Positions 1-64,000 of a stretch of 64,000 nt of DNA are shown here, in pieces. Position 1 is the first letter of the stretch. Each line of letters opens with the position of its first letter. The translations under genes were made by a program, and so were the position numbers. Origin of the DNA: Aristolochia californica (taxonomy: Eukaryota; Streptophyta; Magnoliopsida; Piperales; Aristolochiaceae); contig JARWKL010000009.1 in assembly GCA_029961685.1 (NCBI GenBank), positions 10,243,758-10,307,757 of the forward strand, read 5' to 3'. The notes beneath the pieces were generated by a model that was given only the letters and a program-made list of their open reading frames with translations, was not told the DNA's origin and did not search any database.

Positions 1-1849
1 ATTTTCAGATAATTTTGAGCATATCATAGAAGTCTTTATGGATGATTTCAGAGTTTATGGAGACTCCTTTGATACTTGTTTGCATAACTTTACACTTGTT
101 CTTCAAAGATGCATAGAAACTAACCTTGTGTTAAATTCTGAAAAATGTCACGTTATGGTTGAACAAGGCATAGTTTTGGGTCATGTTGTTTCATCGAGGG
201 GAATTGAGGTAGACAAAGCTAAAACTAATATTATTCAATCTTTACCTTATCCCACTAGTGTGCGGGAAGTTCGTTCCTTTCTTGGACATGCAGGTTTCTA
301 CCGAAGATTCATCAAGGACTTCTCCAAAATAAAATTACCCCCATGCAATTTGCTACAAAAGGATGTGGCTTTTGAGTTCGATGAGGCGTGAAAAATGCCA
401 TTTGACAAGGTGACGGAACTGTTGACTTCTGCCCCCGTTATCCATAATGTGCGACATAAGTGATTATGTAGTAGGCGCTGTTTTGGGTCAAAGAATTGGA
501 AAAGCATCCCATGCCATTTATTATGTTTCCAGAACTTTGAATGATGCCCAGAGAAATTATTCTACCACTGAAAAAGAACTTTTAGCTGTTTCTTTTTTTT
601 TTCTTTAGAAAAGTTTCAATCTTATTAGCTTGGTACTAAAGTCATTGTTTACTCTAATCATGCTGCTCTTCGTTATTGGATGATGCAGAAAGAGGCAAAA
701 ACCAAGGCTAATAAGATGGATACTTCTATTGAGTGAATTTTATTTGGAGATCAAAGACAAAAGAGGGACAAAAAAATGTGTCACAAATCATTTGAGTCAT
801 TTAGTTCATGTGCAGGATGAACTTCATTTGCAGGAAACGTTCCCTAATGAGAAATTGCTCTCCACGAGTGTGACATTACCTTGGTATGTGAATATTGTAA
901 AGCATTTGGTTACTGATATGTTACCTCATGGTTTGTCTAGGGCTCAAAGAGATAAGTTCAAGAGTGATGCCAAATACTATGTGTGGGATGACCCATACTT
1001 ATGGAAGCATTGTGAAGATCAAGTGATAAGAAGGTTTGGAATTCCAAGAGCTCTAATAAGTGATCGAGGCACTCACTTTTACAATCAAACTGTGGAGACT
1101 TTGCTGAGAAAGTACCATGTGACCCACAAGGTGTCAATTGCCTATCATCCGTAAACTAGTGGACAACTGAAAGTCTCAAATCGAGAGATCAAGTCCATCA
1201 TTAAAAAGACGATCAATCCAAGCATAAAAGATTGGATTTTGCGCTTGGATGATGCCTTGTGGGCATATAGGATTATGTATAAGATGCCCATTTGTATGTC
1301 ACCTTATCAGTTGGTGTTTGGGAAACCATGCCACCTTCCAGTTGAGTTATAACACAAGGCTTATTGGGCTATCAAGAGTTTCAACATGAAAATGAATGAA
1401 AGTGGAGAACACAGGAAATTGCAACTACAAGAGTTAGAGGAAATTCGTAATGATACCTATGAGAGTGCAAGGATATACAAGGAAAAGATGAAGGCTTTTC
1501 ATGACAAGATGATCTCTAGGAAAGAGTTTAAAGTTGGTTAAAAAGTCTTTCTATACCATCCACGGCTTCATTTGTTTCCGGGTAAGTTGTGTTCTCGTTG
1601 GATTGGACGATTTGTTGTTACTAATGTTTTTCCTCATGGTGAAATTGAAATTCAAAGTTTAGCAACTTCCAAAGTGTTCAAGGTGAATGGCCATAGACTT
1701 AAACCTTTCTATGAAGGTTTCCAAGTGGAGAATGCAGTAATATTGGACCTTAAGGATCCAATTTATACTAGTTGAAGAAGGAAGCATTGAGTCAAGCCAA
1801 TGACAATAAACAAAGGTGCTGCTTGGGAGGCAACCCGAGGGGAGTTCGT
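1..1849 (+). pseudogene. Athila-like Ty3/gypsy pol remnant (element D): RT end, RNase H, integrase
   Basis: Degenerate polyprotein. An open stretch at 38-391 covers the end of reverse transcriptase (SLPYPTSVREVRSFLGHAGFYRRFI). Bases ~400-720 hold a broken RNase H. An open stretch at 729-1154 jumps from an RNase H/integrase linker straight into the DDE core (FGIPRALISDRGTHF), so the H2C2 zinc module and first catalytic Asp are deleted. After a TAA at 1152-1154 the same protein continues through [17 protein letters not shown] to the integrase C-terminus ([28 protein letters not shown], stop near 1775). The KPCHLPVEL block and the following GCTTGGGAGGCAACCC motif (1821-1836) are typical of Athila-type elements. 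Multiple stops mean it is dead. It is cut at 1850 by element A1. Its continuation is probably the region starting at 20007. Confidence 0.85.
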
Positions 1850-2259
1850 TGTTATGCATGCAAAACATTATTATTTTAGTTTTTTTCTTTAATTTAATTT
1901 ATTTATTTCAGTTTTAGGCCATAGGGGTATTTTTGTAATATTTTATTTATAGGGGTATTTTTGTAATAATTTAGCGTAAACCCTAAAAGGGACCCTATTT
2001 AAGGGGTAAGAGTAATGAAAAGGGGGGGATTGAAGCATTGAGAATTAGGTTAAATCTAGCGTAAACAGGCTTAAGATCACCTTCTTGATCTCGAGGTTAG
2101 GGTTTTCCTAAAAAAACCACGTGTTCTCTCATCCTCCATTGATTTTCGTCTTCCCCATGTCTTCCTACTATCCCTACAGTAATGTATGGAAGACCCGTAA
2201 CCTGTGGCAGATCCAAGATCCTCCGTATGAATCCTTGTGTCAGATCCGGGACCGTAACA
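1850..2259 (+). repeat. LTR type A (5' LTR of A1)
   Basis: Begins TGTTATGCATG and ends CGGGACCGTAACA (TG...CA rule), 410 bp. Homologous copies in this window are at 15486-15870, 16086-16481 (-), 29598-29942 (-) and 36672-37086. A run near 1907-2010 (GGGGTATTTTTGTAAT twice, then CCCTATTTAAGGGG) probably holds the TATA region. A degraded primer-binding site, TAGTATCAGAGC at 2262-2273, follows. Confidence 0.85.
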
Positions 2260-2525
2260 ACTAGTATCAGAGCTAGCTCCCTCGTCACGCGTTCAAATCG
2301 CGGAGGGGACGACTGCGAAGGGGGCAACCTATGCGAAGGGGGCGACCTTGAAGGAGTAGGCCACCGCACATGTGGAGGGGGTGACCTTGGCGGAGTAGGA
2401 CGTCGCTAGAGTGGGCCGTCACAACTGGGCCGACGTCATGTGATGTTATGGTCCTGGGTTTTGTACCTATGTCTTCCGCTCCTGACAGGCCGGTCTTTTG
2501 GGTAGTATTGGCTAGGTGCATAACA
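2260..2525 (+). mobile_element. TRIM-derived segment (internal region plus 82-bp TRIM terminal repeat) inside A1
   Basis: Directly after the A LTR comes a PBS-like TAGTATCAGAGC and a tRNA T-arm-like motif (GCGTTCAAATCGC, ~2289-2301), as in the TRIM elements at 14474 and 52732. Bases 2444-2525 are the short TRIM terminal repeat (TGTTATGGTCC ... GTGCATAACA, containing CCGGTCTTTTGGGTAGTATT). A-type internal sequence resumes at 2526 without a second PBS. No matching 5' TRIM repeat is present. This is therefore an LTR-A/TRIM hybrid rather than a simple TRIM insertion. Confidence 0.65.
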
Positions 2526-2549
2526 CAATGAGTTAGTCTAAATACCAAG

Positions 2550-2949
2550 TGTTGGAAGATGGGCTCAAGCCCACGAGCTCAAGACAAGAAGCCCACACGT
2601 CAAAGGAGTGGCATATATGTAAAATATGGTACTTTCCATAAAGATGGCATAGAAGTGTAAATATGTGTTCCTGTTATGTCTTTTGTTTTAAAAAGTTGTA
2701 GCCCTAAGGGCATTGTAAATCTATAAATAAAGGCATTGGCTAAGAGGTAGGGCATTGAAGCACTCTCCTCTCTTTCCAAAAATTTGTCCAGCCCTCATTT
2801 TTCTTTTTGACGCAACCCTCTTCTCCCTTAATCCAAACTCTCTCCTTCCATATTCTTCTTCTTCTCTTCTCCTTCTCTCTTCTTCTTCTTCTTCTTCTTC
2901 TTCTTTCTTGTTGATCTAAATTTTCTTTCATGAGATCCTAAATTCTACA
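2550..2949 (+). repeat. 5' LTR of copia element I
   Basis: 400 bp, ending ...CTAAATTCTACA immediately before the PBS. It contains a TATAAATAAAGG promoter-like box (2721-2732) and a (CTT)n tract at 2880-2905. The 3' LTR at 7276-7664 differs by scattered substitutions and a shorter CTT run, so this insertion is not recent. Confidence 0.92.
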
Positions 2950-2961
2950 TGGTATCAGAGC
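2950..2961 (+). promoter_or_regulatory. Primer-binding site of copia element I
   Basis: TGGTATCAGAGC, complementary to the 3' end of plant initiator-Met tRNA, starts at the first base after the LTR. Confidence 0.9.
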
Positions 2962-3576
2962 AAGGAGTTTAGGATCTCTCTTCATGGAGTTATTATGAAA
3001 TCTGTTCAAGAAGTTGTAAAAGGAGTTCAGTCATGAAGGGATAAGTTCATGCTCTTCTTATTTACGTTTTTTTTGTTTCCTTTTCTTATTTACATACTCC
3101 TTTTTACTGTTTTTCTTTACTTCTTGAATTTTTAGTCACATCAAGTCAAGATAAATCTTTATATGTTGTAAAGATTTATTTCTATGACTAAATTGATGTT
3201 ATAATCTTGACTCCTTGTAAATCAATTACAAGAGTGATCAAGATCATTTGTTGTTTGCATCTTATTAAGATTGATGAGTGAAATTCAATTACCTTTATGT
3301 AATTTGGATCCATCTCATTTGAGGTAGAATTCCAGTACATGTTGTTGTATCTTCTCCTACTTAAGGTTGCTCATGGGTTTGTGTTATGTTGTTGGATGCC
3401 CATTATATGTTTGATGAAATTCTAGCAGTCATTTACCCTTTGTAGTTCCCTTTTTTTTAATTTCAACAATTGAATTTTTGTTTACGTTGAAGTTTCCCAT
3501 GAGCTGAAGATAAATCTCTTCCAAGTGTCTTGGTTTGCCGTTAAATCTTCTCTAAATTTTTGTTTATTGCTCGTTT

Positions 3577-4422
3577 GTGTTGGAGTTTGGATTAAGGCCT
3601 AATCGGTTGCATATACTTTCTTCTCAGCCATATTCCATTGATATTTCCGTTCAAGAACGACAAAGAGAAGCTTTGGCAACAACCATATTCTTATCGAATA
3701 TTAAACCATACCTTGAGGTGGCCAAAACTCAGCTTCTAAGTTCTTCTACTCTTCCATCCTTCGATGATATTAGTGCTACATTACTTCGGATACCGGATCC
3801 ATCCCCTCCTTCTCCTATTGATGCACCATCGGCGATGTTCTCTGACAATTGGGGAACGTCTTCCTCATCCTGAGGATGGGGCAGAAATATGAGAGTGGGT
3901 CGAACTATGAGAAGGGCAGAAAATAGAGGTGGTAGAATGGGTTAGAATTTGTTCCGTACTGAGTCTCAACTTTGCACTTATTGTGGCCGTCAGAACCACC
4001 TTGTGGCATCATGCTGGAAACTTCATGGCAAGCCTGATTGGGCCACAGCTAACCCAGTCTCGGTTAACGTTGAGAAAAATGAAGATAAGGTTGAATCATC
4101 ATCCGGAAATGTGACTCTTACGACGGAGGACTATGCTGCATTTCAGAAAATGAAGTCCTTCATGGAATCATCTATTCCCTCATCATCTACTGCTGCCACT
4201 ACTATTGCCTCAAGTATGCTTTCTTCCTCTTCTTCCTCTTCCGGGGCCTTCGAACATCTATCAGGTAACAAACACTTGTTGCAGTCCTTATCTCCTTGTT
4301 ATCCTCATAAATTTGTGACTATTGCTGATGGTACCCAAACCAAGGTCCTTGGCAAAGGTTCCTCCTCTCTTACTTCATCTATTCCCCTTCAAGATGTTTT
4401 GTTTGTTCCTCAATTTCCTTAA
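3577..4422 (+). pseudogene. Copia gag remnant with CCHC zinc knuckle
   Basis: A gag fragment (3577-3873) is followed, after a stop at 3871-3873 and a frame change, by 3949-4422. The latter contains the nucleocapsid knuckle CTYCGRQNHLVASC, a perfect CX2CX4HX4C, then a serine-rich linker leading to the protease region (GAFEHLSGN, where the usual catalytic Asp-Thr/Ser-Gly is not preserved). The leading part between the PBS and 3577 has no open frame. It is a nonfunctional relic closely related to the minus-strand element at 55660-57718. Confidence 0.8.
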
Positions 4423-4547
4423 ATTTGCTCTCGGTTAGTCAATTGACCAAACAATTAAATTGCTCTATCACCTTCTCATCGTCTTCTTGTGTCTTTCAGA
4501 ATCTCACTATGAAGCGGGTGATTGGTAGCGGCTATTAAAAGGGGGGT

Positions 4548-7209
4548 TTGTACTACTTCACTCTTCCACCATTAGCTGCATTATCGTCCACCACATCTGA
4601 GGCCCAACTTTGGCACAACCGACTTGGTCATCTGTCTACCCCTTCACTTCGTTCTTTGGTTCCATCTTTAAAAGGACTTTCTAATTTCAGTTGTGAGGTT
4701 TGTCAATTAAGTAAACATGTCAGGAGTACATATTCTCCTCGTCTTACAACTACAAGTACTGCTCCATTTGAGCTAGTACATTCTGATGTATGGGGCCCTT
4801 TATTTGTCTCAAATATTTCCCAAGTTAAATATTTTGTCATTTTTGTTGGTGATTTTACTCGAGTGACTTTGTAATATCTATTTAAAGAGCGTTCCGAAAT
4901 TCTTTCTTTGTTTAAAAATTTTCATGCTATGGTCTTGACACAATTTGGGAAGAAAATTCAAACCCTTAGATCTGATAATGCTAAGGAATACATGTCTCAT
5001 GACTTCAAATCATTTTGTGAGAATAATGGGTTTATTCATCAAACATCATGTGCCTATACTCCTCAACAAAATGGCGTTGCTGAAAGAAAAAATTGTCATC
5101 TTCTTGAAGTTACTCGGGGCCTCCTCTACTCCATGAAGGTACCCTATTTCTATTGGCCTCATGCTATACTTACAACATGCTTTCTAATTAATAGGTTACC
5201 TTCATCAGTTATTCATCATAAAACTCATTACTCTATGTTATTTAATGGTGAAGATCCTTTTTCTCTTCCTTTGAAAGTGTTTGGATGTACGTGTTTTGTT
5301 CATGTTACATTCCCACATAAAAATAAACTTGATCATCGGTCTATGAGGTGCATTTTTTTGGGGTACTCTCGCACCCAAAAAGGTTATCTCTAGGGATGTG
5401 ACTTTCTTTGAGGACACCCCCTTCTACTCCTCCCATGATGCTCCTCCAGGATGGACTTGTCCTTCTACTACTCCTTGTCCGCTTGTGCCATTCAATATTG
5501 AAGTGGAACCATCCCCTGATGCACCGACCATACCTTCACCTGTGGAGTTGTCAAATCCACCCGAGGTAAGTCCTTCTCCTCCTATGTATGGGCCTGAATT
5601 TGATACTCGGCCTATTGCTTTAAGAAAAGAACGTCGCTCCTGTACTACTTCGTATCCTATCTCAAATTTTATGTCTCACCATCGCTTGTCTTCAGAGTGT
5701 TTTCAGTTTCTTGCGTCCCTTTCTTCTACTTCCGTTCCGCAGTCGTATCAGGAGGCCTTGAGACATCCAGGATGGAAGGCGGCAATGGATGAAGAAATGC
5801 ATGTCTTATACGAAAACCAAACATGGTATTTAACATCACTCCCGAAAGGTAAAAGACCGGTTGGTTGTCGATGGGTTTTTTTAGTGAAACATAATCCGGA
5901 TGGATTGGTTGCTTGTCTTCAAGCTTGACTGGTTGCTAAGGGCTATACATAGTGCTATGGGATAGATTATGAGGAGACCTTCTCTCCTGTTGCAAAATTG
6001 AATTCGGTACGCATCATCTTATCTATTACTGCTAACTCCTCATGGCCCGTCTATCAGTTGGATGTTAAAAATGCTTTTTTAAATGGTGATATCAGTGAGG
6101 AAATTTATATGGTTCAACCACCTGATTATGTAGTTGAGGGGGAGTCAGTATGTCGGTTAAAAAAGTCTTTATATGGGCTTAACCAGTCCCCTCGGGCTTG
6201 GTTTGATAAATTTAGTCAAACACTCCTACGGTTTGGTTTTCATTGGTGCTCAGTTGATCATTCCGTATATTATAAAGATACAGTCAAAGGGAAAATATTA
6301 TTGGCCGTATACGTGGATGATATTATCTTAACCTGTTATGATGCTTTGAGCATACAAGAGGTGAAGCAGATGATATGTCAGGAATTCAAGACTAAAGACC
6401 TTGGTATGCTTAAATATTGTTTGGGTATAGAAGTTCTTCAATCCAAACATGGGATAATATTGTCTCAAAGGAAATATGTCTTGGATCTCCTTGAAGAAAC
6501 AGGAATGAAGGGTTGTAGACCAGTTGATACACCTATGGATACAAATGTAAAATTATGTGCCACAAATGAAGAAGATATTGATATTGGAAAATATCAAAGA
6601 CTCATAGGAAAACTGATTTATCTCACGGTAACTAGGCCAGACATATCATATGTTGTAAGTGTGGTGAGTCAATTCATGCACAACCCACAAATTACCCACT
6701 GGCAGGCTTTAGAGAGAATATTACGTTATCTAAAATGAGCTCCAGGAAGAGGATTGCTTTATAAAAAACATGGGCACTTCAACAAAGAAGGCTTCCCAGA
6801 TGCATATTGGGCTGGATCTCCTGATGATAGAAAATCTACATCAAGATATTGTACTCTGGTTGGGGGAAACTTGGTTACATAGAAAAGTAAGAAGCAAAAT
6901 GTGGTTGCAAGATCTAGCGCCGAAGCAGAATATAGAGTTATGGCCCATACCGTTAGTGAACTTTTATGGGTCAGGACCCTTCTGACCGAACAAGGTTTTT
7001 ATAAAAAGGGGTCCATGAATCTGCATTGTGATTATCAAGCAGCCATTCATATCACTTCAAATCCAGTTTTTCATGAAAGAACTAAACATATTGAGGTGGA
7101 TTGTCATTTTATACGGGAGAAGTTTCAAGCAGGAATAATCTCTCTCAAACATGTGTCATCTCAAGAGCAAGTAGCTGATATATTCTCACTAAACCCATTA
7201 CATCTAAAA
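4548..7209 (+). pseudogene. Copia pol remnant: integrase, reverse transcriptase, RNase H
   Basis: Domain order by position: GAG-pre-integrase (LWHNRLGHLSTPSL) and H2C2 (CEVCQLSK) at 4600-4720; integrase core with HSDVWGP, LRSDNAKEY and TPQQNGVAERKN at 4770-5100; RT with YQLDVKNAFLNGDI at ~6050 and the YVDD catalytic box at ~6310; RNase H with SSAEAEYRVMAHT at ~6910. Stops interrupt the frame at 4872-4874, 5391-5393, 5926-5928, near 5950 and at 6736-6738, and the frame shifts between segments. Copia order (IN before RT) is clear. It cannot encode active enzymes. Confidence 0.9.
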
Positions 7210-7275
7210 TCCTATCTTTTATATGTAGCAAGCTGGGTATTTATGGTGTCTTTTCTCCTCCAGCTTGAGGGGGAG

Positions 7276-7664
7276 TGTTGGAAGATGGGCTCACGCCCAC
7301 GAGCTCAATACAAGAAGCCCACATGTCAAAGGAGTGGCATATGTGTAAAATATGGTACTTTCCATAAAGATGGCATAGAAATGTAAATATGTGTTCCTTT
7401 TATGTCTTTTGTTTTAACAAGTTGTAGCCCTAAGGGCATTGTAAAACTATAAATAAAGGCATTGGCTAAGAGGTAGGGCATTGAAGCACTCTCCTCTCTT
7501 TCCACAAATTCGTCCAGCCCTCATTTTCTTTTGACGCAACCCTCTTCTCCCTTAATCCAAACTCTCTCCTTCCACGTTCTTCTTCTTCTCTTCTCCTTCT
7601 CTCTTCTTCTTCTTCTTCTTTATTGTTGATCTAAAGTTCCTTTCATGAGATCCTAAATTCTACA
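7276..7664 (+). repeat. 3' LTR of copia element I
   Basis: 389 bp, directly after the polypurine tract and directly before the second CCAAG duplication. It shares start and end with the 5' LTR. Confidence 0.92.
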
Positions 7665-7683
7665 CCAAGAAATATGGATTGAT

Positions 7684-8400
7684 ATGGGTAAGGAATTGGA
7701 AGAAATACGAGCACGATTAGATGCTTCCATTGAACGTTATGCAAGGGAGGAACTCGTTGTTGTAGCAAAACAAGTCACACAACCTCAAATCTCCGATCAC
7801 ATATGCGCACAAGAGGTATCAGACAGGCCAAGGGCCGGAAAAATAAAATTTTTTGTCCCATTTACCGGCCGAAGCACCTGCGGAAGGTTTGGGGGCGACC
7901 TCAAATCCAACACCAGAAACCATGGAAATCGCTGAGAATGACACAAATCCGATTTCAGACTCAGACCCTCTGCAATCAGACGATGGCGATTTTAGGAAAT
8001 CGAAGTGGTATTTCCCAAACCCCTTATCACGGGAAACCAGAATTCCATAGGCGACGCCAATAAAATCGCCTAGCAGAGAAGCCCCTAATGGGTGCTATTC
8101 ACCGTCGGAGGAAGCTCAGCAGGCACCCAACTGCAACGCCTTTCCGCCGGGGTCCATCGCTTTGGCAGCCGGCAAGGTGCGGAGCAAACAGGAGAAAGGG
8201 CAATGGGGAAAATGGGCACCAAACCGAATCTGAAACTATGAAATGGCAACTCCTCCAGCGGGTACACCTTGACGTCCTCCTATTCTCCACCAGAGGAAGA
8301 AGAGGCACCATCGGCGCCGTCGAAACCAACCCCGATGGGATGTGACTTCTGGCCATCACCTTCCACTCAGAATCTACTTCTCGGCAGACCAGAGTGAACA
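7684..8400 (+). pseudogene. A-family leader / degenerate gag N-terminus (A1 copy)
   Basis: Begins MGKELEEIRARLDASIERYA at ATG 7684. The leader also occurs in A2 (starting at 19865 on the minus strand) and A4 (ATG 37146), and a diverged version is in A3 (~32807-33815, minus). The A1 copy is frameshifted after about residue 50. Alternative frames at 7803-8350 carry the rest (TSNPTPETMEIAEND, then PLSRETRIP). The charged N-terminus is consistent with a reduced chromoviral gag, but I see no zinc knuckle. Function is unknown. Its retention in four copies suggests a packaging or translational role, which is inference. Confidence 0.5.
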
Positions 8401-8429
8401 CAAATTCCAATTTGGGGGGGTGGGGTAAG

Positions 8430-8840
8430 CGTCTCGGCAAATGCTTTTTTGAAGAACTCTGTTGTTCTGTTGATTCGCACAATACCTGTGTGTATGTTAA
8501 TTTGCCTATTGGAATGCGTTGGAAATCTTTGAATGAGATTGATCTTAGGATCAAAGAAGATTTCACTATTCTATTAGTGGATACATTTCATTTAAGTGGG
8601 AGTGCAACATCTTTTCCTTTGATGAAAATATTTTGTGAGGGGATATATTTTGCTGTTGATGAGTACAGTCACTGTGTGTGGGGTCATTACGCAATTGACA
8701 CGGTCAGGCTGGTTAATTTTCCTCTTAACGAGTTTGCCCACAATGTGAATGTCTTGTCTATATTTGTGCTTGTTGGCATGCTCCTACATGATACGCACAT
8801 TCCTTTTGAGAAAACAGCAGCAACTGCTCTAACTGTTGAA
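8430..8840 (+). pseudogene. Unidentified cargo segment in A1
   Basis: In-frame with the PABP/M20 segment that follows (open from 8394 to 9323). It reads SVDSHNTCVYVNLPIG ... DEYSHCVWGHYAIDTVRL ... LLHDTHIPFEK. A2 carries the same segment at ~18690-19070 (minus). I do not recognise the source gene. It could be host cargo or an out-of-frame part of an adjoining capture. Confidence 0.35.
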
Positions 8841-8958
8841 GGGCTAAAATTTTTGGGTCTCGTCATGCGAGACGGAGTTGGGAAATTCCAATGTTTTGGA
8901 TGTGTTAATTTTGAGAATGCAGAAGTATGCAGTAGTGCTGTCTACAATGGTAAGAATG
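8841..8958 (+). pseudogene. Captured PABP-like RRM fragment
   Basis: The peptide LVMRDGVGKFQCFGCVNFEN, followed by AEVCSSAVYNGKN, matches the second half of a poly(A)-binding-protein RRM (family RNP1 consensus is K-C-F-G-F-V-N-F). Here the RNP1 aromatic at the sixth position is Cys. About 39 residues, no intron, fused in frame to neighbouring cargo. A3 carries a related fragment plus the PABP linker. Confidence 0.6.
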
Positions 8959-9188
8959 CATGCTTGTTAAATGATTATGCTATTCGAGCTCCACCTACTG
9001 TTGGGTATGTGGAGAAAGACGAATCAGTGCTGCGTGTTTCTGCTATTAGAAGTGCCTTAGTTGAGGCTGCAGAAATGAGGTGCAGCTCAACCATCTATCT
9101 TAGGAATTTTAGTGGACTTCAAGCAGCCACAAGTGTGAACTATGAATCAGAGATGTCCTTCTTGGGAAAGGAGAGCAGTGCTGCACTT

Positions 9189-9611
9189 CAACATTCCATT
9201 GTTCTTATATTTCAACCTGCTGAGGCACAAGGAACAAGAGCTTGGAACATGCTCCCAGAAGAGGTGTTGGAAAATGTAGAGGCTATGTTGGGCATTCACT
9301 TGGGGTTTCACTATCCCACATGATTAGTGGCTTTAAAAGCTGGAAACTTCTTGACTGGCTGTGGACACTTCAAAGCAAATATTAGTGGAAAAAGATGACA
9401 TGCAGCTATTCCACAATCTTCAATTGACCCTGTTTTGGTAGCATCATCTTCAGTAATCAGCTTACAACAACTTTTCTCAAGGGAGGCAGATCCTCTAGAT
9501 TCACAGATGGTTTCAGTGTCCCACATCAATGAAGGCAGTGCTTACACTTTTATTCCTGATTTAGTAACAGTTGGCGGCACTTTCAAGGCATTTCATACAG
9601 AGCAGCCAAGT
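9189..9611 (+). pseudogene. Captured IAA-amino-acid hydrolase (ILR1-like, M20) fragment
   Basis: [61 protein letters not shown] and [14 protein letters not shown] follow, in order, the middle of plant amidohydrolases that release auxin from amino-acid conjugates. The metal-binding Glu-Glu of the FQPAEE motif is altered (PAEAQ). The frame is broken by TGA at 9321-9323 and again near 9396, but stays in register to about 9605. The fragment is intron-less and joins directly to kinase sequence. The A2 copy is at 17930-18340. Confidence 0.8.
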
Positions 9612-9668
9612 GGCAAGTTGGGGGAGATTATGAAGCATTTACCTCAACATCCAACCATAGTGGGCTTG
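9612..9668 (+). pseudogene. Captured CDPK fragment, first part (split by element C)
   Basis: [17 protein letters not shown] resembles the alpha-C region of calcium-dependent protein kinases (family pattern EVEIMRHLPKHPNIV). Element C interrupts it at GCTTG (9664-9668, repeated at 13584-13588). The reading continues at 13589. Confidence 0.7.
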
Positions 9669-10069
9669 TGTTATGGACCCCCATAGCAGGGTTTAATTAA
9701 TGCATTTTCTAGTTTATGTATTAGAAGGGTTTATTTGTAATTTATTTGAATTTGTAGGCCCTTGTTTTGGCATGTGCGTGTTTTCCCTAATTCCTTATAT
9801 AAGGACGTAAGATGAATGAGAAGGTAAGCATTAATCCAATTAGTTTTTAGCGTAGCAAGGTGGGATTCTCCCTTCTAGCCGAGATCCAGGGCGAGCTTCC
9901 CTTCACAAGCTCACACCATCTTCATCGTCTTCGCTGCTCCTCGCCATGTACCCTTACGGGTACAACTGGTCCCCTTTGACCTACAAGCTTCCATCTTCTT
10001 CTTTCCCGTATCCCCTCCAACCAACGCTGAAGAAATCGCATGGTGGCAGATCCGAAATTGGGCATAACA
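9669..10069 (+). repeat. 5' LTR of element C
   Basis: 401 bp, TGTTATGGACCCCC...GGGCATAACA. A TATATAAGG box lies at 9797-9805. The 3' copy at 13184-13583 is highly similar with scattered substitutions. Confidence 0.92.
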
Positions 10070-10072
10070 ACT

Positions 10073-10084
10073 TGGTATCAGAGC
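10073..10084 (+). promoter_or_regulatory. Primer-binding site of element C
   Basis: TGGTATCAGAGC, three bases after the LTR end; matches initiator-Met tRNA. Confidence 0.85.
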
Positions 10085-10149
10085 GGACCACCATTGGCGA
10101 TTCCTCTTCCTGCAAAAATTCGGAATTTTGTGGAATAGAATCATACTGA

Positions 10150-10530
10150 TTTCCAATCTCAAATCAATGGCCTTGACGGCAAATTCCAGATGTTGATGTC
10201 CCGAGGGGAGGAGGTCTTTGCTCAGCTTTCCGCCCAGATGGCTTCTTCTTCACGCACAGCAGAACATCTCCACCCTCAACCCCCGTCACCACCTCCGCAA
10301 TCGAGAGGACCCTTCACACAACCTTCGTCAGCAAACACGGCAGGGGGTTTGCCATCAAACCCTTCTCCCGCACAGCAGCTACCTATCACGGAAAAGCCCT
10401 CCGCACGTCTGGAATCCAACGGGGGGGGGGGGGGGGGCGACCTCAAATCTGACGACATACTCTGCTCTAGCAGACCCACAACACCTATTCATCGTCCAAC
10501 AAAAAAATTCACAAAATCGGCCACTTCTTC
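10150..10530 (+). pseudogene. Truncated chromoviral gag leader in element C
   Basis: In the right frame the segment reads SQINGLDGKFQMLMSRGEEV then AQLSAQMASSSRTAEHLHPQ. This matches the N-terminal part of the intact B2 gag (SQINGLEGKFQMLLSCMEEG then TQLSVQMASSSRPADPL). After the Pro-rich stretch the gag homology stops, close to a poly-G run (10422-10437). The gag core, nucleocapsid and all of pol are absent. Confidence 0.7.
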
Positions 10531-10539
10531 GTGATGTTC

Positions 10540-10830
10540 GCCGTCGACCACAAGTCAAGCTAGAAATTGGCAAGGGGGATGCTCGTACTGGACAAGCCCT
10601 ATTGACGGCTTATACCAATCGACAGCCACCAAAACCCAGAGATTTCGATTTTGAAGTCGAAATCGTCGCCCTAGGGGAAGCCAAAATCGTGGTTGTACGG
10701 CACACATTCAGGTATGCTAATCCCGTTCCACACTTTCTACCAGTGGAGCGTGCCTCCGAATTAACACTCAACGTGAGGTTAATGCCTGGCCGGCAAGGCC
10801 ACCGCGATTCATTCCTCTTTCGGAAATAAT
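10540..10830 (+). pseudogene. Unidentified cargo segment in element C
   Basis: Open for ~97 codons: RDVRRRPQVKLEIG ... GQALLTAYTNRQPPKPRDFD ... KIVVVRHTFRYANPV. I do not recognise a family. It lies between the gag leader and the PPR fragment. Confidence 0.3.
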
Positions 10831-10855
10831 CATCATCTTGCAATGCCAGCAGCAG

Positions 10856-11715
10856 CGGGTCTTAGCTCGGTTCCCTATCATAAATTTTTTTGATGAATTT
10901 GGACTTGGTTCTATTTCCTTGGGAATTTGGTCTCATCTATATGTGTTGAGGCAGTGTGAAAATGGTGTCGCTGGCGACGTTTTGATGAACAAATCGCTCA
11001 TAGATATGTATGCCCCGTGTGGGTCCGTCAAGATGGCGTGGCAACTGTTTGAAGAAATGCCAAAGCGGGACGTAGCTTCCTGGAATGCCATGATCATTGG
11101 GTTCGCAATGCATGGATATGTCCCAGAGGCATTAGCCACCTTCTCTCAAATGTGCATAACAGGACAGGTAAAGCCTAACTCGATCTCATTCGTTGGTGTT
11201 CTAACTGCATGTCACCCCGGAGGTTTGGTTGGTGCGGGTCATAGGTACTTCGATTTAACGGTATCAGAATACAAAATTGTACCCCAAATTGAGCACTACG
11301 GATCTGTTGTTCATCTTCTTGCGCGTGCTGGCTTAGTGGAAGAAGCCATGGATGTTGTGTCTGCTATGCCCATTAGACCAGATGTGGTGATTTGGAGAAG
11401 CCTTAAAGCTTGTTATAAGAGAAAGGTTGGAGTTGCGATCAGCGTATTACTGGCTCAGCAAACTCTAGAGTTCGATGGCGGATTTTCTCGTGGAATCTAT
11501 GTGATTCTGTCCAGGGTCTACGCCTCAGCAAACCAATGGAATGATGTCGGAATACTTAGGAGATTATTGTTTGAGAAGGGGGTGATGAAGGAACCCGGTT
11601 GTCGTTCAATTGCGTTGGATGGTATAGTTCATGAGTTTTTCGCTAGGGATTCTTCTCCTCCAAGAATAAAAGAGCTATACGACATGTTAAGTCTTTACCC
11701 TCCGGGTAGTGTCCC
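10856..11715 (+). pseudogene. Captured PLS-type pentatricopeptide-repeat protein fragment
   Basis: An open frame of ~285 codons shows classic PPR units: NKSLIDMYAPCGSVKMAWQL, FEEMPKRDVASWNAMIIGFA, GYVPEALATFSQM, IEHYGSVVHLLARAGLVEEA and MPIRPDVVIWRSL. An E-domain-like end follows (YVILSRVYASANQWNDVGIL, GVMKEPGCRSIALDG). Such proteins act in organelle RNA processing. Here the first repeats and any targeting peptide are missing, and the end runs into the solo LTR and then reductase sequence. It is surprisingly open for cargo in a dead carrier. Confidence 0.88.
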
Positions 11716-12125
11716 TGTTAGGATCCTCACGAGCCATGGATCTTGTCACCCTCCTCTCTTCTCTTCCTTCCATTATCTTGCTTGACGTTGAGATGGAATG
11801 AGGGTTGAAGGGGATTGAATTTCGGAAAGGAGAATTGGGGAAATTCGGAAGAGAGCTTGAAGGAGCTCTTGACCTGTTTATCTAAATTACGTTAACTAGA
11901 GTGAACTCAATTCATAATCTTCATTACCCTAGCCATCCCCTTAAATAGGGTGGAGGACGTCCAAAACCCTAAAGACCTCTTGGGTCAATGGTTCAAACCA
12001 ATAAATGCTAAACCAACCCAAACCAAAGACAAAACCAAACCAAAGACAATTACATGGAAATTGAAAAACACATTAATTAATTCCTACGCCTGTTGGTAAC
12101 TCGTGATGCTATAGAGTCCATAACA
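11716..12125 (-). mobile_element. Solo LTR of chromovirus family B
   Basis: 410 bp in reverse orientation. It is flanked by perfect TSD GTCCC (11711-11715 and 12126-12130) and matches the B1 LTRs at 40411-40822 and 45210-45627. It is the product of an LTR-LTR recombination that deleted one LTR and the internal region. It separates the PPR and reductase cargo of element C. Confidence 0.93.
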
Positions 12126-12375
12126 GTCCCCAATCCAGAGATTGACTTACTTGAGCCTGCTGTGACTGGTACCCTCAATGTACTTACGGCATCAACTGAG
12201 GCAAACATGACACAGGTTATTGTTGTTTCTTCTGCCTTTGCTATTGCTATGACACCAACTTGGCCACAGGATACAATCATGGATGAGACTTGCTGGTCAG
12301 CCAAAGTATACTGCAGATCAACTAAGAACTGGCACTGCCTTGCAACAACAACACCAGAAAGTGAATCTTTGGAGT
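12126..12375 (+). pseudogene. Captured cinnamoyl-CoA-reductase-like fragment
   Basis: IDLLEPAVTGTLNVLTASTE, then MTQVIVVSSAFAIAMTPTWP, then MDETCWSAKVYCRSTKNWHC follow the NADPH-dependent short-chain reductase family of CCR/dihydroflavonol reductase (family pattern EPAV.GT.NVL, VV.TSS, DE.CWSD, NWY). The NWYC-type motif with the catalytic Tyr reads NWHC here. It is intron-less and truncated at both ends. Confidence 0.8.
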
Positions 12376-12599
12376 ATGGACCGCAGAACAGACTTGACGT
12401 TGTGTCTGTCTGCCCACTCTTATTCTGGGGCCCATGATGCTCCCAACTATGAATGCAAGCAGCCTGGTTTTATTCAAGATACAGACAGGTGCACACGAGA
12501 CAATGGCAAACAAAATCCGGACAATAGTTGATGGCCGTGATGAAGCTGCAGCTCTTCTTCTTATCTATGAAAGATCAGATGCAATATGTTTCTATGCAA

Positions 12600-13035
12600 G
12601 TTCACTTTTTGTCTCAGCAGGTTTTTTCTTCCGAAAATCTTGGAACTATTGCAATGGATGCCATTCAAATCCCAATGACTACTCTAGAAGTGCTCTTGAC
12701 GGACAAGTCTGGAAGAAGGCCACTTTTAATGGTATCTGCAGCAGGAACATGTTTGGGTTGCTTCCTCACTGCAATATTATTTGTAATTCAGGGCCATGAA
12801 AAGTCGAAAGATCTAGCTCTTATACTGGCATTAGTAGGCATACTGATGTTCACAGGGTCCTGCTCCTAGGGCATGGAGGAATACCATGGGTGATAATGTC
12901 TGAGATATTCCCTATCAACTTGAAGGGCATAGCGGGAAGCCTTGTGACTCTGATCAATTGGTTTGGTTCCTGGGCTATTTCATATACTTTCAACTTTCTC
13001 ATGGTTTGGTGCTCGGTAGGAACCTTTTTCCTATA
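12600..13035 (+). pseudogene. Captured ERD6-like monosaccharide transporter fragment
   Basis: ENLGTIAMDAIQIPMTTLEV, DKSGRRPLLMVSAAGTCLGC, then after a frameshift at ~12867 [20 protein letters not shown] and [20 protein letters not shown]. These match consecutive regions of plant ERD6-like proton/sugar transporters (major facilitator superfamily), including the D-(K/R)-x-G-R-R loop and the PESPR-side helices. There are no introns. Bases ~12400-12600 upstream are open but unrecognised. Confidence 0.85.
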
Positions 13036-13170
13036 AGCTAGTAATTGTGACATAACTGTGTTGTTTATGGCAAAGCTCGTCCCATACTGTGGTTGACACT
13101 TGTCCATGGATCCAGCCATTGGCATGGGCCAGTAGACCTACCTTCGAGCTTGAGGGCAAGCTCGTTCTCC

Positions 13171-13183
13171 AGGAGGGGTGTGA
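13171..13183 (+). promoter_or_regulatory. Polypurine tract of element C
   Basis: AGGAGGGGTGTGA abuts the 3' LTR. It is preceded at ~13145-13162 by the inverted-repeat motif GAGCTTGAGGGCAAGCTC, shared with elements A, B and E. Confidence 0.8.
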
Positions 13184-13583
13184 TGTTATAGACCCCATAG
13201 CAGGGTTTAATTAATGCATTTTCCAGTTTATGTATTAGAAGGGTTTATTTGTAATTTGTTTGAACTTGTAGGCCCTTGTTTTGGCCATGTGCGTGTTTCC
13301 CTAATTCCCTATATAAGGATGTAAGATGAATGAGAAGGTAAGCATTAATGCAATTAGTTGTTAGCATAGCAAGGTCGGATTCTCCCTTCTAGTCGAGATC
13401 CAGGGCGAGCTTCCCTTCACAAGCTCACACCATCTTCATCGTCTCTGTTGCTCCTCGCCATGTACCCTTACGGGTACAACTGGTCCCCTTTGACCTACGA
13501 GCTTCCATCTTCTTCCTTCCCGTATCCCTTCCAACCAACGCTGAAGAAATCGCATGGTGACAGATCCGAAATTGGGCAAAACA
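13184..13583 (+). repeat. 3' LTR of element C
   Basis: 400 bp, TGTTATAGACCCC...GGGCAAAACA, followed by TSD GCTTG. Confidence 0.92.
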
Positions 13584-13588
13584 GCTTG

Positions 13589-13789
13589 AGGGTTACTTAC
13601 GAGGGTAATACTGCCGTGCATCTTGTGCTGGAATTGTGTGCAGGAAGTGAATTGTTTGCTCGTATCGTTGCTAGGGGACATTTTACAGTAAGGACTGCTG
13701 CTAGGCTTACCAGAACATGTGTGGAAGTAGTGCAGATGTGTCATAAGCACGGGGTCATGCACCGAGATCTCAAGCCTGAGAACTTCTAC
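13589..13789 (+). pseudogene. Captured CDPK fragment, second part
   Basis: Continues from 9668: [53 protein letters not shown]. This is the hinge to catalytic-loop region of a calcium-dependent protein kinase. The HRD-loop residues H-R-D-L-K-P-E-N are intact, but the ATP-binding Lys, DFG and activation segment are absent. It joins in frame to GH1 sequence after ~30 residues of linker. Confidence 0.88.
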
Positions 13790-13879
13790 TGTTGGGCACC
13801 TGTATCTACTGCTAAGGATGTATTTGTGCTGTATTGTTCTGCTATTAGTGTAGTAACTACTGCTAGGTCTGATGCTATT

Positions 13880-14062
13880 CCAATCAGCATTGGAATCGTT
13901 TTAGATTTCTTGTGGTATGAACCTTCTAGTGAGAGAATCGACGATATGGCAGCAGTTCAAAGGGCAAGAGATTTTCATCTCGGCTTGTTTCTGGAACCAA
14001 ACAGATTTGGTCACTACCCCAGCTCAATGGAACTAATGGTAGGCGAGCGGCTCCAACAACTC
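13880..14062 (+). pseudogene. Captured GH1 beta-glucosidase fragment
   Basis: [56 protein letters not shown] matches the plant beta-glucosidase segment with pattern ...YEP....D..AA.RA.DF..GWFL.P...G.YP..M...VG.RLP. Neither catalytic Glu (TFNEP, ITENG) is in the captured stretch, so no activity is possible. Confidence 0.85.
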
Positions 14063-14275
14063 TATTGGGTGAAATCAGATTGGAATAAAGATGAAAGAAT
14101 GGCAGGTGATTTGGTGCACACTTTTGGAAAATGGAGTGGTGATCCCACTGATAAAGGCATCCAAACCTCTCCAGACTTCAGAATTTTTGCTATCTCTTCA
14201 AAGTTTCCTCAGCTCTCTACCAAAGACAAGACCTTGGTCTTTCAATTTTTTGTTAAACATGAGCAACAGCTTGAT
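14063..14275 (+). pseudogene. Captured calreticulin N-domain fragment
   Basis: [60 protein letters not shown] follows the calreticulin N-domain closely (family: SDWKKDEN.AG.W.HTSGKW.GD..DKGIQTSED.R). The ER chaperone's P-domain, C-domain and retention signal are absent. It is fused directly after the GH1 piece with no intron. Confidence 0.9.
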
Positions 14276-14287
14276 TCTGTTCCCATG

Positions 14288-15270
14288 AAGAGGAGCACCC
14301 TCTAGCAACTTAGGCAAGATATGACGTTGGCTTCACTACTTATTGATCAAATTACCTACCTTGATGATTGGGTTGTACGGGATAGAGAGCATTCACTGTC
14401 TTTGGCTAGGCCTACTGCAACATTGGAAGCATGCCCTCTCCACCTTCCTGTCACTGATGGGGTGAGGGTAGATTATTAAGCACCTAGCCAATACTACCCA
14501 AAAGACCGGCCTGTTAGGAGCGGAAGACATAGGTACTCAACCCTTAGCCCAAGACCACCAGAGCCCCAAGGTGTCCCATAACACCCAGTGGCCCCCCAGG
14601 GTATCCCATAACACCCTAGGTTGGGTGTAACGCCCATAACATTACACCCCCCCCCCCCCCTCGTGGGCCGACGCCCACGGCGGCCCACTCATGGCTGCCC
14701 ACTCTTCCACAACGACGCACTAGGACTTAATACTTGTCACCCCTTCCGTGTGGTCGCTCCTTTCTGCAATGGCGCCACCCCTTCCGTGTGGTCGCTCCTT
14801 TCTGCAATGGCGCCTCTGCGGGGAATCAAACCCGCGACCGAGGGTTGGCTCCGATACCAAATATTAAGCACCTAGCCAATACTACCCAAAAGATCGGCAT
14901 GTTAGGAGCGGAAGACATAGGGTGTCCCATAACACCTAGTGGACCCCCAAGGTGTCCCATAACACCCTGGGTTGGGTGTAACGCCCATAACACAGATGTA
15001 CAACTGGTGAAGGATTCAATTAGTGCAGTTGTTCATGTTGTGCCAGCCATGGGTTCCTCAATGCATCATTTACTGTCAAGGGCAGAGGAGCTGAATTCTC
15101 TGGTGTCGGCACTTGCTACCGTAGCAGCACTGGAGAGTGTCCTGCTTGACGCATGTGGAGACCTATTAGCTTCAATAGCAGCAATGCCTGTAAAGGAAAG
15201 TAGCCTCAGAACTCACCTTATACAACTCCAAACAAGCGCTGATTCATGGGCTCTATCTATCTCAGCCATC
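14288..15270 (+). pseudogene. Captured QWRF-motif / augmin-8-like C-terminal fragment (split by a TRIM)
   Basis: Reads QDMTLASLLIDQITYLDDWV then LEACPLHLPVTDG at 14312-14468. After the TRIM it continues QLVKDSISAVVHVVPAMGSS, LLSRAEELNSLVSALATVAA, KESSLRTHLIQLQTS (14999-15240). This matches the conserved C-terminal block of plant QWRF proteins, microtubule-associated augmin subunit 8 relatives. A stop (TAG) at 14303-14305 precedes it. The uninterrupted version is in A2 at 16725-17165. Confidence 0.75.
14474..14992 (-). mobile_element. TRIM element 1 (complete, minus orientation)
   Basis: 519 bp. On the minus strand the 5' repeat is 14862-14992, the PBS TGGTATCGGAGC is 14848-14859, then a tRNA T-arm-like box GGGTTTGATTCCC (14821-14833), a non-coding internal region with a 38-bp tandem duplication (~14737-14812), a G-rich polypurine tract (14645-14660), and the 3' repeat 14474-14641. 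The flanks are TAGAT and CAGAT, a 5-bp TSD with one change. No coding capacity. It inserted in the QWRF piece of A1. Confidence 0.85.
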
Positions 15271-15471
15271 AAATATTTTTTTACCGGCCAGTGAAATGAA
15301 GAATGTCCACAAGAATTTGTTTTTTTCTCTCGACTAGAAAAAAAAATCCTAGAAGGCTTGCTCCAGTTTTTAGGCGACTAGAGAGCGCACATGGTTGTCG
15401 CGGATGCTACTCATTGGCGAAGACGTCGGCATACAGACACTACTTCTGAGCTGGAGGACAAGCTCGTTCTT

Positions 15472-15485
15472 CCCAGGGGGTGTAA
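15472..15485 (+). promoter_or_regulatory. Polypurine tract of A1
   Basis: CCCAGGGGGTGTAA abuts the 3' LTR. The inverted-repeat motif GAGCTGGAGGACAAGCTC lies just upstream (~15450-15467). Confidence 0.7.
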
Positions 15486-15870
15486 TGTTATGAACACAAT
15501 AATATTATTATTTTAGTTGATTTTCTTTAGTGTACTTTATTTATTTTAGTTTTAAGCCATAGGGGTATTTTTGTAATATTTTATTTATAGGGATATTTTT
15601 GTAATAATTTAGCGTAAACCCTAAAAGGGACCCTATTTATGGGGTAAGAGTAATGAGAAGGGGGGGATTGAAGTATTGAGAATTAGGTTAAATCTAGCGT
15701 AAACAGGGTTGAGATCACCTTCTTGATCTCGAAGTTAAGGTTTTCCTCAAAAACCCACATATTCTCTCATCCTCCATTGATCTTCATCTTTCCCATGTCT
15801 TCCTACTATCCCTACAGTTATGTATGGCAGACCCGTAACCCAAAATCCTCCCAACGAATCCTTGTGTCTT
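15486..15870 (+). repeat. 3' LTR of A1 (truncated)
   Basis: Begins TGTTATGAACACAATAATATT and is homologous to 1850-2259 up to CGAATCCTTGTGT. The final bases (CAGATC...CCGTAACA) are missing and the sequence changes abruptly to an inverted D LTR fragment. Confidence 0.85.
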
Positions 15871-16085
15871 GGTGTGCAGCCACATGCAACCAAAAATAAA
15901 ACCTATACTCCTAAAAATATATGTAGCAGTGCAAGTAAGGATCATTCCCACGAAGAGTGGTTAGTCTAATTTTATGCTCCGTGAACAAGGATGGGGAGGA
16001 GTATAACGAAAACACTTCTAAAAAAAAAAAACTAAGAAACAATTCAAATTAAAATGATCAAAATCAATCAAAAGAACAAACCTTG
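15871..16085 (-). repeat. Inverted fragment of the Athila-like (D) LTR end
   Basis: This is the reverse complement of ~22437-22673: CTTGGTGTGCAG, ATTCCCACGAAGAGTGGTTA, and GCTCCGTGAACAAGGATG are all shared. It lies between the opposed LTRs of A1 and A2, so it marks a rearrangement or a second, inverted D copy. The C-run seen at 22523 is only TCCTCCCC here. Confidence 0.8.
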
Positions 16086-16481
16086 TGTTATGGTCTCGGA
16101 TCTGACACAAGGATTCGTTGGTAGGATCTTGGATCTGCCACGGGTTACGGGTCTACCATACATTACTGTAGGGATAGTAGGAAGACATGGGAAAGACGAA
16201 AATCAATGTAGGATAAGAGAATAAGTGGGTTTTTGAGGAAACCCTAACCACAAGATAAAGAAGGTGATCTCAAGCCTGTTTATGTTAGATTTAACCTAAT
16301 TATCAATGCTTCAATCCCCCCTTCTCATTACTCTTACCCCTTAAATAGGGTCCCTTTTAGGTTTTACGCTAAATTATTACAAAAATACCCCTATAAATAA
16401 AATATTACAAAAATACCCCTGTGGCCTAAAACTGAAATAAATAAAGAAAATTAAAGAAAAACAACTAAAATAATAATAACA
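16086..16481 (-). repeat. LTR type A (3' LTR of A2)
   Basis: 396 bp. The reverse complement starts TGTTATTATTATTTTAG and ends GAGACCATAACA. Left flank CCTTG. Confidence 0.85.
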
Positions 16482-16625
16482 TTACACCCCCTGAAAAAAC
16501 GAGCTTGTCCTCAAGCTCGGAGGTAGTGTCTGTATGCCGAGTCTTCACCGATGCCTCAGTAGCATCCGCGACAACCATGTGCGCTCTCTGGACGCCCAAA
16601 AACTGGAGCAAGCCTTCTAGGATTT

Positions 16626-17714
16626 TTAATTCTGGTCGAGAGAAAAAAAATTAAATAATTCTAGTGGAAATTCTTTATTTCGACGGCCGGTAAACAAATA
16701 TTCGATGGCTGAGATAGATATAGCCCATGAAGCAACGCTTGTTTGGAGTTGTATAAGGTGAGTTCTGAGGCTACTTTCCTTTACAGGCATTGTTGCTGTT
16801 GAAGCTAATAGGTCTCCACATGCGTCAAGCAGGACACTCTCCAGTGTTGCTACGGTAGCAAGTGCCGACACCAGAGAATTCAGCTCCTCTGCCCTTGACA
16901 GTAAATGATACATTGAGGAACCCATGGGTGGCACAACATGAACAACTGAACTAATTGAATCCTTCACCAGCTGTACATATGCCCTTGCCTCATCAGTGAC
17001 AGGAAGGTGGAGAAGGCATGCTTCCAATGTTGCAGTAGCCCCAGCCAAAGATAGTGAATGCTCTCTATCCCGTACAACCCAATCATCAAGGTAGGTAATT
17101 TGATCAATAAGTAGTGAAGCCAACGTCATATCCTGCCTGAGTTGCTGGAGGGTGCTCCTCTTCATGGGGACAGAATCAAGCTGTTGCTCATGTTTAACAG
17201 AAAATGGAAAGACCAAGGTCTTGTCTTTGGTAGAGAGCTGAGAAAACTGTGAAGAGATAGCAAAAATTCTGTAGTCTGGAGAGGTTTGGATGCCTTTATC
17301 AATGGGATCACCACTCCATTTTCCAGAAGTGTGCACCCAATCACCTGCCATTCTTTCATCTTTATTCCAATCTGATTTCACCCAACAGAGTTGTTGGAGC
17401 CGCTCTCCTACCATTAGTGCCATTGAGCTAGGGTAGTGACCAAATCTGTTTGGTTCCAGAAACCAGCTGAGATGAAAATCTCTTGCCCTTTGAACTGTTG
17501 CCATATCATCTATTCTCTCACTAGAAGGTTCGTACCACAAAAAATCTAACACGATTCCAATGCTGATTGGAATAGCAGCTGACCCAGCTGTAGTTACTGC
17601 ACTAATAGCAGAACCATACAACACAAATGCATCCTTAGCAGTAGATACAGGTGCCCAGTAGTAGAAGTTCTCAGGCTTGAGATCTCGATGCATGACCCCA
17701 TGCTTATGACACAT
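16626..17714 (-). pseudogene. Chimeric open frame of A2: CDPK end, GH1, calreticulin and QWRF fragments
   Basis: One uninterrupted 362-codon frame. Residues 1-17 finish the CDPK catalytic loop ([15 protein letters not shown]). About 53-109 are GH1 (17388-17558). 111-180 are calreticulin (17175-17384: [30 protein letters not shown]). 184-330 are QWRF (16725-17165: DMTLASLLIDQITYLDDWVV, KESSLRTHLIQLQTS). Compared with A1 it keeps the more family-like residues (HTSGKW rather than HTFGKW, GDWVH rather than GDLVH). It could yield a chimeric protein if transcribed from the LTR, but no start context or selection can be shown from sequence alone. Confidence 0.75.
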
Positions 17715-17914
17715 CTACACTACTTCCACACATGTTCTGCTAAGCCCACAACAGTCCTTGCTGTAAAATGTCCCCTGGCAACAATACGAGCAAACAATTC
17801 ACCTCCTGCACACAATTCCAGCACAAGATGCACTGCAGTATTACCCTCGTAAGTATCCCTCAAGTGCACTATGGTTGGATGTTGAAGTAAATGCTTCATA
17901 ATCTCCCCCAACAT
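17664..17914 (-). pseudogene. Captured CDPK fragment in A2
   Basis: [40 protein letters not shown], then a one-base deletion near 17750 shifts the frame before [15 protein letters not shown]. Here the fragment is not interrupted, showing the site where element C landed in A1. Confidence 0.85.
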
Positions 17915-17929
17915 GCCACTTGGCTGCTC

Positions 17930-18340
17930 TATACGAAATGCCCTGAAAGTGCCACCAACTATTACTGAATCAAGAATGAAAGTGTAAGAACTGCCTCCAT
18001 TGTTGTGGGACACTGAAACCATCTGTGAATCTAGAGGATCTGCCTCCCTTGAGACACGTTGTTGTAAGCTGATTACTGAAGATGAGGCTACCAAAACAGG
18101 GTCAATTGAAGATTATGGAATAGTTGCATGGCCTCCTTTTCCACTAATCTTTGCTTTGAAGTGTCCACAGCCAGCCAAGAAGTTTCCAGCTTTTAAAGCC
18201 ACTACTCTTGTGGGATAGTGAAACCCCAAGTTAATGCCCAACATAGCCTCTACATTTTCCAATACCTCTTCTGGGAGCATGTTCCAAGCTCCTCTTCTGT
18301 GTGCCTCAGCAGGTTGAAATATAAGAACAATGGAATGTTG
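17930..18340 (-). pseudogene. Captured M20 (ILR1-like) hydrolase fragment in A2
   Basis: HSIVLIFQPAEAHRRGAWN, LENVEAMLGINLG, ISGKGGHATIP, stop (CAA to TAA at ~18113-18115), [32 protein letters not shown]. The GKGGHA motif of the M20 lid/dimerisation region is intact here but damaged in A1 (GKR-stop). It is joined seamlessly to the CDPK piece. Confidence 0.82.
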
Positions 18341-18571
18341 AAGTGCAGAACTGTTCTCCTTTACCAAGAAGGACATCTCTGATTCACAATTCACACTTGT
18401 GGCTGCTTGAAGACCACTAAAATTCCTAAGATAGATGGTTGAGTTGCACCTCATTTCTGCAATCTCAACTGAGGCACTTCTAATAGCAGAAACATACAAC
18501 ACTGATTCGTTTTTTTCCGCATACCCAACAGTAGGTGGAGTTTGAATAGGATAATAATTTAACAAGCATGC

Positions 18572-18688
18572 ATTCTTACCCTTGTAGACAGCACTAATGC
18601 ATACTTCTGCATTCTCAAAATTAACACATCCAAAACATTGGAATTTCCCAACTCCATCTTGTGTGACGAGACCCAAAAAAATTAGCCC
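18572..18688 (-). pseudogene. Captured PABP-like RRM fragment in A2
   Basis: QDGVGKFQCFGCVNFENAEV, same segment as 8841-8958 in A1, in frame with the flanking cargo in a 334-codon frame (18113-19117). Confidence 0.6.
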
Positions 18689-19076
18689 TTCAACAATTAG
18701 ACTAGCTGCTGTTGTTTTCTCAAAAGGAACGTGCGTATCATGTAGGAGCATGCCATGAAGCACAAATATATACAGAACATTCACACTGTGGGTGAGCTCG
18801 TTAAGAGGATAATTAAACAGCCTCACCGTGTCAATTGCGTAATGACCCCAAGCACAGTGACTGTGCTCATCAACAGCAAAATATAGCCCCTCACAAAATA
18901 TTTTCAGCAATGGAAAAGATGTTGCACTCCCACTGAAATGAAATGTATCCACTAACATAATAGTGAAAACTTCTTTGATCCTAAGATCAATCTCATTCAA
19001 AGCTCTCCAACACATTCCAGTAGGCAAATTAACATACACACTGGTATTGTGCGAATCAACAGAACAACAGAGTTCT

Positions 19077-19865
19077 TCAAAAAAAAATTTGCCGAGACAC
19101 TCCCCCCCCCCCCCCAAATTGGAATTTGAGTTTACTTTGGTCTGCCGAGAAGTAGATTGCGAGTGGGAGGTGGTGGCCAGAAGTCACATCCCACCGGGGT
19201 TGGTTCTGACCGCGTCGATGGTGCATCTTCTTCCTCCTATGGCAAACAGGAGGACATCGCAGTGTCCCTGCTGGAGGAGTTTCCGTTTCATTGTTTGAGA
19301 TAAGGTCTGGTGCCCATTTTCCCCATCGTCCTTTCTCTTGTTTGGTCCGCGCCATGCTGGCTGCCAAAGCGACGGACCGTGACAAAAAGGGGTTGCAGTT
19401 GGGTGCCCGCTGAGCTTTCTCCGACGGTGAACTGCACCCCTTAGGGGCTTCTCCGCTTGGTGATTTTATTGGCATCGCCTGTGGAATTCTGGTTTCCCGT
19501 GATAAGGGGTTTGGGAAATACCCCTCCGATTTCCTAAAATCGCCGCCTTCTGTTTGCAGCAAGTCTAAGTCTGAAATTGGATTTGTGTCCTTCTCAGCGA
19601 TTTCCATGGTTTCCGGTGTCGGATTTGAGGTCGCCCCCAAACCTTCCGCAGGTTCTTCGGCCGGTAAACAAGAAAAAATTTTTGATTTTTCCGGCCCTTG
19701 GCCTGTTGCCCCATCCGAGATAGCTTCTGCTACCTCTTGTGTGCATATGTGATCGGAGATTTGAGGTCGTGTGACCTGTTTTGCTACAGCAGCGAGTTCA
19801 TCCCTTGCATAATGTTCAATGAAAGCATCTAACCGTACTCATATTTCTTCCAATTCCTTACCCAT
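19077..19865 (-). pseudogene. A-family leader in A2
   Basis: ATG at 19863-19865 (MGKELEE...). The longest continuous stretch is 19640-19077, reading TSNPTPETMEIAEKDTNPIS, PKGCSSPSEKAQRAPNCNPF, MARTKQEKGRWGKWAPDL. The A3 leader shares PSGEAPKGC-SPS-KAQ-APNCN. It ends in a poly-G tract (19101-19113 as C on the + strand). Possibly a gag relic; unidentified. Confidence 0.45.
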
Positions 19866-19924
19866 AGCAATCCATCTTTCTTGGGATATAGAATAACACA
19901 TTGTGCTCCCGCTCTCATATCAAA

Positions 19925-20006
19925 TGTTATGCACCTAGCCAATACTACCCAAAAGACCGGCCTATTAGGAGCGAAAGACATAGGTACATAATCCAGGACC
20001 GTAACA
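19925..20006 (-). repeat. TRIM-type terminal repeat acting as the 5' end of A2
   Basis: 82 bp. On the minus strand it reads TGTTACGGTCCTGG ... GGTCTTTTGGGTAGTATTGG ... GTGCATAACA. It is followed on that strand by TTTGATATGAGAGC and then A leader sequence. The same repeat occurs at 2444-2525, 33806-33887 (-), 46532-46629 and in the two complete TRIMs. Confidence 0.75.
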
Positions 20007-21386
20007 TTTGTTCCTTCTTCTTTTTATTTTCACATTTATATTTTGGTTATTTTTTCCTTCTCTTTACATTTCGCCTTACATTGTGGACAATGTAAGTTCT
20101 AAGTGTGGGGGAGGGGATTTAGGTTGTGTTTCAATTAGGTTGTGTTTTTAATGATTTTTGGTTGTGTATGTCATGTGCAAGATTAATTTAGGCTCTTGAA
20201 AGATTCATAACACAATTGAATAAGTAATCTTCCAACTGAGAATTAATTAGTCTAGTTATTTTATTTGAGGATGGCAGTGACTAAATTTGGTAGACAAAAG
20301 CCTGTGAGATTTTAAGCCTTTAGACTGACACATCCATATCAGTCTCACTATTTTCTTTCATGAGATATATTCTTCCATGGATTTGTTTCTCTAAAACTTG
20401 CCTTGATTCTCTTTGAGGTCACATTGACACATGCATGCATGAACATAATTAAGGCCCTCTTTGTTATAAGGTAAATAAGCCAAATAGACTACCTTGTAAT
20501 TAATTTGTTTTTTTTCCTTTTGTTGAACCCCTTTGAGATTTCTTTTTTGTGAACCCACGTTACAAGATTTAAACCAAAAAAAAAAAAAAAAAACTTTACT
20601 AAAGTCGTAGAGCTAGTGGAGCATTGTTCATCATTATGATTCGTATGCGTGTGCAAGAAATAAGTCTGGGGGTGTCTGGATTTGTGGTATGGCTATGATT
20701 GGTGAAATGGAACATGTTTTCATCCTCAATTCATGAGTTCCATTGTTAGTGTAATTTAAAAAAAAACAAATTGAAAAAAAAAAAAAGGAAGTGATGGCTT
20801 TTAAAGTTACAAATTGTATGTGTTCATATTTCCTTCTAAAATTCCAAGAAAGGGGTTTGTTTATACTAGATAGATACAAATTGAAGAAGCTGCTGAGTGG
20901 AGTGATTGGTTTTACATATCTTATATATTCGAGCTTAAGTTGATTCATTTTTACTCCACTAGTTTCGATGGCTTTTGAGCTACATTCCCAAATATTTCCC
21001 ACCTTGTTCCTAAACCCCGTTACAACCCTTGAAAAGTCCTTATGATTCATGTTATGCATGTGATCTGAGTGGTGGAGAATGAGAAGATATGCGAACCTAT
21101 AGTAGATAATTTCCATTGGAATGAATTTGAGTGAAACACATGCCCTTCAAACACATGAGAGTTGCATATTTATTTCTGTGACGATGTACTTATTTTGTTT
21201 ACTCCATCTTTGAATGAAAAGGCTTAATAAGTAATTTTAAGTTGTTTAAGAATGTTTGATCATGATATGTTATGAGTTTTGAAGAGCTTGGTTGTTCTTT
21301 GTTGATGGTGTTACAACCTTGGTGTTTTCAGGAAAGTGAATTTGAGTTTTGCTCGAGGACAAGCAAAAGCTAAGTATGGGAGAATT
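20007..21386 (+). other. 3' non-coding region of Athila-like element D
   Basis: No gene. Landmarks fit an Athila-type element downstream of pol: T-rich lead-in, TTGTGGACAATGTAAG then TTCTAAGTGTGGGGGAGGGG (20079-20116, an internal polypurine tract), and at the end GCTCGAGGACAAGC (21351-21364) and the 3' polypurine-like TATGGGAGAATT (21375-21386). It begins TTTGT, matching the TTCGT target flank at 1845-1849. I infer this continues the pol remnant at 1-1849. Confidence 0.65.
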
Positions 21387-22673
21387 TGATGAGACTGCAA
21401 AATGTCATATTTTCTCCCTTAATGTTTAGGCTTTTATAATTATATGGTGCCTAAATATACTCATTATTCTTATATTTTGATTGAGGATGCAAATGGAGGC
21501 GTCAAGTGCAAAACGAAGTTAATTGATCGATTCTGGACTGTTTCAATATTGCTTTGTAATCTTATCATAATTCTCTTATCCAATATCTAATTGGTTTGAT
21601 TTAAAGATGATATGGAACACCAAGAAAAAGTTCTACAACTTTTATGTTTATAAATTTGAGAGATATTGGCTGCATCCAGGTTTAAAAAGGGCTTGAAATC
21701 GTGGCACGTGCACTATGACATCCTGGAACGAGAAAATAGAGGGGAATAAAAAGAGGAAAACCCTCCCTAGGCAACTAAGAAGAGGAGGCACAAGGAGATT
21801 TTGGCTGACCCCCCCTCCCTCATTTTCCCTTCTCCGGCTTTTCCTCCTCTTTTCTCTAGTTTTCCTTCAAATTTCTTCATGGTTAAACTTTCAGACTTGG
21901 TCAAAGGAAAATAAAGCTTAGGAATCAATAAAACTATGAGATCTGATTTGTTTTCATCGTTCAATTTATGTTTTGAGTATTAGATGTTCTTCTGTAATTT
22001 TTTTCATGATTGTCTCGTTTAATCACTAGGAGGCCTACTAGTTTATTACTCGTTGCAATCTACTGCTAGGTTAGATGTCAAATCCATACTTGTTTGGTCC
22101 CTCTAACTTGTGAAGCAATTGAGATTTGATGATATTCTGTGTTAGGAATTATTAGATTATAAGAAGAACGTTGGACTAAATTAAATGCAGTCGCTTGTGC
22201 TTGTGTTGTTTAGTTTCATCGATCTCTCTAATTCTTAAGGCTACTGCTAGATTAAAACTTTAGCGCTTGTCTTGGGTTGTTTAGTAGTTAGGGTTAATTG
22301 GATCGCTTGTTTTCTAATTAACTATGACTAAGGAGAGATAGGAAGATAGTTCCAATGGTGAATACTCAAATGTGAATTGATATATGCTTGCATCTATGAT
22401 CACTTGTGAAATTCTGATGGTGGATGTTGACTTAGATCAAGGTTTGTTCTTTTGATTGATTTTGATCCTTTTAATTTGAATTGTTTCTTAGTTTTTTTTC
22501 TTAGAAGTGTTTTTGTTATACTCCCCCCCCCCCCCCCCCCCCCCCCCATCCTTGTTCACGGAGCATAAAATTAGACTAACCACTCTTCGTGGGAATGATC
22601 CTTACTTACACTACTACATATATTTTTAGGAGTATAGGTTTTATTTTTGGTTGCATGCGACTGCACACCAAGA
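21387..22673 (+). repeat. LTR of Athila-like element D
   Basis: Starts TGATGAGACTGCAAAATG after the PPT and ends about GACTGCACACCAAGA (~1.28 kb, end uncertain by ~10 bases), where copia gag sequence begins. A 25-base C run lies at 22523-22547. No open frame of note. The last ~235 bases occur inverted at 15871-16085. Confidence 0.65.
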
Positions 22674-23517
22674 CCCCTTAGTGGTATGTTTGAGTTGCTC
22701 CTTGATCTGTTTGATGTGACCATGTGAGGGTTGAACATATGTACTGGCCAAAATATTCCAGGCTTCATGAGAGGTTCTTGAGTGATTTAGATAGATGGCA
22801 TGAGAGAACCAACAAGAGTATCAAAAATCAGCTTATTTTGACGATGCCACATAGTGTGTTCGGGATTTGGAACCACAAGATTATTGATTATCTTTGTGGC
22901 GAAAGGCAAAGAATAAGTACCATCAACAAACTTGACGAGATCATAACCAAAATGAATAGCCTCTAGCTGATCTTTCCAACTAAAATAATTTGTGGAGGTG
23001 AGTTTGATCGAGTTGTGGATGTGGAGTACCATCATCGGTCTGGTTGGGTCATGAGCATTAGGAATAGTGATTCGAGAATCTTCAAATGCCATGAGTAGAA
23101 AACTAGTTTGTTTGTTTTTCGTATGAGTGTCTCACGTGTGAAAATCACACGTGCGCGCTCTTCTTCTTCCTGTTGAAGCGGCCGTGACGGTGATAGTTTC
23201 GACAGTGGGAGGGTGCGTGGTACCATTGAAAAAATAGTGAGTTGCAGCTGGAACTTTGTAGAAAGGGAGCAAAGCCTGACCTCAGTGTTGGGAGGTCAAG
23301 GCTCAGGTGTGGCGACGATGACAATGGGATAAGTGGCGACAGCGGGAGGGTGCGCAGTGGCATAGTACTGTCAAACCAATAGAGAGTTGTGAGGCTCTAC
23401 AAAAAGGGAGCAGAGGGTGAGATCAATGTGGGGAGGTCGAGGCTCAGGTGCTGCGAAGGCGACTACGGGATCGTCAGCGGTGGCGGCGGTAGAGAGGAGA
23501 AATCAGAGAGATCTAAA
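22674..23517 (-). pseudogene. Ty1/copia gag remnant (element G)
   Basis: Minus strand. ATG at 23092 opens a 101-codon gag N-terminus: HIHNSIKLTSTNYFSWKDQL, GYDLVKFVDGTYSLPFATK, NKLIFDTLVGSLMPSI. After a frame change near 22790 it continues HEAWNILASTYVQPSHGHIK then QIKEQLKHTTKG before the D LTR cuts it at 22673. This pattern (STNY..W, GYDL..FVDG, WNIL...Y) is the copia UBN2-type gag. The 5' UTR (23093-23517) contains the palindrome CACGTGTGAAAATCACACGTG. Confidence 0.8.
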
Positions 23518-23529
23518 GCTCTGACACCA
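23518..23529 (-). promoter_or_regulatory. Primer-binding site of copia element G
   Basis: GCTCTGACACCA on + is TGGTGTCAGAGC on -, an initiator-Met PBS with one change, placed just before the gag leader. Confidence 0.75.
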
Positions 23530-23970
23530 TATAGAAATAAATGAATGAATAATTTCCCAATTCTTTACATTCATCGATACATATATTTATAGGTGATAGA
23601 ATGATAAGATTTTACATGATAAGGATTATCTCTAAGATAGTTTACTGGACTATAGAGTTACAAGTTGAGACAATCTCAACTTCTCTCATCCTTATCTTCT
23701 TTATCTCTATCATATCCCACTTTTTCTTTTATAATCTCGTTGATAAGGTGTATTTATTTCGTGGAGTCTCAAATGACAAGCTTTTCCGGCTTGTATGCCA
23801 CAATAAACATATCACGTCACTTATTCCTTGGTATTTGTTCCTAGATTTTTTTTCTTATTTAAGAAGTTTCTGTAGAATATAGGAATGAAGAATACTGTTA
23901 CCGTAATTATATTTGATAAAGTGTAAACTAATTATAGAATTACACAAAGAATGTAGGTGATTAGAACTCT
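23530..23970 (-). repeat. LTR of copia element G (outer end uncertain)
   Basis: On the minus strand it ends ...ATTTATTTCTATA against the PBS. A TATAAATATA-type box is at 23579-23590. The outer end is my estimate (CTCTACA near 23970), since no second LTR is available for comparison. Confidence 0.5.
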
Positions 23971-23989
23971 ACAATTTGAGTTTATCTCT

Positions 23990-24062
23990 AATTCAATCTC
24001 TATGTCTATCTTTATCTCTATCATTATCTTTATATTTATCACTATATTTATCTTTATCTCTA
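23990..24062 (+). repeat. (TATCTT/TATCTC)n microsatellite
   Basis: Imperfect hexamer-like runs of TCTATCTTTATC over ~70 bases. Confidence 0.8.
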
Positions 24063-24124
24063 TTATGCATCTTCGAGAAGAGAGTTCAATCTTGATCTTC
24101 AAAAAGAGGAAGCATGTTCTTGGA

Positions 24125-24432
24125 AGTGGTGTGGAGAGAACAACGACACTGGAGGCAGCTAGGGCAGATGAAATCGCATCATCCAAAGGAAGAGCAGTGG
24201 CACTGGAAGCGGCTGGGGTTGATGGAATCGCATCGTCTAGTGGAAGAGCAACGACACTGGAGGTGGCTGGTGCGGACAGAATTACATCGTCTGATGGAAG
24301 AGTAGCGACACTAGAGGCAGCTGAGGTGGACGGAATTGCATGGTCCGAAGGAAAGGCAGCGGCTGGGGTGGATGGAATTTCATCGTCCAGTGGAAAAGCA
24401 GCGGCTGGGGCAGACGGAATAGCATCTTCCTG
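24125..24432 (+). repeat. Minisatellite of 54- and 39-bp coding-phase units
   Basis: Four diverged 54-bp units (GCATCRTCYRRTGGAAGAGC...) followed by two shorter ~39-bp units. Unit lengths are multiples of three, and the + strand is open from 23957 to 24433, giving 18-residue repeats like GIASSSGRATTLEVAGADR and 13-residue repeats GKAAAGVDGISSS. There is no known domain. It may be a gene remnant or a repeat that happens to keep frame. Confidence 0.65.
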
Positions 24433-24433
24433 A

Positions 24434-25059
24434 TAGGTTGAAAAGGTTCTTCAGTGAGTGTTTTTTTTAATAAAAAAATTGCCACACATGCAAAACTCAC
24501 ATGTGTGAAGCCACGTGTGAATTCGCACGCAGTGCCCGTACGTGCACGGGACGGCACGTTCAAAGGGGGAAGTAATTCCCCCCCTGAACTTAGGTCACCG
24601 AGATGTGCGGCAAGGGGGATGATATGAATGTTTCAAACTCTGTAGTCTTCTGGTCATCCCACTTGATGTTAATGGGGCTGCCACTAGCCCGTTGAAGTCG
24701 CAGGCGGCGGAGGTTTTGCAGGAAGTTCCCATCCTTGATTTTAACCTGATCTGACGGAAGCCTTCTGTCCCACTCCAGCCAAAGACCTATACAAGTTCAG
24801 GCTGCTAGGTTCGAGTAAAAAACACGGTTCCGTTTCAGTTCCTGCTTCTATCTTTGGTAAAAAGTTGGAAATCCAAGCGACAAACTCGTGGAAATCCAGC
24901 CAGAATGTTTGACATTTTTCTGAGCATAGAAAAGAAAATTCCTATCCATGATAGATGCAGCTTGACTCTTTGGATGCTGCCATTAATGAAAGAAGTTTAG
25001 TCTATGGGAAGATTGACGGTATGCGCAGTGTACCGTTGAGAACAGTGAATCGCTAACTG
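24434..25059. other. Upstream region of the GH17 gene
   Basis: No gene. Possible defence-type cis motifs: a GGCGGC (GCC-box core complement) at 24703-24708 and TTGAC W-box cores at ~24963 and ~25014. These short motifs are common by chance. A CACATGTGTG/CACGTGTG cluster lies at 24495-24520. Confidence 0.3.
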
Positions 25060-25067
25060 TATATAAG
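25060..25067 (+). promoter_or_regulatory. Putative TATA box of the GH17 gene
   Basis: TATATAAG, 51-58 bases upstream of the start codon at 25118. This leaves room for a start site near 25090-25100 and a short 5' UTR. Confidence 0.65.
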
Positions 25068-25117
25068 TGGAGGCTTGCATGGAGATTTTGCATCAGATCA
25101 ATTCAGAAACTTTCATC

Positions 25118-25208
25118 ATGGCTGCCCTCTCAGCAGCTAGAAACAACCACTCTATCGTTGCCCTTCTCCTCCTGGTTGGATTGCTTCTGCCAAATATACC
25201 TCTTACAG
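25118..25208 (+). other. GH17 exon 1 (signal peptide exon)
   Basis: 91 nt, 30 codons plus one base. Donor CTTACAG|GTCTAC. Confidence 0.88.
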
Positions 25209-26269
25209 GTCTACCTCCCTCATTCTCTCTCTGATTTCTGTAACTAAAATTTTCTGTGTAATTTTGATTCTGCTTCTTGCTTGATTTAATTTCTCTGTTG
25301 ATTGACATGAACAATGCAGTTGGACAGACGGTTGGCGTTTGTTATGGTATGGAAGGCACAGGTCTACCCTCAGAGCGAGAGGTGGTCGATCTTTACAAAT
25401 CTAAAAATATCAAAGGAATGAGACTCTACTACCCTCGGCTGCAAGCTCTCAACGCGCTCAGAGGATCCAACATTGAAGTCATCCTGGGCGTCGAGCAGAA
25501 CAGACTCCAAGAACTCGCCAACAACCCTTCTGCCGCCACCACTTGGGTCCAAAACAACGTTCGAAACTTCTGGCCTGGCGTCCGTTTCAAATACATCGGC
25601 GTCGGGAACGAAGAAATCCCCGGCCGTAATGCTCAGTTCATCCTTCCCGCCATGCGCAACGTCTATAACGCGATTAAAGCCGCTGGTCTACAGAACCAGG
25701 TTAAGGTGTCAACAGCAGTTGCCACGAGCGTCGTGGTAGATTCTTACCCCCCTTCAAAGGGCCAGTTCTCACCTCAAGCTCGACCCATAATGGAACAAAT
25801 TCTGCGGTTTTTGGCCGACACAGGCGCTCCACTTCTTGCCAATGTCTACCCTTACTTCAGTTACAGAGATAGCAGAGGTTCCATATCTCTTCCTTACGCC
25901 TTGTTCACTGCCCCACAACCTATCGTGCAAGATCTTCCTTACCGGTACCAGAACTTGTTTGATGCCATCACTGACGCTCTATACGCAGCCATGGAGAAGA
26001 CGAATGCCGCCGGAGTGCCCATTGTTGTGTCCGAGAGTGGTTGGCCGTCGGCAGGGAACGCCGCAGCCACCATCGCAAATGCGAGGACTTACAACCAGAA
26101 TTTGATTCGACATGCGAGGCAAGGGACACCAAGGAGGCCAGGAAAGGGTATAGAGACTTACGTCTTCGCTATGTTCAATGAGAACAACAAACAGCCGCCC
26201 GGAGAAGAGCGCAATTTTGGGCTCTTTTATCCTAATAAACAACCTGTTTATCCTGTCACATTCCCTTGA
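25118..26269 (+). CDS. Glucan endo-1,3-beta-glucosidase (GH17), two exons
   Basis: CDS = 25118-25208 joined to 25320-26269 (346 residues). The 111-bp intron has GT at 25209 and AG at 25318-25319, phase 1, the usual position in plant GH17 genes just after the signal peptide. Residues 1-32 form a hydrophobic signal peptide (IVALLLLVGLLLPNIPL). The mature enzyme probably starts at Gln33 (QTVGVCYG). The catalytic acid is Glu128 in IGVGNEEIPG and the nucleophile Glu269 in VVSESGWPSAG. The end (GLFYPNKQPVYPVTFP) lacks a carbohydrate-binding X8 domain, a GPI signal or the long vacuolar extension of class I enzymes, suggesting a secreted enzyme. It hydrolyses beta-1,3-glucan (callose, fungal wall). 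It is the only apparently intact host gene in the window and is not invaded by repeats. Confidence 0.93.
25320..26269 (+). other. GH17 exon 2 (mature enzyme)
   Basis: 950 nt. Acceptor AACAATGCAG|TTGGACAG. TGA at 26267-26269. GC content is clearly higher than in the surrounding repeats. Confidence 0.9.
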
Positions 26270-26933
26270 GGATCATCTGTGGAAGCCATGGGATCGACAT
26301 ATAGACCTGAATAAGAATAACTTGGTCCTAGATGGAATGCCAAGAACTAAAAAAGTGATGTCAAAACAAGTAGTTTGGGTGAGATAGCGCTCAGCTTGAT
26401 TACGAAATCTGAAATCTGAAACTTAATGAAAGTTACGTGCTGTATAACATCGTCACTTCCAAAACCTGAGATATAATTCTGATAATTCTGGCCACATTCG
26501 AAAAGGCTGTGAGTCCCTGACACCCCTCTTCCCTCTTCTCAACGAAATGACACAGAAAGTTGCAGAATCTTTAACAGAAAAAAAAACAAAAAACAACAAA
26601 ATTAATGAAGTGTTTGATCTTGCTAACAACGTCAGCTCAGCACGGATTTAGTCTTTTAAAGATGTGAATCTGCCACTCACCGACTTGGGGAAGAAAAGTC
26701 TTCTTCTCGCTGTCTTGTCTCAAAATCAGTAGTAGACTAGCGGTCATGGAAAAGAAAATGAAAAACCTCAAAATTTGATAGAAAGTGCCAGGAAGCATGA
26801 TGCTTGACCTGCGAGCTTGACATCAAACACATACAGGGCTTTACCTTCTGAGCTTTCAATCGCTATCGATTTTAAAATGGGCTGGGGGAAATCGTCACAT
26901 CTGTGTATACCTCTTTCTTCTATAAAATCAACA
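26270..26933. other. Spacer between the GH17 gene and the orphan GH17 exon
   Basis: No gene seen. It presumably holds the 3' UTR of the glucanase and the promoter of the downstream exon. TATAAAA at 26921 is only ~13 bases before the ATG, too close to act as its TATA box. Confidence 0.4.
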
Positions 26934-27054
26934 ATGAGTCTAGCTAGGACCATCATTATCTCCATGGCTATCTTCTCCTTATCCACAAGTAACCTTTTCA
27001 TGGTGGCAACTTTCCTTCAAGTGGGAGTTCTGATTTCCTCCTCTGGTCTCGCAG
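26934..27054 (+). pseudogene. Orphan first exon of a second GH17-type gene
   Basis: ATG at 26934 encodes 40 residues (SLARTIIISMAIFSLSTSN, then LFMVATFLQVGVLISSSGLA) typical of a glucanase signal peptide. It ends in a good donor GCAG|GTTAGT at 27054/27055 in phase 1, exactly as in the upstream gene. No second exon encoding a GVCYG start is found in the following sequence; a MULE begins 166 bases later. It is probably a tandem duplicate whose second exon was deleted or displaced beyond the window. Confidence 0.6.
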
Positions 27055-27220
27055 GTTAGTCTTCTCATTGATACGCTACTCGTATATCTAAAGTTATTCA
27101 TGGTTTTGCTACCTGTAATTGTTGTAATTGTAAAGCTGCAGATGCATGATTTTGTATTACTGGATACTAGTAATATCTGAGTTCTGTATTTGAGGATTAA
27201 TATTAACTTTATTGATCAAA

Positions 27221-27475
27221 GGAAATTTTAGTATACTACCCATTTTTTTAAAAATAATAACATAAATAACCAACTTGTGAATATAATTACAAAAATATCT
27301 AACTTTGACCGGTCAACTACATATGGTGACTTGTAAACTTTGACCCCTTACATGGTACTATGTCATGACACCACATCAACACCCGAAGAGTCTTACACCA
27401 TGTCACCCACCACATCATAAGTAATGCACATCATCCTCCATTAGGATGACACATCATCTGCCACGTAAGCCCTCC
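27221..27475 (+). repeat. Left MULE terminal inverted repeat
   Basis: Inverted copy of ~37935-38178. Contains several CACATCA/CCACATCA motifs. Confidence 0.78.
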
Positions 27476-27589
27476 ACATCAGTTTGCCTTTTTTCTCCCA
27501 TTTTATTTTCATGATTGATTTAGGTTATTTTATAATAAAAATATATTTTAAAAATATTAATTTCTGGTTTAAAAAAATCTTGCACATTA

Positions 27590-28900
27590 CATTTCATTAC
27601 CTTCACTTTAATAAAATAAAAAATATAAATTTTTGATTAATAATTAATTTTAAATATATTTTAAATAATTAAAATATATTTTAAAATAATTAATACCTTA
27701 ATACCTCAAAGTAACTATTTTAAATTAAGATATTATTTAATTTAATACATTATTTTTTAAAAAAAGTTAAGTTTTTAAAATTCTTATATGTTTGGTACAA
27801 ATTTTCTACCTTTTTTATAATAAAAAATATAAAATTTATCTATTAATTAATTAAAAATATTAGTCTTACCTAGTTAACACCTTTAATTATCGATTTTTAA
27901 AAAATTAATTAAAAATAATTTTAGTTTTAAAATCTAATTTATCGGTACACGCTTTATTACCTTATATTTACAATAATAAAATATAAAATAAGTATATTAA
28001 TTAATTAAAAATATTACTCTTACCTATTTAAAACCTTTTATAATCAATTTAAATTTTTATTAGATAAAAAATATTTTAAAACAATTATTTTAGAGTTTAA
28101 AAATCTAATTCATCAGTACACGTTTTATTACCTTATATTTACAATAATAAAATATAAATTAAGTATATTAATTCATTAAACAATCTACTTCTAATATTTT
28201 TAACACATTTTATTATCGATTTAAAATATTTTCTAATTTAAAAAATAATCAATATTTTTTTTAAGTTTTCAATTTTTTGTCAAAAACACTTTTCATTACC
28301 TTTAATTTATTTTAAAATAAAATAAAATTTGAATATTAATTATTAAAAAATAATCTTCAAATCTGCTTAACTCCTATGATTATTGATTTAAGAAATTTTC
28401 AAATTTTAAAAATATTTTTAAAAGATACTTTAGTTTTTAATAATCTTATTTGTCGGTACATGTTTTGTTACCTTCAACTTATTGTAATAAAATATAAATT
28501 TTATATATTAAATAATAAAAAATCATAGCATTATATATTAAAAACGATATTTTAAATTTTTTTAACTATTAGAAAAAATATTTAATTTTAAAAATCTTAT
28601 TTGTCGGCACATGTTTTATTACCTTCTATTTATTTTAACAAATTATAAAATATATATTAAATTATAAAAAATATATATTCTAATCAATTTAATACATTTC
28701 ATTATCGATTTAATATGTTTTCAAAATTTTAAAATATTTTAAAAATTAGTTTTTTAAAAAATCTTCTTTTTTGGTATACATTTTATTACGTTCTAATTAT
28801 TTTAATAAGATATAAATTTTAGATATGAATTAATAAAAAAATCTATTTAATTTAGTTAACACCTTTAATTTCATTACTCCAATCAACCAACCATAAAAAA
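27590..28900. repeat. Diverged ~170-bp AT-rich tandem array
   Basis: A recurring core (GGTACA-GTTTTATTACCTT-TATTTA-AATAAAATATAAATT) appears with its ATTACCTT-like motif near 27595, 27808, 27955, 28126, 28293, 28467, 28618 and 28783, a mean spacing of ~170 bp. Copies are well diverged. No coding capacity. Confidence 0.65.
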
Positions 28901-29597
28901 ATTCTTCTTTAACTTAAAAATATATAACAAAATATAATAAGTGCATAAAAAACTCATTTCGTCCATTTCTTTACATCAACATTTTTGTAGATGCATATAT
29001 TGCCTAACATGAAATATATTGAATCACATAAAAAACACAGAAAAATAAAAAAGCCTTGGTGCAGTATTTTCTAGATTTCACCTTGATTTCAAATACGTTC
29101 ATAGTTGTTTCAACTTTTAGTAATGCAAAAGCACATAATGAGGGTGCTCAGAACGCACCTTACACCAAACATACACTAAGTTCTCTCATTTATGCCCATT
29201 TTTTCCCTAGATTCACAAACCATAAATGAAAATTCCCTCTGTTATCCTTTTTTGTATAGCCTCAAAAACACACCTCCAAATCCCAACTCCCAACTGTCTA
29301 CAACATGAACACTTCGAACTTCCCAAAAGTACCTACAAAATCATAAACAAAAGCAAAGTGGAACTTCCCAAAGCATCAACAAAAAAGAAAATTAATAATT
29401 CGCCTACACTGAAGACTCTTAACATCAACATCACAGTAAAGATTATTAGAGCATTCCTGAGCATGAAATATATAAAATGAAAAAAAAAACAACTCCAAAA
29501 ATATTCATACATGTACAATATCTATTTTATTCTTGCAATCACTGCACTCAATTGAGTTCTTTTTAAGGTTTATAATGGCAATCAACAACTGACATAA
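28901..29597. other. AT-rich MULE interior without recognisable genes
   Basis: No gene or repeat recognised. Short open frames on both strands lack family resemblance. Confidence 0.4.
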
Positions 29598-29942
29598 TGT
29601 TATGGTCCCGGATCTGACACATGGATTCGTAGGGAGGAAGAAGAGGAAGAGGAAAATCAAGCCAAAGGGAAGCTTGAAAACCCTAGATTCGTTGAGGAGA
29701 ACGCATACCCCTGAGCTCGTTGAGGAGAAGTCCATATCCTGTTTAACCAAAAATCAATGCTTCCCTTTCTCGTTACTCTTACCCTTAAATAGGGTTGACC
29801 CTTACAAGGTTTAAGTTAAATTATTACAAAAATACCCTTATAAATGAAATATTCAAAAAATACCCATGTGGCTTAAAACTGAAATAAAATAAATTAAATT
29901 AAAGAAAATAATTAAAATAATAATGTTATTACGTGCATAACA
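29598..29942 (-). repeat. LTR type A (3' LTR of A3), shortened
   Basis: 345 bp, with TGTTATG...CATAACA ends and ~60 bp of internal deletions relative to 1850-2259. Confidence 0.8.
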
Positions 29943-30249
29943 TTACACCCCCTGGAAGAAAGAGCTTGTCTTCAAGCTCGAAGGTAGGTGTGCTTGCCCG
30001 TGCCTACGTCTCCATCCGTTCTCAAGTATCAACCGCAGTATCTGTGTCAGCCCTCTGGACTACAAAACTAGAGCATTCAACCAGAGAAGCATTTTTTTTT
30101 ACGGTCGAATATAGGGATGTGTGTCGAATGTCGCTACATCTCCCCAAGCAGCATCCCTACCCTCCCTTAGTCCTAGATTGCACTGCCTACACTTTGCCAA
30201 CATGGCAACAACAACAACATCATGACCAGCCCCCTGGGATTGAGAAGAC

Positions 30250-30546
30250 TCAACAGCACAAACCCCTCCATTTGTTGCACCTTGAAACACTCAAAGGTCC
30301 CTGTAGAATGAGCAGGCCACATGTTTCCTGTAATTCAGACGAGCAGGCAGGTAACTGAATAGTACTAGGAAGCCCACTGCAAGCATTTTCCTCATCACCA
30401 TCATCAACAGAAAACACAACTTTGTATGAATCCAACAAGTTGTTCCTTCTCAAAATTCCAGACAGCACAAGCTGTTGCTCACTGTCCTGGAGTATGACAA
30501 ACACCTCCCCATACGTTGAGATCTCTACTGTTGTGAGTGAATCCAT
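30250..30546 (-). pseudogene. Unidentified cargo segment in A3
   Basis: Open 98 codons: LTTVEISTYGEVFVILQDSE, LVLSGILRRNNLLDSYKVVF, CSGLPSTIQLPACSSELQET. No family recognised. Confidence 0.3.
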
Positions 30547-30651
30547 TTCGGATGAAATTGGTAAGGAAGTTCCAAATGCAGAGGGAAGTGATGAAAGGAG
30601 ACCACCATGCTGACTACAACAACAACAACAATAATTTTAAATTGCATCATT

Positions 30652-30904
30652 ATCTAGACCCTAACCCATTAAGCACTGCATTAGCGAGAGGACCTTGGCC
30701 ATAAAATAGTTGTTGTCCCAAACTTGGAGCACTTGGGAAATAAAATGGAACATGATCAACAATTGTAGGCGGCATTGCAACCGGCCTCATTTGGACGAAT
30801 TGTGCCTTTAATCTAGCTCTCATATCTTCGTTACGCTGTGCAAGAGCCACATATAGTGATTTGTTGACAACAATTTCCCTATTTATATGCCAGTGCATGG
30901 GATG
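30652..30904 (-). pseudogene. Captured poly(A)-binding-protein linker fragment
   Basis: KSLYVALAQRNEDMRARLKA then QFVQMRPVAMPP and LGQQLFYGQGP match the end of RRM4 and the following Pro/Gln-rich linker of plant cytoplasmic PABPs (family: KPLYVALAQRKE.RRARLQAQF.QMRPVAM). The RRM piece at 32515-32600 probably has the same origin, separated by other cargo. Confidence 0.85.
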
Positions 30905-30941
30905 CTTCCTCAAGAATTGAGAAAGCAACAAAGCCCGGACA

Positions 30942-31127
30942 TCAACTCATACCACTTGGATCACCAGCAACGCAAGTGAAAAACATATCAAAAGCAGCAT
31001 TGTAGTTGGCCAAGCCAATAGTGGTTCTAAGTAGAGTCAAGTGATTTGTTTGTTGTGTAATGTGAATAGGAACCTCCAAAACAAAATTGACGTTGCCATA
31101 CACAGTCCCATACTGGGAGCCAAACAT
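30942..31127 (-). pseudogene. Unidentified cargo segment in A3
   Basis: Reads YGTVYGNVNFVLEVPIHITQ, IGLANYNAAFDMFFTC. Immediately follows the carbamoyltransferase piece (LANGR then MFGSQYG). Source gene not recognised. Confidence 0.3.
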
Positions 31128-31129
31128 CC

Positions 31130-31571
31130 TGCCATTTGCCAGATCTCCCCCTAAGGCAACACTAATGCCATCCCATTTGCCTATCTCTCTTCCAATCGTT
31201 TACACATCCAACAGAGCATGTGGAGGGTGCTAGCCTGAACCATCCCCAGCATTAATAACAGGAATACCTACTGTTGATGCAGCTCTTCTGGCAACACCAC
31301 TATCAAAGTGCCTCATGACCATTATATCAATGTATCCTTCGACATTTCGTATGGTATCTTCAAGTGTTTCTCCTTGTGTTGCTGTAGAAAATTCCCATGC
31401 ATTTTCTGTTGTCAAAACTTCTCCACCGAACCTTTTCATGGCCGGCTCAAAAGACAATCTGGTCATAGTTGAAGGCTCATAAAAGAGAGTGGCCATGAGA
31501 TAACCCCTCAAAATTTGACAGTTAGAGGAATTTTTCTCTATCTTTTCCATTTCCCATGCCACTTCAAATAT
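31130..31571 (-). pseudogene. Captured aspartate carbamoyltransferase fragment
   Basis: IFEVAWEMEKIEKNSSN, GYLMATLFYEPSTMTRLSFE, MKRFGGEVLTTENAWEFSTA, IMVMRHFDSGVARRAASTVG, then after a stop ALLDV, IGREIGKWDGISVALGGDLA NGR. This is most of the carbamoyl-phosphate domain of the plastid pyrimidine enzyme. The phosphate-binding S-T-R-T-R has become S-T-M-T-R, so even this part would be inactive. Intron-less. Confidence 0.88.
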
Positions 31572-32514
31572 TGCATTGTGTCCATTCTTTTCAGAACTAA
31601 GAAATGAAAAACATGACTTACTATCCCGGGAATCTCCTATAACAGCAAGGCCCTTATAACTACCAGTTATGATAGCATATATACCACTCAACACATTTCT
31701 CAAGTTCACTTCAGGAGGCCTCTTAAGTTGTTGAGTAGAAATCTAGAATCCTCTTGAGGAGCAAGGTGGACCTCTTGAAGCCCTCCCACATCTTCACAAA
31801 TAAGTTTTTCATTGCCATTTCTGTTGGTCAAGCTACCTGCAATTTCAATCACATTGGTAGCAGTATTGTCAGATTCCACCGTCACATCGTCAACAAGTGC
31901 AAGAGGCTTTATACGCACTGCTTCCTACACTATCTTTTGGAAATTTGTCCTTTGAACCAAAACCATCAACAGGGACAGCAGGCAAGCACTGATTTCTTGC
32001 TACAAAAATTAACTCAATTTCAGCTGAAGCTTGCCTAGACACTCTTTCAGCCTTTTTAATATCTCTGTTAGTGACTTCAACCCCTGATTTCACCTCAATA
32101 ATAGAACAAACCAGTAACACCATTAACAACGTCATCTTTGCATTCTAACTCAACACAAAGATTGCCAAATGCAACCTCTGATTCCAAGCTATCACCAGGA
32201 TTTATAGACGACTTGCTTTTATTTTCACAAAAATGAAGACTAACTTCACCTTCTGTTTTGAAATCGTGTTGAAGCAAAGTTGCACCGTGTTGCCCACTTT
32301 TACCAAATTCAATTTCAGGTTCTGTTTCAAGTTTGACATCTTCAATAGAACTAGACTTTATTTCATCAATATCAACTATGTCACTTCTAATAGCAGAATC
32401 ATGCAATACTAATTCACCTTTCTCAGCATACCCATCAGTAGTTTCAGCATGAATAACATAATCATTCAGCACGAATGCATTCTTATCATTAGATACAACA
32501 CTAATGCATACTTC

Positions 32515-32607
32515 TGCATTCTCAAAGCTAAAAAATCCAAAATATTTGGAATTCCCATCTCCTTCTCTTATTACTACAGACATCGGACTCAAAAAATTAA
32601 GCCCCAC
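32515..32607 (-). pseudogene. Captured PABP-like RRM fragment in A3
   Basis: MSVVIREGDGNSKYFGFFSF then ENAEVCISVV, with an RNP1-like YFGFFSF. The following ~150 codons (to 32095) are acidic, open and unrecognised (HAETTDGYAEKGELVLHDSA), with wording shared with A1/A2 (GYAEK-E-VL--SAIRS). Confidence 0.6.
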
Positions 32608-32806
32608 ATTTTCAATTTGACAACGAACATACGCACAGGGACAGTGCTCAGCAACAGAAAAACAGAGGGCCCCAAAAAAAAAAATTTTGAGACACGCTGG
32701 TGGTTACGGTCATAGAAAAATAAAACAGCATCCATTCAATTTTTTTGTCCCTTCCCGAAATCACCAAAAAAATTTTATCTTGTATTGTAGACACTTCATC
32801 ACATAG

Positions 32807-33815
32807 CTACACAAATTTTCTCATTTGACCGAAAGTTTGAATGCAAAATTGAGGTCGCTGATACTTACCCTGACAAATTTGGGAATTGGGTTCCCTCTGT
32901 TCTGCCAAGAGGTGGATTGATAGTGAGAGGTGGTGTCCGGAAGTCAAATCCCCTCGGAATTTTGTCCAACGGCCCCGTTGGAGCCTCCTCTTCCTCCTGT
33001 GGCGAACAAGAGGACTCATGGCTTCCCCGCTGGAGGATTTTCCGTCACATGGTCCGAGAGGCATTCTGATGCCCTTTTTCCCGTCACCCTTTCTCCCTTT
33101 TGCTCCACGCCATGCCGGTTGCCGGAACGACGGACCCCAGCAGAAGGACGTTGCAGTTGGGTGCATGCTGAGCTTTTTTTGACGGTGAATAACACCCCTT
33201 TGGGGCTTCTCCGCTTGGCGATTTTCCAAGAGGTAGGTGTCTTGGATTTATTTGCGTTGCCTGTGGAAGACGTTGGGCTTCCCGTGAGAAGGGGGTTGTG
33301 GAATACCCCTTCGATTTCCAAAAATTGGGGTCCTCGCCATCTGATTGCAAAAGGTCTGAGTCCGAATTCAGATTTGTGTCTTTCTTGGAGATTTCCATGG
33401 TTCCCAGTTTCGGATTTGAGGTCACACCCAAATCTTCCCTAGGGACTTTGGCTGGTAAACAGGATGAAATTTTTAATTTTTCTGACCCGTGGCTTGTATT
33501 CCCGTCTGAGACATCGTTTGCTATCTATCGTTCCGTGCTTATTTCGTGCTCGGAGACTGTGAAATTTTCTGGCCCTCGGCCTTTCTGCCCGTCCGAGATG
33601 TCGTCGGCTGCCTCTCCTTCTATGCATTTATCGTGCTCGAAGAATTTAGGTTGTATGAACTTCTTTTCAACGGCCTCGAGAAATCTCTTCATTGTAGTAT
33701 GTTCTCTACTCATTCTCTCTTGTACTTCTTCCAATAAATCGAGTATGGCAATACATTCTTCTTGGAACGAAGAATCGCTCATTGTATTCGCTCTTTGATA
33801 CCAATTGTTAAGCAC
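32807..33815 (-). pseudogene. A-family leader in A3
   Basis: MSDSSFQEECIAILDLLEEV ... EKKFIQPKFFEHDK, then KKDTNLNSDSDLLQSDGED and PSGEAPKGCYSPSKKAQHAP. It is diverged but colinear with the A1/A2 leaders, with frame breaks near 33540 and 33100. The coiled-coil-like N-terminus suggests a degenerate gag. Confidence 0.45.
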
Positions 33816-33887
33816 TTAGCCAATACTACCCAAAAGACCGGCCTGGTAGGTAGCGGAAACCCAAGTACTTAACCCAGGACCATAACA
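33806..33887 (-). repeat. TRIM-type terminal repeat acting as the 5' end of A3
   Basis: 82 bp; on the minus strand TGTTATGGTCCTGGG ... GGTCTTTTGGGTAGTATTGG ... GTGCTTAACA, then AT and TGGTATCAAAGAGC. Confidence 0.75.
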
Positions 33888-34389
33888 TGGACTTGCTACA
33901 AATTATCTTATGTGTCCTTATTGCTCTTAAGGACTTTTACTACCTATTGGTTATCTGCGTTAAGTTGTGGAGCCTAATTAATGTCTTACGCTAAGTTGGT
34001 TGTGGTTTCAAATATCTCTCTCTCTCTCTCCCCCTCCCCCTCCACCCCTGCGATGGTCAATAGCAATTGACATACTTCTATTAACATCACACTCAATATC
34101 TTCTAAATGAATATTATTATCACTATCATCACTAACAACCCTGGATACACTCAACAATAAAAAAACATTTGGGTAGTGATAGCATAAACATCACACATTT
34201 AACAATGAAGGGGTATGTGGAATTACATGGGAGACGATGCTCCACCCTCAGATAGTGATGCCATAGGCAAGAGGTCCAAAAACCCCACATCACGCCCAAG
34301 TGTATTAAACTTATATAGATAATAGTTAATACTCAAAAACAAGTCATGTAAACTTATTACAATTCATATGAATATACGAATATAAATAC
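33888..34389. other. MULE interior with (TC)n run
   Basis: No gene. A (TC)n/(CCCT)n stretch at 34015-34047 is the only repeat. Confidence 0.4.
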
Positions 34390-34837
34390 TCACTCCTCTG
34401 TATCATCAGATCTATGTGGTAATTCTTGGGGATGGGATGTTTCACCAATAAAGTCCCGATTCCTCGTACCTTCCCTTCCACGGACTCTTTGTCTTAAGAC
34501 CTTTTCTAAGTAAATCTCAACCATAGATTGATTACTTGAAGCAAGCTCAAATAATTTGGTCAAGTCATGATCATCTTCCACATTAAAGATAATAAAAACC
34601 CCATGAGAAAATGAAACTTTGACCTTAATAATCATTGGGTGAGTATTACCACCCCACCGTGACTCCGTACATCATTACTATGAACTCACTAAAATTAATC
34701 AAAACTGTAATCCTTTTGATTTGTGATTGATCTCCATCATAACTATCACAATATCGAGACATCTCCTTCAATTTTCCATTGTATCGATAGAAGAACCCAA
34801 CAATTGATGCCATATCATCTACAAAATCTACATACAT
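34390..34837 (-). pseudogene. Possible MuDR-type transposase N-terminal remnant
   Basis: Two adjacent minus-strand segments: 34837-34646 (GFFYRYNGKLKEMSRYCDSY, QIKRITVLINFSEFIVMMYG) and 34635-34390 (KVKVSFSHGVFIIFNVEDDH, DLTKLFELASSNQSMVEIYL). The pattern of a conserved patch, an acidic 'V-D-DHD-L--LFE' patch and a '--IYLE' strand resembles the N-terminal region of plant MuDR transposases. No DDE core or SWIM zinc finger is found. The call is supported by the MULE-type TIRs but is tentative. Confidence 0.4.
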
Positions 34838-34886
34838 TAGTAAGAGACTCTTTATGCAAAAAAACTACCTAAGACATGATTTTTAT

Positions 34887-36050
34887 GACTAGTCCTAACA
34901 ATGCAAAAACACACCTAAGTCCAAATGCACCGAACACCCCTGGTAGAGCCCCATATGACTTTGTAGTCACTAAAAATCGTACATGGTTAGTGATGAGGGT
35001 CATGTTTCATTAGAAAATGGATGCCCGTATAGGCGACTCAACCTAGTTTGAATTGGACTCAACCCACCTTCCATTACTCAGCCGACTCTTAATCAAACTC
35101 TCTACTCGTCCTAGTAACTAGGAACACATCGAAACACAGTAAAACATAGATAAAAAAAACCATGTGGTAGATATTTATAACACCCAAATCTCCTCAGCAC
35201 ATGGCAAGATCATTCCATAGCACTTCAAAATTATTCAACAACATTTTATAATATTTAAAAATTAATCAAAATATTTCCATAGTAGATGACTAGTCCTAAC
35301 AATGCAAAAACACACCTAAGTCCAAATTCACCGAACACCCCTAGTAGAGCCCCATATGACTTTGCAGTCGCTACGAACCGTATCTTGTCAATGATGGGGA
35401 TTGTGTTTCGTTGGCAAATGGACGCCCATGTAGGTGACTCAACCTAGTTTGAATTGGACTCAACCCACCCTCCATTACTCAACCTACTCTTAATCAGATC
35501 TCTATCCGTCCTAGTAACTAGGGACACATGAAAACACATTAAAACATAGACAAACAAAAACCATATGGTGGATACTTATAACACCCGAATCTCTTCACCA
35601 CATGGTAAGATCTTTCAATAGCACTTCAAAATTATTCATCAACATTCTATTACATTTAAAAATTAATCAAAACAATTCCATAGCAGATGACTAGTCCTAA
35701 CAATGCAAAAATACACCTAAGTCCAAAGTTACCGAACACCCCTAGTAGAACCCCATATGACTTCACAGTCACTATGAACCATACCTCGTTAGTGATAGGG
35801 GTCAGGTTTCATTGGCTAATGGATGCTTGTGCTGGCAACTCAACCTAGTTTGAGTTGGACTCAACCCGCCCTCCCTTACCCAACCTACTCTTAATCAGAC
35901 TTTGTATCCATCCTAGTAACTAAGGCAAACACAAGAAAACATAAAGAAAAAAAACCATGTGGTGGATATTTATAACACCCGAATCTCCTTGTCACATGGC
36001 ATGATCATTCCATGGCACATCAAATTTATTTAACAACAACTAGCGACTAA
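34887..36050 (+). repeat. Three tandem copies of a 401-bp unit
   Basis: Units start GACTAGTCCTAACAATGC at 34887, 35288 and 35689, giving two spacings of exactly 401. The third copy fades near 36050. Each holds CACCGAACACCCCTGGTAGA-like and CTCAACCTAGTTTGAATTGG-like blocks. Non-coding. It lies in the MULE interior next to the transposase remnant. Confidence 0.9.
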
Positions 36051-36671
36051 AAATCCTGAAAATCTTATATCAATAGAGTAAACTACAACACAAATAGGGC
36101 ATAGAGCCTTTACATTCAAAATCATCATTATTGAATAATTTGCTAAAATTATCAAAATGAAATACAACATTCAATGGCATAGAAATTCATAAACTAAAAT
36201 ACAAAAAAATTAATAAATGCATATATCAATTCAATCAAGTTTCAATTAAACTTAGCAATAACTTTAATTCCAACCACAATTTAATTTATTTATAAGTGAC
36301 AGGAATTTCATTAACAAAAATTTAGAAATTAAATAGTAAATCACACAAAAAATCCATATAGAAATTAAACACCTAAATTAAAATCAATATGATAATTAAA
36401 TACAATAATTAGATTCAATTAATAGAAACCCTAAAAAATTACCCCACTAATTTGACTTCTGAAATTCAGGTTTGGAGGGTGAGTACGACTTTGGTTTTGA
36501 GAGAGGGGTGGTGAGAGGATGAAATGGTAGGGTATTAAGAGAGAGGGATGTGAGAGGATGAAATGATAGGGTATTAAGAGAGGGGACGTCGAGAGGAAAT
36601 GATAGGCTTCAATTTTGAGAGAGGGGGCGACAAGAGGATGAACAGAGGGGAACATAGAAGAAGGGTGAGAG
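36051..36671. other. AT-rich then GA-rich MULE interior
   Basis: No gene. 36480-36660 is a purine-rich repeat of GAGAGGATGAAATGATAGGG, partly duplicated. Confidence 0.4.
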
Positions 36672-37086
36672 TGTTATGCACTCAATAATATTATTATTTT
36701 AGTTTTTTTCTTTAATTTACTTTATTTATTTCAGTTTTAGGCCACAGGGGTATTTTTAGAATATTTTATTTATAGGGGTATTTTTGTAATATTTTATCTT
36801 AAACCCTAACAGGGTGAACCCTATTTAAGGGGTATGAGTAATGAGAAAGACAAGCATTGAAGTATTGAGAATTAGGTTAAATCTAGTGTAAACAGGCTTG
36901 AGATCACCTTCTTGATCCCAAGGTTAGGGTTTTCCTCAAAAACCTACGTATTCTCTCATCCTCCATTGATCTTCATCTTCCCCATGTTTTCCTACTATCC
37001 CTACAGTAATGCATGGAAGACCTGTAACCCGTGGCAGATCCCAGATCCTCCCAAAGAATCCATGTTTTAGATCCGGGACCGTAACA
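36672..37086 (+). repeat. LTR type A (5' LTR of A4)
   Basis: 415 bp, TGTTATGCACTCAATAATATT...GGGACCGTAACA. Confidence 0.9.
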
Positions 37087-37088
37087 AC

Positions 37089-37100
37089 TGGTATCAGAGC
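37089..37100 (+). promoter_or_regulatory. Primer-binding site of A4
   Basis: TGGTATCAGAGC, two bases after the LTR; best-preserved PBS of the A family here. Confidence 0.88.
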
Positions 37101-37934
37101 GGGAACACAATGGGTTATTCTATATTTCAAGAAAGATGGATTGTTATGGGTAAGGAATTGGAAGAAACACGAGCACGATTAGATGCTTCCATTGAACATT
37201 ATGCAAGGGAGGAACTCACTGCTGTAGCAAAACAGGTCACACGACCTCAAATTTTTGACCACATATGCACACAAGAGGTAGCAGAAGCTATCTCGGATGG
37301 GGCAACAGGCCAAGGGCCGGAAAAATCAAAATTTTCATCCCGTTTGCCCCCTTATCACGGGAAACCAGAATTTCACAGGCGACGCCAAAAAAATAGGCCA
37401 GCGGAGAAACCCCTAAGGGGTGTTGTTCACTGTCGGAGAAAGTTCTGAGGGCACCCAACCGCAACACCTTTCCATTGGCCTCCGTCGATCTGGCAGCCGA
37501 CTTGGAGCGGAGCACATGGGGGGAGAAAGGGTGACGGGAAAAAGGGGTGCCAGAACGCCTCTCGAACCAGGCAACGAAAAATCCTCTAGCAGGGACACCT
37601 CGACGTCCTCCTGTGGGCCACCGGAGGAAGAGGTTTTCCTCAAAAAACCCACATATTCTCTCATCCTCCATTGATCTTCGTCTTCCCCATGTCTTCCTAC
37701 TACCCCTACAATAATGCATGGAAGACCTATAACCCGTGGTAGATCCCAGATCCTCCCAAAGAATCCTTGTGTCAGATCTGGGATCGTAACAGAGAGACGT
37801 GGCTGAGACGAAGACTGGGCAAGAGAAGCTTCGAGAGAGAGCGAATGGCGAGAGGGAGCTATCGAATGAAATAAGAAGGTCGAGAGACGGCTTATGTGGC
37901 GCGTGATGACATGTTGTCAAACATGAATGGTGAC

Positions 37935-38178
37935 AAAGCATTCAATGATGTGGCAAATTATGTGTCATCCTATATGGATGATGATGTGGCAAGTGACATG
38001 GTGTAAGACTCTTCGGGCACTGATGTGGCACCTTGTAAGCGGTCAAAGCTTATGTGTCACCTTTGACTGTTCACATGTGTAGTTGATATATCAAAGTTGG
38101 GAATTTATGCAATTAATTTAAAAATTGGTTATTTATGTCATTATTTTTAAAAATATTGGGTAGTATACTAAAATTCCC
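37935..38178 (-). repeat. Right MULE terminal inverted repeat
   Basis: Reverse complement is similar to 27221-27475. Confidence 0.78.
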
Positions 38179-38546
38179 AGAGCAGTCAATCCCCGTTACT
38201 TTCAGAATTACCGAACAAGATCCGCTACCCTCACTTTCCAGAGTGAAATCCTTACTCATCACACAGGCTTGGAAGAATGGTTCCGAGTCTAGAGGACCTC
38301 AAGCCGGTCTCCCGCGTTCATGTCAATGTACGTCTAACAATCAAACTAATCCTATGAATGGCAGCCGTTCCATCAGTTGCAAACGCATGGAACCCAGGGT
38401 ACATCATAAGGAACCAAAGCCCTCCATCACTACAAAATCTCCATTCCCAGCTAAGAAAGTAATCCCTTTTGGCCTTGAAAATCGCCGACTTTTCGTCATG
38501 CAAAACATTTTTGACTCATTTGCCTCAACTGGGCTACAAGAGTTGG
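38179..38546. other. Low-copy sequence between the MULE and the hAT element
   Basis: No repeat seen. It is continuous with 50607 onward once the hAT is removed (AGAGTTGG occurs once in the original). The minus strand has a modest open stretch (38318-38503) that after joining reads into ...MEFLGNSDNLMWKALPTL. It might be part of a host gene exon, but I recognise no family. Confidence 0.4.
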
Positions 38547-38989
38547 TAGGGATGGCTTCAAACCGAGCTGGCTCGAGTTTGGCTCGGTATCTCTCGAGCT
38601 CGAGCTCGAGATCAGAAATCGGCCCGTTTAAGTTAACGAGCTGAGCTCAACTGAATCAAGGTTCGGCTCTAAATCTCGCGAGCTGGCTCGTTAATGGGCG
38701 ACTCGCGGGATTGGGATCGGGAGAGGGGGGAATGTGGAGCCCCTCCCGTCCACCGCTTTGGTTGCCTCTGTCGCCATCGACAGCTCCTCGCCTGCTGCTA
38801 CATCCCCTTCCCTCCGATTTCTTCCTCTTCCTCCAATTTCTTCTCCTCCTCTATTTTCGTCGTTGCCGCTTCCATCACCGATGACAGGTCCTCACCAGTG
38901 CCGCGCCTTCACTATGTAACGTCTCGGTGGAAAACTAGAGTACAAAGAGATACCTAAGTTAGGAAATAATTTCTCCGAGCCCAGAGTGA

Positions 38990-39030
38990 AGTCGATTTCG
39001 CACGTGTGACTTTCACACGTGCGAGATCAT
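38990..39030. repeat. G-box palindrome
   Basis: TCGCACGTGTGA, CTT, TCACACGTGCGA: a perfect 12-bp stem with a 3-base loop. A shorter relative is at 23130-23155. Confidence 0.85.
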
Positions 39031-39047
39031 AAACACATAAAAAAAAT

Positions 39048-39409
39048 TGTTTTGAACCCAATAGTCGGCCGAGTCAGGCAAAGACACCACTGTTGAGTCA
39101 ATTACTTTGATTGAGTCAGTTATGTAGTCATTTAGTTTATTTTGAAGTTAAATGCCATGGAAGGGCAAAATTGTAATTTTCTCTTGTGGACATGAACCCT
39201 ATTTAAGGGACAACATGGAATGAAATTGGCAAGTCTAATTTCACCCAAAACAAAGGATCGGCGTTCTCCTCAATGAACCCTAGGATCGGTGTTCTCCGAA
39301 AATGAACCCAAGGTTCAGGTCTCCCTTCGACGAGCCTGACTTCTTCTTTTCTTCGTTCTCTTCTTCATATTTCCCAATGAATTGCGTTGTGGGATCTGGG
39401 ACCATAACA
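39048..39409 (+). repeat. 5' LTR of element E
   Basis: 362 bp, homologous throughout to 48920-49281, including GAACCCTATTTAAGGGAC (promoter region). Confidence 0.9.
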
Positions 39410-39412
39410 CCT

Positions 39413-39424
39413 TGGTATCAGAGC
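39413..39424 (+). promoter_or_regulatory. Primer-binding site of element E
   Basis: TGGTATCAGAGC, followed by TGG. Confidence 0.88.
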
Positions 39425-39433
39425 TGGTTCACA

Positions 39434-40375
<942 letters not shown>

Positions 40376-40410
40376 AACGATGCCTCTACATAGAGTGGAA
40401 AAAGACCCCC

Positions 40411-40822
40411 TGTTATGGACTCTATAGCATCACGAGTTACCAACAGGCGTAGGAATTAATGAATGTGTTTTGCAATTTCCATGTAATTTTTTCTTGGTTT
40501 GGTTTTGTCTTTGGTTTGGGTTGGTTTAGCATTTATTGGTTTGAACCATTGACCCAAGAGGTCTTTAGTGTTTTGGACATCCTCAACCCTATTTAAGGGG
40601 ACGGCTAGGGTAATGAGAATTATGAATTGAGTCTACTTTAGCTAGAGTAAATTAGATAAACAAGTCAAGAGCTCCTTCAAGCTCTCTTCCGTTTTTCCCC
40701 AATTCTCCTTTCCGAAATTCAATACCCATCAATCCCTCATTCCATCTCAACGTCAAGCAAGGTAATGGAAGGAAGAGAAGAGAGGAGGGTGACAAGATCC
40801 ATGGCTCGTGAAGATCCTAACA
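40411..40822 (+). repeat. 5' LTR of B1
   Basis: 412 bp, TGTTATGGACTCTATAGC...GATCCTAACA. Confidence 0.92.
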
Positions 40823-43800
40823 ATGTGGTATCAGACAGGTCCACCCTCGGTGATTCCTCTTCTCTAGAGGACATACGTCAAGTACTTTCAGAACTTCAAC
40901 AACGATCCACTCTTCAAGGTACTGAAATTTCTCACATCAATAATACATGACAAACACTGGAATCATCTCTCCAAACCGTCATCCGACAAATTGCTGCACT
41001 TCAAGCACCAACGCCACCACCAGCAACCAATTTTCAACCACAACCAGTACCTCACTAACAATTCAAGCCACCACCAAATCCACCCCTGTGCCAACCAATG
41101 GTTTCCATGGCAACTCACGCACAAGGACCATCAACTGTTCCAAGGTACTTTAAACTTAACTTTCCTACATATGATGGCTCTAAAGATCCTTTACTGTGGT
41201 TCACGAAATGTGAACAATTCTTCTATCAACAAATGGTGGAAATGGACAAGGTTACTTTGGCCGCCTACCACCTGCTCGATGAAGCGCTCATGTGGTTCCA
41301 TCACTACCGAAATGTCCATTCCATTCAGGATTGGCTGCACTTTAAACATGCTTGCTAGTTGACGTTTGGACCTCCAGCTAGCAGCAATCCAGTGGGGGAA
41401 TTGATCAACTATAAACAGACAGGCACCTTAGAAGTTTACCAAAAAACGTTCCAAGAAAGGTTGGCCCGAGCTAGTGAATTTGTTCCTCCTCACCTACATG
41501 TTCAAATTTTTAATGCTGGATTGACAGAGGCGGTTAGATTGGAAGTGGAATTACTTGGTTTGATAGATTTGGACTCAGCAATGAATTATGCCAGAGCTGT
41601 GGAACACAAACAGAGAGTTCTAAAAGAGTCTTTACACCGAAAACCATTTTGGAACAACAGAATACAGGGTATAGCATTTGGTCCACGTTTTGGGTCCTCT
41701 GCCCCTAACCGAGCAGATCAGGCTACCAGTGTGCCTCCACACACTATGCCACATAAATTTTTGACTAAACAGGAAATGGATGCTAGAAAGGCAAAGGGCC
41801 TATGTTTTAATTGTGATGAGCAATTCCTTCCAGGACATACCTGTAAACGCTTATTCAGTATTGAACTGTTGGAAGAAGATTCAGAAGAGCTTCTTGAAAA
41901 TGAATTTGTTGAAGAGGTACAACAAGAACCAGAGCTCTCCCTCCATGCCATTCATGGCCTGCGTAGTTCTAATACCATGCAGGTAAAGGCCAGGTCACAT
42001 CATCTCATGCTACTTGCTTTAGTTTATTCGGGCAGCACACATAATTTTATCAGTGAACTAGCCGTGCAACAATTGGGATTGTCAATTCAACAACAAAGGG
42101 GACTCTCAGTTTCAGTGGCCAATGGGGCTAAAATTGCAAGTGTTGGGTTATGTGTTAACACCCCTTTCACCATTAAGGGACATTCATTTAGGCAGATTTA
42201 CTAGTCATTCCATTGGCTGGATTTGATTTGGTGCTCGGGGTCAAATGGCTCCAGTTATTAGGACCTATATTATGGGACTTTCAGGCTTGGACTATGATAT
42301 TTTCAGCACCACAAGGTCAGATTACTTTACAAGGTATGGTGGCACAGGTACCTAACGCACTTCACACTTTACAGCTTCAACACACTGGTGATGATTAGTT
42401 AGCTCCTTTACTTACAGCATTTGCGGATTTATTTAATGATCCTACGGGTCTACCACCAGTGCGTTATTGCGATCTCCGCATTCGTTTAAAGTTGGGAACT
42501 GATCCAGTAGTGGTACGGCCTTATCGTTACCCGCATATACAAAAAGATGAAATAGAACGACAGTGCATGCATATGCTCACTCAGGGTGTGATCCAGCCCA
42601 GTCGATCTCCTTTTTCCTCACTAGTGTTACTAGTACGTAAAAAGGATAAATCATGGAGATTTTGTGTCGACTATAGGCAACTCAACTTGCAAAAAATTAA
42701 GGACAAGTTCCCCATTCCAGTCGTGGACGAGTTGCTGGATGAGTTACATGGTGCTACAATTTTTACCTAATTAGATTTGAAATAGGGCTATCATCAAATA
42801 AGAGTTCACCCGATGGATGTAGAGAAGATTACCTTCCGCACACATCACGGTCATTTCGAGTTCCTTGTCATGCCCTTCGGTCTCTCCAATGCACCCTCTA
42901 CCTTTCAGGCCCTCATGAATGAGGTCTTTTCATCACTTCTGCGCAACTATGTGTTAGTCTTTTTTTATGACATTCTGGTCTACAGCAAAAATTGGGAAGA
43001 ACATCTCCACCACCTCCATCAGGTATTTACCATTCTACGCTCTCATCATTTGGTTTTGAATCAATCAAAATGTTCTATGGGTACATCTGAGGTGGTATAT
43101 TTGGGCCACGTCATATCAGCTGTGGGCATGAAAGTTGACCAGAGCAAGATACAAGCAGTAACAGATTGGCCGATTCCCACCTCCATCATAGCATTAAAGG
43201 GATTTTTGGGCCTAGCGGGATATTACAGAAAATTTATCCAATCTTATGGCTAGATAGCAGCACCACTCAACAACCTGCTAAACAAATGCCTTCCACTGAT
43301 CTTCTTTAGCGGAACAGGCCTTTCACCTGTTAAAGGAGGCCTTAGCCTCAACGCCAGTCCTACAATTACCAGATTTTGAGGGAGACTTTGTGGTGGAATG
43401 TGATGCATCCGGGGGAAGTATAGGGGCAGTGTTACAACAATTGGGACACCCCATTACTTATTTCAACCGTCAGTTGGGACAACACCACCATAAGTTAGCT
43501 GCATATGAGAGGGAATTGATCGGGTTAGCCAAGGCTGTCCAACATTGGTGACCTTATCTCTGGGGACGACCGTTTCTCATTCGTACAGATCATTGCAGCT
43601 TCAAGTATCTTCTTGAACAGCGCCTCACCACATCCCCACAGTAGCATTGGTTAACTAAACTCATGGGCTTCGATTTTACGGTTCACTCTAAGCCAGGTAG
43701 TTCGAATTTGGGGGTTGATGCTTTATCACGTCGGGATAATTCAGCCACACAAATTTATGCTATCAGTCACCCACGTTCACTGGTATTAGATTCTATTTGT

Positions 43801-45153
43801 GAGAAAGTACAGCAATATCCAGATCTCATGTCATTATATCAGGATATTCAATAGGGGACAACAGCTCCTCAGTGGACGATTCAGGATCGTCTCATACTCT
43901 AAAAAAACAGGATCTTTTTGCAAAACACATCCCCACTTCTTCACACCATCCTGTCCTCTATCCATGATAGCACACATGAGGGTCGACAGAAAACATATTT
44001 CCGAATCAGTCGGGACTTTTACTTGAAGGGCATGAAAAGCACAATTGCTGATTATGTAGCTGCTTGTCAGATTTGGCAATGAAACAAGGCCGAATCTTTA
44101 AGTCCGGCCGGCCTACTGTAACCTCTGCAACTACCGTCTCAAATCTGGTCCAACATTTCCATGGACTTCATTACTGGACTTCCCATTTCATCAGGTAAAT
44201 CTGTGATATTCGTCGTCGTTGATCGGTTTTCAAAATATGGTCACTTCATTGCTTTGGCGCATCCATATACTGCTGCTCAGGTCGCTCAATTATTTATGGA
44301 CAACATTGTCCGATTACATGGAATTCCCTCATCCATTATCAGTGAAAGGGATGTCATTTTTACCAATATCTTTTGGAAGGAATTATTTAAATTACAGGGC
44401 ACACAATTGGCATTTTCGTCTGCATATCATCCACAAATGGACGAACAAATAGAGGTTGTCAATTGCACGATTGAAATGTATCTTCGTTGTTTTGTGGGGG
44501 ACGCACCTAGAAGGTGGGTGAAATGGCTTTCATGGGCAGAATTTTGCTATAACACATCTTACCACACAGCACTGGGAACTACTCCTTTCAGGGTAGTTTA
44601 TGGCAAAGATCCACCTCGTCTGTTACCATATGAACCTGGGGCATCCAAAGTCATCGCTTTGGACCAAGCGTTAGCTAAAAGAGACGCTATGTTCACTGAG
44701 GTACGTACTCATCTAAAGGAGGCCCAACCCGCTATGAAATGCTATTATGATAAGAAGCACCGGGAGACATCTTATTTCCCTGGAGACTATGTGTGGTTAA
44801 AGCTTCAACACTACCACCAGCTGCCCCTGACTGCATCCAAGCGCCATAAGCTGTCTCCAAAATATTATGGTTCATTTCAGGTATTGGACAAAATTGGGCC
44901 CATGGCATACCGCTTGCAGCTACCACCGGAATCAAAGCTCCACAATGTATTTCATGTCTCCCAATTGAAGCCATTCCAGGGTTACTCGCCCCTACTGCAC
45001 ACTCCACTGCCGCCACTACATGAGGGCAGAGTCCTTTCTATTGCAGTTCAGGTAGTACAAGCACGCCACATTCAAGGTGATTGGGAAATTCTTGTCCAGT
45101 GGGCAGATGCCGACCCCAGTGACACTACATGGGAGCCGTTATCAGCATTTTGA
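40801..45153 (+). pseudogene. B1 chromovirus gag-pol pseudogene
   Basis: Starts at ATG 40801 inside the LTR, as in B2. Recognisable parts: gag core (FPTYDGSKDPLLWFTKCEQF at ~41162; LIDLDSAMNYARAVE); knuckle CFNCDEQFLPGHTC (~41803); protease with DSG changed to YSG (LALVYSGSTHNFIS, ~42015); RT (FRTHHGHFEFLVMPFGLSNA; FFYD in place of FFDD at ~42962); RNase H at ~43380-43560; integrase (MDFITGLPISSGKSVIFVVV; NVFHVSQLKPF); chromodomain-like end (ILVQWADADPSDTTWEPL). Stops and frameshifts (for example at 41356, 42202, 42768, 43251) and the active-site changes make it inactive. Confidence 0.9.
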
Positions 45154-45209
45154 CTCTTATATCCTTCCTTCGAGCTTGAGGACAAGCTCTTTCTCCAGGA
45201 GGGGGGTGA

Positions 45210-45627
45210 TGTTATGGATTCTATAGCATCATGAGTTACCAACAGGCGTACGAATTAATGAATGTGTTTTGCAATTTCCATGTAATTGTTTCTTGGTTTG
45301 GTTTTGTCTTTGGTTTGGGTTGGTTTAGCATTTATTGGTTTGAACCATTGACCCAAGAGGTCTTTAGTGTTTTGGACGTCCTCAAACCTATTTAAGGGGA
45401 TGGATAGGGTAATGAGAATTATGAATTGAGTCTACTTTAGCTAGAGTAAATTAGATAAACAAGTCAAGAGCTCCTTCAAGCTCTCTTCCGTTTTTCCCCA
45501 ATTTTCCTTTCCGAAATTCAAAACCCATCAATCTCTCATTCCATCTCAACGTCAAGCAAGGTAATGGAAGGAAGAGAAGAGAGGAGGGTGACAAGATCCA
45601 TGGCTCGCGAGGATCCAAAGAACAACA
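45210..45627 (+). repeat. 3' LTR of B1
   Basis: 418 bp; follows the PPT; right flank is a 12-base C run that includes the TSD. Confidence 0.88.
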
Positions 45628-45639
45628 CCCCCCCCCCCC

Positions 45640-45887
45640 TCATATACAGCTTTTGAAAATTATGACAAGAGTGAATCCAGTGACTTGCGTGTAAAAATTA
45701 TTGAAGTGCCTACTCTGTTCTGGAATGCTATTGGAGAATACTCAGTTCCGCCTAATCACTCTCTTGCTCTGTCCCAACATGTGAAACAGGAGATGAGTTC
45801 ACTGCTACACAAGGGTCCTATTCGTGTAGCCAACAGAACTCTGGAATTAGCAGTTGCTATGCAGTCTCGTATTAGTGGGTGGGCAAC
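45640..45887 (+). pseudogene. Unidentified cargo segment in element E
   Basis: LRVKIIEVPTLFWNAIGEYS, VPPNHSLALSQHVKQEMSSL, LHKGPIRVANRTLELAVAMQ, open to the next LTR. Probably a host protein fragment; source not recognised. Confidence 0.35.
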
Positions 45888-46629
45888 TGTTATGGACTCC
45901 ATAGCATCATGAGTTATCCATAGGCATAGGAATTTAATTATGTCAATTTACTTTCAATGTAATTCCATTTGGTTTGTTTTGGTTTAGATGTAATATGGCA
46001 TGAACCAATTGACCCTTGGGTCTAATTTGTATTTCCATCCTCAACCCTATTTATGGGGACGCCAAGGTGAAGGAAAGTAAGTATTGAGAAATTAGAATTA
46101 AATAGGTCAGATTATCCCAGAGAGGTCTAGGTCGGATTCTCCCTCTGAGGTCCAGGTCAAGCTTCTTTCAAAACTCAATCATTCCATTCCTATTTCCATC
46201 ATTCCACGTTCAAGAAACAAGAAACCTCTTGCAGCGTCAAGATTCAATATGGAGGGAAGAGAGGAAAGAAGGGTGACTCGATCCATGGCTCGGGAAGAAC
46301 CTAACATTTGGTATCAGAGTAGACTCTCGGTCGCGAGTTTGATGCCCGACAATGTTACAGAGGCCGGATTTAAATACTGGTAGGCCGTAGGATAAAAACC
46401 CAGATCGGGCCAATGTCGCTGTGTCGTGCGCAAAGGCTGGATTAAAATACAGGTAGGTCATAGGATAAAAACCCAGGTCGGGCCTGTGTCATTGCGCCGC
46501 CGTGGTTGTCGGCTCATGAAGGGGGGTGTGATATTATGGGACATCCTGGTTATGGGCCTGGGTTAAGTAGCTATGTCTTCCGCTCCTAATAGGCCGGTCT
46601 TTTGGGTAGTATTGGCTAGGTGCTTAACA
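45888..46629 (+). mobile_element. Hybrid unit: B-like LTR joined at the PBS to TRIM internal region and TRIM 3' repeat
   Basis: 45888-46306 is a B-like LTR (TGTTATGGACTCC...GAAGAACCTAACA). It is followed by PBS TGGTATCAGAG (46309-46319), a T-arm-like GCGAGTTTGATGCCC (~46333-46347), non-coding sequence with an internal ~55-bp duplication (GGATAAAAACCCAGRTCGGGCC twice), a PPT (AAGGGGGGTGTGA, 46519-46531), and the TRIM repeat 46532-46629. The two ends are therefore from different families. Flanks GCAAC and TTCTT do not match. Confidence 0.7.
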
Positions 46630-46769
46630 TTCTTGTGCCTGATCTAAATTTCAAGGAAGTTCCAACTAGTTGTGGGACCGATGTAGCTTGCAAGATGTAT
46701 GTCGAAATGCTAAGAAGAATTACGACAAGAACTGGGTACAATTTTCAAATCGTGCACATTTCAACAAGC
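46630..46769 (+). pseudogene. Unidentified cargo segment in element E
   Basis: Reads LVPDLNFKEVPTSCGTDVAC, KMYVEMLRRITTRTGYNFQI. In frame with the helicase piece that follows. Not recognised. Confidence 0.35.
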
Positions 46770-47690
46770 AAGCTTCCGTATACATCACAAGAGGTTCTTG
46801 AGCAGCATTCATGTTGTGCTGCCTTTGAACACCCATTGTATTTGCAATATGATGAGAGGTACTTTGGTTCTGGATTGGATGGTGCAGTAAAGACTCTTGC
46901 GCATAAAGGCTATCTAATTTCAGATCCTTCCCCGGCTGCTACAAAATCATGGAATTACATTGGAAATGAAGTTTATGAAGGAGCTGTTTATATGCATCAA
47001 GGAACACCTATATTGTGACGCGCTTTGATCAATCAGAGAAGACTGTTTTCTGCCAGGAAGTAGACTTGAAATTTTACACAAAGACACGTGATTACACAGA
47101 TATACATGTTCTTGGTGGGAACTTTGCTTATCCTGTGGTGTCAGACGAAGGCTACAGGCTCAATCAAATTCCAGGACAGTAACAACCACATGGTTTGGGT
47201 TCTATCTCTTCTGGCAGGGTAGTAATCAAATATTTGACATAGTCGACCTTGCTCTTCCAAATTTTTCATATGATTCTTAGGCAGTATGGATTTGGATTCC
47301 CCCCGCCAGTAAAAGCAGAAGTAGAGCATCAATTTCAGTCGTTTCATGCTGGCCAGCATGCTACTTCTCGTGCTCTTCTTAATGTGGTACCTTTGTACAT
47401 TACATGCAATAATTCGGACATGGGTTCAGAGTGTGCAAATCCCCATGACACTCGCTTTGTTCCAAAAAGATTGTTGTTGTATGATCGACATCCTGGAGCC
47501 ATAGGTCTTTCAGCACCAGTTCATGCAATTTTTGGGGACCTCTCGGCAACAACATTGGAACTTGTGATAACATGCCACTACTCAACCAATTGCGGTTGCC
47601 CAAACTGTGTTCAGATTCCAACATGCGAGTACAATGAAGTTTTGGACAAGAATGTCACCATTATGATTCTTCAGGGAGTCATTGAAGCTG
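46770..47690 (+). pseudogene. Captured HRQ1-type DNA helicase C-terminal fragment
   Basis: AFEHPLYLQYDERYFGSGLD, KSWNYIGNEVYEGAVYMHQG, then in shifted frames KTVFCQEVDLKFYTKTRDYT DIHVLGG, and SECANPHDTRFVPKRLLLYD, HPGAIGLSAPVHAIF, NCGCPNCVQIPTCEYNEVLD. This follows the C-terminal half of plant HRQ1 (RecQ-like/MZB, DUF1998) helicases, including the cysteine cluster, though the helicase motor is absent. At least two frameshifts and a stop (near 47015 and 47180). Confidence 0.82.
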
Positions 47691-47959
47691 AGAGATCTTA
47701 CTGGCAGGCCAATGACATGAGGGATGCTATACAGAAGGTTGTTGCTGCCTCAGATAGCACACTAGTGGAAGGTGTGATCAGCCATCAGCTTAACCAGTTT
47801 GTCATTGCTAAAACCGAATTTCTCCTCAGTGTGAGCAATCCCAAAACTTGTGTTGCTAATGCAAAATTCTAGAAAAAGGCAGTATATGTGTCGTCATGGT
47901 TTATATATGGTGCAATTCGTCAGAAGGTCCTTGCATACTTCTGGTGGTACTTGGATAGT

Positions 47960-48510
47960 CTGTAGGAGAACATATTTGCATATGTGCCCCTATCAAACTC
48001 CTTCAGATTCTGTACATTACTGGGTTTCAAGATCTTGGCAGCAGCAAAGGTGGATGTTTCCATTGTTGAGGTGGGTTTAGGAGAACCATTTGATGCAACT
48101 AAAGTGTGACAGAAACCAGTGTTCAGTGGATATTTTACCTGGGATATTACCATAGGCATATCCTAAGACACATTCCTGGTGCCATTACTGGAGAGCAAGC
48201 AAGCATATTAAAGGATGAAGTGGCAGCATTTACTGTTTCCTAGCCAGTAGAATCCATGATAATAATTGAGAACAAGGCCGCTCACCTAGGTGTGCCCTTA
48301 CAAATAGTGCCCCCGTTGGACATGGGCTTGCTTACTGATCGGCAACTGGGACTTCAAAAGGACCACCAGTGTCTAACTACAGTACTTGCAATTACCCTCA
48401 GTCATACATGGATTCAAAAATTGGGACACATTCAAAACACAGACAGGGTCCAGAGCTATTTAGCTGAGGAGTTTGTAGTAGGACTTGTAATGGCCAAATT
48501 ACTAGATCTG
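47960..48510 (+). pseudogene. Captured folylpolyglutamate synthase fragment
   Basis: FRFCTLLGFKILAAAKVDVS then IVEVGLGEPFDATKV (48002-48107), then in another frame GAITGEQASILKDEVAAFTV, VESMIIIENKAAHLGVPLQI, VPPLDMGLLT, GLQKDHQCLTTVLAITLSHT. This is the central domain of FPGS, which extends the glutamate tail of folates. Upstream 47880-47960 resembles the same enzyme weakly. Frameshifts and a stop (48241-48243) are present. Confidence 0.85.
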
Positions 48511-48597
48511 GCACAGGTGCTAATTGACCCACTACTGAGTTCAAAGTGGAACCCAGCTGCCAACGATTTCAGGCCAACTATTTTTAGTCCCAATTGA

Positions 48598-48745
48598 CCC
48601 TGACTGGGAGGATGATGATGTTTATTTGAACCATTGGAATGATGCAATGAGGATGATGCGGTCAGAAACCCAACACTCTTGAGCTGCTCATAATGCTTAT
48701 ATACGAGGTGATCATTTCTCAGCTCAGCAGCTTTCAAAAAAAAAA
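48598..48745 (+). pseudogene. Captured DUF1771/Smr-type protein fragment
   Basis: DDVYLNHWNDAMRMMRSETQ, AAHNAYIRGDHFSAQQLS matches the DUF1771 helix pair found N-terminal to Smr domains in plant proteins (pattern Y...R.DA..MMR...QHS.AA..A...GDH..AQ..S). Interrupted by a stop and an A-run at 48729-48747. Confidence 0.6.
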
Positions 48746-48829
48746 AAAATCCCACAAAATTTCCATCTGTGCTGCTACATTGGTACGCTTCCACCGCTTG
48801 GTTGTCTAGTGGGCTGACACAGTTAAAGT

Positions 48830-48919
48830 GGGTGCTACTTGGGATGATTTGGATCAGTTGTGGCAAGCATACCCTACCTTTGAGCTTGCGGTCTAGCTCG
48901 TTCTCCAGGAGGGGTGTAA
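48830..48919 (+). pseudogene. Chromoviral polyprotein tail and PPT of element E
   Basis: TWDDLDQLWQAYPTFEL followed by a stop and LVLQEGCNVMNP matches the end of the B1/B2 polyprotein (SWETLESFQTLFPTFELEDK in B2). PPT AGGAGGGGTGTAA at 48907-48919 abuts the LTR. Confidence 0.75.
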
Positions 48920-49281
48920 TGTTATGAACCCAATAGTGGGCCGAGTCAGGCAGAGAGACCACAACTGAGTCAATTACTCTGACTGAGTCAGTTATGTAGT
49001 CGTTTAGTTTATTTTCAAGTTAAATGCCATGGAGGGGAAAAATTATAATTTTCTCTTATGGACATGAACCCTATTTAAGGGACAACATGGAATGAAATGG
49101 ACAAGCCTAATTTCACCCAAAACAAAGGATCGACATTCTCCTCAATGAATCCTAGGATCGGCATTCTCCGAAAATGAACCCAAGGTTCAGGTCTCCCTTT
49201 GATGAGCCTGACTTCTTCTCTTATTTATTCTCTTCTTCGTTTTTCCCTGCGAATAGCGATATGGGATTTGGGACCATAACA
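48920..49281 (+). repeat. 3' LTR of element E
   Basis: 362 bp, TGTTATGAACCCAATAGTGG...GGGACCATAACA. Confidence 0.9.
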
Positions 49282-50606
49282 AAACTCTTTGTCCCTTCCT
49301 CATGGCTCTTGAAGAAATTGAAAAGACATTTTAGTAGAAATACGTTTCTAGAGACTATTAGTTTTTAGAAATATAGGGACCATTAGTGCCTCATGTTTTT
49401 TGGAAACATTTTTCTAATTCGAAATTTTTATTAAAAAATCATATAATTTTCTAAGTAAGATTTTCTTGTCAAGATGGGCTAGAAAAGGGTACAGAAAATT
49501 TTTGAATAAGTATTTGATTGTTGATGCAATAATACTTTTAGCATGAGGCAATTTTTATAGCAATTTTGTGTTTGACATTTTATTTGATTAAAAATTTATC
49601 GATAAGTATAGTAATATATTATATTGATTATTAATTTTTATTTATTTCTCTAGAAGTGGCAATAAGAGGTCCATTTAACTGTCCTAAAAAAATTTTAAAA
49701 TATTTCTTGTAATTTTCTAGTAAGTCTCTAATACTAATAGAATTTTATTTAAAGGTTTTTTTTGGAAATGTGTATCCTAGGAAAAAAATTTCTAGTTTTT
49801 CATATAATATAAATTTTCAATTAGGGCACTAAGGAGGCCATAGTAAATTTATGGCCAGATTAAAAAATTACAAAATATGATAAAAAAAATTTGGAGTAAA
49901 AAAAAATTAGTATTGGTGGGTTCTAATCTATTATCGAGATTCAATCCCGAACCTCCCCTATCATTATTTTTTTAAAAATGTATGCATAATTTTATAGATA
50001 ATTTATTTGACATATATTTTATGTAGAGTATTAAATGTAAGTTAACCTCGCAATCTGCTAGAGCTCGAGCTCGAACTCAAACTCGGTTAAAATTATTAGG
50101 CTCGATCTCGATTACAATTTTAGGCTCGAGGCTAAGTTTGCTTGAGCTTGAGTTTGAAATCTTTAAATCAAGCTCGGCTCGAACATAGGAAGGTTCAGAC
50201 TCAGCTAGATTCGATGCTACCCTTATGCTAAATTTTTAAGTAGAGGTCATGCCCAATTTTATGTAGAGGTCATACCCAATTTTATGTAAAATATATGCCC
50301 AATTTTATGTAAAATGTATGTATAATTTTATATACAATTTATTTGACTTGTATTTTTTGAAAAGTTTTAAATGTATGTTGGAGTTCGAACTCGAGACATG
50401 TAATTTTTGAAAAGTTTTAAATGAATGTTGGAGCTCAAGCTCGGCTTGAGCTCGGCTCGAACTTGGTTAAAATTATTGGGCTCGAGCTCGGTAACAATTT
50501 TAGGCTCGAGGCTAGGCTCGGCTCGAGCTCGAGTTCGAAATATTTAAATCAGGCACAACTCGAACATAGGCAGGTTTGAGCTCGGCTCGGGTCGATGCCA
50601 CCCCTA
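49282..50606. other. Right arm of the hAT element
   Basis: AT-rich and non-coding, then repeated (GAGCTCGGCTCGA)-type motifs from 50060. Two related copies of a ~100-bp block (ATAATTTTATA-ACAATTTATTTGAC...) at ~49985 and ~50330. Confidence 0.6.
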
Positions 50607-50999
50607 AGAGTTGGTAATGCTTTCCACATAAGGTTATCAGAATTCCCAAGAAACTCCATTTGTCCCTTTGGATGCTCTTCCCGAGATAACGCTCAGTCAT
50701 CCACCAGCATTGGAAAATGTATCAAGATGTTGTGCCCCCAGAGGAAACTTCCATTCCTATGCCTTTCTTCACTTCTCCATCCAATGTACCCTACGGTCAG
50801 CAAGCCAGGTAGAGCAACCTTTTTGATGAGTATGATCATCAAAGTGGTGGGTCCAATGTGGGTTTGGAGTTGGTGGGCACCGTGAAAGTATTAGCAACCC
50901 CACGATGAAGGGTCAGGAGAATGGTAAGGGTACTGCGAATCAAATCCAACGAGCCAAATGAAGAGCCTCCAAGAAGTCAGTTAGAGCAAGAAAGATTGA
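50607..50999. other. Low-copy flank of the hAT insertion
   Basis: No recognised gene. See 38179-38546, with which it was contiguous. Confidence 0.35.
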
Positions 51000-53215
51000 A
51001 ACGGTATACAAGAAGAAAAAACCTGAATATGTGGGATTGAATTTGACGAATCAGATTCATCAAATTCAGCATGCACCGACTCCTCAACTCTTATAGATGT
51101 CTTGTTATAAATTCTATATGGTATTTATGAGATGAATAACCTAAGAAAATTTCTTTATTATCCCTAGAGTAAAACTTCCCTAATTTCTCCTTAGGTTCTT
51201 TTAATACAGATGCTTTGCATCCAAAGGTTTAAAAGTAAGTTATGTTGGGAGGGGTGCCCATATACAATTCATAAGGAGAGTTGTGGAGAAGGGGACTTAT
51301 GCTTACTCAGTTTATGATGTAGCAAGCGATATTTATGGCTTTGACCTAAAATCTATGTGGCAAATTGTTTGCATGTAGGATAGCTCTTGCCATTTCAATT
51401 AAGGTTCTATTTATTCTCTCAATAATATCATTTTGTTGAGGAGTTCGAGGAGCTAAAAATGTATGGTCTATACCATGCTTTGCACAATATTTCTCAAATT
51501 GTGATTTTTTAAATTCTCCTCCATGGTCACTCTGGTCACTCTTAATTTTGATAATGATACAACCTTATTTTTAAAAAACTTTTTCACATAGTTTTGCAAA
51601 GGCCGATCATCTTACGAGCTAGAAAATATACCCATATGAACCTAGAACAGTCATTTACAACCATGAAGGTGATATACTTTCCGTTCAAACGTAAGGTTTG
51701 AATAGGTCCAACTAAGTCCATTTGGATTTGATGAAGTCAAGAGGTTGAGACTACATTCTTGGACTTCAATGATTTTTTGTGTTACTTTTCAAGTTGGCAA
51801 GCATCACAAGATTTCACTCTTACAAATTTTTGGTTCGGAAGTCCTCTCACTACTTTTTTATTAACTAATTTGTTTAGGGAATCTATTCCTATGTCTCCTA
51901 GTTTCTTATGCCATAAAACAACATTCATTGATGTTTACACCTAAATATATGGCACTAGTAGAGGGTAAATTAACTATGTTCACAACATAGAGGTTCCTAT
52001 TTATATGCCCCTCTAGAACTAGTTCATCATTTTCATTCTTTACTAAATATTTGTCCTTCTCAAATGAGACTTTTTTTACTTTGTCACAAGATTGACTAAT
52101 GCTAAGTAAATCATGCATCAACCCTTCTACATAATAGACATCGGATATGAAAGAGTTTGAGGTACTGATTTTACCAATTCCTTTGATGGTACCTTTGCTA
52201 TTGTCTCCTAATGTTACATGACCATCGTCTATCAGTTTAAATTCTACATACTTCTTCTAATCACCGATCATGTGCCTCGAGCATCCACTATCCAAAATTG
52301 GTACATTATTTGGTACCTTGGCTCGGAGACAAACCTAAATCACAAAGGTTAATCCTTAGAGATCCATTTTAAGTTGGGCCTTTTTGGGATAACATTTGAA
52401 GTGCTAGGTGATTTGGCAACCAATTTTTTTACTCATGGTTTTGTGAGTTACTGCAACCCTATTGGCTTCTTTGGGTACCCATCGTTATTTGAAGTCATTA
52501 CCATTCTTAATTTGGCAAATGTTGGCGTAGTGTCCATTTTCATTGCAATAGTGGCATCAAATATGAGGAATGAGAGTGAACTTTGTTGATGTGAGCTTTC
52601 TTTCATATGAGGAAATCTTCCGTAGAATCTAAAAGGAAAAGTCTACTATGGCATGATTGTAGGCATAATTGAAGGTATGAGTTAAGGCATGATTGGGGAT
52701 ACCGAATTTGTATAAATATGTTGTGTTCAATTGTCAAATGTCGAGCCAATACAACCCAAAAGACCAGTCTGTTAAGTGCGGAAAGCCAAGTACCTAACCC
52801 AGGTGGACCGGAACCACCTAGCTTTGACACCCACCAATCCCGTTCCCTACCGCTTTCGTCGGGATTCAAACACGAAACGTGGTGCCCAACTCTGATACCA
52901 TGTGAAACGCCTAGCCAATAAAACCCAAAAGACTGGTCTGTTAAGTGTGGAAAGCCAAGTACCTAACCCAAGTGGACTAGGGGTGGATGGAACCTAACCC
53001 AGGTGGACCAGAACCACCTAGCTCTGACACAATTGAATGAAATTAACTTGTTTTGGGAAATACCTTCTCCCGTTTTAACAAACTTCTTGCTTTGACTGTT
53101 CTTATTCTTCCCAATTTTCCTCCTAGATGTGGTTTCTTGTAATAGAGCTTTTGAGTTGTTGTTCTAGTTCAATGCTCTTCTTCTCAAAGGCAAGTATATC
53201 ATATGATCTGTTGCT
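51000..53215 (-). pseudogene. Ty1/copia gag-pol remnant (element J)
   Basis: Minus strand, read from high to low coordinates: gag with a perfect CX2CX4HX4C knuckle CHYCNENGHYANIC (~52508-52552); protease/GAG-pre-integrase region (MHDLLSISQSCDKVKKVSFE at 52121 down); integrase zinc region (FVRVKSCDACQLEK, ~51790-51830) and core (MDLVGPIQTLRLNGKYITF; HGGEFKKSQFEKYC; TPQQNDIIERINRTL at ~51400). The homology fades near 51050, so RT and RNase H are missing. Many stops. It is a different lineage from element I. TRIM2 is inserted in the gag part. Confidence 0.75.
52732..53029 (-). mobile_element. TRIM element 2 (complete, minus orientation)
   Basis: 298 bp. On the minus strand the 5' repeat is 52901-53029 (TGTCAGAGCTAGG...GTTTCACA), then PBS TGGTATCAGA (52891-52900), a T-arm-like box GTGTTTGAATCCCG (~52859-52872), only ~70 bp of internal sequence with GGGATTGGTGGG as a PPT, and the 3' repeat 52732-52829. 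TSD CAATT (52728-52732 and 53030-53034; one base overlaps the repeat end). The 5' repeat has a 31-bp extra duplication. Confidence 0.88.
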
Positions 53216-54224
53216 GAAAAAAAACAAGGCTAGTCATGGGGATCTTTGTTTCTGATTCTAGCTGAAAAATCTGCGTGGTTTATCGTATCATAACAAATGA
53301 GATCTTATCACATGGTTTTTGTTTATTATTTCATAATCGGATTCTGGTTGGTGGATGATCGATTTGTGGTTGATCATGGTTTTTTGAGTTCTTCATGCTG
53401 CTCGGAGAATAAGTCTTCATTTTTCTCTTTTCTCTCATTCAGTTGTTTCACTGTTGCAAGAATGGGATCCATTTATTGTTTCTGAGATTTGAGGTTCGGT
53501 ATTGGTGGTCTCTCTGTTGAATCCAGAACTAGCAACAGATCATTGCTTCTTTCTTTGAATTCAGAATCATCATTTTAGATGTTGATGTCAGAAAATCAGT
53601 AAGATAAGTGTTTTTCAAAAATTCAATCATGTCCTGGATGCCTTGACGAATCTTGAAAAATCAGCCAACGAAGGAAACTTTCCAAGTTTTCTGTCTTCAA
53701 TTGGGAAGTTTCCAGTTCAGAAACTTGGAAACTTTCCAGTTCAGAAACTTGGAAACTTTCCAGTCTTAGATATTGGACGGAAGGCAAGATGTAGAAGCAT
53801 ATTGGACGTGAATTAAGGCATGATCGTATACGTGATATCCAGTCTCAGATTGTATTAACCATATCTCTGTTTTGAGAATATTTACAGAAGTCATCGGTTA
53901 GCAGCAAAGGAAACTTTTTGGTTCTTCTGCTTTGGCATTTGAATGGCTGCTGGGATACGATTGGCTCAGGTTCAGAGGTTGCTCTCTTTGGTTTTCACGT
54001 ATCTGGTATCTACCTTCCTGTTCTGGGTTCAGCACAACCAACCTCCTGCCATTTCAGAAACTTGTTTTCTGGAAAGTAGCCTTCTGAAGAGCTCTGGTTT
54101 TCCGCTCTGTTCGGCCACGGGGAAGACGACCCACTATTGCTGATTAATCTGCTGGATTGATTTTTATTCAGAAAGTTTCCGCTGGCTCGATTGCTGGATT
54201 ATTTTGCTCTGCCACAGAAACCAC
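53216..54224. other. Unassigned region
   Basis: No gene recognised. A 24-bp unit (TTCCAGTTCAGAAACTTGGAAACT) is tandemly repeated at ~53710-53765. Short open frames show no family resemblance. Confidence 0.35.
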
Positions 54225-54570
54225 TCCCATAAGACTAAGGAAGGCCTATACATTCAAGAGATATAGAAGACGGGCTCAAGGCCTATAGACCAAGGAGAAG
54301 GCCCATAGGCCCACATACAATGATGGTAGGATGGTAAATAAAGGCATGTCTCATAAATATGGCATTGATGTAATTATATTAAAGTTCTAGGGTTAAAACC
54401 ATAAACCCTATGTTTAGGGGTATCATTGTAATATAGTAGTTTTATTAATCTATAAATAGAGCGTCAGGGGGAGGGTTAGGGCATCAAGTCCATAACCTCT
54501 TCTTCCTTTGGTTTTCTCCCAATGGGTCTCTTTCCCTTTTTTTCCATGAGCTAAATCCATGGAGTCCTGA
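54225..54570 (+). repeat. LTR-like sequence related to the F LTR
   Basis: ACTAAGGAAGGCCTATACAT and AGAAGACGGGCTCAAGGCC resemble the start of the F LTR (57724). A TATAAATAGAGCG box lies at ~54453 and a pyrimidine-rich leader follows. Ends are not defined and there is no PBS or TSD. Confidence 0.4.
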
Positions 54571-55400
54571 AAAATCAACAATATGAGAATAAAAAAAGGA
54601 TGGTAGGAGAAAGGTAACTGACAAAAACGGATAAGTAAGATATTTTCCTGATATTGTTGATCAACTCAAAAAGTAACGCAAAAAAATCGGCTTAAATTCG
54701 GATTTTTCAATGCAACAGGATACCGGTATGACCTTTGATTCTTCCGATGCGAATATATTCTTAAATATAGATCAGATTGAAAAAAACGTTTCTTATTATG
54801 AAACTAGACTTAAATACCTTTCATCCAAATATAACTTCTCTTCATAAAATATACTTCTTTTGAGATAAATAATCTCATAGATTTCGATTTCTGTAATTTG
54901 GCCGAACTAAGTACTCTTTCTCCTTTTGCCTGCATGACCATTTACTCTTCCCAGATCAATATATCCATATAAAAAACACAGATAGAGAGTTGGTAGAATA
55001 GGTAAGAAAATATACTTACAGATCTTTCTTTTGATATATAATTGTCCATATAAAATCTCGTTCTTAATAGCATAAAATAGCTTGGAAGTTGAAGCTTTTT
55101 GCTGCTATTCAAACCTCTTTTGCAGTCTAACCTTTGCTACTTAAAATATCGATATCATTTTGTAGAAAAATCTAATTGCCCAAATTCAATTTGTGTTTGG
55201 AAGTAGACTCGAATATATTTTTGTCAATATATAATATGAAATATGAAAATCTCAGTATAGAGGTTAAAACTCAGAGCAAATAACAAGTACAGGAACTGAA
55301 AGGAGAAAAAAAAATAGATACGGACCTAAACTGCTAGAGATAATAGCTCAGAAAAGGATCACATTATCTTTGTGGTTAACCAAGTCAATTCATAGAACCT
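54571..55400 (-). mobile_element. Internal region of a minus-strand F-family element
   Basis: Reverse complement starts with PBS TGGTATTAGAGC (55401-55412) and AGGTTCTATGAATTGACTTG. It shares blocks with the internal region of F, such as AAAGCTTCAACTTCCAAG and ATGCTATTAAGAACGAGA. Non-coding. Confidence 0.6.
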
Positions 55401-55412
55401 GCTCTAATACCA

Positions 55413-55640
55413 CGTTGAATTTATGGAAGAAGAAAAAATCTTCATTGACTTGATGTAATCAAAGTACTTGAACCCCTATTTATAATAAAAAAAAGTAATA
55501 GAGTCTAATGAAAATTAAACTAACCTTGTCCCAATTACACCCAAACTCTAACACTGAAAGATAAGTCCTAGTATAATTAAATAACCCAACATAAATAGAA
55601 GACTAACATAATTAAAACACCTTTAAATTGAAACTCTTCC
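55413..55640 (-). repeat. Partial LTR of a minus-strand F-family element
   Basis: Reverse complement GGTTATTTAATTATACTAGGAC...TTATAAATAGGGG...CCATAAATTCAAC aligns with 58000-58188. The outer half of the LTR is not recognisable, and it abuts copia sequence. Confidence 0.6.
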
Positions 55641-55659
55641 GTGAGATTTCCTTCCATAA

Positions 55660-57718
55660 TAATTTTGGTTTTGTAAGACTTCTTATTGTGAGAGTCATGT
55701 AAGACTCTTCCATATTTGCTCTTCAACAATTTTCTTAGAGAATTGGGCCGAGTATCAAAGTGTGGACCAAATGAAATAGGGGAAGAAGGACTAACCTCAA
55801 TAGGATCCAAAAATCCATAGGTGATGTATCGGCCAACACTTCGAGGGGCCGAGTGATATTAGCGTTAAATGGCACAAAAGGACGAGGAGTGGCCGAAGAG
55901 AATGAAAGACCAAGAGGAGCATCATTCGAAGAATAGAATGAGTTGTCCTAAAAAAGGTCACATCCCTAGACACAAGTAACCACTGAAGAGTAGGATTATA
56001 ATAGATATAACCTTTCTAGATTCGAGAGTTACCCAAGAAAATACACTTCATAAAGCTAGGAGCAAGTTTACTTTTCTGAGGAGATGTGAGATGGACAAAA
56101 CAAGTACATAGACCCTAAGACCTTCACGGGAAGAGAAAATAGGTCTTCACTAGGAAATAATATGGAATATGGAGTTTTATGACCAAGTACAGATAAAAGT
56201 AACATATTTATAAGAAAGTAGGCCGTAAGTATGGTATGAGGCCAATAAGGTCCCTTCATAGAGTAGAGGAGGCCCTGAACAACTTCAAAGAGATGGCGGT
56301 TCTTTCTTTCAGCAAAACCATTATGTTGAGGTGTGTAGGCACATGATGTTTGAGGGATAAGGCCATTATCTTTACAAAATGACTGAAGCTCCCTAAACAA
56401 GTAATCTTTAGCATTAGCAGACCAAAGTACTCGAATTTTCTTTCCAAATTAGGTTAATACCATAGCATGAAAGACCTTAAATATAGAAAGAATTTCAAAT
56501 TATTCTTTAAAAAAATATAACCAAGTAACCGGGGTAAAATCATCAACAAAGGTAATAAAATATTTAACTTGAAAAATGTTCGAGACATTAAAGGTCCCCA
56601 TAAATCAAAGTGTACTAAAGAAAAGGGAACAACACTTTTATTGGTAGTGCAAGGAGAATATGTACTCCATTGGTGTTTGCTTAATTGATGAACTTCCCAA
56701 TTTAAAGTAGACAAAGAGTTTAAAGAAGGAAATAAATGCCGAAGAGAAGATGTAGAAAGATGGAAAGGATGAAATTGCATCTAAAGGAGGCAAGTCCAAG
56801 TAATTCAAATCCCCTTGTTCATGGCCTCCACCAATCACCGACTTCGTTGTTAGATCTTGAAATACACAAGAAGAGCATGAGAAGGTGATGGAGAAATTGA
56901 GATGTTTGTGAGCTGACTTATCGAGAGTAAGTTTAAAGGGAGTAGAGGAACAAATAGAACATCTCAAAGTGGAATAAAATGTATAATAGAAGATGATCCC
57001 TTGCCAAGTACTTTGGTTTGGGAACCATTATCTATAGTAAAAAAATTATCGGGAATACATGGAGAAAAAGAATGTAACACTTGTTTATTATTTGAGAGAT
57101 GTTCAGAGGCTCCATAGTCTATTATCCAACATGAAGAGGAGGAAGTGGAAGAAAGCATACCTGAAGCAATAGTGGTAGCAGCCGTAGGTGAAGATGTAAG
57201 GCAAGGCCCCATTAATGACTTATTTTTTGAAACACTTATTTTTTTGAAACATTTCATAATCTTCATGAGTGAGAGAAATCTTCCCGATTTGTGGTTCAGC
57301 CTTTTCTTCCCATTTATCATTAGTAACAGATGCAGGAGTAGTCGTGGCCCATTCCAGTTTGCCATGGAGCTTCCAACAAGTTTCCATAAGGTGTATTGAC
57401 CACCACATTAAGTGCATACTTGAGACTCTGTGCGAGAGGAACTAGAACCAATTCTACCACCTCTTGTTCGGCCACCTCTATAATTTCAGCCACGACCTCA
57501 GTTGGAGGGTGATGTACCTCTATTACCTGAATACATAGCGGATGAAGCTTTATTATTTGAGTTAGGAGAAGTATTGGGAATTCAAAACAATGTGGCAATT
57601 ATATCATCAAATGATGGAAGTGAAGAGGAGCTAAGAAGTTGAGTCTTAGCAACTTCAATGTATGGCATGATATTTGTCAAACAAATAGTTGTCGCTAAAG
57701 CTTCCCTTAGCCATTATT
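55660..57718 (-). pseudogene. Ty1/copia gag and integrase remnant (element K)
   Basis: Minus strand. Gag with a frameshifted knuckle near 57400 and GKLEWATTTPASVT; protease-region linker (GASEHLSNNKQVLHSF); a Pro/Ser stretch; integrase with CAYTPQHNGFAERKNRHL (~56300), HFDLWGPL (~56600), and LLYSMKGPYWPHTIL (~56240); and the post-integrase region (FGPHFDTRPNSLRKL) down to ~55660. RT and RNase H are lost at the junction with the F LTR fragment. It is closely related to copia element I (shared SYAYTPQ-NG-AERKN and EVSPSSP--FGP-FDTRP). Element F is inserted in its gag region. Confidence 0.8.
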
Positions 57719-57723
57719 GAATC

Positions 57724-58188
57724 TGTTGGAAGATGGGCTCCAGCCCACACGACCAAGGAAGGCCCACATATCTAAGAGTATTATAAGATGAGCCACACGA
57801 CCAAGGAAGGCCCACAAGATGGGCCTAAGCATATAAAAAGTAGGACCTACCATGGTTACCACGAGCTGGCATCCTTATCATAAAATTTGGAAGATCAAGA
57901 AGGACTCAGAAAGATAACCACAAGCTGGTTGGAAGATCAAGAAGGACTCACAAAGATAACCATGAGCTGACATCGTTTGAGTTATGTTTATCTTCTATTT
58001 ATATTGAGTTATTTAATTATACTAAGGCTTATCCTTAGGCGTAAGAGTTTGTGAGTAATTGGGACAAATGTAGTTTTATTGTAATTTGACTCTACTACCT
58101 TCTTCTATTATAAGTAGATGTTCATATACTCTGATTATAATAAGTTAATGAAGGCAATGAAGTATTTTTGTTTTCCATAAATTCAACA
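57724..58188 (+). repeat. 5' LTR of element F
   Basis: 465 bp, TGTTGGAAGATGGGCTCC...ATTCAACA. It contains two internal short duplications (CGACCAAGGAAGGCCCAC and GGAAGATCAAGAAGGACTCA). Confidence 0.9.
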
Positions 58189-58200
58189 TGGTATCAGAGC
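58189..58200 (+). promoter_or_regulatory. Primer-binding site of element F
   Basis: TGGTATCAGAGC immediately after the LTR. Confidence 0.9.
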
Positions 58201-58492
58201 AGGTTCTGTGAGTTGACTTGGTCAACCCACAGAGATAGTGAGATCCTTTTCTCTAAACCCTAAACCCTAAGTCTAGGTTCGTAGTTGTTTTTTTCAGTCT
58301 CTACACTCGTAGTTTGCTTTGCATTTTTCACCTCTATACTAAGATTTTCATATTGTAAATTATATATGGACGGAAAAATATTTGAGTCTACTTTCTAAGG
58401 GAAAATAATTGTTTCCAATCGGAGTTATTTGCAAAGAGAAATTGATATTTGAATGAGAAAAGATCAGATTGTAAAAAAGGTTTAAAGCAACA

Positions 58493-58866
58493 TGTTATGG
58501 ACTCCATAGCATCAAGAGTGGCTAACCGGAGAAGAGAATAGATGGAGTAAACTTGTATTTCAGTACCTTAGGGGTTTAATTGTAATTTGAAGTTCCATAA
58601 GGGTCTAATTGTAATTATAGAACCTTTGATGTTTTCCTTGACCTATTTAGGGCGTCAAGTGAAGGAATGAAGACAAGCATTGATCATTAGTCTAAATGAG
58701 ATCAGGTTCTCTCTCAAAAGAGGCCTAACGTGGGAGCTCCTTTCAAGGCTTCCTTCCTTCACCATTGGGCGTTCCAAGAACCCCAAATCCTTCCCTTCCT
58801 CATCATTCAATCTGGAAGCTAGAGGAGATCGCCGGGTGACTCGATCCATGGCTAGAGAGCCTAACA
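58493..58866 (+). repeat. 5' LTR of B2
   Basis: 374 bp, TGTTATGGACTCC...GAGCCTAACA. GACCTATTTAGGGC lies at the expected promoter position. The gag start codon is inside, at 58848. Confidence 0.96.
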
Positions 58867-58869
58867 ACG

Positions 58870-58879
58870 TGGTATCAGA
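58870..58879 (+). promoter_or_regulatory. Primer-binding site of B2
   Basis: TGGTATCAGA, three bases after the LTR. Ten bases match initiator-Met tRNA and then diverge (CAGG). The PBS is translated in frame as part of gag (NNVVSDR). Confidence 0.8.
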
Positions 58880-61800
58880 CAGGACCACCCTTGGTGATTC
58901 CTCTTCACCTGCAGAAATTCAAAATTTTGTGGAAGAAAACCATGCTGGTCTTCAATCTCAAATCAATGGCTTGGAGGGAAAATTCCAGATGTTGCTGTCA
59001 TGCATGGAAGAAGGATTCACCCAGCTTTCAGTCCAGATGGCATCCTCATCACGTCCAGCAGATCCTCTCAACCCTCTGCCAACGCCTCCACCTCCTCCCC
59101 TGCGCCAAACACCTCAACCTCGTGGGGGCCTCAATCCAGCCCCTCCTACCGTGCCAAGGTACACAAAGCTTGATTTTCCAACGTATGATGGGTCCTCCGA
59201 CCCTTTAATGTGGTTGCACAGGTGTGATCATTTCTTTTCCAATCAAGGAACTCTGCCCGAAGGCAAGGTTCAATTAGCCGCCTTCCACATGCTCGATGAA
59301 GCGCTTATGTGGTTTCATCAATTCAAAAACGAATTTGTGGTCTATGATTGGGAATTTTTCAAAGAAAATTGTATGCTACGGTTTGGTCCTCCGCTTCGCA
59401 GCAACCCAGTTGGGGATTTGGTCAATCTAAAACAGCTTGGCACTATAGAACAATATCAGAAATTGTTCCAAGAAAAACTTGCTCGTGCAAGTCATTTGGT
59501 CCGACCTGAACTTTATGTCAATTTGTTCACGGCTGGCCTGGTAGAACCCCTTCGCCTAGAAGTGGAATTGGAAGCCCCCACCTCCCTAGCCCACGCCATG
59601 AATTTGGCAAGAGCATTGGACACCAAACAGCGCCTCTTCCGTGAGTCCTTAAACAAACGTCCTCCTTGGCAACCTCGCCCACAGCCCCATGGCCCTTATC
59701 CCACTCCCCCCAGGCCTCCTCCCAACCAACCATCACCACCACCACCAGCCTTTACACCCCCACCAGGATTTATCAAACGTCTGACAAAAGAAGAAATTGA
59801 TCAGAGGAGGGCTCAGGGCCTATGTTTCAATTGTGATGAGAAATTCGTCAAGGGCCATCTATGCAAAAGACTATTTTGGGTAGAAATAGAAGACCCCTCA
59901 GAGGATGACTTTCAGGAGGATATGGACCAAATCGAGGAGGACACACCAGAGATCTCCCTCCATGCCATGACCGGACTGCATAGCACAAATACCATGCAGG
60001 TCCATGCCACCATGAACCATCATATTCTGCTAGCACTCGTGGACTCAGGCAGCACACATAATTTTATAAGCAGCCAGGCAGCACAACAGTTGGGGTTATC
60101 ACTACAGCAGAAATCAGGAATATCAGTCTCAGTGGCTAACGGTGACAAGGTCACCACAGTGGGGTTCGGTTCAGCAGTGCCCTTTACTATTGAAGGTCAC
60201 TCCTTTGTAGCAGATTTTTTGGTCATACCGCTGGCTGGGTTTGACCTTGTCTTGGGAATTAAATGGCTACAGCGATTGGGTCCGATCTTATGGGATTTCC
60301 AATCCCTGACCATGAGTTTTAACCAGGACACACATCCGATCACCCTCCATGGCAATAGCGCCCAGAGGCCATGCAGCCTCCACACACTTTCGGTGGATCC
60401 TTCAACAGGGGATAACTTAGCTTCATTGTTGGCCGAATATGCTGATTTATTTCAGACACCTGCCGACCTTCCTCCTATAAGAGAGTGTGATCACAGAATT
60501 CGTTTGAAGATGGGCACAGAACCAGTGGTAGTGCGTCCCTACTGCTATCCCCATGTGCAAAAAGATGAGATAGAACGACAATGTCAACAAATGCTACAAC
60601 AAGGTATTATTCAGCCTAGTCGTTCTCCTTTTTCATCCCCGGTATTACTCGTAAAGAAATCAGATAAATCTTGGCGCTTTTGTGTGGATTACTGTGACCT
60701 CAATGCTCGCACCATCAAAGATAAATTTCCAATTCCAGTGGTCGATGAATTATTGGATGAGCTACACGGCTCTCAACTATTTACAAAGTTGGACTTAAAA
60801 TCTGGCTACCATCAGATTCGGGTTTATTCAGAGGATATCGAAAAAACTGCCTTCCGCACCCACCATGGTCACTACGAGTTCTTGGTGATGCCATTTGGGC
60901 TATCCAATGCCCCGTCCACCTTTCAAGCGCTTATGAACCAGGTATTTCGCCCTTTCTTACGGAAGCATGTCTTAGTTTTTTTTGACGATATCCTGGTCTA
61001 TAGCAAAACTTGGGCAGCACACTTGCATCAATTGAGACAGGTTTTCACCATTCTCCGAGCACACCATTTATTTCTCAATCGTGCCAAATGTGACTTTGCC
61101 ACATCCGAAGTAGCTTATTTGGGGCATGTGATCTCAGCATCTGGGGTGAAACCAGATTTCAGCAAGATACAATAGGTGATGGATTGGCCCACACCTCACA
61201 CCGTTACAGGTTTGAAAGGGTTCCTTGGTCTCGCAGGGTATTATAGAAAATTTATCAAAGAATACGGTCACCTGGCAGCACCATTGCATAATTTACTGAA
61301 GAAGCATGCCTTTCAGTGGTCTCAGTTGGCAGACTCCTCATTTAACAACTTAAAACAGGCATTAGCGTCAGCACCAGTTCTCCAATTGCCCAACTTTGCC
61401 AAAAATTTCATCATAGAATGCGATGCATCCGGGGGAGGGATTGGTGCCGTCTTGCAGCAACAGGGTCACCCCATTGCCTATTTCAGCCGCCATCTCGCTC
61501 CTCACCATCACAAGTTAGCCACGTATGAAAGGGAACTTATCGGTTTGGCCAAAGCTGTGCAGCATTGGCGGCCGTATCTGTGGGGCAGACCTTTTGTGAT
61601 CAGGACAGACCACTGTAGCCTCAAATATTTATTGGAGCAGCGCCTTACTACATCCCCACAACAACATTGGCTCAGAAAATTAATGGGATTCGATTTTCAG
61701 GTGGAATTCAAACCGGGTTATCTCAACAGGGCAGCAGACGCTTTGTCACGCCGGGAACTAGAGGATTCACATTTGCACGCATTGAGCCACCCCAAGTCGC

Positions 61801-63216
61801 CCTTGCTGGACACAATCCGTCAGGATACTAGCCATCATCCAGATCTCCTTGAGTTACAAGCTCAAATCGAAAACCATTCCAAGGACAAGAACTGGACACT
61901 ACAGGACGGTCTCATTCTGTATAAAGGACGCATATATCTTCATCCTTCGTCGGTACTCATTCCTGCCATTATTGCCTTCTTTCATGATAGTACACATGAG
62001 GGCCAGCAGAAAACATACTTCCGCCTCAGTCGGGAATTTTATTGGAGCGGTATGAAGCGGGTCATTGCTGAGTATGTTGCAGTGTGCCAGATCTGTCAGA
62101 GGAATAAGTCAGAATCCTTACAACCCGCCGGCTTGCTCCAGCCACTTCCACTTCCTTCACAGGTATGGGCAGATCTATCAATGGATTTTATCAATGGTCT
62201 TCCTCCTTCTGTAGGGAAATCTGTTATTTTTGTTGTGGTAGACCGGTTCTCGAAATATGCCCAGTTTATGGCCCTCAACCATCCGTATACAGCCACACAG
62301 GTCGCTCAGCTCTTCATGGATAATATTGTCCATCTCCATGGCCTTCCGGAGACCATCACCAGCGACCGTGATGCGATCTTCACCAGTAAATTCTGGGGGG
62401 AACTATTTAAGCTCCATGGTTCTAAGTTAGCTTTTTTGTCAGCATACCACCCTCAAACAGACGGCCAGACAGAAGTGGTTAACCGCACATTGGCGATGTA
62501 TTTGCGGTGCTTTGTGGGGGACACGCCCCGACTGTGGGTTCGTTGGTTAGCATGGGCGGAGTATTGTTATAATACCTCATACCACACCGTCTTGGGTACT
62601 ACCCCTTTTCAAGTTGTTTATGGACGCGAACCTCCGCGACTACTTTCTTATGAACCGGGGTCTTCTCGGGTAGCAGCATTGGACCAAGCATTAGCCGACA
62701 GAGATGCAATGCTTGCTCAAGTCCGCCTTCAGTTACAACGTTCACAAGCAACTATGAAGCATACTTATGACAAAGGACACCGTCCCCTTTCCTTTGCACC
62801 TGGAGAATTTGTTTGGCTCAAACTTCAGCCATACCGCCAACTATCTCTTGCAGCCATCAAATGCCATAAGCTCTCTCCAAAATTTTATGGGCCATTCCAG
62901 ATCATGCAACGTATTGGCACTGTGGAGTATCGTTTGAAACTACCACCCGACGCCAAGCTCCATGACGTCTTCCACGTCTCCCTTCTCAAACCGTTCAAGG
63001 GAGACTCACCACTGCTGCATACCCCTCTGCCTCCTCTCAAAGATGGCAGGTCCATGCCCACGCCCGCTCAGATCCTTCAAGCCAGGCGAGTTAACAACGC
63101 TTGGGAAGTGTTGGTTCGGTGGACTGACAAGGAATTGATAGAAGCCTCTTGGGAGACACTCGAGTCCTTCCAGACTCTATTTCCCACTTTCGAGCTTGAG
63201 GACAAGCTCTTTCTTC

Positions 63217-63229
63217 AGGAGGGGGGTGA
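63217..63229 (+). promoter_or_regulatory. Polypurine tract of B2
   Basis: AGGAGGGGGGTGA abuts the 3' LTR and is itself coding (QEGGD). The inverted repeat GAGCTTGAGGACAAGCTC precedes it at 63192-63209. Confidence 0.9.
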
Positions 63230-63603
63230 TGTTATGGACTCCATAGCATCAAGAGTGGCTAACCGGAGAAGAGAATAGATGGAGTAAACTTGTATTTCAG
63301 TACCTTAGGGGTTTAATTGTAATTTGAAGTTCCATAAGGGTCTAATTGTAATTATAGAACCTTTGATGTTTTCCTTGACCTATTTAGGGCGTCAAGTGAA
63401 GGAATGAAGACAAGCATTGATCATTAGTCTAAATGAGATCAGGTTCTCTCTCAAAAGAGGCCTAACGTGGGAGCTCCTTTCAAGGCTCCCTTCCTTCACC
63501 ATTGGGCGTTCCAAGAACCCCAAATCCTTCCCTTCCTCATCATTCAATCTGGAAGCTAGAGGAGATCGCCGGGTGACTCGATCCATGGCTAGAGAGCCTA
63601 ACA
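63230..63603 (+). repeat. 3' LTR of B2
   Basis: 374 bp, one difference from the 5' LTR, followed by TSD CAACA. Confidence 0.96.
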
Positions 63604-63755
63604 CAACAACAGAAAGCTTCAACTTCCGAGGTATTTTATGCTATCAAGAACGAGACTTTATATATATAAATATATATACAAAAAGAAATATCTTTAAGTC
63701 CATTCTCTTACATATTCAACCAATGTTTTATCGGAATTATCTACAAAGAGAAATT

Positions 63756-64000
63756 TGTTGGAAGATAGGGCCCAAGCCCACACAACCAAGGAAGGCCCAT
63801 ATATCTAAGAGTATTGTAAAATGGGCCACATGACCAAGGAAGGCCTACATATCTAAGAGTATTGTAAAATGGGCACAAGCACATAAGAAGTAGGACCCAC
63901 CATGATTACCACAAGTTGGCATCCTTATCACATAAGTTGGAAGATCAAGAAGGACTCACAAAGATAATCACAAACTAGTTGGAAGATCAATAAGGACTAA
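63756..64000 (+). repeat. 3' LTR of element F (truncated by window end)
   Basis: TGTTGGAAGATAGGGCCC..., homologous to 57724 onward. 245 of ~465 bases are visible. Confidence 0.9.

Follow-up and report, generated by a model that had tools for sequence, protein, structure and literature searches.

Organisation of the element complex

The window, a stretch of 64,000 nucleotides from Aristolochia californica, carries a complex of LTR elements holding fragments of unrelated host genes. The first-pass annotation had placed these elements between 8400 and 48919; the elements themselves are present there, but the complex really spans ~1850 to 49281, the 5' LTR of element A at 1850 being split off from the rest of A by a nested element. 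A and C belong to the same family and are arranged tail to tail, and a further element, B, is nested in A.

1850..2259, + strand: 5' LTR of A (TGTTATG...CGTAACA), then PBS-like TAGTATCAGAGC at ~2262-2273
2548..7664, + strand: nested LTR element splitting A, presumably copia-type (LTR pair 2548-2949/7274-7664; LTR K=0.042)
8346..9668, + strand: leader and M20 IAA-amino-acid hydrolase fragment of A (M20_dimer E=0.051, below cut-off)
9669..13583, + strand: B, nested in A (LTRs 9669-10069 and 13184-13583; TSD GCTTG)
13589..14059, + strand: CDPK and GH1 beta-glucosidase fragments of A in one joint ORF (Pkinase 1.6e-13, Glyco_hydro_1 2.4e-8)
14066..15237, + strand: calreticulin and AUGMIN8/QWRF of A (tblastn; QWRF 4.8e-9)
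15338..15346, + strand: A9 tract of A at the boundary to the retained 3' end of pol
15486..15841, + strand: 3' LTR of A, truncated
16086..16477, - strand: 3' LTR of C
16686..17177, - strand: AUGMIN8 exons of C, residues 442-590 (4 introns absent)
17175..17384, - strand: calreticulin fragment of C (PDB 3o0v E=1.4e-10; 71% to P0054)
17388..17639, - strand: GH1 beta-glucosidase fragment of C (Pfam 6.1e-8; PDB 4qlk 5.9e-15)
17664..17905, - strand: CDPK fragment of C (frame break 17714/17723)
17933..18364, - strand: M20 IAA-amino-acid hydrolase fragment of C (PDB 1xmb E=5.2e-16, 1.5e-16)
18365..20007, - strand: 5' leader of C (patches common to D, 70-79%)

Positions 7665-9668 of A are 89.6% identical to C, the C homologue being the one that matches PDB 1xmb. 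Within A, calreticulin occupies 14066-14275 and AUGMIN8/QWRF ~14270-14473 and 14995-15237, with an interruption of ~520 bp. In C, the M20 fragment is in frame with CDPK (ORF 17723-18112), the AUGMIN8 exons lack a stop codon and run into ~45 nt of the parental 3'UTR, and the leader ORF 18116-19183 gave no Pfam match. The calreticulin P0054 was rejected as the direct parent of the calreticulin fragment, its identity across the fragment being just 71%. The cargo of B consists of PPR, cinnamoyl-CoA reductase (CCR) and sugar transporter fragments; B also contains, at 11716-12131, a solo LTR from the 40411 family.

Element D (29754 to ~33900) belongs to a family related to that of A and C, and E closes the complex.

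29754..29942, - strand: part of the 3' LTR of D
30092..30100, - strand: A9 tract of D, read as T9 on the + strand, at the boundary to the retained 3' end of pol
30692..30886, - strand: PABP fragment of D, weak (TIGR01628 E=9.3e-6, far under its cut-off; PDB 6r5k E=0.043)
31123..31604, - strand: ATCase fragment of D (OTCace_N 8.2e-30; 2 parental introns absent)
39048..39409, + strand: 5' LTR of E (E LTR pair K=0.114)
40062..40370, + strand: ARF GTPase fragment of E (Arf 9.5e-29 and 1.6e-6)
40411..45616, + strand: nested LTR element splitting E (protease, RT and integrase matches)
46782..47707, + strand: HRQ1 helicase fragment of E (WHD_HRQ1, MZB)
48736..48749, + strand: A14 tract of E before the retained pol 3' end
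48920..49281, + strand: 3' LTR of E

Among the elements of the window one finds LTR pairs with TG...CA-type ends (TGTTATG...TAACA), TGGTATCAGAGC-like PBS sites and a conserved pol/PPT end. Ages derived from the K values of the LTR pairs depend on assumed rates and carry no weight here. The target site duplication of B is a perfect 5-bp repeat and that of E agrees at 4/5 positions; C and D have no recognised intact 5' LTR within the window. RT, integrase and protease had no match in the 30 scanned ORFs of the cargo elements, which keep only the end of pol, and all three are found in the nested element at 40411-45616. The earlier description of elements with LTR, PBS and PPT but no pol domain is thus borne out, and 'chromovirus-derived' may apply, the retained 3' end aligning with pol in two of the window's gypsy-like elements.

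Identity of the host gene fragments

Fourteen host genes had been named from the sequence, and 12 of these are supported by Pfam, PDB or NCBIfam, so that most fragments match the families proposed for them. They comprise M20 IAA-amino-acid hydrolase, CDPK, GH1, calreticulin, QWRF (AUGMIN subunit 8), PPR, CCR, ATCase, ARF, HRQ1, a sugar transporter (at the family level, not ERD6 by name) and, weakly, PABP. The two others fell away: FPGS found no confirmation in the ORFs tried, and DUF1771 had no match among the 30 ORFs scanned with Pfam. In that scan, 11 ORFs scored above the curated cut-off, all with host families, and 19 did not; among 10 control ORFs read antisense to these elements, none exceeded the cut-off and a single chance DUF appeared at E=0.074.

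Spliced exons and poly(A) tracts

Parents were located in the same genome for three genes, AUGMIN8/QWRF, HRQ1 and ATCase. The elements of the window span 12 parental introns (4 in C, 2 in D and 6 in E), none of which remains at the exon joins, and the search for retained introns, which would have pointed to capture as DNA, found every spanned intron absent for all three parents. AUGMIN8 lacks 5 introns at locus L053 besides the 4 in C; HRQ1 lacks 6/6 in each of E (46971-47707, spanning 7 parental exons), L040 and L047, three of them being 2.3-5.1 kb long in the parent; ATCase lacks 4 in L063 and 3 in L066 besides the 2 in D, whose fragment matches a gene on C111 at 90-95%. Loci L039-L048 were rejected as the HRQ1 parent as they are element copies, the multi-exon gene being L057/L061/L062.

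The relative at L063 preserves an ATCase mRNA from near the coding start through the stop codon and the parental 3'UTR to an A19 tract, followed by the retained pol 3' end. The A19 has no counterpart in the parent gene, the longest A run in the examined parental 3' flank being 5. This copy shares 91% identity with an ATCase of A. californica and at most 85% with those of other species among the best 120 of 7829 matches. The kept poly(A) and the missing introns together show that these genes were taken up as mature mRNA, as had been suggested at first reading; the cargo of AUGMIN8, HRQ1 and ATCase derives from spliced mRNA. Of the 17 chimaera ends read, which are not independent of each other, 14 show a run of 8-19 A residues where the cargo meets pol; the run is absent in B, C and L055, and the pol-bearing elements F and 40411-45616 have none at the corresponding site. 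In L053, an A17 tract is separated from the AUGMIN8 3'UTR by a stretch of ~80 nt. M20, CDPK, GH1, calreticulin, PPR, CCR, ARF and the other fragments would likewise have been captured as RNA, as judged from their neighbours.

Capture at the DNA level, in which a Pack-MULE- or Helitron-like process or the filling of double-strand breaks placed genomic gene pieces into LTR elements, draws some appeal from the fact that Pack-MULEs and Helitrons often hold several unrelated gene pieces. It is already contradicted for AUGMIN8, HRQ1 and ATCase by the complete loss of spanned introns, including the long ones of HRQ1, and by the non-genomic poly(A) of L063, and we regard it as a most improbable account of these elements.

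Spliced exons and poly(A) tails are equally the marks of LINE-type retrocopies, and processed pseudogenes could have been inserted serially into LTR elements and then trimmed by deletions. However, at the edges of the L063 ATCase copy, the one case checked, there is no TSD-like repeat (the longest exact match, 7 nt, lies away from the edges), and a LINE origin of that copy was rejected. Moreover, fragments adjoin in frame in several ORFs, and the absence of pol between leader and poly(A) would require extra deletions every time, which makes serial LINE insertion very unlikely. Template switching during reverse transcription, the route put forward earlier, is the best-supported one, given 4-5 shared bases at each of two joins, the lack of a TSD-like repeat and the retained leader and pol end, and it probably produced the joins.

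Copies, shared block and exchange of cargo

The CDPK-GH1-calreticulin-AUGMIN8 block seen in A and C exists in multiple copies. AUGMIN8 fragments occur at at least about 60 places besides four gene loci, and the dispersed element copies attest to past mobility. At least three different cargoes occur on the 5' side of the block; by DNA match, M20 hydrolase lies upstream of it at 7 places, the PPR-Nup98/96-GltS cargo at 17/17 loci of one group and phospholipid P4-ATPase at 7/8 of another, and at L031 the block is present without identified upstream cargo. An inverted second copy considered at L054 was dropped, the apparent copy being antisense ORFs.

In the tree analysis, the AUGMIN8 pieces from all three groups stand apart from the gene, L053 and L054 (support 1.00); the spliced parent sequence used had a one-base slip at one exon join and was a few bases short at another, which makes identities in this analysis approximate. 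In the block tree, the three groups are intermixed, with low support. L003 does not fit the simple model in which a constant 3' block receives varying 5' cargoes: there, the leader and an extended M20 piece continue into xylose isomerase, and the 1.3 kb examined do not contain the block. This joining of M20 to xylose isomerase indicates that cargo has been exchanged between elements as well as captured, and A and C may owe their M20-block junction to recombination between two chimaeras.

These patterns bear on a further reading, in which captures were few and most combinations arose by recombination, of RNA or DNA, between already chimeric elements. L003 makes a join of two chimaeras the simplest source of the M20-block arrangement; the intermixed groups of the block tree and the ATCase and AUGMIN8 modules, each found in several contexts, point the same way. 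Against it, every context adds host genes that the others lack (PPR/Nup98-96/GltS, P4-ATPase, PDI, H+-pyrophosphatase, xylose isomerase), so that many captures are still needed. We consider it a real possibility, if somewhat short of an even chance; it is compatible with capture by template switching and does not exclude it.

Proposed origin

The cargo elements are very probably non-autonomous relatives of the window's Ty3/gypsy-like LTR retrotransposons, in which the middle has been replaced by pieces of spliced, polyadenylated host mRNA, while the LTRs, PBS, 5' leader and the last ~100-150 nt of pol with the PPT were retained. The spliced exons of three genes, the poly(A) of L063, the shared blocks with alternative neighbours, the amplification and the retained termini are directly observed; co-packaging, the order and direction of the jumps and the identity of the helper we infer as follows. 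The gag-pol of an autonomous relative would have packaged element RNA along with host mRNA. During minus-strand synthesis, reverse transcriptase would copy the 3' LTR and the end of pol, then switch to an mRNA (at the poly(A) tail in the case of L063), proceed towards the mRNA 5' end and jump again at short shared sequences, either to another RNA or back to the 5' leader of the element. The chimaera would then integrate and amplify. In later rounds, jumps between RNAs of different chimaeras could also occur and yield the several combinations of the CDPK-GH1-calreticulin-AUGMIN8 block, M20 and ATCase; L003 indicates that such element-to-element exchange took part besides capture.

In LTR-mediated retroposition and in retroviral oncogene transduction, mRNA is joined to element sequence by template switching of reverse transcriptase. 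The joins described here would have formed likewise; unlike in those systems, many genes have accumulated serially and persist as amplified plant families.

Relation to known systems

The elements represent gene transduction of the Bs1 type, but each holds more genes, the copies are more numerous and modules are exchanged. They have TG...CA-type LTRs, PBS and PPT, no complete pol, at least two unrelated host genes between the LTRs and, for AUGMIN8, HRQ1 and ATCase, spliced-mRNA cargo. In the available portion of the literature, multi-gene transduction by plant LTR elements is exemplified by Bs1 of maize, an LTR element that carries fragments of three host genes and a chimeric ORF (PMC13317346). 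The present elements similarly combine several unrelated gene pieces with a chimeric ORF but, compared with that account, hold at least five identified pieces in A and C and more in the PPR/Nup group, form several families with tens of copies and exchangeable cargo, and keep a poly(A) tail at the pol junction.

LTR retrotransposons of maize, rice and sorghum amplify captured host gene fragments, as seen here (PMC2774510, PMC3726574). The maize survey recorded 425 elements and 189 or more captures; under the conditions applied there, none of its elements carried two or more standard nuclear genes (PMC2774510), unlike the elements of A. californica. Pack-MULEs and gene-carrying Helitrons also hold host gene pieces within mobile elements (PMC13317346); those are DNA transposons, whereas here the termini are LTR, PBS and PPT and the introns of three genes are spliced out, which sets these elements apart from both.

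Spliced exons, a poly(A) tail preceding the end of pol, joins with a few bases in common and shared blocks with differing neighbours make the individual steps legible, and thus how, and how often, reverse transcriptase builds multi-gene chimaeras becomes testable.

Reading frames and selection

Pooled dN/dS values between copies are 0.74-0.94 for the block, 0.68-0.91 for QWRF, 0.61-0.99 for GH1 and 0.96-2.0 for calreticulin. Purifying selection on the chimeric ORF is not claimed, the values being unconvincing, and that for the block makes the cargo look mostly passive. A bolder reading, which we consider doubtful, treats the lineage as a standing exon-shuffling engine in which any cycle of reverse transcription can switch to a new mRNA or to a different chimaera and in which in-frame multi-gene fusions were favoured, a long translatable ORF (the longest cargo frame being 864 aa, with the AUGMIN8 stop lost) helping the non-autonomous RNA in expression or packaging. 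If this were true, dozens of host mRNAs would be feeding into new multi-domain proteins.

The ORFs of these elements also call for caution among gene annotators. A reported A. californica PDI-like protein sits in an ORF of such an element, and a reported calreticulin-1-like protein of the species carries the same GH1-calreticulin fusion.

Organisation of the pol-less elements

The assembly analysed comprises 659.6 Mb in 521 contigs; the accessible text on the published A. californica haplotype-1 assembly (PMC11334207) gives 661.6 Mb, 531 scaffolds, an N50 of 42,251,748 and an NG50 of 45,152,081. The LTR elements of the window and a short repeat found in them are as follows.

5' LTR at 1850, 3' LTR at 15486: element A, interrupted at 2548-7664 by a nested LTR element and further on by element B
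9669-13583: element B, nested in A, perfect target site duplication (TSD) GCTTG
16086-16477, minus strand: 3' LTR of element C
29754-29942, minus strand: part of the 3' LTR of element D
39048-49281: element E, split by a nested element, TSD 4/5
40411-45616: nested element splitting E, with protease, RT and integrase matches
58492-63603: element with a CAACA TSD, LTRs that differ at 1/375 sites, and 834- and 700-aa ORFs
2443-2525, 19925-20007, 33806-33888, 46549-46629: copies of an ~82-bp repeat in A, C, D and E, respectively

The LTRs of the chimaeras A-E have the form TGTTATG...TAACA, and the PBS-like site is TGGTATCAGAGC. As the first-pass annotation had proposed, A-E lack a complete pol of their own, no pol domain being matched by any of the 30 ORFs scanned from them. 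A tail of pol is kept just 5' of the 3' LTR, with its counterpart in the elements at 58492-63603, which is very young, and 40411-45616. The ~82-bp repeat (87-93% identity) begins with GTTATG and ends with CATAACA, and may be a leader motif or a tiny LTR-like repeat. The tails of A and C face each other across about 300 bp, and the pair makes up an interrupted long inverted repeat (7665-15841 against 16142-19884; 90-94% identity) that could supply hairpin small RNAs.

Host gene cargo

Matches to Pfam above the cut-off were obtained for 11 of the 30 sense ORFs of the window elements and for none of ten opposite-strand ORFs. Fourteen host families had been named from the sequence and twelve are supported; FPGS and DUF1771 found no confirmation in the ORFs tried. 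The junctions, said to be in frame, proved so in C, where one ORF fuses M20 (an IAA-amino-acid hydrolase piece) to CDPK and the next, a single 362-aa ORF (16629-17714, minus strand), crosses the CDPK end, GH1, calreticulin and QWRF (AUGMIN8). A 2026 review (PMC13317346) cites Bs1, with three genes, as a plant case. In a maize survey (PMC2774510), 425 elements carry gene fragments and, under the conditions of that survey, none carries more than one gene. Gene captures by LTR elements have also been surveyed in rice and sorghum (PMC3726574). No Aristolochia paper on multi-gene LTR elements was found in a search covering mostly literature outside subscription, and the accessible text of the A. 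californica genome paper (PMC11334207) mentions neither LTR elements nor retrotransposons.

Loss of parental introns

The closest AUGMIN8 gene found (P0004, contig C35) is 87-93% identical per exon to the piece in C. Its introns, with GT/AG ends where inspected, are missing at the exon joins in 4/4 cases spanned by C and 5/5 spanned by locus L053. The piece runs beyond the parental stop site into about 45 nt of 3'UTR, and the stop codon, TAA in the parent, is TCA in the ten copies inspected. Seven HRQ1 exons spread across 12.7 kb of contig C438 form a contiguous 737 bp in E, all six introns being missing there and likewise in the copies L040 and L047. The ATCase pieces lack every intron spanned (both in D, three in L066, four in L063). 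Thus, all 12 parental introns spanned in the window (C, D and E) are missing, which bears out the proposed RNA-level capture for AUGMIN8, HRQ1 and ATCase and contradicts, for these three genes, capture of gene pieces at the DNA level.

Poly(A) tracts and a probable mechanism of capture

The clearest case of RNA capture is L063, in which a 397-aa ATCase ORF (gapless over 300 residues with the PYRB chain 6ypo, E=7e-159) is followed by its stop codon and then, in order, by parental 3'UTR, an A19 tract and the pol end, i.e. the retained 3' tail of pol with the PPT. The A tract is an mRNA tail and not genomic, since the parent has a different sequence there and its examined 3' flank contains no A run longer than 5. 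Insertion of a retrocopy by a LINE, which could also start from mRNA, is disfavoured, a TSD being lacking in the one case checked, this same ATCase copy. Upstream of it, at ~1380-1478 of L063, a reading frame appears PPR-like by eye.

Of the 17 chimaera ends read, many of which share ancestry and are not independent, 14 have an A-run of 8-19 nt where cargo meets pol (present in A, D, E, L014, L019, L023, L026, L033, L034, L047, L053, L063, L064 and L065; absent in B, C and L055). Both pol-bearing window elements (58492-63603, 40411-45616) are without an A-run at the corresponding site. As the window holds 14 A/T runs of at least 9 nt per 64 kb, junction A-runs in 3/5 of its chimaeras are unlikely to arise by chance.

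Minus-strand synthesis runs from the 3' LTR side of the template to its 5' side. If the enzyme left the pol end for the poly(A) tail of an mRNA, copied that mRNA, switched again where short sequences were shared and finally returned to the 5' leader of the element, the kept ends, the spliced exons and the poly(A) position would be accounted for; we infer both the co-packaging of the RNAs and the order of the jumps.

In L053, a stretch beginning GAAATGAAGAATGT (~2356-2420) separates the AUGMIN8 3'UTR from the A-run, as in the other copies inspected; it matches no identified gene and is perhaps the 3' end of a further captured mRNA.

Modular families

A search with the CDPK-GH1-calreticulin-AUGMIN8 block of C scored 40 places out of 1270 first-look candidates, and 30 block loci (L009-L038) and eight M20 loci (L001-L008) were examined, group assignment being mostly by DNA match with Pfam or PDB on few loci per group. 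By DNA match, M20 occurs at 13 loci representing eight distinct places (five represented twice), with the block downstream at seven, including A and C of the window. At the eighth, L003, a longer M20 piece continues into xylose isomerase (PDB 1a0c, E=3.6e-25) in one 212-aa ORF. This junction gives more weight to recombination between existing chimaeras as a source of the cargo combinations, at a slight cost to confidence in the main account; L003 indicates that chimaeras also traded blocks with one another, and the M20 piece of A and C was therefore not necessarily captured anew.

Upstream of the block, all 17 loci L014-L030 carry PPR (weak), Nup98-96 and a GltS GXGXG piece (below the curated cut-off), and 7/8 of L031-L038 a phospholipid P4-ATPase piece (PDB 6k7g, E=2.8e-34), L031 being different. 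The ATCase module of D recurs with different neighbours, including an H+-pyrophosphatase piece. In L054, PDI-GH1-calreticulin is joined by an AUGMIN8 piece longer than that of C; a form of this kind seems to have been shortened later to give the calreticulin/AUGMIN8 join seen in C, at which GATT is shared. An internal AUGMIN8 deletion in L053 has CAATG shared at the join. At least about 60 AUGMIN8-fragment places were listed in addition to four gene loci (introns checked in 3/4 gene loci); in the AUGMIN8 tree, a split with support 1.00 divides the pieces of the three groups from the gene and from both L053 and L054, and within the groups' side the pieces are intermixed with low support. L053 also has two inverted LTR-like stretches (1107-1416 and 2598-2907, 94.5% identical) either side of its AUGMIN8 piece, which is unusual in an LTR element.

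Coding capacity and annotation

Long frames occur in L055 (864 aa across M20, CDPK, GH1, calreticulin and QWRF, calreticulin being called by alignment to relatives and not by Pfam) and L033 (516 aa, starting in P4-ATPase, crossing CDPK, GH1 and calreticulin, and reaching into QWRF). Pooled over the block, dN/dS is 0.74-0.94, and one or more stops fall within the first 330 codons in 16 of the 31 aligned rows (frameshifts uncounted); the open frames are therefore mostly a parental inheritance, now decaying, and weak constraint may have acted on ancestral copies. P0003, a protein reported for A. californica as PDI-like, falls inside the chimeric ORF of L054 (C24:15017500-15021500), and P0002 (calreticulin-1-like) shares the GH1-calreticulin fusion with L054; the two gene annotations seem to describe ORFs of elements.
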